This document shows positions 1 through 64,000 of a stretch of DNA of 64,000 bases, one piece after another. The notes under the pieces were generated by a model. That model saw nothing but the letters and a program-made list of their open reading frames with translations. It had not been told where the DNA came from and ran no database searches. Each line of letters begins with the position of its first letter. Within the stretch, counting starts at the first letter, position 1. Made by a program: the position numbers and the translations under genes. The DNA comes from Dacryopinax spathularia. Its lineage: Eukaryota > Basidiomycota > Dacrymycetes > Dacrymycetales > Dacrymycetaceae. The stretch spans positions 248,001 to 312,000 of the forward strand of contig JBBPFI010000017.1 of assembly GCA_037974965.1 (NCBI GenBank), given 5' to 3'.

Positions 1-1017
1 ATTCACGCTTCGCATGATGTTTACGTCTTTTCTTCGATTTGTTCGTTCGCGCCTCTTCTTGCCTTGTTTCATCATTTGTGCTTTCTCTTATTCCCTTAAC
101 GCCCTACTTCTCTCCCAACTTGGAGACGGAGGGTTATTCTTATTACCAGCTTGCTGGAGGGGTATACCATGGATATGGAGATTCCCCTTGTATCTGAACA
201 CGTAATGATATACAGGAATCCCTGGCCAACGAAGTTGAGCCAGGTCTGTCCAGCAGAAATGGGGCCTTCGGTCAGGGTCTGGTGATGGCCGAGAACGGTG
301 GCGGGCTTGCTTCGAGAAGCGTCTAAGGGAAAGGGGATGACGCGCGTGCGTTCGCGGTGGTCAAGGCTTTATGTCTTGTGTATGTAATGGCCAATCGCTA
401 ATCCCTGTCCGGTCTTCTTGCTCTTCGCTGGTATATTGTGGCCATCGTACTGGCAAGCAAGCGTCATTTGTCGATAGCAAGGAACCGTCATTTGTGAATC
501 GATCCTCCGCTGGCTCAGCGCAAGATGCGGGATGCTTTCATAGAAGAGGAGGTGGACGCGGACGCCGCGGTATTGGGCGGAGATGGAGGAACGGATCTGC
601 TGCGGTGTGTCGTTGGAGAGAACAGTCCGCGCGGTTACGCGGCGCGGTCGGAGATAGCGAAAAGGGAATGCTGGAGGGAGGAAGAGAGGCAACAGGTGGA
701 GCAGGCAGTACAGGCGGGAGACGGGGCAGTGGATGTAGAGCGTATGGTTGCTGAGATAGAGCGGCACGCGATGGAACGCCTGCGGTGGGTTGAGGCCTGG
801 AAGCCATGTGTTTCTGCTGATGTATGTGTAGATCGCTTCGAAACCTACGTGTTACTCGGGTGGGTAGTGAGGATGGTTGCACACTGCCTGATGGAGGCGG
901 TGGGGAGAGGTCGGCTATCGTGACCTGTAAGGGTGTGTTTAGCTGTATATTGTGAACTGTTTCTGACCGTTGCTTTCTATTTGCTCTTCTTCTCGCTGAC
1001 TTGATGTATCGCGGTGT
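1..1017. other. Left flank of the Helitron protein gene, no firm gene
   Basis: No recognised gene. A plus-strand open frame at 525-923 (132 residues, rich in Glu, Asp and Arg, starting MRDAFIEEEVDADAAV) could be an upstream exon of the Helitron gene or a small gene of its own. It matches no family I know. The Helitron 5' end (expected to begin TC) should lie somewhere in or before this stretch but has no diagnostic sequence that can be read by eye. Confidence 0.3.
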
Positions 1018-1089
1018 TTGCTCGTTGCGGTATCCGTTCCGGGGGCATCGGCGTGGCTTTCGGTATTGGCTGCCGTGGTTCGGTGCCAT

Positions 1090-4000
1090 ATGGTCGCCGT
1101 GGCTTTTGACGTGGACCCGTATGATGCTGTTACGTTGATGTTGGTGTCGATGTCGATGTCGATGTCGATGTCGATGTCGATGTCGTTCATTGCGTTCCTG
1201 ATGATGATGTTGGACTGGCTCTGGATGGCGACGTCTTTGCGCCGTCTTGGTTTCCGTCTGCGTAACGTGTGCTTGTTTGGTGGTGGTGTTCGTCTCGCTT
1301 GGCCCGGGGGTTTTGGGTGTTGGGGGACAGCCTCATTGTCACAGGACGTCAGGATCTCAGAATTGGTGGGTTGTGATCAGTTGAGCGTGCCAGGGGTTGG
1401 GGCCTGTAGTCTTGTCACTGTTGCAGAGTTGGTGGATCTATATCGATTCGAAGGAGTGTGTTGGTCGGAGGAGGAGGCAGTGGAGCGGCATTGGTATGCG
1501 AGGGATGGCGTAGTTCTCCTGCGCGGGACGAGCGTTGGTTTCTTGGTTGGGCAGTTCCCGTATTTCACGAAGGCGGACCTTCGTGAGCTGTGTGGGGCGC
1601 ACGGGTTGCGTTGTAGGCATAAGAGTCTCCGAAAGGAGGCGATTAGAGAGGTTCTTGTGAGTCATAATTGTATTGGGCTATGTCGGACGGGAGCGCTGTA
1701 TGCGTTCCGTGCGGTACGGGTACAGCGAATGGCAAAATACGGCGGGATAGAGGGGAAAAGAGGGTGGAAACGCATGTCAGGAAGAGAGGAGGATGTTCGC
1801 GATGGCAGGGAGAAAAGAGCCAGACTTCGTGAAGCGAGTGTGGAGGGAGAGAGTTACGCATTCCCCCCGGCCATTGACGAGGTACTGGTGAGAGAGATCA
1901 TCGCCGAGTACCAAGCAAAGACCCAGCCGTCGTTTCTCGAGGAGGTGCCGTGTGGATGTTGCGGTGAAAGGGTTGGTCGAGGGATTGTGTGTTGTGTGCC
2001 GGTAGAGGATATTCCCTTTAAGTTGTTGGCACCTGATTCGGAGTTCCCGGAGCATTTGTATCCTAAGACCTACTCAATTGAGGCCTATGACGGGGCTTTT
2101 TTGCACCCAATGGCATTGTCAAATGTTGAGAGAAAGGAGGGTGAGATGATGTTGTGTGAGAGTTGCAGGAAGGAATTGGTGCTGGGAAAGCGTATGCCGC
2201 GGTTGGCATTATGCAATAGATTTTACTATGGGTATGAGCACTTGCCGGTGGCTGTAAACGAAGCCTTTAAGAAGTGTACGTTCGTTGACTTGCGATTGAT
2301 TGCGAGGTATACCGCGAGTAACATATGTTATGCATATAAGGACGATGAGCAGAAGGGAGGCTTGTTCCGTCGGTCGGTGGCTGGAGCTCAAAGGTTTTGT
2401 CGGGGCAACACTATTATTTTACCACGGGACCATACGCGGCTTGAAGAAGTCCTTCCTCCTTCGGTAAATACCCTAAAGTCGGCGTTTGCGACGGTTTTTG
2501 CGAATGCCGAGGGGATAGATGATCAGGCTCTGCGGAGGTTGGCTCCCTTGAAGGCGTCGGCGAATCGGGTGCGACTTCTCATAGGCTTCCTGCTTGAGTA
2601 CAACGCGGGATATGGAGAGGGGCCTGGAGGAGAGTCGGCAGTTAGCTTCAGCGAAAAGAACCTCCAGGATATATTTGGGGATAAGGCGAAGGGACGAGAG
2701 CCACAACAAGAGTACTATGAGCAAGAGGATGATGTGGAGGTACTACCTTCCTGTATAGAGATTGGTCGTTTGCAAGGTCAAGCGCTGGAGATGGAGTCTG
2801 ACGTCGTCGGTCGGAACGAACTTGAATATGGGGTGGATGGCGGCGCGGAGTTTTATATGGAAGCGTGTGGTTTCGTGCAAGGGGACGTGTCCAGCCAGAA
2901 GTATCAGGCAATGAAGGCGGAGTGCCTGCACCACTGCCTTTCGGGTCGACCGTTCCTTCTGAGCAGGAGTGGTTCATCCCCAGTGAAGGATCGCGGAAAC
3001 CACTTGTTGCTTGGTGGTATGTTTCCCCACCTGGATCCTTTCAACGTGGGAGGATTTGACCACCCGGCTCGAAGACGGCCGGTCGACATGGCCACCCAGG
3101 TGGCTCATTTACTGAACTTGTACGATGGACCGTTCGAAAAGGATGCTCAGTTTGCGTTCGTGTGCCACAATATTTTGCAGAAGAGGAGGACTATGAAAGA
3201 GGCTTTCTTTCGAGTGCGTCAGGCTGAGGTTGACAAGTTGATCGCGGATCTGAGCCGCGTGCGCGTTTCGGTTTTCAGTGATATGGCTAGAAAGATGGAG
3301 AGCGATCCGAGCTATCGGCCTGTTGGGGACAGTGAGTGTACCGCTGTCAGAGTGTTACGACGCTTGACGATGATACAAAGGGATGTTCCTGGTTCGAACG
3401 GATATAAACAAGCGAGGAGGAACGAAATCCGAGCGCTGATACAATGGCTAGGCGCACCGGCTTTGTATTTAACAATAACGCCAACCGACGTTGAAAGTGC
3501 CCTGGTCCGTCTGCTGGCTGGGGAGGACGGTGATCCCGTGTTATGGTGGCATGGGGGTGAGACTTACGCATCAAAGATGCAGAGAGCCGCGAGGGTTGCT
3601 CGGAATCCAGGGGCCGCCGCGCGCTCGTTCCACGGAACCATGGAGAGGTTTCGTGACGTGATTCTGAGATGCGGCAGGGGCGAGGGATTGTTTGGAGAGT
3701 GTACGGGGTTGTATGGAATGGTGGAGGCGCAAGGCAGGGGGACGCTGCATTGTCATATGCTAATATGGCTGAAGGGTCATCCGAGTCCGCAGGAACTGAG
3801 AGATCGTATGGACCGAGACATCCCTTGGAAGCAGCGGATGTTGTCCTGGTTGGAGAGGCACATATATAGCCATGTGCCAGGAGTGGACGAGGTGGTGGCA
3901 GAGCCAGACGGACCGCTGGGGAAGCCAAAGCGGAAGGGCGGTGAAGTTAATCCGTGCACGTTGCCTGGGCCGGCAATCGCTGGAATGGATAGAGCACAAT

Positions 4001-7000
4001 TTGCAGACGCGTTCAGAGCGCACGTGAAGGCTTTGGTAGAGGAAGTGAACTGGCACGAGCACAAGTCTACATGTTTCTCGCGCCTCAGACCTGGTGAGGC
4101 GAAAGGCGATGCGACGTGTCGAATGAGGATAGACGGTAGTACTCGAGGTAAGACGGAAGTAGATCCTGAAACTGGTTCGATTCTGTTGCGGAGATTGCAT
4201 CCGAGAATCAATGAGTACAATGACGTAATAATGTTCCTTCTGAAGTGCAATATGGACATCCAGTTTATTGGGTCTGGGGAGGAGGCGAAGGCGGCTATCT
4301 ACTATATTACCGATTATATATCCAAACCAAGTTTGCCAACCCATGTTGGGATGTCGGCTTTGGGTCTTGCTCTTCAGACGAATGCCGATCTTTCGTGCGT
4401 GAGTCAGGGCAGGGAGAGCAGATCTGTGTTGAATCGGTTGGTGAACAAGATGATGGGTTGCCAGGAAATGTCCCATCAGCAGGTGATGAGCTATTACGTT
4501 GGAGGAGGGGATGTATATGCGTTGCACCGTTTCAAAAGTTTGCATTGGGGAACGTTCGACCGGCTCGTTACGAAATTGGAGAAGGATAGGAAGGTGAGGC
4601 CGCTGGGACGGCTTGGAAGTGTTATATCGGCGTCAGATGTGGCGGAAGGAGATAGTACCGGTGTTGGGAGGAATAACCAGGAGGAGGGGTTAGGCGTGAA
4701 TAACGTGGACGAGGATGGGGAGGATTTAACAGGGATGGAACAAGCGCCATCGGATGAGAACGGAGCCGGGGTTGCTGCGGAGGCCATTTTGTCGTTCGAC
4801 AGGGAACAAGTTACTGCGGGGAATCAGGAGCAGGATTATGTCTTCAGGCCCAGCGACGGCGAATTTGAGGGGTTGTGCTTGTATGATTTCGTTAGTCATG
4901 TACACAAAGAGGTCGGGGGAGAGGCGGGACGATACGCTCGAGATGCGAGGCCGTGTGCAGTAGGTCGCGAGGCGGCAGCTGCGAAAAAGGGCAGGCCACG
5001 TCTGCCCCGGGGGCAATTTCTGCCAGGGCATCCTCAGTGGCAGAGTCACAGGCTGCGGTTGAGTACTGCAGGTGCGGTGCCGGTGGTTCTGGGGCCGTCC
5101 CTTCCGCTCCGTGGTCGGACAGGTGCTGAGGATGAGGATTGGTGTCGGGCAATGATGATCCTGTTCAAGCCATGGAGGGGCCTTGATGACCTTGTGGAGG
5201 TAGGCCAGACATGGAGTAGTGCCTTTGACAGTACGCGGTTCGAAGATGCACATTTGAAAATTATGCGCAATATCGGCGTTTTGCAAGAGTGCCGTTCGGC
5301 GAGGGATCGGTCTGCCGGACGGCGGTCCAGGGTGGTGGGAAACGATACATGGGGTCACGAGTCCGATGGAGGCGATGATGCGCTTGTCGTGGAGGAAGAG
5401 GTGAACAACGAGAGGGAGGCGAGGCGTCGCGCCGCTGTGTCACAGGTTGCCTTATCGTACGGATCTTGCTTGGATCATGTGAGTTGCAATGGTGACGGCA
5501 GAGGGACTGGGGACCTAGTGACTATGGGCGTGAAGGAGGGAGACCCGAAGGAGAAGCGGCTAATGGGGCAACTGACTGTTGTGATGAGTGAGTTAAGGCG
5601 ACAGCGAAGACCAGCGATTGCAAGTGTGCAGATACCTTCATCGGCCGTCGTTTGGGAAGGCAGTTCAACAAGACCGCCCGAGCTATTAGTGGAGAGGAGT
5701 GTCGGAGCGGGTAGTGGGTGGGTTGGCGGAGCGGATCTCGACTTGTCCGCGGAGTGTATCGGGCAGGCGCAGTCCGATGACGTGTTGGAGAGTGTTATGA
5801 ACGCCTTCTCGATGTCGGGTAATGGTGAACAGCGTGCTGTGCTGAGGACGGTGGGGGAGCATATGTTGAATTGCTGCACTACTCAGCTGTTGATGTACGT
5901 GTCCGGGGTGGGCGGAACAGGTAAGAGTCATGTGATCAATGCGTTGGTTGCGTTGTTTGAGAAAGTGGGAAGAAATCGGAGCTTGATGCTGAGCGCACCA
6001 ACAGGGGCTGCCGCGATTTTGATAAACGGTTATACCATACACGCGTTGACGCTTTTGCCCAAGTCTCAGGGGCGCGTCAACCTAGAGACGTTAGAACCGA
6101 TATGGCGTGAAGTGGAGTATTTGGTGATTGACGAGGTATCGATGGTTTCGGCCGTTTTGCTAGCACAGATCTCCGAGCGCTTGTGCATGGCCAAGGGCGT
6201 GTCGGGCGTACCATTCGGTGGACTGAACGTGGTCTTTTTTGGTGATTTCGGTCAACTAAATCCAGTACGACAGCCGTGTTTGTACTCTCACAAGTTGACT
6301 AGTAATGTAGCGTTCACGACGGCCCAGTCTGTGTATGGGCAACTTGCATTGAGAGGCGCGATGCTGTGGAGGCAAATCAACTGTGTCGTGACCTTGAAGA
6401 AAAGCATGCGTCACAAGGGTGATGTGAGGTGGTCTAATTTGTTGTCCCGAGTAAGATTGGGTGAGGCGTGGACGGGGTTGCGACCGCACAGTGCGCAGCA
6501 GCGCGGTGTAGGGGAGAATTACGTTCGGGGTGATTACGAGGTGCTCCAAAGTCGGCTCGCGACACGTTTGTTTCAGGAAGATCCTTCGGTAGTCGCTGGT
6601 TTCGAAGACGCTCCCGTGATTACTTGTACGAAGGACTTGCGGGATGAACTCAATGTGGTCCTCTCTAGGCGGCACAGCGAACGTCTCGACCAGGAATACA
6701 TAGTATACCATGCGACGGATCGTTACGCTGGCGGAGAGGAAGTGCCGAGAGAAATGCAAGCGTCCGTGTGGAGTACGTCGTCGTCGAAGACGGGCGATGC
6801 CTTGGGCATATTGCCTCTATTCTTGGGCATGCGAGTGATGGTGACTGAGAATGTGGCTATATCCATGAACATTGTCAATGGTGCGGAGGGAGAGATAGTA
6901 GGGTTGAGGTTTAGCCAGGACTCCGAGGGCCGACGAGTGGCACAAGTCGCGTTTGTCAGGGTGAAGGGTTGCGGTTTGGTGCATCCTGCTTTGCCGGTTG

Positions 7001-7380
7001 ACGTAGTTCCGATTATGCCAGTGCGGTCTTCGTTCAGGTGGGTGGGACAGAACGGACGAGAGTATCAGATATCCAGGAGACAATTGCCTATTTTGCCCGC
7101 GTACTCGTATACTGATTACAAGAGCCAGGGTCGGTCGTTGCGTCTTGCCGTTTTAGACCTCGCCAGTTGTCGGTCGTTGGCGAGCATGTATGTCATGCTA
7201 TCTCGCGTACCGTCTCTCCAGGGTGTGCTAATTCTGAGGGGTTTTACGCCGCGTTATCTACACGCGCGGATGGATCCCGCTCTGAGGGTTGAGCTTGCGA
7301 GGTTGTCTTCGATTGAAGCCATAACGTTTCCCGGTGGATCAGACATGTCGGATAACACATCTCATGGTTTGCGTAACTAA
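1090..7380 (+). CDS. Helitron RepHel protein (HUH Rep endonuclease plus PIF1-like helicase)
   Basis: This is the predicted transposase of the Helitron. It would nick single strands through a phosphotyrosine link and unwind DNA for rolling-circle transfer. Counting residue 1 at 1018, a SAP-like segment (FTKADLRELCGAHGL) lies near residue 185. A cysteine-rich Helitron N-terminal region (CGCCGERV, then LCESCRKEL) follows. Rep motif 1 reads LYLTITPTDV. The HUH motif is LHCHML (residues 911 and 913), and the tyrosine pair is YITDY (1096 and 1100). Helicase motifs follow in order: Walker A SGVGGTGKS (1629-1637), Ia APTGAAA, II LVIDEVSM, III FFGDFGQLNP and VI TDYKSQGRSL. The frame stays open upstream to 1018. 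The first ATG is at 1090, but the low-complexity N-terminus makes a later start or an upstream exon possible. No stop or frameshift is seen. Confidence 0.9.
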   Translation: MVAVAFDVDPYDAVTLMLVSMSMSMSMSMSMSFIAFLMMMLDWLWMATSLRRLGFRLRNVCLFGGGVRLAWPGGFGCWGTASLSQDVRISELVGCDQLSVPGVGACSLVTVAELVDLYRFEGVCWSEEEAVERHWYARDGVVLLRGTSVGFLVGQFPYFTKADLRELCGAHGLRCRHKSLRKEAIREVLVSHNCIGLCRTGALYAFRAVRVQRMAKYGGIEGKRGWKRMSGREEDVRDGREKRARLREASVEGESYAFPPAIDEVLVREIIAEYQAKTQPSFLEEVPCGCCGERVGRGIVCCVPVEDIPFKLLAPDSEFPEHLYPKTYSIEAYDGAFLHPMALSNVERKEGEMMLCESCRKELVLGKRMPRLALCNRFYYGYEHLPVAVNEAFKKCTFVDLRLIARYTASNICYAYKDDEQKGGLFRRSVAGAQRFCRGNTIILPRDHTRLEEVLPPSVNTLKSAFATVFANAEGIDDQALRRLAPLKASANRVRLLIGFLLEYNAGYGEGPGGESAVSFSEKNLQDIFGDKAKGREPQQEYYEQEDDVEVLPSCIEIGRLQGQALEMESDVVGRNELEYGVDGGAEFYMEACGFVQGDVSSQKYQAMKAECLHHCLSGRPFLLSRSGSSPVKDRGNHLLLGGMFPHLDPFNVGGFDHPARRRPVDMATQVAHLLNLYDGPFEKDAQFAFVCHNILQKRRTMKEAFFRVRQAEVDKLIADLSRVRVSVFSDMARKMESDPSYRPVGDSECTAVRVLRRLTMIQRDVPGSNGYKQARRNEIRALIQWLGAPALYLTITPTDVESALVRLLAGEDGDPVLWWHGGETYASKMQRAARVARNPGAAARSFHGTMERFRDVILRCGRGEGLFGECTGLYGMVEAQGRGTLHCHMLIWLKGHPSPQELRDRMDRDIPWKQRMLSWLERHIYSHVPGVDEVVAEPDGPLGKPKRKGGEVNPCTLPGPAIAGMDRAQFADAFRAHVKALVEEVNWHEHKSTCFSRLRPGEAKGDATCRMRIDGSTRGKTEVDPETGSILLRRLHPRINEYNDVIMFLLKCNMDIQFIGSGEEAKAAIYYITDYISKPSLPTHVGMSALGLALQTNADLSCVSQGRESRSVLNRLVNKMMGCQEMSHQQVMSYYVGGGDVYALHRFKSLHWGTFDRLVTKLEKDRKVRPLGRLGSVISASDVAEGDSTGVGRNNQEEGLGVNNVDEDGEDLTGMEQAPSDENGAGVAAEAILSFDREQVTAGNQEQDYVFRPSDGEFEGLCLYDFVSHVHKEVGGEAGRYARDARPCAVGREAAAAKKGRPRLPRGQFLPGHPQWQSHRLRLSTAGAVPVVLGPSLPLRGRTGAEDEDWCRAMMILFKPWRGLDDLVEVGQTWSSAFDSTRFEDAHLKIMRNIGVLQECRSARDRSAGRRSRVVGNDTWGHESDGGDDALVVEEEVNNEREARRRAAVSQVALSYGSCLDHVSCNGDGRGTGDLVTMGVKEGDPKEKRLMGQLTVVMSELRRQRRPAIASVQIPSSAVVWEGSSTRPPELLVERSVGAGSGWVGGADLDLSAECIGQAQSDDVLESVMNAFSMSGNGEQRAVLRTVGEHMLNCCTTQLLMYVSGVGGTGKSHVINALVALFEKVGRNRSLMLSAPTGAAAILINGYTIHALTLLPKSQGRVNLETLEPIWREVEYLVIDEVSMVSAVLLAQISERLCMAKGVSGVPFGGLNVVFFGDFGQLNPVRQPCLYSHKLTSNVAFTTAQSVYGQLALRGAMLWRQINCVVTLKKSMRHKGDVRWSNLLSRVRLGEAWTGLRPHSAQQRGVGENYVRGDYEVLQSRLATRLFQEDPSVVAGFEDAPVITCTKDLRDELNVVLSRRHSERLDQEYIVYHATDRYAGGEEVPREMQASVWSTSSSKTGDALGILPLFLGMRVMVTENVAISMNIVNGAEGEIVGLRFSQDSEGRRVAQVAFVRVKGCGLVHPALPVDVVPIMPVRSSFRWVGQNGREYQISRRQLPILPAYSYTDYKSQGRSLRLAVLDLASCRSLASMYVMLSRVPSLQGVLILRGFTPRYLHARMDPALRVELARLSSIEAITFPGGSDMSDNTSHGLRN
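1146..1185 (+). repeat. Hexanucleotide microsatellite (TCGATG)n inside the Helitron reading frame
   Basis: Six perfect TCGATG units lie in the 5' part of the open frame and would encode alternating Ser-Met residues. The unit length is a multiple of three, so copy changes keep the frame. The strange product suggests that this part of the frame is untranslated or only weakly constrained. Confidence 0.85.
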
Positions 7381-7477
7381 GGTACATGGGCCTCTTTCTA
7401 TGTGCGTCAGGATAATTTTTCGTGCGGATTGTCTAGAGGGAAACGTTTGTGTGAGAGGGAGCGGGGTTCGTGGGATT

Positions 7478-7503
7478 TGATCGTGGTGGAATCACCGGGA
7501 TCA
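7478..7503. other. Imperfect palindrome, candidate Helitron 3' subterminal hairpin
   Basis: TGATC at 7478-7482 pairs with GATCA at 7499-7503. Inside that, GGTG pairs with CACC, giving a stem of about ten pairs with one mismatch, one G-T pair and a tiny loop. It sits about 100 bp after the stop codon of the Rep-helicase gene, where a Helitron terminator hairpin is expected. No CTRR follows within the usual 10-12 bp, so it may be an internal structure or a transcription terminator instead. Confidence 0.4.
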
Positions 7504-7609
7504 GAACATTGGGTTGAGGGAGATGGTGTAAGGCCCTGTTGTAATGCTGGTGGGATAGTGGCATAGTGGGATAGTGAGATGTGAAAAGGTTGTTGCTGCG
7601 CCGGATAAC

Positions 7610-9167
7610 TTAACGCGTGGAATCAGCGGGAATCTGGCGAGTATATGAGTTGGACCGTTCGAAATAAGGACGGGAAACTTACGTTCGAATGAACAGGACG
7701 CATTTGCGTGTCAGCCGGAGAGGTTGCAGAACCCTCTAGAGCGTGTGTCAGGTGGTCATCATCGATATCTAGGATGGTGTCCAGGACGACCGGGGGGAAT
7801 AGAGCAACAGATTGATTCGTCACGTCGGGGGGTTGCATTCCGTTCTCGGCCTGTGGCGTGGTCCCGGTGAGAGGATGAGGAAATGCGGTGCTATCGTCAT
7901 GCGCGGAGTCGATGGTATCCAGTTTGTCGGCATCTTCGATAGGGTCTTCATCCATGTACCATTCCTTTATCTCAGGTGTGGCGTGGAATCGCTTGGGCGG
8001 CTCGCAGTGGGGCGGGTCTGTAGCGATGACGCACAAGAACTTCCAGACATGGTTTCCCGCGTTGTCGATGGCATCGGAATGGATCTGTATAGCGAGAGGT
8101 GCTGGAGGGCTGGTAAAGTGGAGAGTCGCGGCCCGCTTCAAGGAGGAGCAGCAGTCCATGGTGGCCTATACAGCTGTGAGCTGGGGCATGTCACGAGGTG
8201 TGCTGTGCTCACCTCGAATTCAAGAACGTGGAAGTTCAGCGACGTCTCTGGCGTACCGCTGTACTCGAGGAAGTCGTCGGCGTGGATGGAGACGGCCGCC
8301 GATACATCTCCTTCCATTGAGACGTGAGTTTATTCTTAGGGTGCACGGGTTGAGGGTACAGAACGCACTAGTAGCGGTGGAGAATATAAGCTCGTTGTCG
8401 TAGACCCAGAGTTGAACTTGTCCGTCGGCTTTGGAGGCGAAGGGTTTCAAGTGTTTGTTGATGATATTCATGCTGCGGTGGTTAGCAACGATGGTTTGTC
8501 TTGGCCCTTCACTGGCAAGATGAGCTTCTGGGTAGACGTGGTAATTGTCGGATTGAAGCACCGGGGTGCACCAAGTCTTGCGGACTCCTAGGAGGATGTT
8601 GACATGAGTGCGTATCCAAATGAAAGGTATATGCGGTATGGGCGCGCACCATGTTCGCAAATCAGGCGTACGAGGAAACGCCATTCGATGCTGTTGGGAT
8701 CTGCTTCGTCATCGGAGTCATCGCTACTGTTGGGCGCGGATCGTGGCTTGTTGGGGTAATCGATGGAGATTCTAATAGCGAGCACGCTAGAGGACGGAGC
8801 GGTTGCGATCCTGAGTGGATGCAGGAATAGTTTCGCCGGAACTGATCCGATATACTCGTTTTGCGATCCTACAGGATGGCCGTGATATGACTCGAAAAAG
8901 TTCTTGTTGAGGGTCAACCCTGCCCAGCCGGTCTTGCTGATGTTCGTGGTTGAGAGGAGGAGCTGTGTGCGGGGATCGGAACAAGAAACGTTTACGAGGG
9001 AGGGTCGGACGTACTTGGTCCGCTCCGACAGTGAAGTCCACTAGTGGGTCATATGCCGACAGGCTTTTGAGTACGGGACAGAGGACTGAGTTGATGAGGA
9101 GGGGAGGATGGAATCGTGCATATATGCTCTTACCCTTCGCGGCATCGATCGTGATGCTGGCTTCCAT
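7610..9167 (-). CDS. rad9: Rad9-like DNA-damage checkpoint clamp subunit, six exons
   Basis: The likely role is as the Rad9 subunit of the nuclear Rad9-Hus1-Rad1 ring, which marks DNA damage for checkpoint kinases. Exons 9015-9167, 8650-8962, 8369-8587, 8213-8310, 7683-8165 and 7610-7633 join in frame at five GT-AG introns of 46-62 nt, giving 429 residues, close to the fungal Rad9 size. Family resemblance is seen in RLICEHGVRKTW, then VANHRSMNIINKHLKPF with WVYDNELIFSTAT, and in the second PCNA-like lobe VSIHADDF, NFHVLEFEA and APLAIQIHSD. The tail is acidic. The last donor, GTAAGT, is a perfect consensus and decides the short C-terminus. The start is the first ATG of a clean frame. The assignment rests on pattern memory of the family, not on an alignment. 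The Helitron 3' end lies just beyond the stop. Confidence 0.72.
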
Positions 9168-9985
9168 GCTGGGGGTACGCGATCAGTATGCATGCATAAG
9201 TGGAGACGAGCGGACGGATATCCGTCAAGTTAAAGATGCTTACTTCGTGAACGTGTTACTGTATGTGTTATGAGGGAAACGGCGGTCGTGGTAGCTTGGA
9301 AGGAGGAGGAGTGCTCATCGTTGGTTTATATAATGTTGCGCCGTTGGCTAAAGCGCGTCGGCGAAGCGGAGTTCGCATCGGAGTTTTCTGCATCGCCGCG
9401 CGCATTTCCGGGTCGCTGTTCTCCGCCGACGCGTCGGGGGCGCGTTTCGATGGGTCTGAGGCGTTCTAGATTTTTGTATGCTTGGGCTGAAAGGATGTCG
9501 ATGCGGGCGTGCCCGAGTCCGGAGGTCGTAAGCAATGGCCGGAAAAGTGCCGGAGCAGGGGGGTGAAAGTGAGAATGTGATGTCCAAGACTTATTTGGAA
9601 CGCGTCGGTATTTGGAAGCTCGAGATGTGGTAAGATACTTTGCTCGAGGGACATGTGTCGATACAGCGACGAGGCACTTACTGTTCGCTCGAGGATTATG
9701 GTGCTATCACTCAGGGTTCTTCATTGTTGCTGCCCGTATCCTAAGGAAGCGCGTGGCAGTGCAAGGAAACGAGAAGGGGGGAAACGCGGCGTTTCCGCGT
9801 ATGGTTGCGTCTTGCCTTTAAGGTGTGGCTGGGAGTAGACGGCAGTGTCGCCTCGCAGGCGGTTTGGTGTGCGGTTCAGTCAGGATCTTTCTCGCGGCTA
9901 TTCTCATCACCGGATATCTGCTCGTTCGTGAAGCCTGTGCAAGTGTGTCTGTTCTGCGCGGTCATTGTTCCTCACCGCTTGGATC
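9168..9985. other. Gap upstream of RAD9-like gene
   Basis: Only short overlapping frames are seen, none with family resemblance or a convincing splice chain. It probably holds the RAD9-like promoter (minus) and the promoter or early exons of the plus-strand gene that begins near 9986. Confidence 0.4.
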
Positions 9986-10831
9986 ATGTCCGTTTTGCTA
10001 GTAATGGAAGAGGGATCGTCGGTAGCTGCGCCTACGAAGTGGTTGCGTAATATGGGCATTCTTGCAAGTTGTGTCCAAGGTTAGTTGCGTGCTCGTGCAG
10101 TGGTGTTGGGTATTGACATGCTGGTAGACGCGACTGTCGGCCCTGCGGTCATACCCATTCCTCATGTCTCGGAGAAGGTCATGTTTCGGGTACGTTGTAC
10201 TTGCTTCGGGGTAATACGGAGCGGGCCGACGAATTTTACCTGCAGATCCTTCCTTGGCTTGAGTACCATCGGGACGAAACAGTGGAGGAGGAACCGAAGG
10301 AGGGATTGGTGTTTTCGGAATGGGACATGGCGTTCATCGGCGCGGATGTGAATGATATGTACGCAGCAGGTCCCGTAATTCGTGTGATCGGTGCGGCATT
10401 GAGTGTTTGATGTATAGATTCGATATATTGAAGGTGATCGATCGCAGGGTGCTGGGGCGTTGGTGTGTATCTGACCGGCTTTGACAGGCAGCGGATTACC
10501 TGGATGCCCGTGGCCTCGTGTGCGCATGGGTTTTTCCTACTTGGGCGCTAACGGTCTGACTGATATGTGTTTAGCCTGCTCGCCTTGAAGGGCTTGGCGG
10601 ACGCGCTGGACGGTCGGCGACCAGATGAACTGCGGGCGTTTCTGGGTTTGGATTGTGATTGGTCGACCACGGAGCGGGTGAGTTGTTAGCTTGGTGCTGG
10701 AATCAGTTATGACCTTTGTCGCGGCGTTGAAGGTAGCTCGAGAGGGGCGAAATGTACGGTTCCCTTTGACTTCGAGTTATAATCGTCTGATGTTGTGTCA
10801 GAAATGGGCGGAGTTCGGGACGGGTTGGTGA
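9986..10831 (+). CDS. Hypothetical protein, six exons, 181 residues
   Basis: The family is not recognised. Exons 9986-10046, 10101-10189, 10246-10369, 10448-10517, 10575-10677 and 10733-10831 join in frame through five GT-AG introns of 54-78 nt, which is the main support. The start is the ATG at 9986; further upstream exons cannot be excluded. The product begins MSVLLVMEEGSSV, has an acidic stretch (DETVEEEPKEG) near the middle and a helical region LLALKGLADALDGRRPDELR. It ends in a basic-aromatic tail. There is no signal peptide or membrane segment. It points away from the RAD9-like gene and toward the minus-strand gene ending at 11226. Confidence 0.55.
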
Positions 10832-11225
10832 CAAGCCGGTGTTGGCGGCTTTCGTGGGTTTCAGCTATTAGGAAGGGCACGCTCTGCGATGCGGGTCGTG
10901 TGGTATAAGCAGTCAATATGTAACGAAGTGCGGTTAGCGAAGGTGTCTGGTTCCCCCTGTGTGCCCTTAAGGAAGACAGCAGGGAGCAGCTATCTAGTGT
11001 CGAAGTAGGTTGACGTCAGCCAGCGAAGACGCGCTATGTCGATAGGGGGAAACGCCAAAGAGGAGGCGTATGTGGGGACGTGGGGAGGAGGAATGGCGGT
11101 GTGTGCATAGTGGAGTGTGGCTTAGCACCAGATGGACGATTGTCAACTGGGATACGGACTACGATGCCATTTTGGAAGTGTATTTTGGTTCACCCATTGG
11201 CCTGATTCGTTATAGTACGGTTGAT
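10832..11225. other. Short intergenic gap between convergent genes
   Basis: No gene, repeat or RNA recognised. The two flanking genes end toward each other across this stretch. Confidence 0.4.
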
Positions 11226-12374
11226 CTACGGTCCATCTGCCTGGTCGTCCTCGGCGAATTCGATTGTGGCCCGGTTTTGTATGGACACTGCAGGTGTGTG
11301 AGACGCGCCTTTCACCTCTCTGATGCACTGCCGGCGAAGTGAGGAGATGTACGGTTTTATGGGGAGGATATGACTTACCGGCGCATGAATATTGTCGTAT
11401 GACACAAGTTGCACCACGTGCTCGAGGCGGAGGTAGAGATTGAATCCTGTGGGATACCGCTCTACGGGATCGAAAGAAATAGCCATGTCGACGAAGTCCC
11501 CGGTCTGGAACAGCGCAGGGTGGCCTCTGGTTACCTTCCCATCGGACCTGCGAATGCCGAGGGACAATCTGCGGTCGGTTACCCATCGGCGTTGGACCTG
11601 GGCGGCGGCGTGGTCGAGCGGATGCTCGATTCCTGGATGAGATAGAGAATGCGCATCTTCTGTAGTAAGGATGGCCGAGTCGGTCTATGCACGATGGGTA
11701 ATAAGAGGCGTGTTCGAGGAGATATGCGCACCTTGGAGAATATCCTGCGCGTGCATCGAACGGCATCCAGATCGTCGTATGTCTGGTTGTCTCGGCATTC
11801 TGTGCCGAGTGTATGGGCGAGCCAGCGTCGAATAAAACGTAGTGTGATCCACGTTTGTCTCCAGATATGAATGCGATCGGGTGAAGGTGGCTCGATGAAG
11901 GCGCTGCTCAACGCCGTCATACAGTGCTCGGCGCGTCTGACGATGGACAAGGATGTCAGTGAATCGTTTTAGAAGCGTATTGGTGTCTTACCCATCCCAG
12001 TCTCCGTAAGGGCCCAGATGGGGGTCCTTCAGGAAGCCTTGGAGCCTTAGTATAGCTGTAATAGGCTGCTGTGTGTTGGGGTCAATCACGAGCACGTCTT
12101 TGGTATGCCGAGGATCGGTCACGCTGGCCTTCGTTTGCAGCAGCAATGTGTTGCAAATGGCTTCGTAGTTGACTGGCAAAGGGATTATGGTATTGTTATT
12201 GTCGCGATGCAACGAGATGCCAGAGTAGTTCCAGCAGTCGCGAACGAGGTCACCATTGGAACCTGTGGAGTGATGGGTACCAGCGGAGTTGCGCTTTAGG
12301 GACATACCTTGAAGGAAGAGGGCCATAGATAAAGCGAGTTGAACCGGTCTTGAGTCGTTCGCAGTGGGTGGATA
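11226..12374 (-). CDS. Hypothetical fungal protein with a GDFVD beta-strand segment, at least five exons
   Basis: No known function. Exons 12308-12374, 11992-12262, 11732-11936, 11379-11684 and 11226-11327 join in frame at four GT-AG introns of 45-55 nt. The 5' end is open: the first listed exon follows a good acceptor at 12375 and an upstream exon is expected, perhaps within 12.4-12.75 kb. Inside that exon the product reads RPVQLALSMALFLQG. A later part reads PALFQTGDFVDMAISF, then a hydrophobic LRLEHVVQLV strand. This resembles anonymous basidiomycete proteins that appear in many copies per genome, which I know only by general pattern. A related motif occurs in the plus-strand gene at 13.4-14.3 kb. 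Confidence 0.55.
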
Positions 12375-13380
12375 CTGCTCTTATACGTGCTGTGGCGAGC
12401 AAGAGTGCGAGGAATAAGAGAGTGAGGCATTCAGGCGGCGTGACGGAGACACAGTTGATCCGCGGGAACGAGCCGATGTTGCCTGTTGTAGGGTCGCTTG
12501 CGTCGCCGGTATGGTAGGTAGATGATTGCGGTGGATTTGATGTAGGAGTGAACGGAGCCGGACTGTTGTGGAAATGATCGAGAGCGAGCCTGTAGCTTAG
12601 AAGGCCGTGGTGTAGTCGGTTCTACGTTGAGACAGAATCGCGGAGCATTGGGGGGACGGCGTTGAAAAGGCTCCGGGGAGCGAGACCGATGCCACTCGTT
12701 TCCTCTGCCCCACGAAAGCATGTCGATCGCGCGAGCGGCAGTGCAGCATCAGGGTTCCGACGGAAGTCGATTGCCAGGCTGCGTCGGCGTGTGCCTCAAT
12801 GTTGCTGCTTTTTGATGATGGGAAAGGAACGGAGGTGGCTCGCGTGTTCGCGTCGTTCTTCCTTCCGATGCGAGCGCTCCAGCGCGGGCTTGCTGGAGTA
12901 TTTATAATGTACTTGGGACGGCATGCGGCTTCTGGCGCGGAACTCTATACGCCCCTGTCATGGCCGGAAAGCGGAAGGCGTTGGGCACTTCGTTGAAGGA
13001 AGGTAGTAAGTCTAGGTTCGTGGCTTTTATTATACGCGAAACTCTGCTTGACCTCGTGTTGGTAGACGTCTAGAGGGCGAGGAGGGTGAGAGCGTGCAGG
13101 CGGACAGCGGGGAGCATGCGAGCTGTGTGAGGATCCAGCAGGAGGTTGGAGGGTCGACGACGATGCCCGTGTGCGTCATTACCTTCTAGCGACGTAACTG
13201 ACGGCCTTGGTCAGGCCGTCCTCCGACTCGTTCCCGGATTCACTTAATGGAGGTGGCGAGGATACCAATGGCACCGTGGGTGATAGGTATGTCGATATGG
13301 ACGTTAGGCCGTGCTTGGGCCTACATTGATGTATATCGTTCAGACAGGAAGTATATGTGGCCGAGGACGTAAAAACGGGA
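12375..13380. other. Unresolved stretch between two hypothetical genes
   Basis: It probably contains 5' exons of the minus-strand gene ending at 11226 and early exons of the plus-strand gene that follows. Frames at 12431-12721 (minus) and 12662-12996 (plus) overlap and neither has recognisable content. Confidence 0.3.
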
Positions 13381-14310
13381 CGCGAAGAACACGAGGATGT
13401 GGACACCGATATAGCTGGTGAGGTTTCGGATGGCGATGGGTGCGTGCGTACTGTTATATGAGACACGCGCTGATGTGTGTTAGGGGCGAACTATCTCCGT
13501 CGGACGCGGAGGAGCCGCTGGATTTCGACGGGATACCCCGGACCTTGCGAAAGTCGGTGTTTCGCATTCTAGTGATGGGTGGATCTGAGGACATTCAGGA
13601 GGATTTTGGAGATGCGCAAGGAAGCCAACAAACAAAGAGGCACGTATCACATTACGAAGTTACCGCTGAACTTGCAGTTCGGGCAGGCGGAGAGTTACCT
13701 GGATATGCGCAACTTTCTTGTGGGTGAGCGGAACAGCGCGGTTCGGATTTATGTGGCCGGCATCACAACGGGGTTGGACTTCAAGACGGCAGAGGGAGCC
13801 CCGCAACGTCGTGTCGCTATATTGATCAAACCTCTCACGTCGCGAGATTCCGAGTGGGCCTCCCGGATTTTTAATGAGTATAGCTCTCCTCCCCAGCGTT
13901 CGTGTTGCGTATCTCGGGCGCACTACGTGAGGCTCATACTGGTGTAGGTACAACGAAAGACAGCTTCCTGCAAATCGAAGCTACACGATGGCAGGTGCCC
14001 TATCGTGCTCCTCCGGGGTCACCGGTGCGTAGCGTCGGTGCGTCTCTATCAGGGCTGACCCTCGCCTTCGTAGGGAAGAGCATTTGCACAGGTATTCCTT
14101 GCGGATAAGAGCATGCGAGACCGAACTCAGTTATCAGTGGACGACTTAGCCATAGGAGACTTGGTGGTTCTGGAAGCGCGGATTCGTTTGGGAAAAACGG
14201 ATGGAGATCGCGTGGTGGAGTTTCAGCTTCAGGCCGTCAACCTGTTGTTACGTGAAGCGAGGACTGTTGCTACTTCTGCTGTGGACGTCGTGGACGATGT
14301 GAGTTGGTAG
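13381..14310 (+). CDS. Probable spliced hypothetical gene, structure partly resolved
   Basis: Not recognised. An acidic exon (DVDTDIAGEVSDGDG) joins in frame to GELSPSDAEEPLDFDG through the intron at 13440-13482. A further in-frame join over a very short 34-nt intron leads to a long segment with VRIYVAGITTGLDF and VAILIKPLTSRDSEW. The final exon near 14113-14300 contains LAIGDLVVLEARIRL and ends at a GTGAGT donor, so more sequence may follow. The GDLV segment recalls GDFVD in the minus-strand gene at 11.2-12.4 kb, suggesting distant paralogy. The exon between about 13.9 and 14.1 kb could not be fixed. The start is arbitrary. Confidence 0.35.
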
Positions 14311-14561
14311 AGTGTCCTCGTTTGGGTAGATTACTTGGTTTGGTGCATACCGGCTGCAATAAGAGGCCTAAGAACGCGGCTTCTCACCTGTGGGCGGCCA
14401 TGGCGGTCACGAGCTTGCGTCTCCCTCGGAGCCGGCGAGTTGCGGTCTATCCCTGTATATATCTGAGATACGTCGCAGTGTTTTGATAGATCACCAGCGT
14501 ACGGTACCTTCGCGTGTTGACCCTGTTTCGGTCAGTTAGTGGATGAGGCGGTCCTCCTTTA

Positions 14562-14840
14562 GGTAAGATGCGCGTGGCGCTTCGGTAGGATGCGCTCGGG
14601 CGTTCGGTAGGATGCGCTCGGGCGTTCGGTAGGATGCGGTCGGGCGTTCGGTAAGATGCGCGTGGCGCTTCGGTAGGATGCGCTCGGGCGTTCGGTAGGA
14701 TGCGGTCGGGCGTTCGGTAGGATGCGCGCGGGCGTTCGGTAGGATGCGCGCGGGCGTTCGGTAGGATGCGCGCGGGCGTTCGGTAGGATGCGCTGGGGCG
14801 TTCGCTAGGATGTGGGTGTGGATTAGGCGGGATGCGTGAG
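14562..14840 (+). repeat. Tandem array, eleven 22-bp units with GGATGCG core plus degenerate units
   Basis: Units of the form GGTAGGATGCGCTCGGGCGT (22 bp with the following TC) repeat without gaps from 14562 to 14803. One or two decayed units follow to about 14840. Variants alternate in a higher-order pattern: an AAGATGCG unit starts a block of about three or four units, and the block recurs. The unit length is not a multiple of three and no open frame is kept, so the array is noncoding. A second array with the same core and spacing lies at 15443-15670, and a mirrored one on the other strand at 37920-38218. Confidence 0.92.
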
Positions 14841-15442
14841 ATGTGTTCTTGTCATCCGCTGGATCGCCGTATATAATTCGGGATTAAGTTGAATACCAAT
14901 GTGGAAGTAAAGATGTCTCGGATATTGCGTTGGGGCACGTCCTCAGGGGGCGGTGATGTTGAGTTCACAAAATGTTAGGAGGTGGTTCAGGGTGAATGGT
15001 GGTCCGTTGGCACGATCTTGTTGGTTCCGCGAAGTGCCTGAGTACTTCTCACTTCAGGAACAGGTGCTTTTGAAAGTAAGCGTTGTGTGTGTTCATACGT
15101 GGATAAAGACTTAGGTCGATCGAAATTCGGTCGGTGAACGACGATCCTGTGAAGAACAGGTCCTTTTGTCGCGAACTATACACGGTTTGGGCTACGTTTG
15201 GCCTCACAACCTCGTGAGCGCACCGGCTACCTCCGGTCTGGTGTACCAGAGACATCAGCGGCGCGGTTATGGTGACGCTGAACCATTTTGCGTTTACCTG
15301 GCCGCTCGAGCTTAACGAGAGGGTATAGAGTATGGCCCTCCATCGTGCCTGTTTCATATAAGGCGTTTGTCTAAGTTCTTGCACGGCATGCACGTTATTA
15401 TACTATGGGGACGGCATGATATGTATTTACGACGAGTTTGGG
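14841..15442. other. Spacer between the two left GGATGCG arrays
   Basis: A minus-strand open frame at 15049-15393 (114 residues, containing RWRAILYTLSLSSSG) could be a small gene or exon; no family is recognised. Nothing else is supported. Confidence 0.3.
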
Positions 15443-15670
15443 GGATGCATGCCTAGCGTCGGGATGCATGTGTCGATCGACATGATGATCCGATAGGTGA
15501 TCAGGATGTCTTCTTTCCGCCACGCGGATGCGTTTGTTGGTGCGGATGCGTTCGCTGTGAAGCTCGGATGCGACCTCCAGAAGACACGGATGTATCCGGT
15601 GTTACGGCGGGATGCGGCCGTTGGGCAACAGGATGCGCTTCCTGTTCGGCAGGATGTGCCTTCCGATGCG
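15443..15670 (+). repeat. Diverged GGATG(CG) array with 21-22 bp spacing
   Basis: GGATG cores begin near 15443, 15462, 15504, 15526, 15544, 15566, 15588, 15610, 15631 and 15652. Most intervals are 21 or 22 bp, and one is 42. Sequence between cores is not conserved, unlike the perfect array at 14562, so the spacing of the short core appears to be what is maintained. Confidence 0.75.
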
Positions 15671-16226
15671 TTGCTTACGACGATAGATTCGCCTTCCTCC
15701 CGGTGGTGGCAAAGGTACCTTCCACACCAGAAGCGTACAAGTGGGTCGAGTGCGGCAAGGAAGGAGAAGGGGCCAGTGAAATCCAGGCCACGACGTGTTT
15801 TGGGCTGTTCACGGTGTTAATTGAAAGTGCTAAGAGTCGCGTTGGCTCCGACGTCTTCATCTTTCTTTTACGTGGTTCGCTGTAGAATGAAATGGACTAT
15901 GTGCGTGTTTGCTGAATGTTTTGGGCGGTATGTGCAGTATACAGTCCTGCACCCCGAAGGATGTTATTCTGCACAATGACCATACGCTTTGCTCGCCTTG
16001 TAATCATTGTATTGTATACCCGGACGACCTGGACATATCATTTCCGTATCGGTGACAGCTAGCTCTGTGCATATCACATAAATAACTCCTCCTTTTGGTG
16101 GTCCCGGTGCACGAGTTCCTTATTCCATACATGTCGTTCGCGATTCATCAGGTGCTCTCCCACAGCTAGTTCGTGCCAGCTAGTTTTTCTGCTTCAGCCT
16201 GGCAAAACACGGGTTGGTACGGGCAT
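15671..16226. other. Gap between left arrays and F-box gene
   Basis: A plus-strand frame continues from the array to 15885 (about 60 residues beyond it, containing AYKWVECGKEGEGASE) with no family resemblance. The remainder to 16226 is AT-richer and holds no recognised feature. It is the 3' side of the F-box gene. Confidence 0.35.
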
Positions 16227-17769
16227 TCATGACTGTTCTGTCTGAGCCCGGATGTCATCGAGTGCGAGCTCCATGCGCGCTTTTCTGATAATCTGGCAAC
16301 ACATTGCCCTGCTGTCGACCACGATTTTGAGGTCCGGCCAAGCACACCGCCAGATTCTCGCCAGCAAGTCAGGCTGCCCGTTTAGCCAAGAAGCCTCGAC
16401 AACGAGCGCATTGTTGCTCTTCGACAGGGTGAATGGTAGCTCCCAGGTCAGTCCGCTAACCCTGATTGACCGGAGACTGGGACAGAAATCTACAAGACGG
16501 CCGAGAGTCTCGATCGAGATTCCGTGCTCGAATCGGACAGCATGTTTGTCAGTCGTTGAGAGCTTCACAAAGGTATCAGGCCACAGTAGCTCCATGCGTT
16601 GCAGTGCCGTCATATTCCTGATGAGTTCCACGAGTCCGCGTCCTTGCAAGAACAGAGGTTCCATGCCGAAATGATGGATGCGTAGTTCCCGGAGTTGAGT
16701 GCATGTGCGTAGCGAGGCCGTTCCTTTACGAAAATCTAGTTCGTCCTCAGACTGAGTCGGGAAATGAGTATGAAGCGCGATTTTGAGTTGGATTAGAGCC
16801 GCGTGCTTCTTCCCGATGACCTCAGTAATCTCTTGGCACTCTTTCTGCAATAGCCGGCAGGTTAATGCGAGATCGAGCGTCTCCAACTGTACGTTCATCC
16901 GTTGCAGCAGAAGTATAGCCGGCCTGGATCGCACGTTGAGGACCAGGTGCTTCAAGGCTACCCACGGTCCCGTTGATCGAGGTCCGTCGAGGAACGTGTA
17001 CGCGTTCGGGGGGAGAATTTGCCCGCTGATGTCAAGTTGCTGGAGATTTGAATGGCCTTGTAGCGTTTCGAGGACCGTCTCGACACAGTATTCGAGGGCA
17101 ATAGAGATACGTGCGAGAACGAAACGAGTTCCAAATCGCGTGAAAGCCACCAAAGAGTTGTTGTCGAGCGTGGCGGTACCGGTGCGCATGAGTCCGAGAT
17201 AGACCACGTTGTTGCAATGCTCGTAGATGTGTGTGATGGCGATAGCGAACGTATGCATCCACGCGTCGCAGTCGTACGAGCTCTTCCTCTGATTCAGGGC
17301 AAGATATATGCGGGATACTGTGGGAGTCACCACCTTCGTAACCAGGAGAAGAGCAGATGGTTGTGACGCGTCTATCGCAATGCTCCGCAAATTCGGGAAG
17401 GGGTTGAGATCGAGAGCGTACGCCAACAAGGTGAGGTAATCGTGCAGACGACTCAGTTGCCTTGCATCGTGCGGGCTAAGCTCGATCTTCAGTATCCAAC
17501 TGCAGTACCACTTCACCCGCGCCAACGTCTACCTAGCTGTCAAATGACCGTTGATGTAGGTACGACGGCGCGCATACCGTTTGGTCACCGAGCGGCCTAA
17601 CGAGTAGAAGCTTGGCCAGGGAGAGCAACATCTTCGAATCAACGTCCTTCCATAGCACTTGCATGGCCCGATTCACGGTCTTGGAGAGCATCGCCAGCTT
17701 CACCAAATCCTTGCGGTCCAGGTAGGAGAAGATATGGTCGGCGATGTCCTCATGCGTGAGTATGGACAT
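16227..17769 (-). CDS. F-box protein with leucine-rich C-terminal region, two exons
   Basis: This is a probable substrate receptor of an SCF ubiquitin ligase. Exon 1 is 17578-17769 and exon 2 is 16227-17528. The 49-nt intron (17529-17577) joins them in phase 0; nearer acceptors would create a stop, which fixes the site. The product is about 497 residues. The F-box is at the very N-terminus (HEDIADHIFSYLDRKDLVKL, then ML and an RAMQVLW segment). The rest is made of irregular leucine-rich strands such as LQQLDISGQI, LETLDLALTC and LRELRIHHFG, typical of fungal F-box/LRR expansions. The substrate is unknown. Such families are large and fast-evolving in Agaricomycetes. Confidence 0.82.
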
Positions 17770-17992
17770 CCTGATGGTGGGATGATGGTTACCACTCGTG
17801 AAGGAACGACGCGAGGGACGCAGTGACGCGAGTCGGCGCGCCTCTTAAATCCGGCTCACGTCTTACGGCCACCGCGCGGAACATCTGGCGGCCTAAATTT
17901 GGGGTAATTTAAGGACATTAATTGTAACGAGTCGTGTAAACTAATGTACAACAAAACTATACGGGATACGGACACGTCAGCGTCGTGCCGAG

Positions 17993-19168
17993 TTAGTAGT
18001 CGGCGGAAAGAATGCCTTGGAGAAGGACGTCGACATCTTGACGCAGACTCTGGACGAGTTGGCGGAGGCAGGCGAGGGTCGTACTGGGTTGCTTTGAGGC
18101 ATTAGCAAGTTCTACCGCGTGGGCTATGAGGCGATCTTCAGCATCGACCCGGATCCTTTTGTCGGCGAGCAAGGTACGAACAAGGCGACGAGCGAAGTCA
18201 GGGTGCTGACAAAGGCGTTCACTCCATTGGTCGAGAGTAATTGCATTACCCTGTTGCGGTGCGTTCCTGGGATACCTAGCGGGTTGCTCAGCTGCAGCCG
18301 CAGGCTGATCTTCTATGTCGGGACTGTTTCGACGTGTAGACTTTATTTCGGTAAGTGGTTCGTCATGATTTACGCGATGCGGGACACGGGCTTACCGTAG
18401 GAGTAGTCGTACCGTGGGCACTTTGCGTCGATTTAGGGGGGCCCTGTCCGGTTAAATCGATTTCGTCCGTATCGGTGGAAGGGGCACCGGCGTCGGGGTC
18501 GGATCTAGCTGCCAGCGAACGCGGAGAGACGGTGATCCTCGAAGCGTGTTGTTCCCTAATCAGCAAAGGAGCGGTGCATACATGCTGCGGACGAAATTAG
18601 TACCGGGTAAGTTCGCGTGGAAGACGCATACATTCTGGTTTTCATTGCTGATCTCTTCGTCTCCGTGGTCGCGGTCAGACTGGACATCGTTCAGTGTGGA
18701 TGAAGTACGGTTGTCCTCATCGGAACGGGGACTCTCGACTTCCTCAGACAGACGAGTCGATCGGCATCGGACGGTAGAAGTTTTCGAGCGCAAGTTGTAG
18801 GGCTCGCGCCCTGTAGCAGCATGACGGTTACGGCTGTTACTTCTCATAGTGGAGGACGTCGGCCCACTGGGATCGCTCCCATTTTTGGCAGCTCGTTTGG
18901 CTTCCCGGGCCTTGACCGCGCGAAGCTTGTAGACCTCCGGAAAGTGGATGTCGTCTTGGTCGGCGAAGCCCATCCTGTCGGTTGGAGAAAGAAGCAGATA
19001 ACGAGGATTGGACTGATCATAGCGCGTCCTCCCGGATTTCCTGTCCTCCACCTCCTGCTGATGGAGTTCGTCGAGGAACTCGTTTTCGGTTCCTTGAACG
19101 ACAGCTCTCTGATATGCAGCCTCGAGGTTCTCCCACTCCTCGTCAGTTTGCTTGGTACTTTTAGGCAT
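17993..19168 (-). CDS. Hypothetical charged protein, three exons, 357 residues
   Basis: No family recognised. Exons 18632-19168, 18396-18584 and 17993-18340 are all phase 0, with introns of 47 and 55 nt; the first has a textbook ACTAAT branch point. The product begins MPKSTKQTDEEWENLEAAY. It is rich in Arg, Lys, Glu and Ser through the middle (KAREAKRAAKNG, EEVESPRSDEDN) and ends in a helical region with DQWSERLCQHPDF and LRQLVQSLRQDVDVLLQG. An alternative in-frame frame opens upstream to 19300. It looks like a disordered protein with a C-terminal coiled or helical module. It is on the same strand as the F-box gene upstream of 17.8 kb. Confidence 0.55.
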
Positions 19169-19953
19169 GAGTAGGCAGTCGTTGAATATCACGGCGAGGT
19201 GATCGTTCGGTCGTAACGGCTCATAGGGGAGCAAAGTCCGACCCCCAAGAGTCGGCGGAGCTGAAAGCGAACAGAAGCAAAGCGCAGAGGACCCTAACAT
19301 GGTGTCTTGAAGGTATCATGATGTACCTACCTGCCAAGTGAGGTATACGCTCGTCGTTTGGAAAGCAAATTGCTCTCCGAGGGCGTTGTTATGACTGGAT
19401 TGTCTTCTACGTCATACGTAACTGTCTCGTTAGTTCGTGCGCAACCAGAGTAAGCGCAGGGGGGGTTGCGAGCGCCGGGGAGCGTTGTGGGAGTTGGCAC
19501 CCTCCGGGGGCGCTCGACTGGTCACCGGTACGCGGTAGCCGCTCCTATCTCTCGGGTATGAATAGCCCTACGAAAGAATCTGTCACCAGGTCCAGCATTT
19601 ATTTCGAAGGATGTGGACGTTCTGCGACAGTCTGTAATGCTCCCGGCCAATGTTGCCATCGAGTTGAGGCTTTAGGATGGAAAGGTGTGGCGCGATGGAA
19701 AGGAACGGAAAGGACAGGAAAGAGCTTCGCTGGGAGTGGCGTTCAGGGGTGTGAGGGTGAGCGTCGCAGGCCCTTTCCTTTCGTACTCTGTTGGCGTCGA
19801 GCGCTTGAATGTTGAGTTAGGAAGTGGGGAAGACGTTGACGCCTTAGGGAAGATGACACAACTTATGGGAAAGCGCCTAGGTGCGAGAAACGTACTTAAG
19901 TCAACACATCATGCCCGACCAAGGCTAGGTGCGGTGAAAGGCTCAGTGGTAAG
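19169..19953. other. Intergenic region between divergent genes
   Basis: This is the shared upstream region of the minus-strand hypothetical gene and the plus-strand dsRBD gene. It contains a purine-rich run with repeated GGAAAGG-like words at about 19677-19730. No gene recognised. Confidence 0.4.
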
Positions 19954-20868
19954 ATGACGCACCCTGCTTCTCTTTCGATCCCAACGGAGCTGGAGGTTGC
20001 CATATTCGATGCAGGTCAAACCGATATATTTGTTCCTTGTCTGGCCTGCAGCGTTACGCAGTCGTCGCTCGCGGATATTGGACGCTGGTCGCTGGCGTTG
20101 ACGACTATCGATGTACTGCGCGCCCGTCACCGGGAAGTCCGTTTGGATGAACTTATCGTGAGTATCTCCGTCTGGGTGATAACCCTGTCGTTGTGCTAAA
20201 GGTGTCCAGGCGATGGAAGCGTCGTGCGTCGTGGACGGCACGTACGCTAGGTGGTCAACTCTATTGCCCTTCAGTCGCTGTTATGTGTCCCCCGAAGGCA
20301 GCGAGCATGTGGCTCAGGCGACTTTGATGGCATATTTCGGCGCTCTTGCTCTTTTGAAGGACACCTCCACGGCACGCAGTCTCGTTTCTCAATGGGCGGG
20401 TTTTACTACATCTCCGTCCACACGTCCTGAGTTCAACGAGTGGAATGGGGGGGGTGGAGGGGTGATTGACGCGGAGGAGGTTATTCAGCCCGCTTTTCCT
20501 CATGTAGATTTTCGCCACGATCGGGACCGGTCTTCTTCCCCGCCTCCCTTGACCGTGGATGAAATAGAGGCGGCGCCGTTGCTCTACTTTAAGCAGTTCG
20601 CTGCTCAAAAGGGTCTATCCGTGTCGGAGGATGCGTCTGCTTGCGGTCCTGATCATCTCCCCCTGTGGACGTGTCGCGTATATGGTACGTAGGCGTACTC
20701 CGGTCACTCCGTCTGCTCATATGCATAATAGTGAATAGCGGCTCAGAACCCTGCGGGGAGGGCGCAGGTCGTAACAAGAAGGAAGGTTTTCGGCTTGCTG
20801 CACTGGACGCGCTGCATAAACTTGGATGGGTGAGTGATATCGTGGGTGGAGATGTGTTACCGGATTGA
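19954..20868 (+). CDS. Double-stranded RNA-binding domain protein, three exons, 271 residues
   Basis: This is a predicted dsRNA binder with no attached catalytic domain, so its partner is unknown. Exons 19954-20157, 20210-20684 and 20732-20868 join in frame through introns of 52 and 47 nt. The C-terminal 75 residues have the dsRBD layout: helix 1 LLYFKQFAAQKGL, strand PLWTCRVYV, a turn GEGAGRNKKEG that supplies the conserved basic helix-2 start, and helix 2 FRLAALDALHKLGW. The N-terminal part is unassigned, with a glycine run and acidic patch before the domain. Small dsRBD-only proteins occur in basidiomycetes. Whether this one touches RNA silencing is only a guess. Confidence 0.7.
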
Positions 20869-21132
20869 CGAGATTTAATAGATTGCCCCCAAGAACCCCA
20901 GCGAGCATGAGGATGAGTACATGTGATTGCTGAGGAATGAGCGTTCGGCCACATTGGTCCTCTTCGGGGAAACCATCTTGTTCCTAATATGACGATCAAG
21001 GTGGGTGAGCGGGTGGGCGTCGCGGGAGCACGTATTATCATGCATTACTGTTATCTTATCATAGTGCGAATACAGTTGGGAAGTTCCGGCACTCTTTTCG
21101 TGCGTGGCACGGTCTAGGTTACGGTCGTCGTA
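20869..21132. other. Short gap between convergent genes
   Basis: 3' sides of the plus-strand dsRBD gene and of the minus-strand zinc-knuckle-like gene. No feature seen. Confidence 0.4.
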
Positions 21133-24100
21133 CTAAGTTACCAAATGTTTTGCACTTGATCGCCTCGTTCGCGTCTTCTTCGCCTTGCCTTTGCAGAATT
21201 TGGTCTTCGCTGTGTCGGCGGGCACACCTCTCTTGCGAGCCCGTGCGTTCTCCGTCCTCCGAGCATTGTCCCTTGCACTTTTGCTCAGGGGAAGCGGTAG
21301 GTCCAGGTCCAGGATCTGCATCTTCAATTGCCACATCTCGTCGGTGCTGAGACAGTGCAGTTTGGGCAACTCTCCGGACTCGAAGCGTATGATGTCGCTG
21401 TTTTCCTCCTCCTCGGTTTCTTGAGCTTCAGGCGAGGGAATGCGATGAGCTGGCTGGGGTGCCTCGACAAGATCATAGACCCAGTACGGAACTTTAGTGC
21501 CTGTATTAGCGACCAGGGTAATCCACACCGCTGGACCAATACAACGTACTGTTTTGTAGTTCGGGCGTCTGCATGAAGCAAGGGGCTCCGGATGCGGTAC
21601 ACGCGGAGCATTTGACTCCCCTTCTTCGTTGATCGCACAACTCGAATGGTTTGCTACCATCCTGAAGGATCTGTTCCGCCTCATTTCCGTAAGCTAAGCG
21701 CTTCTGTTGACAATTGGAACAGCGGTATGCGCCGTGGCGCCACTGTTGGGTTTGAGCGTTGCCTTATGTAGTCAATTGTAAACCGTACCACGGTAGGGAA
21801 CTGACCGTCCTTGCGAATCTCAACAACACCGTACTTTCTGATTAATGGAGCGAGGCTGGAGTCTTTCCATTCGATTGTCTTCGGTATGACGCGCTTGCCA
21901 ATCGTGTATCGGTGAGCCGGGGTCCAACTGGGTAGTTTGCGCTCCGATCTAATGCGATCTAGCGACAAGATGGTTCGTTGGCGAAATTGACCACGGGCGT
22001 AGTATGGATGTTCTCTTCGATAGGGGTCCAGCTCCGCTCGCACGAAGTAGTTCTTCAGGAATTGCCCTTTTTGGACGGATGGGGCTTCGTGATTGGGTTC
22101 TTGGGGCGGCAAGGGATCGCTCTCGCTCTCGGAAGTTGCCTGCTCGTCATGCTCATACCGGCTTTCCTTGCGCCTTGTTTGTTCTCGTGACTGGCGACGT
22201 CGGCGTTTTGAACTCTTTGCGCTGCGTCTCTGTCGCTTCCGTTTCCGCTGGGTAACTTCTCCTCTGTTGTCGAATCCCAGGGGGTAATGTCTTCAATGGA
22301 CGAGTCAGCGGAAGTTTCGTTACCGTCCATATCTCGGATCGGTTGAGCGATTTGGTCGCTGGTGCCGTTGGAGGTCCGTTGCCGACTGGTGTCAGAGCAC
22401 GCAGGAAGTGTGTTGGGTAAGATGCGCTGTGAGTCGGGTAGGCTTTCTTGCGAGGGAGGTCTAACAACCTCTTCTTGCTGAACCTGGTAGTATTCATCCT
22501 CATCGCGTGGTGCGCTCCGAGGAGTGTGATTTCCACGGGCTCGGACGCCTCGAGGGGCAGCAATCGTAGGATTGGACCATTGCCCGTCACCAGACACAGC
22601 CCCTGTCATCGGCCCTAGTCCTTTTCCAGTCTCTTCCATACCATTCTCTCCCAGGTTCAGTATCGGGGGTGATGGGGTGCGCGGTTCGGCGAATGTGGCC
22701 ACATCGGACATGGACATGGTCGGAGAGAATGTGAAGCCGTCATCTTGCAGGTCCGAACTATCGTTCGTCTCAGACGAAAGAGCCCTATCGTCGATCAGTC
22801 TAAAGGACCACTGGACGTCGTGGTGCAGCGGAGACGGGTGCTTGGGTGAAAGGTTTATCGTCGGTTCTTCCTTGGCCGCGGCAGATTGACTGCCAGGAGG
22901 ATCCCCAGTTTTGGCTTCCCCCCTGCCGGGCTCATGGGGCGCAGATGGACATGGTTGCGAGACGGTTATGAAGTTATTCCTCCTGACCCAGGGAGCACCA
23001 GTACTGTCACCTTCTTGTCGTTCCCTCTCTTGCACGGCTAGCCTCGTTCGAGCGATGTAACGACGAGCATCCGTGATCATATCGAGGTCAGAATAGCAGT
23101 AGAGTTCGGTGTATGCTTGACGAATATACGTAGGGATATTGACTACGTCTGGGAGCTTGAACTCAAGCGACGTGTATCCTTCTCGGACGAGGCAGATAGC
23201 TTTGTTGATCACTTGCATTGCTTTCGCGGTGAAGGCGGAGGGAATGTCCTCTAGAACCTGCTCCTCGTAGGTCGTGAAGAGCATGCTCTATATACGACTC
23301 AGCCTTGATATCCTGAAGGAGTAATGTAGCTTTACCAATTGGATACAAGCCAACTTGATGCGCTCGTGCTCTTCAGTATCGGCTTCTGTGATGTTTTCAG
23401 CCAGCCTGCGTTCCCATTGCCCGAGATCGAAGTGTTGTCGTCCCAATCGCTGTAAAAAAGTCACCTGACCGCACCGTCTCAGTACCTTTTTGGGTAAATT
23501 TTTGATGGGAAGTAAGTCAATGGGAATGGGGAGGAGCTCGTGTCTGCGTGGCTCTATCAGCTGCGTCGATTGTTCAAGGATCTTCGCGAGGCCCTGGCAC
23601 ATGATCGGTGGAACGGCCGCGCCCGCCATGTACACCTGTATGAGGTAGTGGAGCTGAAGTGGTAATCAGCCGCGTGCAAGTGCCCGTTAAACGAAACTCG
23701 CCCAGCGGTCTAGTGTATGTGTGACGTAAATGCTCGCACTTATCACGTTAAAACGCGTTTTCCATCGAGAGCCGGGTGGAATGGTGTTTAGTAGATCATC
23801 GCCGTAAGTCGCGTCCAGAAAGTGACACACGTCCCTTCGCAGCTGATCACCGCTCCAGTCCCACCACCTCGTCGCACGTGTCTCGGCTTTGGCTTCCGTG
23901 CTCCGAGGGGCGCTTGTCCAGGCGAAGGGCGTGAATCCCAATGCGAATCGTCTCACGGCGTGTGGCAGTGTTCTCTCCAGGAGAATGGTGGAAGCCAACG
24001 GGACGTCGTGCATACAGTAGACGTTTCGCGCATGGACCGCAAGCTCCAGGTACAGTAACAGCAGTTCACCTGGATCGTCGCCGATGTCTACATCATTCTT

Positions 24101-24897
24101 TGCAGCGTGAGCGATGACCTGTCCTCTGTGTAAGTGTTGATGAACAGATGTTTGGGGCAGCCGTTGCAATCACGCACGTATAGCTTCTGAATTCTTTTAT
24201 GGTATCGAATGTGCAGGTCCTTCGAGGGTTCACTTAAGGCGGGCGCTCGGCCCATGACGGCGAATAACCGTTTGAAGAGGACGGTGAAGGAATGTCGGAG
24301 CCTGTCATCCCAGTTCAGGCGCATAGACGTAACGGTCCCGTGGTCGTCGCGCTGAACTCTGAGGATACCGTCATCATCAATCGCTGCTTGCGGTCTCGGA
24401 TTATCATCTGCATGTGTTTCGCGAAAACAGCGAAACCGAGCGAAGTATTGTTTGGGCAGTTGCCTCAGGTTTAAGCCCTTACCCGTCGGCCCCGGAAGTT
24501 TATATCCTGCCTCGTAGAGAATCTCAATGCAGGCGAGGACGTCAAGCAGCTTTTGGCGGAGTCGAGGGGAGTGCTGATCCGATAGGCCCAAGTAGTACAT
24601 GAACGTCAAGAATGGATTCTGGCATGGTGTGTATTCAGAAGGGTGTAGTGCGCGAACGCTTATCCTCACCAGGACGAGCGCGGATCGCTCGACAATCTCG
24701 TCGAGCTCATGTTCTACGATCATGTGCTCCTCGTTTGGGGGAAGCCCTAATTCTTTCCAAAGGAGATCGATCGCAGAGTCGATGTGGTTGTTCATCTTGC
24801 TCAGGACCACGGCGCGAATCTGCGCCTCTGTACGGTACCTCATGGGCCGGTCGTCACTACAAACTTTCCGCGAGTCGATCTCGACTTCGTCTTCCAT
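21133..24897 (-). CDS. Large hypothetical protein with CxxC zinc-knuckle-like segment, seven or more exons
   Basis: Unknown function, roughly 1,100 residues. From the 3' side, exons 21133-21500, 21550-21742, 21789-22099, 22159-23287 and 23336-23653 join in frame at introns of 46-59 nt. Upstream, long frames at about 23720-24120 and 24120-24897 belong to the same gene, but two junctions there are not fixed. The start is the ATG at 24897 (MEDEVEIDSRKV). The N-terminal half is helical. The middle is disordered, with many Ser, Pro and Glu. Near the C-terminus comes a cysteine cluster, YRCSNCQQK followed by FELCDQRRRGVKCSACTA and GAPC, then a basic tail rich in Arg and Lys. The cluster would suit zinc and nucleic-acid binding. 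It is divergent from the gene at 25297. Confidence 0.55.
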
Positions 24898-25296
24898 TGA
24901 CGATGACTGAAGTCGACGGTGAGCGAAGTAGAAAAGGAGATTATCGATTATGTGCAGGCCACGGGATTGGCGAGGAGGATGGCTTCCTTCGTCCGGTACA
25001 CAATATGTCAGGATGCAGTGTGGTCGCCTGCCGGATGCGACGCGGGAGAAACAGGATGATGATAGACCGCGTCACAGGCTCCACGTGCGCAGGAGGCGGG
25101 TTACACCGGGAGGGGACACGACAGCGCGCTGAAGTGCGGCGGATGCAAAGGGTGATGGACAAGGCGCCAGCAGAGGCAAGCCTGTGCGCGATTGACAGAG
25201 TATAAGAAAGGGGTCGCTCCCCTTGGCCCTTGGCCGACGCCTTAACCCCCAACCAACACCCGGCCATTGATCGAGGACGGCTGATTGATTTCCTCC
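24898..25296. promoter_or_regulatory. Shared upstream region of two divergent hypothetical genes
   Basis: About 400 bp lie between the ATG at 24897 (minus) and the ATG at 25297 (plus). It contains a pyrimidine-rich stretch just before the plus-strand start (about 25220-25265). No clear TATA box recognised. Confidence 0.35.
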
Positions 25297-27479
25297 ATGT
25301 CTCTAACTACTCCTCATAGTTGGCCGGGTACGCCAATGATGACAGAGACGGAGCTTTGGCCCGTCGTCAGCCACCCGCCTGCATCCGCGTTCACTCTAAA
25401 TTGGAGCGAGGATATCGCCGCGACCGCCGCGCAAGGGAAGAAACGAAAGCGCGCTCTCGCTACCGGCTTAGGCATTCAGCTAGGGTATCCCGCGCCGGGG
25501 ACGTTCTACAACCTCAGCTGCTGGGAGTTGCAGCCGCTCGCGCTGCATCACCGCATCGAGCACGCGAGTGCGTATGACAATTGGTTGTTGATCGTAACCA
25601 CAGAGCTTGTCATCTTGGTACGCTCTTCACCGGAACAGTCCATCGCCGACACGGCGCCCACCCGCTTCGAATGGCAACCCGCGGTCGCTCAGCGCGGAGA
25701 ACCCCTACGAGTCGTCGGAACTCCGCAAGTATTCCGAAGAACGAAGGATTGCTTTGAGGTCATCATTTCGTTCCGTCCCGACGCGGGTAGCCCCCTCGAG
25801 CGCGGTGGTCAAGAGTCCGATGTCGTTTCCTATCATGTGGTCTTCGAGCCTGTGCCGCGACTGCTTCACGTCATCCCTTCGAGCTCGAACCCACTTGCGT
25901 TCGACGGAAAATGGATCTGTTTTGAAAAGAGGGATGGAGTCCGTGACGTACATGTGTATCGAGCGCAGGATGGTATGGTGGTGCCACTTCGGATCCAGGC
26001 GGCAGTACGCTTGTTCGTTTGTTCATAAGAGTTCAGTCCTAACTCCTTGTTTAGTACGGCCAGGTCGGAGCATCGTTCGCGCGCCGCGCGTGCTGCATGG
26101 TTGCCTTTTCGACCATCGCTGAGGATCTATGCATGTTCTTCACCAAGAAGTTTCCGGTTGCTTCCGTGGGCGTGAAGCCTCCTCAGGAATGTCAGCAGGT
26201 GGCCAAGATGGGTTATATACCCAGCTCCATTAAAGTGTGCTACACTACCGCTTTCGGCGCGGCACTCATCGACCGCACCGGCACCCACGTATCGCTCTTC
26301 ACGCAAATGCAACTTGTGGACAACAAGACTCAAGTAGAGAACCCGTTGCCCGTAGGCTGGGCTACGACGCCCATCGATCGCGACTCCTACGTAGGAGACG
26401 TGGTCTTGATGCCGGGTGGCACACGGCTTGCTATGTTGATTCACGACCGCATGGGTGAACGACCTTCTCGTATCCTCATCGTTGGTTTACCGGCGCTCCC
26501 GAGCTCGGAGGATTTACCGGCCGATCTACCTGTATGTCATGCCACATCGACGGCGTACGAATCAGACGCCGGAGAAGAGAACGTCATCCTCCACTGTGAC
26601 TGTCTGGTGGTGCAGACGTTATCTTCTCCGCACTCGATAGTGTTCCTTGTCGGTCAGCGACAGTCTTCATCGTGGTTCCAAATAAACTACCGCAGCTCCC
26701 ATTTGGCAGCGGAAGCGCGCCCTGCGGTGGTTATACCGATAGGCGAACCGGTTAAAACGGATTCCGGCCCTTTGGAATCCCTCGTTGTAAGCTTCGTGCT
26801 GCCCTTCCCGTTTTGATGTCGATGGCTTACGACCATACAAGGAACGGGAAATGCATGCGGACGTAAAGCGGCTCATGGTAAGTCTATTTTCAAGGACGTC
26901 CTTCACAATCTCATATCACAAAAGACAAACCTCATGGGACGCCTCACTCAAATGCACAACTGGGGCTACTCGATAGCACAGACCCCGTTGGCAGCACATA
27001 CATTTTGGGAACGGTGGGAGACGGGGGAGTGGGTACACAGCATGACGTCCGAGCTTTTAACTTGGCCTACCGGCGCGCTGGTCGCCCTTCGAAAGTACTT
27101 CGGCATCGAACTTTTGGTCGACCTGGTGGCCGCTCGCACCGATGGCGAGATATCCGATTTCGTGTTTGTCGCCACAGCGCAAGATGTGCCGGTCTATTTT
27201 GCCCTGCATATCAACGCAGGTTACAGCGACGCGTCCGCACAGTTTCGCCTTCGGCGCAGCTCCCTGAGTGCCCTCGATGCCGCGCGACAACTATCACGAA
27301 AGTCCGACCCGAGAGGCCAGTTGTCGCCCCATCCAGACCATGTGCATCGGTACAGATCGCTGTATAGAGATATTCGAGCTTTACAGGATGAGGATTCTGG
27401 TATGAGTCAGTTGCGCAGACGTCGCATCGCAAAGAGATTGGAGGGGATGGTTACTGAGATGGATATGAATATCTCCTAA
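25297..27479 (+). CDS. Hypothetical protein with beta-rich repeats, four exons, 676 residues
   Basis: Family not recognised. Exons 25297-26004, 26055-26786, 26842-26877 and 26925-27479 are all phase 0, with introns of 47-55 nt; exon 3 is only 12 codons. The product starts MSLTTPHSWPGT and has a lysine/arginine patch KKRKRAL that could be a nuclear localisation signal. It continues with strand-turn units (WLLIVTTELVILVRSS, GTRLAMLIHD, RILIVGLPAL) that would fit a beta-propeller-like fold. The last exon is helical and ends in a basic region QLRRRRIAKRLEG. No signal peptide or membrane span. It shares its upstream region with the zinc-knuckle-like gene. Confidence 0.6.
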
Positions 27480-27562
27480 TGCCTTCTAAAGACAGGATTC
27501 GGATTGTATATACGGTATGCTTGCAATACAGTCCGACTCGCCGCGCTTCATCTCGTCTGCAT

Positions 27563-29200
27563 TTAATCGTCGTCCGCCAATCTCTTGCGTGTCTCCGTAG
27601 CGCTGTCGAGTTTCCAGAGGGCCCACTTGTCGCTGTGTTCGTTGAAGTAATAGATCCTGAGTCGTACACTTGATCTTTGTACACCGTCATCGTTCACCGT
27701 CCACTCTCCCGACGCTACCTCCTTCATCGTGACCCCGACCAAACGACAATGATCACAGGGCTGTATACAAACCTTGATCCGAACTACGTGGGCGGCTCCT
27801 TGGGCGTTACTGGCCGCCTTTTCGCCCATGATCTTTTTCATGCGGGCGATAAGTATGAAGGGCGAGCAGGTATCGATGCCCGCCCTGAGCGGGGACAGCA
27901 TGTCTTGCTCAGCTGTCTTGGTCTTCAACGTTACGAGCTTCACGGACACTCGATTCAGGAACAGACGACCCTCCGCATCGTGCAACCGACTCATTATCCT
28001 GCGGGCTGTCATTGAAAGCATGTGTCTCGGTCGTAAATGCTCACCATTGCCACGTATTAGTTTCTGCACATGTCCCAATCCTGCGACTGCTCTCCAGGTC
28101 CCCACCTAATCCGGCATCGCTCCATTCTACCAGCGAAGCATAGGCTGCACTGGGCAAAACGGCACGCATTGCAGCCCGTCGATATCGTTGGATGGCGTCC
28201 TTCTCGGCGAATTCCTGGTCCCAATCGCCTGGCGTGTTGCATCCAACAAGGGACAGAAGGACCTGTTGCGCTGACAAAGGACCGCCGGGCTCGTTGTCGA
28301 GAAGCGGGATCGTAAATACAAATGGACGGTAATGCACGTGCACGACGCGGGAGACAATCCACATGCAGGTGAACACGAAGAGATGGGCCTCATCTTCGTT
28401 TCCCGGGGCGATGATGTCGGCGAGGACGTGAGCTGACGGTGTCGTCAAAGTAGAACGAGAGGAGAAGACACAGGACACACCCAGAGCGGCGCATGCATCG
28501 GGTATCACGAAGTTGAACCCATCCAACGTGAAGGAGACCGTCTCCAGCACCTCCGAGCTGCCAGGCGATAGCTCGATTCCATCGGTGCATTCTTCCTTTT
28601 TGACGAGATGATACGGTGACAACCTTTGTTCCCTACGGTGCCGTTAGATGTGAACTGCAAGGTAAGTGGGAGCATGTATTCGTACCTCAACATGGCTTCA
28701 AGCGCCGGCACCACGAATATACGGTATGCGCTGCTGGCCGCCGGCGATGGTTTCTTGACATCCGTCATCATGTCAACTTCGAGCTGAGCCGCGATGTCCT
28801 AATGGGAAGATGAGCGTCATGCCCATCCTAGGTAGTATAACGACATACAGCTGGGCGGGCCAAGCGGAGGTAGCAATGCACGCGCTCGTCGAACGTTGCA
28901 GCGGTACGGACGGTCTGCATCGTCGATTCGAGCGGGGTGCCCTGCAAAGAGTTAGAGGATATCTCAATGCCCGGGCACTATCAAGCGTACCTGCACTTGT
29001 TCCCCGCCCAATAGAGTTTCGGTTTGCGGCTCAGAGATCATCGTGTCTGTCCTATCGACCAACAGGGTATGCTTAGCACAAGAAATGCAACGGTCACGCC
29101 GGATCGTCTCCTGCTGCCTTCGACCTCGACAAGGCTCCTTCAAGGGTCCTGGTGGTAGCGCCACTGCCACTGGCGGAATACCACCCCTTTGTCCGACCAC
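27563..29200 (-). CDS. Hypothetical protein, five resolved exons, 5' end open
   Basis: Not recognised. Exons 28991-29200, 28849-28941, 28637-28798, 28045-28595 and 27563-27998 join in frame at introns of 41-50 nt, giving about 480 residues. Position 29200 is not an ATG. Frames at 29470-29800 (containing RICTEHGRFCRHKYS, and LQHIEAELEIADAV) are probably upstream exons, so the gene likely begins near 29.8 kb. Two Cys pairs are visible, RDRCISCAKH near the resolved start and QPCDHCRL near the end, compatible with metal binding. The central part has KDAIQRYRRAAMRAVL, a helical stretch. It follows the PIF1-family gene on the same strand. Confidence 0.5.
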
Positions 29201-29931
29201 GTTTGCCCCAGCCCCAGGCCGCCGTGTGTGTGGTCACCTCTTTCCTCAAAAGGGATCCCGCCGTTGAACACTATCAAGAAGACATCAGACGCCTGCGTGC
29301 TACCACACTTTTCGATAAGCTTCCTTCTGGGACGCAGAGAAAGGTAAGCTGCGCACGGAAGGGTACCGGACCTGTCCTAGGGAGCGAGTCGGCCACTTCC
29401 TTCTCCTGCCACGTCGTTTGTCTTCAGTATGTATATGGCACGCTGGGCTGTATAACCACGAGAACCTTCACGTGAGTAAAGGATAAGCCGATGTTGCTTT
29501 AACCACTTGGTGAACCTCGTGTTCTCCATGGGCGGGACGGGTCCTTCCGAGATGATGATGCTCTTCGGTTCGCGGTCTGGGGTGCATGCCAGCGTTTGTC
29601 TCCCCATAGGCATATTCGAATATTTGTGGCGGCAGAAGCGGCCATGCTCCGTGCAAATCCGCTTGTAGATGTTCTTCGCGAGATGTAAGGGAAGAGAACG
29701 ACGTGGCCGAACCCTACCTGTTCACGTCCAAGGTGACAGCATCCGCAATTTCAAGCTCCGCTTCGATATGCTGTAATGACCTCCAGAGTTTTGGGAGCAG
29801 GGGCCGCGGTGCCGCGGGGAACAATTTCGTATGTACATTGACACACGTCGAATTGCCGTCGAAGGGCAAATATGTACAAAATATCATGTGAATTTCAGTC
29901 CGGACTACCCCGACCGACCCGCCAGATCACA
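29201..29931 (-). other. Probable upstream exons of the minus-strand gene ending at 27563
   Basis: Plausible exon pieces lie at about 29480-29655 and 29720-29790 on the minus strand, one with His and Cys residues in RICTEHGRFCRHK. The exact splice chain could not be fixed. The PIF1-family stop at 29932 bounds the region. Confidence 0.35.
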
Positions 29932-32012
29932 TCATACACTCAAACGAACGACTGAACTCTTCAACGGCGGGGTGCGGTCCGAGCTACGTTCATGCATCTC
30001 AGATGGGTGTTTCCGGGAAATGGAATGGTTTGCGAAAGGGCTTACAAGACTTGGAACAAACGCCACGACCTGCAAACCTTCGGCCCAAATTGCGCGCGCC
30101 ATCGTGGTATACGCCTGGCCTGAGTTTGCACGGGTTGGCATCATCAGACAGCCTGTCTAACGCGGTTGATGTCTTTGCTCACCCTTTGCAAACGCCCTGG
30201 TAAAGTCGGCCTTTATCCTGTCTAGTGACATCCCTTGCGACCTGTTGGTGGTCATGGCATAGGCAGGAATAAGCGGTATCTACTCGCATCGTCAGGCAGC
30301 GCTCTCAGAGATCGATGAACTTACCTGATATCGTTCTGCCCAACCGTCCACGCCGTCTTGCACGCGAAAGCACGATGGTTCGATCAGTAACCGCAAATGC
30401 TCCTTGCCTTCTCCGACTACAAATTCCACCACAGGAAGATTTATATCCTCGTTGTCCAGTCGAACTCCGCGCAACATGGTGTCTCCCCATACCTCCAAGG
30501 GGTCCTGTTCGATAATCCTTTCGCCCTGCTCGTCCCACATTCCTCTCGTGCAGAAGGCAAGAACTTTGCCACGACTGCCATTGACGAGACCGGTGCCATC
30601 GTATCGATTTTGGATCAACAGGACGTCCGTGCCAACCTTCAGGCGGAGTTGCTCAAGGGCAGAAGTGGAGGCCAAATTTGGCCCGGTGGTATCCACGTCG
30701 TCTATGGCATCGTAAACGAAGTCTGGTCCGTAGAGGGTATTCAAGCGTTTCTCGTTTGCAACGAGCACCTCGGCCTTTGTCGGATATCTGACGTTCTTTT
30801 GAGATAGCGCGGTCAAAGTAACGTGGCATTACGAACATTTCGCTCGGGGCTAACCCATCCGGGTACACCACAGTCCTCTGTAAAGCCGCGAGCCTTCTCA
30901 TAGATGCTTCTCCTACGGTTCCATTTCGGACGTTGTTGAGAAGGGCGATGAGTTCTACGTGGGCACCGAGTGAGCATGCGCTCGCCGCGTTAAGGGCGAT
31001 ACTTACCCGGGTCGTGCTGTCGATGTATCGTTTTCAAGCAAATGTGTCTTTGTATCTTCATCCTCCATGCTTCAGTCTGAAAGGCGAAGACGACTCGACC
31101 TTGGGGGTCAGGTACGGGCGGGAGCTGATGAAAGTCGCCGATTGCAACAATCTATGAGATAGGTCAAGGGGACGGATATACATTTGGGCACCGAAGGTAC
31201 GCACCTGTATGTCCCCAAAGGGCGCGGTCCCTCCTCGGACAGCCTTCCAGATCTCGGCAACGGTCTGAAAGTATTGCCCAGGGAGCGTTGCAACTATGGG
31301 ACAGTTATCGGCGCGAGCACATGAGAAGGTGGAGCGGCCGAACGCACCTTCGTCGATTACGATGACCTGTGTCTCCTGGACAATCATCATTCGATCGTGA
31401 TTCTCGCGAATACGCATGACCATGCGCCAGGGCTCCGCAAGTCCGAGTCCTATTCCGGCAAAGGAATGTAGAGTTTGTCCGCCTATATTGCGCGCGGCCA
31501 CCCCTGTCGACGCGGTCACCGCGACGGCGTATTCGTTGTCTGCGTACTTCTTTCGCAGTTCGCGGACAATCGCACGCGCTAACACGCTCTTTCCCGTCCC
31601 TAGCTCGGTGAGGTAGCCGAGATAGAACTAAGTCCACGCGGCGCTCACCAGCACAACCAGTTATGAATACGCTTGTTCCCTCTAAAACCACGTCCAGCAC
31701 GCTTTTCTGTTCCGGTGAAAGGTCGTGGTTCTCCCCGAGTACTCTGGCACCCTGCCTGCACATTTCCTCCGTGAACGGACCTGGCCAGTTTAGCGGTTCG
31801 ACGCGTTCTGGCTTTGCAGGTTGTGTTGCTTTTGGGGGCAGGAACGTGCTGCCCGCGTCCCCTAACCATTCAGGAGACGTCGCGGGCAGAGGCGGAGCGG
31901 CTTCTTTCAATGATCGCGCCCTTCGCTCTTGATCGGTCCAGTTGTGAGATCGTACGGCTTCGATGATAGCGTGGTTATTGTCCGTCATCGCACGACTCGG
32001 CGGTGGTGCCAT
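29932..32012 (-). CDS. PIF1-family DNA helicase, eight exons, 575 residues
   Basis: Predicted 5'-3' SF1B helicase acting on replication or recombination intermediates. Exons 31649-32012, 31348-31599, 31205-31293, 31007-31151, 30833-30954, 30325-30795, 30183-30279 and 29932-30119 stay in frame over seven GT-AG introns of 37-63 nt. Splicing restores the motifs: LSPEQKSVLDVVLEG, then Walker A GCAGTGKS built across intron 1, VTASTGVAARNIGGQTLHSF, VIVIDE, motif III IVAIGDFHQLPPVPD, KTIHRQHD, TDVLLIQNRYDG and LVNGSRGKV. Motif VI is NRSQGMSL where host PIF1 normally has HKSQG-TL. The chain ends in the usual QAY-ARAIWAEGLQVVAF. The gene is spliced and intact, unlike the unspliced Helitron helicase, so it is not a Helitron fragment. 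It may be a lineage-specific paralogue. The 37-nt intron 5 is the weakest junction. Confidence 0.88.
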
Positions 32013-32199
32013 GGCGATACCTTGGACCGTCCCAATGTCGCCCTCGACCAAGGCCGTTTTGCTTCCGGTACACGCACACTCAGATCGCTGCCAGGGTTGA
32101 CTTACCGCTCGTCATCCATCTCGTTATCTTCTCTTCATCGTTTCCCTACCTCGTTATCTTGCGGCTTACCCTCCCTTTCCGCAATTCCCCGTGGTCAGA

Positions 32200-33245
32200 A
32201 TGGCTCCAAGTATGTCAAATATAAACGTCGTGCAGCGCATTCTGAGACTGCTGCAGGCGCGCAGGAACAAATCGCCGTCGTTCGCTCTCGAGACCTAGCC
32301 GTCACCGTCGAACATCATAACACCAAGTCCGGGCGTTTCACATTCTTCGTTGGATCGGAAGGGAGGTTTACGGCCCCTCCTCAGTGGCCAGAGATGCTTT
32401 GCTTTATACGAGATGTGGCTGTATTCTACGTGAAACAGATCGGCAGCATTGAGAGGAGATGCTGGATTTTGACCAAAGCGCCTGATGGAACGTACCGCTG
32501 CTTCCAAGGAGCAAACGGCGCCCGGCTTCCGTCTTCTGAACCCCCTCTTTATCTCTGTTCGATCGCGACACCGACGTTCCTACGGCACTCTTCACTCAAC
32601 AGGAAGAGCAGGTACTACGGAATATCCACTGTGTGTATATTCGATATCTTGCACTGTAGCACGCGTGCTGATCTTCGACGTAGAGAGAGGATACGCTGGA
32701 GACCGCGTTCATGCCTAAGGACGAGGACGTGAGTGGGGACACGTGTCCCAGAGAGTATGCTCATATCTGTCCAGGCACCACCTGTAGTCATAGAATACGT
32801 CCAACCGTCCACGCTGGCGCCCACACCCGTGACAATGGAATGGCGAGCAAGCGTTACTGAACCTTTTCAAATTATGAGAAATTACGGCTCCCATGCACCC
32901 GCATACCCTCCTGAATTCGTCAACTATGTGCCGCCGTATTCGGTATATATCTATCGCCAGTCTGCATCGGCCGAGTATTATTGGCTACGTCTTCCTTCTC
33001 AGGAATGGGTTCGAGCATACGATGGCATGCCCTTGCCTCCCGGAGAGAACGTGGGCGATGATCGGCATAAGAATCGTCCTATCTGCCTGTCGCTCGCCAA
33101 AGGGGGTCCCAAATGGATATACGTCCGTTCATTCAAGATGAGTGCCCGGCAAAAGCAGAAACGGGCTTCTAAACAATCTATTTCGCCATATACTCGACAA
33201 TCCCTACGAGCGCAGCGGCTAGGTGATTCGTCTAGGCCGTCCTAG
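32200..33245 (+). CDS. Hypothetical protein, spliced, one junction unresolved
   Basis: Not recognised. Exon 1 is tiny (32200-32209, MAPS) and joins exon 2 at 32257 in frame over a 47-nt intron. Exon 2 has TVEHHNTKSGRFTFFVG and WILTKAPDGTYRCF. A segment near 32555-32608 (RDTDVPTALFTQQEEQ) joins in frame to REDTLETAFMPKDED (ends 32728). That in turn joins to the last exon 32775-33245, which has YSVYIYRQSASAEYYWLRL and a basic tail RQKQKRASKQS. The junction between exon 2 and the 32555 segment was not found. The product is beta-rich with a lysine-rich C-terminus. The gene is divergent from the PIF1-family gene, with under 200 bp between starts. Confidence 0.5.
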
Positions 33246-34302
33246 GGTCGCGGTGCGTTGTTACCTCGCTTCCGATTACACCCATTGGAAGCGAGTTTTC
33301 CTCTTCTTTCCCGGTAGGAATCACTTTAACTTCGCGTGCCGACCGTCGTGCTGACCTTAGCGTCTTCAGGTCCTCTCTGGCTTGCCCTCCCGCGGCGGCA
33401 ACCATCTCCTCAATCCAGACCAGATATCGTTGGTACACGGACGCCCACGCTTTGTTGTTTCGTTTCGGCATCTACGCATATCAGACCGCGTTCTGAAGGG
33501 GGCGAACGTTACTCACGTCCGCTGCAAACCTTTTCCAGTTGATCCTTTTCATTGGGCGGGCCTCTGCATCGAATGCCAAGTAACGGACTATCCACACGAG
33601 TTCTTCTCTTGTCACTCGGTTGCCTGTCAATCCCCGACACGTCGTTGTCTCTACCTGCGGCTGGATCAAGAAAGGTTCGGCGCGGCGAAGTGTAGATAAC
33701 GCACATCAAACACATTGACCGCATCGTTCAGCAAATCGACTTCCCCTGTACCATCATCCGCTAGATGGCGTGCCTCCTTATATCCACAGTCAGCGGACGC
33801 CTCTCTTTCCGGGGCGGACACCAACCACCAGGATTGCATCGTTGCCTGTCCCCGAGCCTGCGTCCCCGGATCAGCGCTATGTCCATTCACCGTTCATCCA
33901 ATCGATGCTTACAAAGTTCTTGCATGATTTTGGCAACATCTTCTTCCGTCCACGGGTAATCTAGCGACCACATATCCATCCCGTCTAGCACCGGAAGACG
34001 TCGTCAGTGACCTGTGACGCGAGCAAGTCAGTCAACGCACCCCTGCCTTCCGCCGGCTTTGCCTTATTGTCGGTTTCAAGCGTATCCACCCACCTCAACG
34101 CCTCAACGAGAGCTGCACCCGCGTTCTGGATGTTCTCGGGTGGGCATCCTACGACGACGCTGATGGTCAGTTGGATGCAAAATGCTCGAACGGTCGCACT
34201 GAATGACATACCGTGGGTGCGACTATCCCTCTCCGACGAATCGAGCCAAGCCACAACACCCCATAGGGACATGCGAACGCTTTCTAAGGACTCTAGCGCC
34301 AT
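33232..34302 (-). CDS. Hypothetical spliced gene, partly resolved
   Basis: Not recognised. The first exon begins at the ATG 34302 (MALESLESVRMSLWGVVAWL) and is helical. The final exon 33232-33471 joins in phase 0 over a 45-nt intron (33472-33516) to an exon ending WKRFAAD that contains REELVWIVRYLAFDAEARP. The middle exons between about 33700 and 34000 include SLDYPWTEEDVAKIMQEL, but the joins are uncertain. It overlaps the 3' end of the plus-strand gene by a few bases at 33232-33245. Confidence 0.4.
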
Positions 34303-34477
34303 CTGTTACTCCGAATACTTTAGGTACGTATCTCTCCGCTTTATACGCGACCCTCGGAAACGCGTCCTATCGCGCGTCCCACAACACCGGTTTTCGTGTC
34401 CTCTCACTTTCCGATCGGTGTGTCTCCATCAGTACCCGTGACGCCGCCTTCTGATTCCTTTGTTTCGTAGGTCCTAT

Positions 34478-35620
34478 ATGAAGCCGACTGCAGTACGCCC
34501 AAACAGCGCTCTGGCAAGTCCTCGTCATCACATCCGTCGATCATCACTTCCGTCGAAAATGCGCTGCGCGATCTCAGCCGCGTTACGGAACGCTGCGGTA
34601 TTCGATAATATTCTTTCGAACTGCGATCTATCAGTCCTATGCATATGGCTAAAGACATGTAAATCTACGCGTGCAGCCACACAAGAACATCTCGCCCGTC
34701 GCTGGAACATCAACGAGGCCCTTTCCCACTTCGTACCCGACCCGCATAGCTTCCGCGCTATCATGGCCAAGACCGGTACCGTGCTGACAGGCGCCTTCGT
34801 CCTTGCCTTCCTTCTCCAAGAGAACCTGGTCGATCATCCCGTAGAAATATGCACCACTTGGCTGCACGGTAAGGAAGTACTCGATGTCTTCGTCGACCGA
34901 GGTTACCAAGTTATATCCGCCCATCGCGCCCATCCGTGGACCGCTGAGATGGACGTCGCCACCATCGTCGAATACGGATACCCTTCCCGTATTGCGGGTG
35001 GTAAGTCGATCGATGTCATGGCCCCTTGCATAGTACATTAATCCGGATTAGCGTTCAATCTCTCCCGGGACAACAAGCTAGTCCGCCTTCTTGTGTATTC
35101 GAGATGTCACGAACCGTCCTTGGCTACTTTCGAAGCCGGAACTAGTCCGTTGGATTTCGCTACTGGCCTACGCACTATCCGTGTCTGACCCTTGTATTCA
35201 GCATGCCTGATGAATTTCGTTGCTTGGGATCGGCTTTACTGTCTGTACCCCGCCGCAACCCTGCTCCGGCGCTCCACTCTCAACTTTTCAAGAACCCCGT
35301 TATCGTCCCACCACGCGCGCAATATCCGCTATATCGGTTCTCAAGGGTTTACGGTGCACAGCAACAAACGTCTCTCCGACAGTGCGCTATATGCACCAGG
35401 GGAGAGGCACACGTCAGACGGGGCCAGTTGGATTCTAATGCTGGATACAAAGGACGTGTATCGAAGGGCGCCGAGAAACGAGGCATTACAGTGGAATCAT
35501 ACTTGGCAGATCAACTCCGATCATACCGGTTTGTGCAACATCCCCATGCGATGGATCCCTTACTTCCATACAGAGCCATCGTTCCTACGATCAGAGCGTT
35601 CTGTAAATAGTGTTCCTTAG
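34478..35620 (+). CDS. Fungal F-box/nucleotidyltransferase-like family protein, copy 1
   Basis: Member of a multi-copy basidiomycete family that I know as an F-box-like helix bundle followed by a degenerate nucleotidyltransferase-like fold. Exons 34478-35000, 35052-35144 and 35202-35620 join in frame. Recognisable parts are VFDNILSNCDLSVLCIWL (F-box-like), then FRAIMAKTGTVLTGAF and, after splicing, a CLMNFVAWDRLYCLYPAATL block, which is the family signature. The acidic pair expected after the glycine-serine loop is absent (LVDHPVEIC instead), so enzymatic activity is doubtful. The C-terminal part after about 35450 may be spliced further. A diverged tandem copy lies at 36293-37364. Confidence 0.55.
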
Positions 35621-36292
35621 TGAAGATCCAATCCTCGTCGCTGTAACGCCTATGACCAAGCGAAGTCCAAATCTCATGCACGGATCTTCTTGGGAGGAAA
35701 CAGCGCAGTGGGCTGCACGTTCGGCTTTCTTCTATCTGTCTGTCGGCTTCGTCCCGGTAACGAGTGACGAAGCGACGATCGGTCGTGCTGCTTTTCTCTT
35801 CCTTCTATCGGAATTTTACGTGGGGGGAACCTTACCGCAATACACGCCGCGCATGTATCGCGTTGCCATGCGATCAACGGATCTGCCTCCCTGGCTCCGC
35901 ATCCTCACGTGTACGTTACATCGTCCCTTGCCGGTCTCTCGGGACGGATTAAGACATGTTGGTAATGGGAAAGGAACGCGATCAACGGTTTTCGGCGCTA
36001 CAAGTGCTTTCTCACGCCCGTCACGGTGTGCATGCCACGTCGTGCAATGTATGCGACACAGCCTGTATCATCCTTCTCTGTCGAACACTATCTCGCAAGT
36101 CTTCGGCACTGTTCAAATCTCCAGCAGAGCTCTCGTTTCCTGCTGACGGACGCTGGATGTGAATCCTCTATCGACTCCGGGCTGAGAAGGTCGCGGAATC
36201 GGGCCTTACCTGGCTTTAAAGGCCGTCTCATCGGCCGTGAACAGACCCATCAGGCACCCTACCTTTCTCATCCGCGCCGGCTGCCTAACAAT
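35621..36292. other. Stretch between the two tandem family members
   Basis: Plus-strand frames at 35656-36146 carry a hydrophobic segment (WAARSAFFYLSVGFVPV) and may be the 3' exons of copy 1 or remains of a third copy. Not resolved. Confidence 0.3.
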
Positions 36293-37364
36293 ATGGGCCT
36301 CACCTCCCGATCTGTTCTGTTCCTTCCAGCGAACCTCCCGATCTTCTTCGCTTTCTGCCGGACTCCACTTCTTTTGGTCCTCGCGTCCACTTGCCGCGGC
36401 CTGGACCACCTCGTGAATGAATACTTCCGTACCGCATTCTCTCTGCCCGACCTTCTCCGGCACTATGGGTTGAACCCATTCACTTTTCTACCTCTGATGC
36501 GCCAACTGGGAATTGTCATCTCCGGCAACACTGCTCTGTACTTCCTAGCGCGTCGGTCTCTTCCTCTCGACCCTTTGGTTCTGTACGTGCCACGGCCTTT
36601 CGCCGCAGACGCTGTACGGTACATGATGAAAGAAGGTCGGTACTCAGCCACCGTTCCAGATACGCTCACTCACAGCTTCCTCGCAGAGTACCGTATGTGC
36701 GACACAACGGCTCACTGGGTTGGGAGGAGAACCCGACGGCGGCCTGCGCTGCAGGCGCAGGGTCGTGCTCGAGAAATCATTAGCGGTGCGCGTGACAGTC
36801 GACTCTCGCGTCCAGATTGATCAGACCAATGCAAGTTACAACGTACCTCCTTCCTCACACCAAGCAATACGTATACCTCGCCGTGCCTCGGTACTCGATC
36901 AGTAGTGTGATTCTCACATTGCCCACAAGTGCTATCGCCTCCTCGTGTGATGTTCCAGGCTCATCCTTTTCATAACAGCTGCGGAGATGAATTTCATCTC
37001 CTGGAACCGATTGTTCTGCATGTATCCAAGAGCAACACTTTGCGCGAATGTTTCGCTCGTACTCCAGCACCTCGAGGCGGACCCACCCTATCAAGATACC
37101 GAGACGTTGCTTCCAGAGGCCCGACTAATCGAATCGGTTGCTGACAATCGCACATGCTTCGAAGAGGGACCGCATTGGATGGGGGATGCCTCCACCTGCT
37201 CGATAGAGCTGGCGACCGGTAAGCATGGCCCTCCCACGTGGTGGGACGCCCACGAGGACGGATGGTATCTCCACGTCGACGAGGATGGCTACCCAAACCA
37301 TCACTTCTACCGCGTCTGTAACATGCACCATCACTCGCCCAGTACGCTCGATAATACCATTTGA
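36293..37364 (+). CDS. Fungal F-box/nucleotidyltransferase-like family protein, copy 2
   Basis: A tandem relative of the gene at 34478. The first exon has the F-box-like LPIFFAFCRTPLLLVLAST and the loop LGIVISGNTALYFLARR, followed by PLDPLVLYV where the family normally has a DLDLY acidic motif; again the acidic pair is lost. Its last exon (about 36979-37364) has MNFISWNRLFCMYPRATL, matching MNFVAWDRLYCLYPAATL in copy 1. That exon continues to a histidine- and aspartate-rich tail with HEDGWYLHVDEDGYPNHHF. The middle junctions (about 36710-36980) are not fully fixed. The start is the in-frame ATG at 36293. Confidence 0.5.
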
Positions 37365-37919
37365 CGTTCATATGTCGGCCAAACCTTTTCTTCCTAATTC
37401 ATTCGACGCGTATTCACCGCACCATTCGATACAACATAGTGTGCCCCTAACCTCCTTCCCAAAAGAAATATCAAGCCACGTCTTTCATCTTGTCCTCTTC
37501 TTCAAGCCTAGCTTGCAATGTCCGATACCGTATTTTCTCGGACATGGGGGGTTATCCTCTCCGTTAGATGTCGGCCCCACGACTTAGCTCCTGCTTTCTT
37601 AGCACTCGGCGCTGGCGCCCCTTCAAGCCCGCTACTCTTCTGCACCGTGCTTGAGAATTTGAGCCGCCCTTTATATACCACTTTCCGTGCGCTCCCAGGA
37701 CCAAGCTGCGAATTGTACTGTCCTGTCCGCGGTTTGACTTCCCACTATCCCGCTCGATGGACAGACCCTCCGCAAGTACAGAAAACCTCAAGCAACGTGC
37801 ACTACAGGCATACAAATATTCCTCGATGTCCTCCGGCCTACTACGAGAGATGGCATCGACCTTCAACCCTAACTACAACACACCTTACCTCTTACAGCGC
37901 AGCTCGCCCCTGGGCCAAC
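37365..37919. other. Gap between copy 2 and the right array
   Basis: No supported gene. Only short overlapping frames are seen on both strands. Confidence 0.35.
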
Positions 37920-38218
37920 CGCATCCGCCCGATGACCCCGCCCATCCCGCCGTATCTCACATCGCATCATACATGCGTATTGACCACATCCTCTATTGTG
38001 CTCAGCGCATCCTGTCTTCTCCGCATCGCATCCTGCCTTATCTGCATCGCATCCTGCCTTATCCGCATCGCATCCTGCCTTATCCGCATCGCATCCTGGC
38101 TTATCCACTGCGCATCCTGTCTTCTCCGCAGCGCATCCTGTTCTGTCGCAGGCGCATCCTGCATATCAGACAATGTACGATAGCCAGTGGATGTCCTACG
38201 TACTTGCGAGGCGCATCC
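37920..38218 (-). repeat. GGATGCG array on the minus strand, 21-bp period, twelve cores
   Basis: On the plus strand the core reads CGCATCC. Cores or one-base variants start at 37920, 37941, 37963, 37985, 38006, 38027, 38048, 38069, 38090, 38111, 38132 and 38153. Eight of these (38006 to 38153) are spaced exactly 21 bp. An isolated core lies at 38212. The central units are near identical (GGATGCGATGCGGATAAGGC plus one base). Read on the minus strand the units would encode heptads QDAMRIR, so a coding role is possible. The core and spacing match the two plus-strand arrays at 14562 and 15443, in opposite orientation. Confidence 0.92.
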
Positions 38219-38511
38219 GGTTCCCTAAAAGTCCACCCTACGCAGTCCAGCTCGGTACACCGAGGGCAACGATCGCAGAACAGCCCCACAGGCCGCCATT
38301 GCCTTCTATTCGGAGGTTTTCCATCCACCGGAAATCCGTTGAACAAGATAAAGTGCGCGTCCATTTCCACGTCCAGTGCGAGGATCGAGCGGCCGAGCTT
38401 AGCTCCTGCTTTGTGAGGCTGTCTGCGAAACAAGTCTTGCTGCTCAAAGCACTTGCATGACTGTAAAGTGCAGTCTAGACTCCGCGGAATGCGCGCCCAC
38501 TCCTTGCGCAA
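38101..38511 (-). CDS. Cysteine-rich open frame next to the right array
   Basis: A 136-codon frame whose end runs into the array. It contains GLFCDRCPRCTELDC and, 25 residues later, HCLICRMRL, a CxxCxxC plus CxxC pattern that would suit a zinc ribbon. It may be an exon whose gene extends over the 21-bp array (heptads in another frame) or a remnant. There is no recognised family and no confirmed splice sites. Confidence 0.3.
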   Translation of the reverse strand: MRKEWARIPRSLDCTLQSCKCFEQQDLFRRQPHKAGAKLGRSILALDVEMDAHFILFNGFPVDGKPPNRRQWRPVGLFCDRCPRCTELDCVGWTFREPDAPRKYVGHPLAIVHCLICRMRLRQNRMRCGEDRMRSG

Positions 38512-38518
38512 CGGCCAC

Positions 38519-38998
38519 GCTGTCTAGCACTTCATCACTCCGTAAACAGTCGCACTCGAGTACGGCACCTCGAGTACTTATGTACCTGGCGGGGTTTGCG
38601 TGACCGTGTCCGCGCTATAATCTCCTGTACTTTCCCCGATGCAGATCCACAATATCCACAATAAAGCACACTCCCCTCCCTCCTCGGTGCGGCCCAAGCG
38701 AATCCCAGGGGAAAGATCTCAATTTCATTGTGCGTCCTTCCCCCGACCCATCTCGGCTTCTCTGAATACATTTTGCGGTTTATTTCCTTCTTTTTGGTTC
38801 CTTCTCCTGGATGAGTCCCCCGGCCCACTTAATCCTTCTCCTGCTGCAAGTTGTTCCTCGTGTTCCATCTTACACTGTTTCGTCGTGGTATGCCGAGCAC
38901 ACCCAGCGCAACTACTCCTTGACATCTTCGTCACCTCGCAGCGGATACTCCCTGTATACCATTAGCCTCAAAACAGGAACCGAGATCCAAGCCAGCCC
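38519..38998. other. Gap before F-box gene
   Basis: No recognised gene. 3' side of the minus-strand F-box gene. Confidence 0.35.
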
Positions 38999-40820
38999 TT
39001 ACCGGCACCACTTCCCGCTCGACGCGCGACGAATCAGATGATTCACTTTCCGCAGCGTCGGACAGAATACGGCGAGTGTATTGCATACCTCCTTTTGCAT
39101 TGAAGCTACACGCCCTCTGTCCATGTCCACGACGTCCGAAGTCGAACAGCCCATCGCCGTAGCGATTAGCGGGGCAAACGGCATCTTCAGCTCCTCTAGC
39201 GACTCGTAACAGCGGAGCACCTCGGCTATGTCATCCTGGACAACCACCTTGGTCAGTCATGCCAAACATCACCAGAAGTAAGACTTCATTCCGAAACACA
39301 CCAGTTCTTCTTTTTGCGTAATGTGTATCCGGATCCCAAGGTATTTAATCCCCACGACAGAGAGTCCAAAGCAGCGCAAATAAGGCAGCACCCAAGCCCC
39401 GTACGATCCATGTTGATCCTTCGAGCAGAAAGACAAGGATCGTAGCATCCCAGCGCTCGCTAGAGCTTGAAGGATCTCATGGAATGCGTCTGGGTGCAGA
39501 GCAACATCCACATGATTGACAGTCATCGCAAGCTTATGCACAGGCCGATACGTTCCGGAATCCAAGCGTCGAAGAAAGCTCCTCAAAGTACATGCATCGG
39601 CGTAGCACAGCGCAACGTCCTTCAGAACCGGTAAGGCTGTACCGGGAAGATGGGGACAGAGTGGGAAAGAAGAACGATGCAGCCATAGCTTCGAAATGGT
39701 CGCATGCTTCGCGAGAAAGTATGTCAGCTTGCAGGAACCTTCTGTCAGGGTCAGGCCCTTCAGATATAACTCGCTCAGGTAGGGCCAGAAGCCTTGGATC
39801 AGATCTTCACAATCGAGAAGCCGTGGAGCGCCGGGAGCGCTCGCTCCGCAACGCATCGTCATGGAAAGAATCTTCAGATTGCGGTGTCTGCGCAACATAA
39901 CGGAAGTTGCCTTGAAGATAACCTCTGCATCGGACAGCCTTAGATCTGACCTCCTTAAACATCCAGTAGACATGCAGTACAGCCCTCTCACCTTGACAAG
40001 TAAGAGCAAAGTCGCTCATGTGTAGGTCAATCGAGCCAATGATCTTGAGTTAGATTGTCAGCAACCACGGTTTGCCATGCCATTCGGTGCTCACCCCGGC
40101 GCATCTCGTCGCATCGACGGTAACGGAACCCGTCCAGCTCCAGCGGTAGAGATGTATCCGAAGAGCAGTCAACCGCTTGAACCTCAGACCTTCGAAGAGG
40201 GGACCCAGCTCACAAAAACCCGCGACGGCGCAGTTAAGGCAGAGAAACATCAGGTTAGTAAACAAGGGAGCCACGATCCGTATGGTGGGAACAGTATCGG
40301 CGATGGTGTATGCTTCCTCCTGCTGCACGGCGAACACATCGAAGGTAGATCGTGTGAGCGGCTGGACTATACAGTCGCAGTCTCCTTCGCCCCATCTATC
40401 CTTGACCAAGAGTCGACGAATGGATCGTGCGAAGCGAGGGTTATCAGCGAGAAAGTCCCATTCAGCAACATCCTCCAGGTAAAGTTCCTTATTCAGGTAA
40501 GGGAGCAGCTCTTCGGATATAGCTTTCGTCCGTCGACATAGCAACATCAATTTCAGCAGATCGTTGGGAGATGAAACTTGTTTGGAGATATGCAGAATCA
40601 CTTCGTTCGGGATGTCGTCCATACCAGCGTACACCGGCACGCCGGACGTACTGGCAGACGCCGTATATACACGCGGACTTGCGCGCATCGATGTCATTCC
40701 TTCTTCTGTATTATCGGGATGAAGCATATATGCGCGCGCAGAGCGCGAAACCATCCCGCACATGGCACCAGGCAAGGACGTGCCTTGTTCCGCTGGTTCG
40801 CGATCGGTCTCCATGGTCAT
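38999..40820 (-). CDS. F-box/LRR-type protein, at least three exons
   Basis: A second predicted SCF substrate receptor. The F-box is DDIPNEVILHISKQV followed by LKLMLLCRRTKAISEELL, about 80 residues from the chosen ATG at 40820 (40754 is an alternative). The first exon runs to a GTGAGC donor at about 40104. A long second exon (to 39321) holds leucine-rich strands such as LKILSMTMRCG, LSELYLKGLTL and LKDVALCYADA. It joins in phase 0 over a 54-nt intron to the last exon, 38999-39266 (VVVQDDIAEVLRCYESLEEL). The acceptor of the first intron is not certain. It is not closely similar to the F-box gene at 16.2 kb beyond the domain layout. Confidence 0.72.
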
Positions 40821-40850
40821 GGATGAAGACGGTCGAACGTTTGCCGGCAC

Positions 40851-41920
40851 CCGAGAGTCGACCGAGAGAGTTTATGATAGTATTGAAGCTGAGGAGATGT
40901 TGCTGTTGACTTGATTAAAGTGTAAATCCAGTGCGATCGAACGGCGAATATGGTGATTGTCCGGAGGAGACCAATAATGCCTTGCATATAGCGGACACCG
41001 GACGGATCATGCTCGTCTCCGGCGGACTTCCAACTTGACTCTCCGCCATGTTCTCTCGTCTTCCACAAGCTCGGTGCGTCGTTCCAGACTGCTGCCTCTT
41101 TGACAGACGCACACGAGTAGACAGAACAGATAACCATCAATAAAAAGCAGAATCTCGCCCATTGCATCACCCAATACATCTGAAAGGACTCCCTTCGCCT
41201 ATCTTACCTGAGCATATGCTCCCTGTCATCTCCTCGACGGGAATAACGTGTAAGGAAACACACACACCCTATCCCTTGAGTCTAAATCATGATCCACCTG
41301 CGTATATGCAGGACGCGACTCTACAAGCCGAGTCCACGTTCAACTTTGGTCCAGCCACCAGGGGGTCATCAGAAACCAGTGACCAAACGCGCGAGGCTTA
41401 TGCCTTCGTCGAGAATGGAACCTCTGGGTCAATCTTTGCCTGAGACTGAGATATTGCCCCTTTCGCCTTTCCGTCCTCCGCGACTCAACGACATGCTCAT
41501 CCCGGCGCTCACACCTCCGAGGCAATCCGCGACGCCACCCCGTTTGGTAACTACCCCAAACCTCTCCTATCTTCCCCCTCACACCCGCTCCGATACGCTC
41601 ACGTCTCATCCAATGTCCGATGCGGATGTCGGCACACCCTTGAATGTTGAGCGTATAACAACCAAATGTGACGTCTAGTCAACACCACACGAATACAATA
41701 TAAAATATCAGACGCGTGCGACCCTGTGTGTTCCAAACTTCCCCTTACTATATAGGTCCCCCAAATTCTGGCCCCGTTGGCCAGGCTCCCCGGAGGGTTA
41801 TCCTATACAATGTACAATGCGCATTACACGGACATGCCTGACCTCGATTGTCCGAAGTCTCATCAGTCTAATCAGCAACGGAGGCAGACAGCGAGGACAT
41901 CTACGCTCCTCCGCCCGTCA
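40851..41920. other. Boundary region between the lineage-specific block and conserved genes
   Basis: Possible short genes only. A minus-strand frame at 40817-41179 starts with a signal-peptide-like run (RFCFLLMVICSVYSCASV). Plus-strand frames at 41162-41678 are proline- and threonine-rich. Neither is firm. Confidence 0.3.
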
Positions 41921-42608
41921 TCACTCGCCATGCTTAACCTCGAAGAACCCCTCCGCAAGCTTGCCCACCTCTCCTCCGAGTGTCTTCACGGCACTCAAAA
42001 TCTCGTCCATCCTCTCCTTACTCAACATCCCAGGCTTACGCACGTACACATCCAGCCCAGCAGGCGTAAACAGGGTCTTCTCAAAGAACGTCACTGCCCA
42101 CCCTTCTTGGATGTCGTACCCCAGAACCTGCCACTTCGAGCTCGCGATCTTGAGCCATCCAGATCCTCGCCACTTGAAGTGCGCTCCATGCTCTGAGCGG
42201 GCTTGTTTCTGGTTGTCGTCTCCGCTTGCGGCCCCTGGTGGGGGGATGAGAGCGCTGACGCCCAGTATGGAGCTTAGGGGTTTCGAGGGTGGCGAGGTGT
42301 AAGAGCGATACTGGACGTGATCCGTATATGCCAGGTTCGGAGGCGGGGTGTATGGCGTGTAGGTGATTGTCACGTCTTTCCTCGTCTAGACAGGAGATGC
42401 GTGCGGTGATCAGTACGACTCAGCATGGCAGATGACGGCTGATACGCACCTTCCACATCCCCAGTGTCGACTGGACGACATACCACCGTCCTTGGAACGC
42501 CTCGCTCGGAAACTCCGCCTTGCTCAACGACGCATGGGTCGGCCTGCCATCCTCCCCTGCAGGCTGATGGACGACTATAGGCAGCTTCTCACCCCCTGAT
42601 GTCGCCAT
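41921..42608 (-). CDS. Lipocalin-like fungal protein, copy 1, two exons, 207 residues
   Basis: Exons 42450-42608 and 41921-42385 join in phase 0 over a 64-nt intron. The start of the fold reads FPSEAFQGRWYVVQSTLGMW, the G-x-W-Y/F pattern typical of a lipocalin-type first strand. Strand-like segments follow (DVTITYTPYTPPP, GAHFKWRGSGWLKI, WQVLGYDI, GWAVTFFEKTLFTPAGLDVY). There is no signal peptide, so it is probably cytosolic. The ligand is unknown. It is a paralogue of the gene at 46175-46834. The intron sits at the same place in both (after the M-W-K/R), showing that the duplication followed intron gain. It is divergent from SPO11. Confidence 0.72.
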
Positions 42609-42781
42609 GATGGTCGACCAACTCCAGCAGACGTTGGGAAGAGGTGACAAGGCGATGCAATCACGTGACGGATATAAAACGATCTCGTGACCGACATTGC
42701 GCGTCTTGAGCCAGCAGAGGCCGCTTCCTCTCCCTTCTCCTTTCGACCGCCTTCTTCCCTGGTCAGCATCGACCATCCGAC
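42609..42781 (+). promoter_or_regulatory. Bidirectional upstream region with TATA box, 103 bp before SPO11 ATG
   Basis: TATAAAA at 42673-42679 lies about 100 bp upstream of the SPO11-like start. CACGTGA, an E-box-type palindrome, lies at 42662-42668 just before it. The lipocalin-like gene starts on the other strand at 42608, so the 173-bp interval serves both. Confidence 0.5.
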
Positions 42782-45700
42782 ATGGTCTTCCCCGATCTTT
42801 CGTTCTTACCCATTCTGGAGGATGAGCTCGATGATGGTATCCTCGCTGTAGGCATCAACCAGGATACTTGGCGTCCCAACCTGTCTCCGTTGTCCCAAGT
42901 CGTGGACGAGTCGCCCTTCTTCGACCTAGACGCGGATATATGCGCGTTCAAGAAAGCGGCTGAGGAGTCGCTCGCTTCCTCTGGCTCATCTCCATCGGCG
43001 CTCAAGACTGAAGATGACGATGCGGTGCTGCTTACGCCTCCTGGGCAGGAAACCCGCAGCGATGCTATGAAGTCCGAAGCCGTCGAAGACAGGATATATG
43101 CGCTGGAGACTACCGCTGCGGACCGTGGATCGTCTCCCGGACCATCTTCTAATCGATCTCTTCAAGAGTAAGATGTTCTGTCGCTTCGGATCTCCAAATC
43201 TCTGACGGCGGATTCCAGCATCGATGAGGACGAACTCGAATTTAGGATGGACCTGGACAGAGCGATCGCAGAATCCCTGATACTTGCTGCCTCCGCCTCC
43301 GCCTACGTCCCTTCGGAGGACACGTATCTGTCTCAACCGTCCCAACATATAAATGGGGAGCCCAGCAGCGACGACAACCTGATGGATGCCTTGCAGAGTC
43401 AAGGATATTTCCCCGACGAAGCAGACTCGTGAGTGCGCATATATACGCCATCATTCCTTGTCTTACGGCATCGCAGACTTCTGCGGGACTTACGGTTGCT
43501 CGCTTCAAAGCTTGGTGAACGCATAGCTTTTGCGCAAGCTAACGGAGGACGGCTTCCAATATATCATGACGCTACTCAAGTCAGCGCAAGCTTGTCCCAA
43601 CCCCTTTTTGCTGGCGAATTCTCCCAATCCAAGGGAAAGAAGAGGTTAGAGGTTTGCTTTGCGTGCTACGCCACCGATCACTGATCCTTCGAAAGCGGCC
43701 TTCCCTCCCGTCAATCTATCTTATTTAAATATCTAAAGTCAACTACGACGCCTCTAAGATCTTTGAGTATATGCGACATGATCGCATACTTGAGCGCTGG
43801 CTGATGACCATTTGCACAGCCCGGATGCTAGTAGTCGTTCAAATTTCGGAAGAAGCGATCCGCACGAAGACACCGGTAACAAAGAGGTAACACCGTCCGC
43901 TGTCAAGTCGGCGTCCAGAAGCTGACTGCTGGCAAGGGACGTCTACTACCGGAATCCTGCGCTTTTCGAGAATCAGGGCGTTGCCGATCGCGTGGGTATT
44001 GCTTTCCTACCCTTATCTGCATTCATTGAATTATTCCGGCAGCTGGTAGAGGAGCTTGCGAAACTGCTGGGCGTGAAACGTGGAGCTCTCAATATTGTGA
44101 GTGTACGTGCAACCTTCAAGATTGTGACTGAGCGCATCCAGCGCGCCTCTCCGCGCGGTATGTTTGCCGGATCTGCCATAACATTACATCTGAAGAGTGG
44201 AGAAACTGTTACTGCATCAGCTACTCGGGTCTGTAATTACTGTGCACGTAAGATTTTTGTTAACACCACAGGACAGGGACAATCTACTCCGCCCTCAGAA
44301 GATATTGATAGAATCGAAATCCACGACGACATCGCCTTCGTGCTAGTGGTAGAGAAGGAGGCAAGTCAACATGACTACATTGGGGCAGATATACTGACCT
44401 GAATGGTAGGCTGTCTTTAATACCCTTCTTGCCAAATCTTTTGCACACAACGATTTTGCCAATGGAAGAGGGCTTATTATCACAGTAAGTGATCTATCAA
44501 TCGTACGTCTGCTTTTCTGATCCCTGGCTTCAGGGCAAGGGCTACCCTGACCTAGCAACCCGTGACCTCTTCAGGCAACTCGCTGAGAAGCTTCCTCTCT
44601 GGTACTGAAGACTATTTCCGCAAGGATTGGACTTGGGGTCGCTGACATGAGCTAGGGTCCCTATAGCAGCGTTGGTGGACGCAGATCCGTATGGTCTGGA
44701 TATACTGTCCAAGTACATCGAGGCTTGCGATGGAGTCGTGCGGAAGGACAGCAAGTATAGCAACGGCGCGTTGTATCAAGATTGTAAAACGGAGTCGGAT
44801 CGTTTATACAGAAAGGATGATAAAAACGGAGAACGCGTCGAATGGATTGGAGCTTTCGGAACAGAATGGAACAGCCTGGGCATTCCATCGGAAGCACTCC
44901 TTCCCTTGCGTCTGCCCGATCATCAGAAGGTTAGTCGATTTCATCCGCCATTTGTTGGGTAAAATGACTAACATTGTTGAAAGGCACTCGCGATGCTCCG
45001 AAAAAGCGATGACATGCCTCGTAGTTGGAGGTGTGTACTCCTATCTGAAGCATAAGGCGTCTTCGGGGGGCGCAGGCATACTAATGTGTTTGCCGTTCAG
45101 GAAGGAACTACAGCACATGCTTTTCACTCAGAAGAAAGCTGAGATCGAGTGTCTTTACTCTCTACCTGCCAACCTTGCCACGGCAGACTCGCTGGACGCG
45201 ATCGTTTCGTCACAATCTCCTCGCACTTTCTACTCCTCGAGCTCTTCGTCTTCCTCGTCTCTGACTGCTTCTGGATCTTTGGGTTCTCTGACAACGTCTT
45301 CCTCGTTCTCGTACCCCTCAACTCCCCTGCTATCTCCAAGTTCCCTGCCGTATTCTCAGTTCTCCTCGTTCGATCTGTTTTCGCAGAATGACGACGTACC
45401 TCCACTCTTGCTATCCCAAAGCTCTCAGCTACACAACTCGGGCGAAGCTCTCGTCCAGTATCTCATCTGCAAACTGTCGCCTCTGATTGCAGGTATTGGC
45501 GCGTATACCCAGTCAATCTCGCAGCTCAAGCAGGAAGATGTCAAACCCAATCTGCCGGATCTCGTGGTTGACGAGGACGTTGAGGATATCCTGGAAGTCT
45601 CTGACTCTGTACTGAACTCGCTCTCTTCGCCTGCTTCACTTCCTTTTGTGACCGCCCCTAAGCGCAGCTCTCCCGATGACGACGATGTCGATGAGAGAGA

Positions 45701-45995
45701 CAAACCCGAAAAGAAGCAGAAAGTGGACGAAGAAGACGAAGACGACAGCGATATCATCATGGAAAGTTTCAAGCAAAGCTACGCTCATATGGGAGAGTTG
45801 CCTTCTACTACGCTGGACACTGTCATGGCCGAGACCGATATTAAGCGCGAAGCGGTGAACGACGTTGAACTGGCAACCCTTGGAGAGAACTTGCGCCAAG
45901 AAGCTTCTGAGCTTGAACACTTGTTGGAAGATTACGAGATCATTGAGGTTGACTGCTTTGGACGGACAATACCTGTGCTTTACTTGGTGGATTAA
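42782..45995 (+). CDS. spo11: Spo11 homologue (topoisomerase VI A-type meiotic DSB nuclease) with long extensions, 14 exons, about 846 residues
   Basis: It makes meiotic double-strand breaks via a phosphotyrosine. Exons 42782-43167, 43219-43428, 43477-43644, 43696-43766, 43820-43886, 43937-43991, 44043-44096, 44142-44228, 44277-44360, 44410-44484, 44534-44601, 44656-44929, 44984-45030 and 45101-45995 keep frame throughout. The catalytic tyrosine region is VTKRDVYYRNPALFENQ. The 5Y-CAP part continues with LLGVKRGALNI. The Toprim motifs are VVEKEAVFNTLL, GKGYPDLATRDLFRQL and ALVDADPYGLDI. The C-terminal core reads ELQHMLFTQKKAEIE. Usual length is near 400. Here about 250 residues precede the core, and about 290 serine-rich then acidic residues follow it. 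Exon 12 could contain two extra 39-nt introns. Intron 9 is GC-AG. Confidence 0.88.
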
Positions 45996-46174
45996 CGGGT
46001 ATCTTGCTGTCTTCATGTTTCTTCATGGCTATTTGACGCTTTCATCTTGCTCAGGGATAGGACGGTCGTAGCACATGTGGCACTTCTTCTGCTAATAACA
46101 TTTCTGTTTCGGTACAAGACCTCCTTCCACATAGCAACCCTCTTTCAGCTGTCAAACGTGCCTCCGCAGCACAG

Positions 46175-46834
46175 TCAAATGCCATGCTTAACCTCAAAGA
46201 ACCCTTGGGCCAACTTGCCCGCCTCCCCCTCCAACGCCTGCGCCGCCTTGATAATCTCCTCAATCCTCTCCGGACTCAACGTCCCCGGTTCCCTCGTATA
46301 GATATCCAGCCCCGCGGGAGTAAAAAGCGTCTTATCAAACCAAGTAGCGAACCACCCCTCCTCAAAATCATACCCAATCACCTGCCAACTCGAAGTGGCC
46401 ATCCTGAGCAAAAAGCCGATCCCGCGCCACTTGAAGTTCGCCGCGTGCTCTTTTTCTGCCTCGCCGGATGCTCCGTCGGTAGGGACGAGGGTGGAGACGC
46501 CGTCGATTGACGTGGGGGCCTTGTCGGCCGAGGCGGAGAGGGAACGGAATTGCTTGGTGTCGTTATACACCAGGTTCGGGAGGGGGGACGTAAGCGTGTA
46601 AGTGATAGTGGTGTCTTTATGCGTCTGTCTTCTTGCGTCAGGACTACAAACCGGAGAGGAAGGAGGGTGAGGGGGGGAAGGACGTACGCGCCACATCTCC
46701 ATCGTCGAACATTTGAGGTACCATTTCCCGACTAGCGACTCAGCCGGGAAATGGGCTTTGCTCAGCGAAGGGTGGGAGGGGGAGCCGTCTTTCCCTGCTG
46801 GGGCATGGAGGGCGATGGGCTTGAGGTCGGACAT
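46175..46834 (-). CDS. Lipocalin-like fungal protein, copy 2, two exons, 198 residues
   Basis: Paralogue of the gene at 41921-42608. Exons 46688-46834 and 46175-46624 join in phase 0 over a 63-nt intron. The 63-nt intron has no stop in frame, so the unspliced frame also stays open; comparison with copy 1 (MWK then TRKDVTITY, against MWR then THKDTTITY) decides the splice. Shared blocks include FPAESLVGKWYLKCSTMEMW, ANFKWRGIGFLL, WQVIGYDFEEGW and KTLFTPAGLDIYTREPG. It is cytosolic by the lack of a signal peptide, with unknown ligand. It lies convergent to SPO11, so the two copies flank that gene. Confidence 0.72.
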   Translation of the reverse strand: MSDLKPIALHAPAGKDGSPSHPSLSKAHFPAESLVGKWYLKCSTMEMWRVRPSPPHPPSSPVCSPDARRQTHKDTTITYTLTSPLPNLVYNDTKQFRSLSASADKAPTSIDGVSTLVPTDGASGEAEKEHAANFKWRGIGFLLRMATSSWQVIGYDFEEGWFATWFDKTLFTPAGLDIYTREPGTLSPERIEEIIKAAQALEGEAGKLAQGFFEVKHGI

Positions 46835-48095
46835 TCTTGACTGGACGGTGGGTGGTGAGGAACGGGACGTCTTAGGGCGCCGGGAGGATGTTGATGGGTA
46901 GGTGGACGTCTTATATTGGTCCGGGTCGCCAGCAGGATGATAAGGGTAGCATGGGCGTGAAGCTCAACGAATGAGGCGAGATGCTCATCATTGCCAGTCG
47001 GTCAGGAACAGGAGCCAGGAACGCTGCGATGAGCAGCCATAGTTCGAGGGCGACTAGACAACAGTGTTGAGATGCTGCCAGGATGCTGTATCTTCTGCGG
47101 GACCGTCATCTTGCGTGCCAGTGCTGCCAGATAGGGATCCCGACGGCTCCGAAGCACCCGTCTTTCTTCTGACTGGAATCATGCTGCGCAAGAGCCAACA
47201 GCTGCAGAACCTGTTTCTCCTGACAGCTTTCTCAAAGTGCTACCCAGCAGCTTTCGAGCAGAGCATATTGGCAGACCTGTGAGTCACAGTCAACATCGGT
47301 CGCACGCTGTCGGAGCTATAACGGCCGTGTCCCATAACGCGTTCATGGAACGCCGCCGAATGACGCGCCCGCCAAGCCATTTCCTAATCTCCGACGATGA
47401 GCACTTTTGATCCGTCTTCTTCGGTCCACCTCATTTCCACGCCGTTCCGTCGCGCCGCCACTCTGAACCTCTCCCTCATCAGCCAACCCTCATCCTAACT
47501 CCGGAAAAGTGATATCCCGAGCCCTCTCCCGAATCTGGACCGACCGATGCTGGCCCATGAACACATTCCCCGTCGTGGGCGGAATCGCTCCCCAAAAACG
47601 GGCATCGCGCGCCTGCCTTCTTTGAGTCCGAGTCACGTGCCCTCTGATGAGGGGGCGATTTTCACATGTACCGTCAATAGGAACGCGGGACGACGACGGC
47701 GATAACGAGTTCTCACGCCGCGTCATTTTCTTGACCTCAGCATGCAATCATGACCTTTCTGGAATGACCAGTGTTTGAATACGTCTTCGGCGGGTTTTGA
47801 CGGTGCGATCGGGGAACACGACATGGGCGAGGGTTGGCCGGCATGGGGACGGCTCTGGATCGTTCGAGAGCACGCGATGAGGGGAGGCAGATTGAGACGG
47901 GCAGTGGGGAACTAGGTTTGGGCGTTGAAGGCGGAATGAGTCCATGGCTGCGTCATGGATGAGCTGGTCATCGGGAGAACGTATAAAACCTCGCTCGATC
48001 TGCCTGCTCCTCACCGCCCAAACCAAACCAAAGCACACCAAAGCCCCCTCACCCGCTGTCTCACTCGCACATCCTCTCGCAGCCTAACGCACAAT
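46835..48095. other. Intergenic region upstream of the reductase
   Basis: No gene is supported. Frames at 47064-47282 and 47490-48041 lack family resemblance. The right end is the promoter of the aldo/keto reductase, with a TATA box noted separately. Confidence 0.45.
47982..47988 (+). promoter_or_regulatory. TATA box of the aldo/keto reductase gene
   Basis: TATAAAA, 108 bp before the ATG at 48096. It is followed by a CA/CT-rich leader that ends in CACAATATGG around the start codon. Confidence 0.6.
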
Positions 48096-49454
48096 ATGGC
48101 CCAAGTATTCGCCCCCGCCGTCGAGCCCCCCACAAAGCTAGGCGACTACCGTCTCCTCTCGCCCCGCTGCGGTCTGCGCGTCTCGCCCCTCTGCCTGGGC
48201 GGCATGTCCTTCGGGAATGCCTGGACGGACATCTTCGGCGTTGGGATGACAAAGGAGGAGACTTTCGAGCTGCTCGATGCGTACTGGGAGGCAGGGGGGA
48301 ACTTTATCGATACGGCGAACAATTACCAGGATGAGCAGAGCGAGATGTGGATTGGGGAGTGGATGAAGGCTCGCGGGAACCGTGATGACTTGGGTACGCT
48401 CCTCCCCCTCCCCCCCCCACCCTTCGCATGTATGCGTGCTAACCCGCACACGCTCTTGCAGTCATCGCTACCAAGTTCTCGATCGGCTACCGCAAGCACC
48501 GCGGCGGCTCGCCCAAGCAACACGTCCAGACCACAGGGAACCACAAGAAGTCCCTCCTCACCTCCCTACGCGACTCGCTCGCCAAGCTCCAAACGGACTA
48601 CGTCGACATCCTCTACGTCCACTGGTGGGACTACACCGTCGGCATCCCCGAGCTCATGCGTGCGCTGGACGACGTCGTGCGCAGCGGGAAGGTCCTCCAT
48701 TTGGGGATAAGCGATACGCCCGCGTGGATTGTGAGCCAGGCGAACCAGTATGCGCGGGATCACGCGTTGACGCCTTTTGTTGTCTGTACGTCCTCTCCTT
48801 CTATACCCGGTCTTGGGCAGGGGAAGCTCATATATGCGTGTTTTGGGGGGTGACAGATCAGGGAGAATGGTCCTGCATGAAACGCGATTTCGAGCGGGAC
48901 ATCCTCCCCATGTGCGCGCACGAAGGGATGGGCGTCGCCCCCTGGGGGGTGATCGCCGGCGGCCGTTTCCGGACTCAAAAGCAGCTCGAAGAGCGCCTGA
49001 AAGAAGGAGGACTCCGGAACGGCGCGAACGACCTGACGGAGAACGAGAAGAAGATGAGTGCGGCGCTCGAGAAGGTCGCCAAAGAGATCGGCGGGGACGC
49101 AAGTCTGGTGAACGTGGCTATTAGCTACTGTTTGCATAAGCAGCCGTATGTGTTCCCTATTCTTGGGGGCAGGAAAGTGTCACATTTGAAGGAGAACATC
49201 AAGGTCCGTCTTTCTCTCATCTTTCTCTCTTCTCTTGGACACGGCATGCTGATAGGACGTTTTAGGCACTGAGCATCAACCTCACGCGCGAGCAGATCGA
49301 TGAACTGGACTCCGCATTGCCGTTCGATATCGGTTTCCCGCAGACGATGCTTGGCGGTGATCCGGCTTTGACGCCTGACGGGAGGAGCAGGAACTGGCTG
49401 TTGAACGCTTCGAGCAAGCTCCAGTTTGTGAAGGCGCCGCAGCCAATTGAGTAA
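48096..49454 (+). CDS. Aldo/keto reductase, aryl-alcohol dehydrogenase type, four exons, 385 residues
   Basis: NADPH-dependent carbonyl reductase of the AKR9/AAD branch. In wood- and litter-decay fungi these act on aryl aldehydes. Exons 48096-48393, 48462-48785, 48857-49203 and 49266-49454 join in frame over introns of 62-71 nt. Seen in order are [12 protein letters not shown], the Asp of [17 protein letters not shown] with catalytic Tyr (NNY), the Lys region [43 protein letters not shown], the Trp/Ala [12 protein letters not shown] cofactor loop, and [16 protein letters not shown]. The length is normal for AAD proteins. There is no signal peptide, so it is intracellular. It is convergent with the peroxin gene. 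Confidence 0.93.
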
Positions 49455-49688
49455 GGGCTGTCTATAGATTGCAGCAGATTGTTGTAGCTGCCGTAGCGAG
49501 TGGTGCCAAGTACAAGATCCAGTTTTTGTGAATGTTTGCGCCGTCAGAGCACCATCGGCAGGGAGAGTGACAGGGCCCCGCTTTGTATGAAGGGTATCGG
49601 ACAATTATCATTACAATACAGAAGAAAAGGAGCATCTGGGACGACGAATAACGCGAAGGTTCAGTCAAAATACTCCGGCCGTCGCAGC

Positions 49689-52511
49689 TTACGACACCCC
49701 CTTCTGGACAACGCCCTTCAGCCTAGCCCTCAACCCCTGCCGCTCATGATCATTCCCTCCTCCTTGCCCTGCCCCGGTCCCCCCAGCAGTCACACCAGTC
49801 GCAGGAGGAACACCATAACTCTCCAAACTATCCCTCCTAGCACCGCTCGGCCTCCTCGCCCAGTCCCTCGCGCTAACCGAACCCGAACGCGAACCCGAGC
49901 TCTCCACACTCTGTCTCCTCCCCCCTGCTCCTCCTGCTCCTGGCCCTCCTGCTCCTACTCCCGGCCCTTCACCTGCGGTGGAATCCAAGCTCCTTCGTCC
50001 CCCTACTCCGGATGTAGGATCAAGTTCTCCACGAGCCCAGACATCTGTTTCGGCCGTCGTTGCCCCGCCCGCTCCGAATCCCGCTCTGGCGCTTGGGGTC
50101 AGAGGGGGCCGATGATCGATCGCCGACCCCGGCTGGGCCGTAAACGCCGAAAAGATGTTATATGGCGAGCTTGCCGATGCTGGGTATGACGAGGCTTGTT
50201 CTTCCCTTCCCGCATTGGGGGCAGCGGCGGCTGTGAGGGGTATGTTGTTGGGCGTTGTGGAGGTGGTGCTGCTGGTGGATGGCAGAGCGTGGGTGCTGAA
50301 TGAGGGCAGGCGGGAGGAGGAGGGCGGGGCGCGGATCACTTGGACTGTTTCGTGGCAGAGGGCTATGCGGGTCCAGCGGCGGGAGCGGGTGTACTAGCGA
50401 TTCAAGTATCAGCACAGTCTCTTCTCTTGCCGTATCAGAACCAGAACAAACGAGCAGGTGAACGGCCGGCGAATGTGCGGGATATGGAAGGTGCCATGGA
50501 GAAGAGGGGAACGAGAACGAGAGGGATGGATAGGCAAGATTTGAAGAGGTGGGAATAAAGAAAAAGGACGCACCTTCCCCATCCCCCCCTTCCCTCCCCT
50601 TCCCTGCCACTTATTATCAAAATAAACCCAGCCATTCTCGTCCGTCGTCACCCCACCCCCATCCCCATCGTCCCCATCTCCATCTCCCTCATCCCCGTCC
50701 ACATGCGCGTTCCCGTCCTCCTCTGCATCCCCATCTCCTTGTGCGTGCTCTGCTGAGTTGGTGGAGGTTATGGAGTCCGAGTCGGCGGCGGTGCCGGTGC
50801 GGCCCCGGGCGCGCTTGACGATCTCCTCTACTCTTCCTCTTGCTCCCCCACTCCCTCCTGACCCTCCGCCGCCCCCAGAACCTGATCTGTCGTCCACTTC
50901 TGGAAGGGTCATAGCGACCCTCTCTTCCCTCCCGCCCTCTTTCCTCACCGCCACGCGCCACTCGGCGTCTTCCCATGTCCACAGAGCTTTTCTGACGACC
51001 TGTAAGCGAGGGTTGGACGGATGCGGGAGGACAGTTTGGGAGGGAGAGGGGAGCGGGAGTGTGCGTGGGGCTGGGGCGGCGGGTGCGACGCTGGGGGAGG
51101 GGGAGAGGGAGGGGAGGAGGGTGGTGTATGGTGGGGGGTCGGACGGGAGGAGGGCTGATGTCCAGTCTGCGCATGCATACAGATGTCAGCAACTGTCTCG
51201 TACAGCAGATAGAGGCACGAATGGTAAGGGTTGAAAGGGAAACAGGAAAACGGAGGGAAAGGGGATGGAGGGAAAGGACTCACCAAGACCCATCCACCAC
51301 CTCTGATTCTCCCACACATCAAACCTGAACCTCATCGGCGGCACAGCAACTTCCTCCCCAACCCTCTCCCCATCCTCCTCATCCTGATCCTTCTCCCTCA
51401 CACCTTCTCTCCCCTCCTTGCCGCTCTTCTCGGACTCATCCTTACCCAGAACACCAAACGCAACCTTCAAACTCCTAAAACTGTCCCTCCTCCCTTCCGC
51501 CTTCTTCGCCTCCCTCGCCTCCCTGCCCGCTTCGGCCCGCTCCCGCGCCTCCCCCAAACTAACCGGCTCATCCCCCGTCAGCCACCCCCACACCCTCAAC
51601 CCCAAATACCTCACCAGCCCCGACCCTCCCAACACCTCCCTAGCCGCTCGTGCGAATGGGGAGTGCCACCCCAGCACGACTGTCCCAGCTAGGGAGAGCG
51701 TAATTGACAGGGGAGTAGTCCACATGAGGAGTATCCAGATGGGGTAGAGGATGCCGACTGCGCGAAGAGACTTCGAGAGGTCGACCTTGGCCGGAGATTG
51801 GGAGAGGGAGGCGTTTATGCTTGCTAGAGTGGGGAGTTGGGGAGGTGGGGGGAGGGAGGAGAGGAGGGAGAGCGTTTTGCTGAGCGAGGACGGGGAGGCG
51901 GGGGTCCGTTTTTGGCTGATGGTGCTGGAGGTGGTCTTGGATTGGGAGGTGGAGAGGGCGGGGATATTCAAGTAGGGAATGCGGTTGAGTAGTGAGAGGT
52001 TTATGGGCATGGGATGGAGGTAGAGGAACAGCATCAGGGGAGTCGCGAACCTACATCCAAATCATCAGAGCTTAACCCCATCGCGGCACCCCAAAAGCAG
52101 AGCACAACAACAACGCAGAAACCCATCCAAACGGGAAAGAAAGAGGAAAAGTACGTACGTCAACACCGCCCAAGTCCCACAACACACACCCCACCAAGCC
52201 GCCAACACCAACACAGCGTCCGTCCCTCTCCCCGGCTGCCACAGATACACTTCCCTCGCCCAAGCAAGAGCATGTATGACCGGTCCGTACGACGTAAGAA
52301 ACCGTAGGACTGGGGTCGGGGTCGTTGCTAGGAATGATGCAGAGCTGCTGCTGGGAGAGGAGGTGGCTGCGGTGGTGTTTGGAAGGGATGAGGAGATTGG
52401 GAGTGATGAGGATGAGGACGAGATTGGGAATGAGGTTGCTGTTGCTGTTGTTGTTGATGTTTGGACTGAGGGCGTTGGAGGTGGGAGACCTGCTGTCGGT
52501 GGCGAGGGCAT
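49689..52511 (-). CDS. Pex23/Pex30-type peroxin with split dysferlin domain, four exons, about 805 residues
   Basis: Integral membrane protein of the ER-peroxisome contact family that regulates peroxisome number and size. Exons 52159-52511, 51284-52050, 50574-51166 and 49689-50393 join in frame. The introns are longer than elsewhere in the window (108, 117 and 179 nt). Hydrophobic spans near the N-terminus (VLRFLTSYGPVIHALAWA, LVLAAWWGVCCGTWAVL, ILYPIWILLMW) form the Pex24-type membrane part. The dysferlin N half is RFDVWENQRWWMGLDW. The C half is NGWVYFDNKW followed, after a splice, by YTRSRRWTRIA. A Gly- and Asp-rich low-complexity insert of over 100 residues separates the halves. The tail is Ser/Gly-rich. 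The start ATG at 52511 is preceded by an open frame. Confidence 0.85.
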
Positions 52512-52944
52512 CCTTGATGTATGCACTTGTATAGCAGCTCGCGTAACAGCTGGACAAGCTGGGACGAGGAGGAGGAGAAGAGGACCAACTTGCGAAGGGA
52601 GAGGGTTCAGGGGACAGTTTCCTGATGCGGGACAGACGCGCACACGTCACCCGATTCACGTCATCAGAAGCACTTCAAATCAGAATACACGTGAACTTCC
52701 CCGCATTTCAGTCTTTCCGCGGAACCGTCCATAGACAACTTTGCTCGTCTTGTTGTCAGGTAATTATATGAGTGTGTCATTACGTGTGAATAGTGTGCAG
52801 AAACTAGAAGATCAATTACAGAACCCAGAGAAGGAAAACCGAATTCCGGCATCTCGTCTCGGGAACACGACGCAATCCTCCTTACTGCATCGTCGAAGCC
52901 GAAACAACCCCCGCATAATAGTTCTCGCATCCTAAGCAGCCTCA
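52512..52944. other. Gap between peroxin start and lipase end
   Basis: Promoter side of the peroxin gene and 3' side of the lipase gene. No other feature seen. Confidence 0.4.
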
Positions 52945-54834
52945 TCAGTCACGTTCCAAAACACTAGGCCAGTTGAAGACTCCGGAGAAGTAAGGGGAAA
53001 AAAACTGACGATGTCCCTCGATCCCACCCTCAAACCAACCCCCCGGCATCCCCCTCCCCAGCTCACTCTCCACCGCCACGGCCTCAGCCCCCGCAGAAAC
53101 AAGCCACCCAGCATCGACATGCTCAAACTCCTGGTCCAGGGCGATAATGGGCGGGATAGTGGGGACAATATCATTTTTGTCGACTATGCGCCAGGTGTGC
53201 AACTGTTGGGCGAGGGCGGCGGAGCGGAGGAGGAGTCCGAAGGGCGAGAGGGCTAGGCGGGGGGAGCCGAATGTGTGTAGGTCTATGGGTTGGAATGGTT
53301 GGGCTTGGGAGGGAGGGGTGGTGCTGGGGGAGGAAGGCTTGGTGAACCGACGGAGGAGCTCGGCGTAGAAGAGCGTTGCGTAGGAGGCGCCGAGGGAGTG
53401 GCCCTGTTCACACCCGACCGTCATTAATACTTTTCAGAACAACCACGATTATAACAGCGCGTACGGTCACATAAAACGGCACAGGCCTCTCCACACTTCC
53501 TCCCAGCGCGACCGCCAAGTCCTGCACGCCCATAACAATCAAATCTTTCCCCCAACCACAATCAGCTCCCACCGACCCAGCACACAAGGAACCAGAACGG
53601 AAAAGACGCACCAAACGGCACCCTCACCCCTCCTCCTCCCTCAACCTCATACCCCTCAAACAACGCCTTCGCCACCCCTTTACTCACCTCCTCGCCCCAG
53701 CAGATCGGCCCCGCTGAGGCTCCGTCCGTGGGGTCCGGGACGGGGACGGCGGCTGTGAAGTCTAGGTCGACGAACCATTCGCCTAGGTTTGTTGGGGTTG
53801 TGCCCTGCAATACAGCGGGTTAGCGTTGAAGACTTGAAGTGGAAGGATGAGAGGGGGAGAGGGCGGACCTTGAATGCTACGATTATGTATGCGCCTTGAG
53901 AGGAGGTGGGGAGGGAGTAGAACGCCCCGCAGAATGGGCCGTCCCAGAACCAATGCTCGATCGGGTGGTCCTAAAACCCATTAGCGGCCCATCACGCAGC
54001 CAAAGATGCGCATACATCGACCAAATCTCACACAGCACATCAGCTTGCGCATATCTTCGACACGCTAGACACTTACCACACAGAACTGTAAATCCCAGGC
54101 CCCACGTCTGCGCCTGCCCACCCCATCAGCATATGTTCATACGTCAGCAGAGCACAAAGAACATACGATATCAACAATGCCCTGCTGCGACTCCACCAGG
54201 CTACTCGGCGCCTCCTCCGAATTCTGCAGCACAGCATTCTTGACACTCGTAAAGTCCCTCAGATACACCGTCGAAGACTGCATGATCGCGAGGCGCGTGA
54301 CATTCCAGTCTATCTGGGCTGGCGATGCGCCTACGTTCTATCAGCTCCTATCCTCTTCTCAGGCACTGGTTGGATGTGAGGAGGGGACATACCAGCCGCA
54401 TACACCTCCTTAGCCGCAGTCAATTGATCCGCGCTCGCGCTGGTCCATTGGGCGATCTCCGCCGCTAGCTCGGCGTTCGAGTCGACCCCAATCCCGATCC
54501 CGGTTATTTGGGGATGGGCAAGCTTGTTCTCCTCCGAACTTAGGGTGGAGGCAGAGGAAGCCACTGTCCCGGCAGCAGCGACCAGTTTGGGCTGTTTCAG
54601 TTGGGTGATGTGACGCGCTAGGATCGCTTGTTGTGCAGCTTGGAGGTCTACCGGTGTTGAGCGAGGAGCGAGGTAGGCGGGTGCCGCCGTTGGGGCTGGT
54701 TTTGCCAGCGGTGGTGGAGTTGATGAGCCTGGTGGGGGTGTGCTCTTATCGACTGGTGTTGCCTCATCCGAGGGAGAAGCACGACACAGCAAGTGGCCAT
54801 AGATAGCATGCAGTCTTCGCAGAAGAGTTGCCAT
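52945..54834 (-). CDS. Class 3 lipase, about seven exons
   Basis: Alpha/beta hydrolase of the fungal triacylglycerol lipase class 3 group. The start is the ATG at 54834 (MATLLRRLHAIYGHLL). Exon 1 runs to a GTATGT donor near 54392. Further pieces include DWNVTRLAIMQSSTVYLRDF, then GPFCGAFYSLP, then AYIIVAFKGTTPTNLGEWF. After splicing, VERPVPFYVT joins GHSLGASYATLFYAEL, which completes the nucleophile elbow. The catalytic Asp is in VDKNDIVPTIPP and the His is probably in EGHRQFFSPYF near the end. The last exon is 52945-53412 or close to it. No clear signal peptide is seen after the chosen ATG, so an intracellular lipase is as likely as a secreted one. Exon borders in the middle are approximate. 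Confidence 0.85.
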
Positions 54835-57448
54835 TGAGTCCAGTGGAAACTGGAGCGTGTCAACGCGAAGAGGATATGAGCAGGACAAAATAGGAGCGGG
54901 CGCTTGGGGTTAGGAGGAAGGGGTGGTCATCAGACGTTGCGCATAGGAGGTCGCTATACCCGGTGAGTCAAGTGACTTGAGCCTTCGCTGATGTCGCCCT
55001 GATTCATGATACAGGTGATGGTCGAGACACAGTACGATCCATTTTTCACAACGAGGGCATGCGAATAGGTACATTGGTGCGAGCACCGAGAAGCGCTCCT
55101 CCGATCGGCACCCAGTTCGGATCAAAGACATCTCTCGAGCATGTTGGAAACGAGAATCGATCCCAGACTGTTTCATCAGGTCAAATTCGAACGCCATGGC
55201 GTAGCCAGACAACATCAAGACAGAAGAGAGGGATATCTGAGCAATGATGTTGTTTTGAGATCATGGTGACCGAAAGGAGCAGAGACAGCTTGTCGCGAAC
55301 ATCAAGGAATGTCCGCACAGCCACTGCCCCTGATTGTGACACGTCAACCGAACTTCTGCTTGTCTCGCTCTGTATCCTCCTCTGCTGTTATGTTATGATA
55401 TCTGTATGCCACGAAAGCCTAAAAGAACTGCTTGTATTGCCTTGACACCATGATCACGGGATCCTGACTCGTGGTTCTTGACTGTGAACTTCAGCCCCGA
55501 GATGCCTCGATCCCGTGTCATCACACTGGAAGGCTGCCAGTGCTAGGCCGGGCCGACAGGGGGTCAAGATGGTATGACTGCCCGATCCTTCCTGGCACTC
55601 GAAGATCCACCCTCGGTTGATCTGACAACGGACACTCTGCCGGACTGCTCATTCCCACGAAACCTTGGGACCGGCACTCAGATGGAACCCGCCCGCGCCT
55701 GCAAAATGCGAAGCGAAACTGTTCTGGACTCTCGGGGCTTGTCTCTCTCTTTTCCTGAGCTCCAAGGCCCTCATCCGTCGTCCGTCCACTATCTGTCATG
55801 CTGCCGGTACGTCGGGCCTTGTAGGTGGGAAGCTAGTCAATTTGTGTCTGTGCATGTATGGGATTGACAACTCCTGGCGAAGCCTACGATTGCGTTAGGC
55901 GGTATATGACTGATATCGGTGTTGGATAGGTTCATGATTTCCCGTGCCTCGTGTGATTGCAAATGTTGCTACGCAATCGACGAAACCAAGGGAACTGGGC
56001 GGACCTTCGCCGACGCTCCTCTTGAGAGCGGCCTCGAGCACCGTGCTCCAAAGCGTGCGCTCGGCCTACTCTCCTCGTCTTGGCAGCTTCAGCCCAGAAG
56101 AGCAGAAGACCATCTTCTCTCCCGGAAGCGAATTCGACCTTTTTATCGGTGCCTACAACTCACCTTACCGCCCACGCTCTCCTCATGGTGCCCTACGTCA
56201 ACCCCAGGCTAGCGATCAATGCCGATACCGAGCGCTACTTGTCCATCGTCGACTGCTCCGAGCTCGGCCGCATTATGGCCCTCGCAGCAGTCGTGCAGCT
56301 GCCTCAAGGCCAGAGCACATTATGGTATACGACGTGAGCCGGGAGTCAACCTGGGGCTGGCAGAACGGCACGGACCTGATCGACACTGCGCAGAGGGCGG
56401 AGAGCTTCGACATTCTCTTCCGAAATTTCGCAAGTGCAGTCACGATGCTCAACCGGAACTACGCGCTGAAGCTGACGTTCTTCGGCTGCCACAATAGGAG
56501 CATGGCGATCGCGCTATGCCTCAATAACGCTCCCTATTGGGCTCACGCCAGTTTCTCAATTTATTAAGGACCAGCTCGAGCTGTCGATTGTTAACGATAT
56601 TTTGACCAACTCGTTCACTATCATCACTCAACGAGGAAGTTGAGAAGCGACTGATTGGAATATCTCGGGGTATGGTGCTTTGCCATATCCTTTCCTGCCG
56701 TTTGCTAACGGCACTATCCAACGCTCTATCGAAGGCCTCGGTTGGAATACGACCTATCAATGCGCACAGTGTTCGGAAAAGTATTGCTGGGACGGAGTGG
56801 ACGATCCCAGCTTCATCCCTCAAGACGGACTTTGATCCTTCCTTGTTGTTGAAACCCAAGCTTTCATGTGCCGAGCGGAGCGAATAACATCAGTATTGGT
56901 ACATCAGCGGTACGATGTAAGATGTAAGGCTCCTCTTGCGGGATGTCATCAATGACAATTGTTAAAATCACATGCCTTCGTCTTGCGACCCCGATTTCCC
57001 TTAACTTTAAGCTACATAATGTTATGCGTGTAAGCAAGCTTACCACGGCCGTCATGCGCCATGAACTCGTAGGACAACTCGCCAGGCATTTGGTTGGCAT
57101 GGGAAATAGCTGTTATTCCACCAAACGACTACCTTCGAAAGAAGAAATATCTGGTATGTCATGTTGATACACGATGAAAGCAAGTAAACAAGAACTACTA
57201 GGATGAGACGGGGTTCAGGACGAAAGTAAAGCTCTATTTGGGCATCATAGTCATGACATGCCTGCCACAAGCGACTGCGCAGACAATAACGAAACAGGAC
57301 ACAAATACACGTCGGTCTCCACAACAATTCGGACGTCTACTGTCTCCTGAACTACATAGAAAGTCAACCCCGAAAACCAAATAAATGAAATAGAGAGGTG
57401 AATTATAGGCCGCTTGTATTGCAATGGGCCACGAATCGACCAACATCT
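54835..57448. other. Long intergenic region between lipase and GATA factor
   Basis: About 2.6 kb without a firm gene. Codon-like segments occur at 55944-56567 (listed separately). The stretch 56570-57448 is AT-richer and has only short frames. It holds the lipase promoter and the 3' side of the GATA factor. Confidence 0.45.
55944..56567 (+). pseudogene. Possible decayed gene or unspliced exons of unknown family
   Basis: GC3-rich, codon-like sequence appears in different frames: FSPEEQKTIFSPGSEFDLF in one, then VPYVNPRLAINADTERYLSI and LGRIMALAAVVQLPQG in a second, then back to VYDVSRESTWGWQNG and ALKLTFFGCHNRSM in the first. The frame changes lie within a few tens of bases and no intron of normal size fits between the last two. 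This suggests a broken gene, though a sequencing error or unusual intron is possible. No family recognised. Confidence 0.35.
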
Positions 57449-60400
57449 TCAACCAAGGAGATTCGCATCTGACGATCTTCTCTGACGCTTCATAGACAAT
57501 CCACTGGACATAGAAGTTCCAGGTTTGCTCGGAGCAATGGTCCGGGTGCTGCTAGCACCGAGGCTAGAGGATAGAGGACCAGGCAAGCTGTTCCGTTTGG
57601 CATGTGCGGCGATCCGAACTGCATTTGGCTGAGCCGCGACCGCGCCCGTTTTCCGAGCAGCGGAAGAGCCTGGCTGTCCCGAAGTACGATTCCTGCCAAA
57701 TTATCAGTACAGGTTCCAGATGGCCAGAAAAAAGGTGAGACGCACCTCTTCTTGATCACATCCGTCTTTAGCGAGAGAGGCCGCACGACACCGTGTAATT
57801 TCTAAACACAAATCAGCACACGATCGTGGATCTTGGCATGATAAGACATACGAAGAACAGCCCGCAAGCGTTGCAAAGCGGATTTCCTTCCGCGTCTCTC
57901 CTCCAAAGTGGTGTATTCGTCGTCTGGCAGTTCGTACACACCGTCGGTAAACCCTCCCCATCTTCGCCCGCGCTCGAACCGGTTGTGACGGCAGAAGCTG
58001 GGCTTTTCGCAGGTTCAGCCGAACTAGACTTCTTGGGCGCAACAGGCGGCGGATTCGGCTTCCTCTGCTGCGCCTTGGACGCGCCTGCAGCTTCGACGAC
58101 ACGCTTTGTGCTGGCGATCTTCCGATTCTGTTGCACACCCGCGCGAGAAACGGCCTTGCCAAGTGCCTGGGCAAGCCGGCTCGGAGCAGGCATCGAAGAC
58201 GAGTAACCGCCGACAGGCTCCGGGGAAGGAGTGGAAGTGGTGTTCAAGCCAGTTCCCCACCCATCACTAGGCGGACTGGTCTGATAAGCACCAGCACTGC
58301 TGCCTGCACTCCCGCTATATGCGACTGGCGATTGATTCGCAAGAATCTGGGTCGGATCGACATGGGTGTAGTGCGTCTGCGACGGGTCCTCCATACCCAC
58401 ACCTGGGTAGAACAGCGACATCATGCCTTGCTGATCGTTGTTGAAACCGTGCATGCCGCTGTGGAAGGAGTTGGGGTGGACCGGCGAGATCGGCGACGCC
58501 GAGGTGGTCGTCATCCGTGCGACGCCATCAACAAGCGCGTTCGTCGCCTGCGTTGCGCTACCGACATCAATGTGCTCGAGGGTAGGGGGCAAAGGCACGA
58601 AGCCTGTCGAAGGTGACGACGTATACGACACAGGTGCCGAAAATGACGTGCGCAAGGCGTGATGTTGCATATCGTTTGGCGTGACTGGCGACATCATGTC
58701 CGCCGCGTGCATGTCGAATATCCCCTCATACGGATTCGGAACATGGAAGTCGAAAGAGCTCGATATCATAAGGTTCTCAGGTTCGAGGGACGCCGCAGAC
58801 GGCTGTTCCATGCCATCACCCCTGAACTCGGCCTCGATCGGCGTTGGATCCGCACGCCGTTTACCCTATAAAAGAAGCCGCCGTCAGAAGCAATTCACGA
58901 CCGAAGTAAAACGACACTGCGCACCAGTGTCGTCCTCGGGGACGCTGGTCTCCCATTCACCTGATGACGCCCTGGCACATCGAAGATACCCGTCTTCGGC
59001 ACAGTATGATCAAAGCTCGTTTTCCTCACAACTCTCGGGAACGTCGGCTGCTTGCGCTGATGGCTCGGACCCGGTGCACCTCCCCAACTCGATCCTGGAT
59101 AGATACCGAACGCTGGCAACGACCCTGGTTGAGGAGCGGTAGGCGGTAGGTTGGGGAAGACATGCTGGGCGGACGCTGGCATCGAAATCATCCTTTGGTG
59201 ATGGATGTTATCGTTATCGGCAGCGCCGCCGTTGTTGTTGTTGTCGAAACCGAAGTCGTGCGCAGCCGCTTCTTCCTGCAGACGAGCAAGGGTATCGCGA
59301 CTGGTGGAGGCGGAACCGGGGATGGGAATGCTGGCAGGCTTGCCCGTGCTATCGGATTTCTGGTGATTAGCAGTTGAGGCAGGGATAGCGCGCCAGTTAG
59401 AGGATGATGGCTCGACGGGGGAATTGAAAGAGGGGAAGACGAATCCCTCTGCCTGGCTGAGGAGGTTATGAGAGTGAGCCTCGGGGTGCGTGAACGGATC
59501 GTATGGGAACATCGGGTTGGGAGGACGAGAGCGCGAACGGCTGGCAGCACGGAAGTCGATGTCCATAGGGACCCGAGAGCGGGACCGGCTGATGGAGCGC
59601 CAGTCCATCTTATCGTCGTCGCTACGGATGATAAGCAACTGGTCAGCTTCCTTTTCGCAGATGACGCAGGAAGAAGAGGAAAATACGAACTCCGGTGTTG
59701 GGTCCTCTCCCTCGACGCCAAAGCCCACGACCTTCTTGCGCGGGTTACCTTTGACCACGCTACGCCCACGCTCGAGGGGGTCACCCCAATCGACGGTCTT
59801 CCGGGCCAACGAGCCGAATGTACCGTTGGCTGTATTCTGAGAACCAGAAGCAGAAAGAACCGACGAGCTGCTCGTTTCTTCTGATGTCTTCCCGGGCATG
59901 CTTACTGGTGCGCGGCCCTGATTGGTGGCCCCCTGAACACTCCTCGTGCCCTTATCCGTGCCTGATTGCGCCTCTCCGGGCTTAACGTCCGCATCCTTCC
60001 CCTTCCCCTTCTGAGCCCCACCAGCGCCGATATTGCTGTTCTCACTAACTCCGGATTTATTTGCGCTCACCTGCCCCGTCTCCTTGTCAACGGTATGGCC
60101 AGCGGGACTCGTTTCCGCACTGGCGCTCCCCGCATTCTGCGCCATTTGCTTCTCTTTCTCCTCCTTCTTTTTCAGCTTGAGCGCCATCATCCGCCACGTG
60201 AGATTCTCCATCCGCTGTCCGTGCTTGATAGTGCTCTTCTCACGCGCATATAATTTCCACACTTTCGTCGCGAGTGGATCGTTATCGGGGTTGTCGTTAT
60301 CCGAATTATCGCCAACGAACATGTCGTCAAAACTGAGCGACAGCTCCAACCCCTTGCCTTTGCCCTTCGACGTCCGAGGTGAGGGCATCTCTGAATTAGC

Positions 60401-61709
60401 AAAGGAACGGTCCGTCGTGGCCGTCGGAGGCGGTGATCCAAACTCAAGTGGTGAGCCCAAGTCCCGCGTCTGGCTACGCCTGAATGCGTCCTCATTCAAG
60501 ATCCCAGACAAGCTAGGCGAGCGACCGAAGTCGGGCTGGAATGTGGGATTCTGGATCGACGGGTGAGGCGTGATGGGACTATCCAGCGGTGTCTGGAATG
60601 CGTGCGCCTGCATCGGGCCCATCGGGCCCATGCCGCCAGGGTTGGAGAACTGCATCCCCAGCGCAGCGGCCCAGTTGTTGGTATTATTCGCTTCGGCAGC
60701 CCATTGATCGAGCATGGGCATCGACAGCGGGCCTGGTAAGCCAGTCGCCATCCCTTGCTGGGCCATTTGCGCGCCGAGGCGCATAGCGAGTTGCAGCTGC
60801 TGGGAGTATTGGGCAAGCGGGTTAATTTGAGCGGAGTTGGCCATGGTAGCGGCGGCGGCGGCAGCAGCAGCAAGCTGCGGGAGTTGGCTGGTCGTCGCAC
60901 TTCTAGGGAGGTTGACGGGCGGCAGAGGCAAGGGTTGAGTAGGTGGAACGGTGCTAGCCGGAGAGCTATCCGCCGGGGTAGATGGAACGGACTGTCTGTT
61001 CCTGCTCTGTTTCGGGCTGGCAGGCTGAGACTGGTTCGAGCCGCTCGTCGTGCTAGCCGGAGTCGTCGTCGTGCTCGCCGAGAGCTTCGTGGTAGGCCGA
61101 GCAGGCTTAGGCTGGATAGGCGCATACCTCGTTGGACCCTGGTTCTGAGAGGACTTCTTCTTGCTGCTATGTCCCTGCTGAGGTACGTTGTTCGCTAACA
61201 TGCCTGTGATGTCGAGCTGCGCAGGCATGGAAGACGAAGTTGGGAGGCTGTGCGGCGGGGTCGGGAGGGTGAACTGCTATTCCAGGCATCAGGGACATGC
61301 GCATATATGGAGCGAAAGGGGGCGGAGGACGCACCTGCGAGCCCCAGAGGTAACCTAGCCCGTTCGTCGGGTCTGCTGGTGTAGATGGGGCCTGCATTCC
61401 ACCCTGACCATGGCCAGGGGTCTGCATGCCCTGCAGGCTCTGCAAAAGCGGCAGGGCTGACAATGCGGCCTCTAGGTCGACGCTGTCGCCAAACTGCTGG
61501 CGGACTTGGGCAAGCGCGAGCGCCGCCGCGGTTGGATTAGGTAGGTTGGCGTTGCCGTTGTTGTCTGGCATTGCCCAGGGAAAGGGTATGTTCTGCATTC
61601 CTGCTTGACCAGGGAAGGCCGAGGGAGGCGCGGAGGACGACCCAGGGTCGGGAGAGGAGACCGAGAGGTCGACGGCTGACTTTCTCGCTGTCGAGGTTGA
61701 TGGATCCAT
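57449..61709 (-). CDS. areA: AreA/Nit2-type GATA nitrogen regulator, five exons, 1,334 residues
   Basis: Global activator of nitrogen-catabolite genes; it binds GATA sites in the nucleus. Exons 61335-61709, 58961-61276, 57852-58865, 57746-57801 and 57449-57692 join in frame at introns of 49-95 nt. The AreA N-terminal module (DUF1752 type) is [15 protein letters not shown] followed by [16 protein letters not shown]. The single GATA finger is [18 protein letters not shown] then [10 protein letters not shown]. Exon 4 adds [19 protein letters not shown] and exon 5 opens NRTSGQPG, the conserved basic tail of AreA. Long Ser/Pro/Gln-rich stretches and an alanine run (near 60850) surround the modules. 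The length is larger than ascomycete AreA (about 880) but similar proteins occur in basidiomycetes. The start is the first ATG of exon 1. Confidence 0.92.
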
Positions 61710-64000
61710 ATGCGGTTGCTCTTGGTGTCGGCGGGCCGCTATGGGGGCGTCGTGTGACTGTAGGAGGGGTCCCTGCTTCAGTTATAGCGTGGAAGGCGGG
61801 GAAGGGCGCTGTATGGTTGATTATAGTCGGTAGAGGGGTTTGATCATGTAGCCAAGAGGTCTAATAGGAAGCTGCCGTTGTCGTTGTAAGGAAGGAAGGC
61901 AAGAAGGAGGTGAGAGATGGAGTGAAGGGAGCGTCGAAGGGGGTTGACCGCTGAGTGAGACCTTCGACGGAGGGGATCACGGCAGCTGAATTGGCTCGCC
62001 GGCTGTCGCTGTCACCGTCCGAAAGGGGTGGTAGTCGTCGATTGAACGATGGCCAACTACTGTCCTGGTTGTCTTAAACGAGCTAGTCGCCGCCTGGGGA
62101 TATTGTTTGACGATGTCGAGTCGATGTTGAAGGGGAGAACGAGAAGCGACGACGAGTCTGGAGGATGATGGACCCACTCGCCGTCTGACGGTGTTGGCGC
62201 GGGTGGAAGTGCGGGTGGACGGTGCCCCTCGCCCTGATTTGGGTCCGAGAAGGGGAAGCTGGCGTGGGCTTCTCACCCCTTCTGCTCTGCCTCTCTGTGC
62301 TCACTGCCAAAAGGCGGCTCGGTCGGAGCATCTCCTTGCCGGTCGCCCGCCTCCCCCATTCGGTCAACCCCCCTCCCCCGCGGGCCTTGTTCCTCCTCCT
62401 CCCTCTTACAACACGCTAACAACCGACGCTCAAAATTTGTCTTTGCTCTCTCGTAACTATTCTCAGCGAGCGCTGCCACTCCTTTCCCCCTGTGCCTAGA
62501 CTCTCATCAGCCCCTAGTGCTGCGTACCTTACCACCGACGAAGAGGGCGCAACAAGGATAATTATCCGAAAACTTTTTTTCGCCGAAGCACCCGGCGCTG
62601 TTTCGCTTAGGCTTCGGGATGCCTGTTCACGCGCAATAGGTCATATTGTCACCTCAACTGATCTTCCTTGTGCGTGTGGGTGGCAGCGGTCCTCGTCACT
62701 GACCTCAGGTGGAGACGCCCTCGTCTCCCTATTTTTGCATAACGTCCCCGAGGCGCCCCACTGCCTCCGACCAAAAACGACCCCGTCGTTCGTGCGCCCC
62801 GGAGAGAACGGCGCAGACAGGCCCGCAGCGCCGTCGGCTCCGGGCGAAATAGTCCGAGACCCCGCCCGCCGCCCTGTCTATCGGAGCCAATTTAATCCGT
62901 CCGAGTCTTCCAGGATTCCCGTTTCCCCCGAGCCACACGCCGTAAGATCGAGTCTCCCACCCTGGCAAATTTTGTCTCATCTCTGGGCCGTGGGTAGGAA
63001 GGAGCGCCAATTGATTCATCCGTCGCTGCGGGCGCACAAAGGCATGTCGCAGCCCAGTGTAGGACTGTATTCCCACCCCTCCTTGCTGCAAGTCTCATAG
63101 TAAAGTCGTCCGGCCAGCCCTGGCAATTCATTACACTGCGACCAATTACCGGCTGCCCTCCTGTCTCACAACGAGCCGTAGAGCTACGCAAGCCAAGCCC
63201 TCTCCGCTCTCCGTTCTCCGTCCCCTAACATCCTAATGCACCCGTTCTCAATCCACAAAATACACGCCCGCGGTATCCGGGGTCCTTTCCAGCTGGAATT
63301 CACAAGCCCAATTCTGACAGGGTTTCCGTCGATCACCACGCCACAAGCCCATACGATCGGTAAGGGCCCACCCAAGGGGCGCAGGGGCTTCCCGTTATTC
63401 AATTTTCGCCTCACCCGGATCGAACCGGTCTCTGAAATAGGAAATCAGAGTGCTCCTATTCGCTCCGCCGCTTCGGCCGGAACGGCTCCTTTTGCCATCA
63501 TCTGGGAGATGAATAGCACTTAACCCCGAAGCTCGATCATCATCATTGGACTATGCAGTCGTCATCAATGGCCTGACGCACCCCGCTCCCGCGGAACAAC
63601 CTTTCAAACAAACAGGGCAACAATATCAACAGCTCTCGGCCCGCAACGATCTGACAGTTGACAGCTCACAAAAGAGCGCATGATTCAGACCTGGGCCAAG
63701 CATGTGCCGAACGAGCGTCACCAGTATTGGGCCCGGCCCGCTGTCGAGACTAAAGACATGCGCCTCTGACGAGTTGTCCCCTGCGGTCCTGCACGCTGGC
63801 AACCTTCTGTCTTGTCATACACGCCAGCAATCGGGCTTCTTCGTCTTTCAGGGGCAATAAGAAGCCTTCGCGCCGCGAACCGCGCAGAGCCCGCTTGAAG
63901 TCACAAGCAGGAAAGAAGATTCCCAAGCTCATGGAAACGGTGACAACTTGCCAGCTCAGGCAGGCCTCAGTGTCGGATCACCCGGTTGGCTCAGTCGACA
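61710..64000. other. Upstream region of the GATA factor and right edge, no firm gene
   Basis: The first 800 bp are the promoter and leader of the areA-type gene, with pyrimidine-rich tracts near 62340-62410. A plus-strand frame of 202 codons at 62492-63100 begins at GTG, not ATG, and lacks family resemblance. A tRNA-B-box-like word (GGTTCGATCC, minus strand, about 63418-63427) lies beside a small hairpin, but no full cloverleaf could be folded. Nothing else is supported. Confidence 0.4.

Follow-up and report, generated by a model that had tools for sequence, protein, structure and literature searches.

A giant multi-gene Helitron with internal phased GGATG(CG) arrays in Dacryopinax spathularia

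The locus and its gene content

The window, i.e., the 64,000-nucleotide stretch of the Dacryopinax spathularia genome analysed here, holds a giant multi-gene Helitron at positions 218 to 41806 (Table 1), and the identification of this segment as a mobile element is well supported. A second full-length copy (C4; G000:C4:979905-1021352) lies in inverted orientation between unrelated flanks and is 99.56% identical to the copy in the window (C17), with 183 substitutions and nine indels over 41,445 aligned bases. Three further relatives (28.7, 35.1 and 42.3 kb) have both ends, and a sixth locus has the 5' end only; the diverged family members compared below are called C14, C5a and C6. The two copies with their unrelated flanks and the three two-ended relatives bear out in substance the initial annotation, which had proposed an undescribed large mobile element, while its boundaries of about 14 to 38.5 kb do not hold and leave out the RepHel gene.

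Table 1. Features of the giant Helitron, by position in the window
Feature	Position	Strand	Remarks
Whole element, giant Helitron	218..41806	+	41,589 bp including shared first A and last T; blastn and end alignments
5' terminus, (A)TCCCTGGCCAACGAAGTTGAGCCAGG	218..262	+	Hairpin with GAA loop; six genomic 5' ends compared
g1, small protein (approximate model)	525..870	+	No assigned function; 48% identity over 95 residues in C14
g2, RepHel	1348..7380	+	Helitron_like_N, DUF6570, PIF1 (Pfam); HxH and YITDY motifs
g3, Rad9/PCNA-like clamp protein	7623..9167	-	Pfam Rad9
g4	9986..10689	+	No assigned function; conserved in C14, C5a
g5	11226..12326	-	No assigned function; adjoins RepHel at 15 of 17 genomic loci
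g6	13473..14310	+	No assigned function; 58% identity in C14, C5a
Array L1	14562..14840	+	11 GGATG units, 22 bp period
Array L2	15443..15670	+	10 GGATG units, 18-22 bp apart, spacers mutually unlike
g7	16230..17528	-	No match in C14, C5a
g8	18563..19315	-	No match in C14, C5a
g9, dsRBD-like C-terminal domain	19954..20868	+	dsrm 23.3 bits vs 23, in C5a ortholog
g10b	21133..22330	-	Basic N-terminus, CxxC cluster; no Pfam match
g10a	22855..24897	-	No assigned function; half of divergent pair with g11
g11	25297..27479	+	No assigned function; other half of divergent pair; GC-skew switch in gap before g11
g12	27563..28920	-	No assigned function; CAE and PCxxC invariant in 3 of 3
g13, separate PIF1-family helicase (approximate model)	29932..31988	-	Two ORFs with Pfam matches
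g14	32200..33245	+	No assigned function; conserved in C5a
g15, small protein	33079..33715	-	No assigned function; conserved in C5a; model overlaps g14 end
g16 and g17, similar stretches	34559..37364	+	No assigned function; conserved in C5a, automatic models fused there
Array R	37920..38218	-	GGATG units, period mostly 21 bp
g18, F-box protein	39269..40871	-	Pfam F-box-like 26.0 vs 24.3
3' terminus, GTTGGCCAGG...CCTA(T)	41776..41806	+	Five genomic 3' ends compared

The termini are of Helitron type. An A precedes ATCCC in all six left flanks and a T follows CCTA in all five right flanks, which agrees with Helitron insertion between A and T, both bases being constant in all copies and hence attributable to either target or element. 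Beyond this A and T the flanks contain no longer repeat that would form a target-site duplication and are otherwise unrelated. The 5' hairpin formed in all three termini folded, and GTTGGCCAGG near the 3' end is an asymmetric inverted repeat of CCTGGCCAAC at the 5' end in all five two-ended elements; of the two 3' repeats folded, that of C17 forms a hairpin and that of C5a does not. RepHel combines HUH Rep motifs with a PIF1-type helicase, as in Helitrons. A search of its residues 560-1020 against 5.8 billion proteins yielded 342 relatives, the top ones among the best 120 being from Calocera viscosa (66%) and C. cornea (51%). In C5a, RepHel is lost or decayed.

Sixteen gene models have conserved, collinear counterparts in C14, C5a or both, among them a Rad9-like clamp protein, a dsRBD protein and a second PIF1 helicase. 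All 12 genes expected in the read part of C14 were found, as were 14 in C5a, and C6 has eight genes in the order and strand of C17. Protein identity between relatives is 36% for g3, 40-42% for g12 and 58% for g6, and that of RepHel is 72% with C14 (residues 1-1000) and 63% with C6; a collinear set at 36-72% identity (four genes measured) indicates that the gene set is old and kept. There is no conserved coding match to C14 or C5a between 14307 and 19900, and g7 and g8 are probably lineage-specific cargo. No match to g18 was found in C5a, the corresponding part of C14 lying outside the reading. Between C17 and C4, dN/dS is about 0.49 (33 synonymous and 53 amino-acid changes and one stop difference, the latter in the approximate model of g13). 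Substitutions show no strand bias (C/T 17, 27 and 28 vs A/G 19, 27 and 28), a point against the replication reading given below.

The spliced C17 model of g3 matches Pfam Rad9 at 41.3 bits (cut-off 25). Its members in C14 and C5a match at E up to 0.5 and, exon by exon, at 19.6 and 20.4 bits; they belong to the nine of 16 genomic Rad9 matches that fall under the cut-off. The best PDB profile matches of g3 are to RAD9A and weak (E 0.02-0.09), and no homologue outside this genome was found at E up to 0.001 among 3,777 candidates from 5.8 billion proteins, shared exact words being required. By the same type of search, g11 has no homologue outside the genome at E up to 10 (7,995 candidates); its PDB profile gave one chance-level match, and one of its exons has no confirmed relative in viral contigs. 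The Pfam matches of g13 are PIF1 (59.7 bits; ORF 31061-31627) and Pif1_2B (33.5 bits; ORF 30295-30828). The invariant CAE and PCxxC of g12 raised the idea of a deaminase, which is not claimed: Pfam showed no deaminase-type family, and the only matches of its PDB profile were weak ones to cytochrome c551. An OB-fold assignment of g6 was rejected, with no Pfam match and no meaningful PDB match. The basic N-terminus and CxxC cluster make g10b a candidate DNA-binding protein.

Phased arrays inside the element

The window contains 34 copies of GGATGCG, where 13.4 are expected and the maximum across 100 shuffles is 23. They cluster at 14588-14836 and 15526-15637 on the plus strand and at 37920-38218 on the minus strand, and the other nine are scattered singles, in agreement with the initial annotation. 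Successive GGATG units are spaced by 22 bp in L1, 18-22 bp in L2 and 21 bp in R, with one double step in each array; GGATG chains at 20-23 bp reach nine members here, against a maximum of two in 200 dinucleotide shuffles. The arrays are thus real and far above chance, and, with a conserved core directly repeated about every two helical turns, they have the layout of iteron-type origins or partition arrays. Outside the arrays, scattered GGATG shows no more than a mild enrichment in C17, in C5a and in what was read of C14; a role as polarity signals was dropped, the four host flanks being enriched just as much.

The arrays do not bracket an element, as had been supposed: they lie at about 35-37% and 91% of the length of C17. 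Being internal, they are not subterminal transposase sites of this element, and the idea that they mark its ends was dropped. They do belong to the family. Of the triple matches in the genome, 45 of the 46 strict ones and 68 of the 75 relaxed ones fall inside its members, the other seven relaxed ones being scattered singles. An array stands between g6 and g9 in four of the five two-ended elements (C14, C5a and the near-identical C17 and C4). The mirror-image layout noted initially holds for C17, C4 and C14, which have the right-hand minus array, and fails in C5a, which lacks it; in C6 no left array was detected by pattern, and the sole array found, the right part of C6 lying outside the reading, is on the minus strand at another place. 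The right array of C14 has GGATG and no GGATGCG. GGATG and its phase are retained while the spacers diverge, with 18-22 bp spacing between unlike spacers in L2 of C17 and the right array of C14, and the arrays are therefore read as putative binding sites for an element-encoded protein. Unrelated minisatellites, the other initial suggestion, fit this retention and the recurrent g6-g9 position poorly, although three of the nine indels between C17 and C4 are whole array units (88, 21 and 21 bp), a minisatellite-like behaviour.

GC skew, gene modules and a possible circular stage

In all three elements compared, GC skew declines along the element, starting near +0.3 at the 5' end and reaching -0.1 to -0.35 at the 3' end. 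Its correlation with position (1 kb bins) is r = -0.92 in C17 and -0.90 in C5a, and -0.05 to -0.36 in four host flanks. The pattern is like that of a replication unit fired from joined ends; against this, AT skew shows no reversal along the element. In human skew N-domains, too, as described in the available part of the source, skew drops linearly between two upward jumps and is read as a fork-polarity gradient (PMC3320577), although those are megabase chromosome domains and not a sharp-ended mobile element.

Of the 45 RepHel (Helitron_like_N) loci in the genome, 15 have a g5 match beside them. The genes g10a and g11 are divergent at all 13 g11 loci, and for the eight of these outside the giant Helitron family there is no Helitron_like_N match within 160 kb; g10a is matched at 18 further loci without a g11 match. 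Because the pair occurs at eight loci far from any RepHel match, the giant element looks composite: a Helitron core (RepHel and g5) would have been joined to a replication-type module (the Rad9-like gene, g10b, g10a and g11), which also occurs at other places in the genome with no RepHel match. Loci that have g10a/g11 but no RepHel match may point to another undescribed class of large fungal element; alternatively, RepHel may have been lost or decayed there, as in C5a.

We consider it probable that the element is a giant composite Helitron that replicates as a joined-end circle and carries the arrays as binding sites. Its gene set partly resembles DNA-replication proteins, which suggests that a free, replicating circular stage may belong to its life cycle. 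RepHel would nick and peel off the element to give a circle with its ends joined, on which replication would begin at or near the junction and proceed bidirectionally, assisted by the element's Rad9-like clamp and second PIF1 helicase; this would leave the end-to-end GC-skew gradient. The phased arrays, on one helix face, would be bound by an element-encoded DNA-binding protein, with g10b as our best guess, and the binding could serve maintenance or segregation of the circle or activation of element genes. More tentatively, a Helitron could have merged with a replicon-like module into a self-replicating episome that circularises, brings its own clamp and helicase, uses the arrays for its upkeep and reinserts as a Helitron, while the module would also exist in separate elements with another way of moving.

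The existence of two copies at 99.56% identity could also reflect segmental duplication of a chromosomal block without transposition. Six 5' and five 3' ends agree, however, with Helitron-type termini and unrelated flanks, and these ends, shared by diverged relatives, largely refute a duplication, which we regard as hardly credible. A giant Helitron that passively carries captured genes, with the arrays as neutral minisatellites, is unlikely but deserves more weight: Helitrons are known to capture sequence (PMC6431247, the part available), array copy number differs between C17 and C4, the dN/dS given above means weak constraint, and g7 and g8 resemble lineage-specific cargo. Against it stand the collinearity with C14 and C5a at 36-72% protein identity and the survival of GGATG at 18-22 bp between unlike spacers.

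Two further alternatives concern single parts of the favoured reading. The arrays may be enhancers or silencers of element genes without a role in replication or segregation, a doubtful view that nevertheless ranks high among the rivals: C5a has four GGATGCG units in the g10a/g11 divergent gap, and in C14 and C5a the left arrays stop some 0.8 kb short of the g9 model, on its upstream side. In C17, however, L2 and g9 are separated by 4.3 kb carrying g7 and g8, and only about 260 bp separate the right array of C14 from the 3' end, which leaves scant gene space on that side. That transcription or codon selection and not replication produced the skew gradient seems to us rather unlikely. In favour of such an origin, the skew switch sits between two divergent genes in all three elements, and third codon positions at 21-28 kb have skew of opposite sign in plus-strand (-0.048) and minus-strand (+0.082) genes. 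A further point against the favoured reading is that minus-strand genes right of the switch depart from the gradient, with +0.051 at third positions between 28 and 35 kb and -0.007 in coding sequence between 35 and 41.8 kb. Yet at 7-14 kb the third positions of plus (+0.349) and minus (+0.373) genes agree, being G-rich on the same strand, and non-coding DNA follows the gradient from +0.22/+0.28 to -0.18. The skew footprint makes free replication testable by standard replication mapping.

Comparison with known elements

The usual picture of Helitrons is one of smaller elements which capture fragments of host genes. C17 is far larger than the fungal Helitrons in the literature compared, which reach about 14 kb in the parts available, and no paper on a giant Helitron was found in the open-licence PMC literature. 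The HELPO Helitrons of Pleurotus ostreatus (HELPO1 elements measure 1.5-13.7 kb and have captured one to four genes) are similar in their RepHel with Helitron-like and PIF1 domains, their A/T insertion and their extra genes downstream of RepHel, whereas here the elements measure 28.7-42.3 kb and the gene set is conserved between diverged copies (PMC4289320, as excerpted). The same excerpt describes a 37.2 kb region of P. ostreatus with inverted repeats, 14 predicted genes and a HELPO copy, which is duplicated in one strain and missing from another (PMC4289320). Maize Helitrons reach a similar size, up to 39 kb, but in the part of the source available their cargo consists of pieces from as many as nine host genes and not of a conserved set of their own (PMC6431247). 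Starships are likewise large multi-gene fungal elements, but with a tyrosine-recombinase captain (PMC13066641, in part). Among the ORFs and gene models scanned, some short ORFs excepted, there was no match to such a captain or to the protein-primed PolB and DDE integrase of Mavericks/Polintons, and the ends are of Helitron type. If our reading is true, Helitrons of 29-42 kb whose own genes, one for a clamp-like protein among them, are old and collinear would rank beside plasmids and DNA viruses.

In canonical Helitron1 elements the 3' end is CTRR and a hairpin precedes it at a distance of 10-12 bases; here the 3' end is CCTA(T), and the hairpin lies further in (C17) or is absent (C5a). FoHeli1/2, Helitron2-like elements of Fusarium oxysporum of about 5-6 kb, are inserted between TNAT and T and have hairpins at both ends; the giant element shares with them, as far as the source excerpt goes, the 5'-terminal hairpin with GAA loop and, close to the 3' end, the asymmetric terminal inverted repeat (PMC5148889). 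The 3' repeat of the giant elements forms a hairpin in one of the two cases folded. For Helitron2-like elements that source gives TTTT on the left and T or C on the right of the insertion (PMC5148889), which does not apply here, the left flanks ending in A, and all five two-ended elements have the asymmetric terminal inverted repeats of the Helitron2-like group.

A recently mobile element of the Helitron kind

The element in the window is real, recently mobile and of the Helitron kind. Blastn between the array loci shows that window 217-41806 recurs inverted on contig C4; the window copy (C17) and the C4 copy are 99.56% identical over 41,445 aligned bases, differing by 183 substitutions and 9 indels, and their flanks are unrelated. 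The open reading frame RepHel (g2) encodes Helitron_like_N, DUF6570 and PIF1 domains with the motifs HCHMLIW and YITDYISK. Searches with the element ends found six 5' ends (C17, C4, C14, C6 and two on contig C5, termed C5a and C5b) and five 3' ends, C5b being the locus for which the genome search with the element 3' end found none. In 6/6 copies the base before ATCCC is A, and in 5/5 the base after CCTA is T; these flanking bases are constant in all copies and could belong to the element or the target, and no target-site duplication beyond them was seen in the copies' flanks. In all three copies folded, the 5' end forms a hairpin whose loop is GAA; its inverted repeat, GTTGGCCAGG, lies near the 3' end. 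As described in the excerpted text of PMC5148889, the Helitron2-like FoHeli1/2 have ends closer to these than canonical CTRR Helitrons do.

The lengths between ends are 41,589 (C17), 41,448 (C4), 42,309 (C6), 35,093 (C14) and 28,676 (C5a). C5a has lost nearly all of RepHel while keeping both ends and most other genes, and is a candidate non-autonomous giant Helitron. C5b was inspected at its 5' end; at its g6 match no stop interrupts the frame for 21,558 codons, pointing to a long run of N in that part of the assembly. RepHel of C14, whose match spans residues 1-1000 and contains one in-frame stop, is 72% identical to that of C17, and that of C6 63%. The closest RepHel proteins among the matches listed are from Calocera, which makes the host in all probability a basidiomycete close to the Dacrymycetes. 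A host reading frame lies about 115 bp beyond the 3' end; a portion of it has 71% identity to a second frame 4 kb off, and the two may be a tandem gene pair.

According to an extract of PMC6431247, fungal Helitrons span 6-7 to 14 kb and maize Helitrons reach 39 kb with gene fragments; HELPO1 spans 1.5-13.7 kb in the available part of PMC4289320. That part also describes a 37.2 kb region of Pleurotus ostreatus that occurs twice in PC15 but is missing from PC9; it carries 14 predicted genes, has inverted repeats of 576 bp, and comes near our element in size. The term "Giant Helitron" was not found in the open-licence PMC papers searched, and those of them listed for Helitrons together with Rad9, a clamp or accessory genes describe no such element in their titles and abstract openings.

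Positions of the features (window, C17:248001-312000, unless a contig is given)
Feature	Position	Strand	Remark
RepHel (g2)	1348-7380
Array L1	14562-14840	plus
Array L2	15443-15670	plus
Array R	37920-38218	minus
g12	28045-28632 and 27563-27998
Flanking host frame and the similar frame 4 kb off	41921-42385 and 46175-46963
C14 R array	C14 976086-976279	minus	~260 bp from 3' end; GGATG without CG
C14 additional array	C14 952168-952545	minus	recent inverted duplicate, 1,154 bp at 99.65%
C6 array	upstream side of g12 match	minus	three 209-bp repeats, each with four GGATG at 22 bp
C5a element	G000:C5:1821231-1849906
C5b 5' end	C5:1411279
C1/C8 pair	G000:C1:2464670-2529102 and G000:C8:319927-378461		mirrored
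C10/C2 pair	G000:C10:1139224-1153718 and G000:C2:1810554-1825048		mirrored

Phased arrays in the element family

The three GGATG(CG) arrays lie where the initial annotation had placed them. Their phase is 21-22 bp (18-22 in L2), and chance does not explain them: GGATGCG occurs 34 times in the window, where 13.4 would be expected and no more than 23 appeared in any of 100 shuffles, and the longest phased GGATG chain has nine members, with at most two in 200 shuffles. The genome-wide array search that it had proposed, run over 29.2 Mb in 24 contigs, placed 45 of 46 strict triple-pattern matches in four loci, which are copies of one element family; the relaxed pattern has 75 matches, of which seven are scattered singles and the other 68 belong to the family, which gains C6 as a fifth locus. 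C17, C4, C14 and C5a have plus-strand arrays on the left, between g6 and g9, and the first three also have minus-strand arrays on the right, close to the 3' end. The claimed mirror layout is kept in C17, C4 and C14 and not in C5a, from which the right array is absent. C6 DNA was inspected in the array region and at both ends.

Among 75 distinct units pooled from six arrays (C6 and C14 R left out; GGATG fixed by the search), the information content of the following CG is 0.96 and 1.08 bits, that of the two preceding bases 0.60 and 0.62, that of the T two bases past CG 0.78, and that of the remaining positions 0.07-0.51. By eye, the spacers of L2 and of C14 R are mutually unlike, and most steps still remain near two helical turns, a pattern that fits a protein-binding array. 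The arrays also slip as minisatellites do, since 3/9 indels between the recent copies C17 and C4 are of unit length. Any function of the arrays is putative.

GC skew and the mode of replication

GC skew declines along the element (r = -0.92 in C17 and -0.90 in C5a, 1 kb bins; -0.77 in the first 28.6 kb of C14), with r = -0.05 to -0.36 in four host flanks. At the 3' end it reaches -0.17 to -0.35 in the last 2.9 kb of C14, and -0.09 (C17) and -0.22 (C5a) in the last twentieth. The cumulative maximum falls in the gap of the divergent genes g10a and g11 in 3/3 elements, which share ancestry and are not fully independent. AT skew is mostly negative along the element, which counts against a replication gradient. 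Between C17 and C4 the substitutions are free of strand bias; CpG-type sites account for 113 of 146 transitions, which points to cytosine methylation in the resident copies. As this is what is expected of methylated resident DNA, the skew was probably made outside the resident state. An excerpt of PMC3320577 reads the linear skew fall of human N-domains as a fork-polarity gradient between two initiation zones, and the fall in the element is similar, but the element has sharp ends; the simplest equivalent would be a circle replicated bidirectionally from its joined ends. Pure rolling-circle synthesis should leave one skew sign throughout.

Transcription or codon selection could also have made the gradient. 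Minus-strand genes right of the switch speak for this origin, being off the gradient (third positions +0.051 at 28-35 kb, coding -0.007 at 35-41.8 kb). Non-coding DNA speaks against it, having the same gradient, and so do third codon positions at 7-14 kb, where it appears in both plus (+0.349) and minus genes (+0.373). We regard this origin as rather doubtful, and bidirectional episomal replication would be what the skew reflects.

Conserved genes and separable modules

By tblastn, C14 and C5a have collinear conserved frames along most of the element length (C14 compared over its first 28.6 kb); approximate gene models put the conserved genes at 16. The inspected part of C14 holds 12/12 expected (g1-g6, g9, g10b, g10a, g11, g12 and g13, the last cut at the read end), C5a holds 14 (g3-g6 and g9-g17, g10 being two genes; RepHel as a fragment only, g1 absent), and C6, by match coordinates, g2, g5, g6, g9, g10b, g10a, g11 and g12 in kept order and strand. 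Tblastn gave no match to g7 and g8 in C14 (first 28.6 kb) or C5a, or to the F-box gene g18 in C5a. Identities in the C14 and C5a relatives are 42 and 40% (g12), 58 and 58% (g6) and 36 and 36% (g3). Against Pfam Rad9 the spliced clamp-like g3 of C17 scores 41.3 bits, where the cut-off is 25, and its four best PDB profile matches are RAD9A (E 0.02-0.09); its C14 and C5a relatives are under the cut-off exon by exon and match Rad9 at a lax E of 0.5 only (3/3 members in all). Genome matches to Pfam Rad9 include none in C6. Gene g13 encodes a PIF1 helicase, and the dsRBD of g9 is barely above cut-off in the C5a ortholog. In g12, which has no database match, CAE and PCxxC are invariant in 3/3 relatives, a pattern reminiscent of deaminases.

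Gene g5 occurs at 17 loci, 15 of them with RepHel within 10 kb on the opposite strand; the others are C5a, with RepHel deleted, and one locus close to the start of its contig (3.8 kb). Only 15 of the at least 45 Helitron_like_N loci in the genome have a g5 match. Gene g11 occurs at 13 loci, all with divergent g10a within 12 kb; eight lie outside the family, all of them more than 160 kb away from any Helitron_like_N match, and four of these form two pairs (C10/C2 and C1/C8) whose match coordinates mirror each other and whose scores are the same or almost the same. A further 18 g10a loci have no g11 match, two being 14-22 kb from RepHel (C8:1233 kb, C1:2155 kb). C4:1401-1417 kb keeps the order g11, g10a, g10b, Rad9-like. 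Rad9 matches lie <8 kb from g10a on C4 (35.8 bits), C15 (24.8) and C2 (18.2, below cut-off), with the nearest Helitron_like_N >380, >200 and 54 kb away, respectively. These differing distributions of g5/RepHel and g10a/g11/Rad9-like genes indicate two modules that occur both apart and together; alternatively, RepHel was lost or decayed at the eight outside loci.

We consider it probable that the element is a composite giant Helitron whose circle would replicate from joined ends, with a protein binding the arrays. A self-replicating episome, made of a Helitron and a replicon-like module that also exists as separate elements with other mobility, is a tentative possibility. Both are slightly weakened by the g5 share of 15/45 and the sub-threshold Rad9 relatives, which favour passive cargo, that is, captured genes merely carried and arrays as neutral minisatellites; with the collinear gene set and the array phase kept between unlike spacers, we find passive cargo unlikely.

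Among loci outside the family, the C1/C8 pair has g10a/g11 and Rad9 matches about 57-64 kb apart, and the two loci score almost alike; this may be a mobile element of still greater size that lacks RepHel. In the C10/C2 pair, the Rad9-like matches on either side of g10a/g11 are inverted and weak, at about 17 bits (below cut-off), and are separated by some 14.4 kb, a layout that would suit an element with long inverted repeats.
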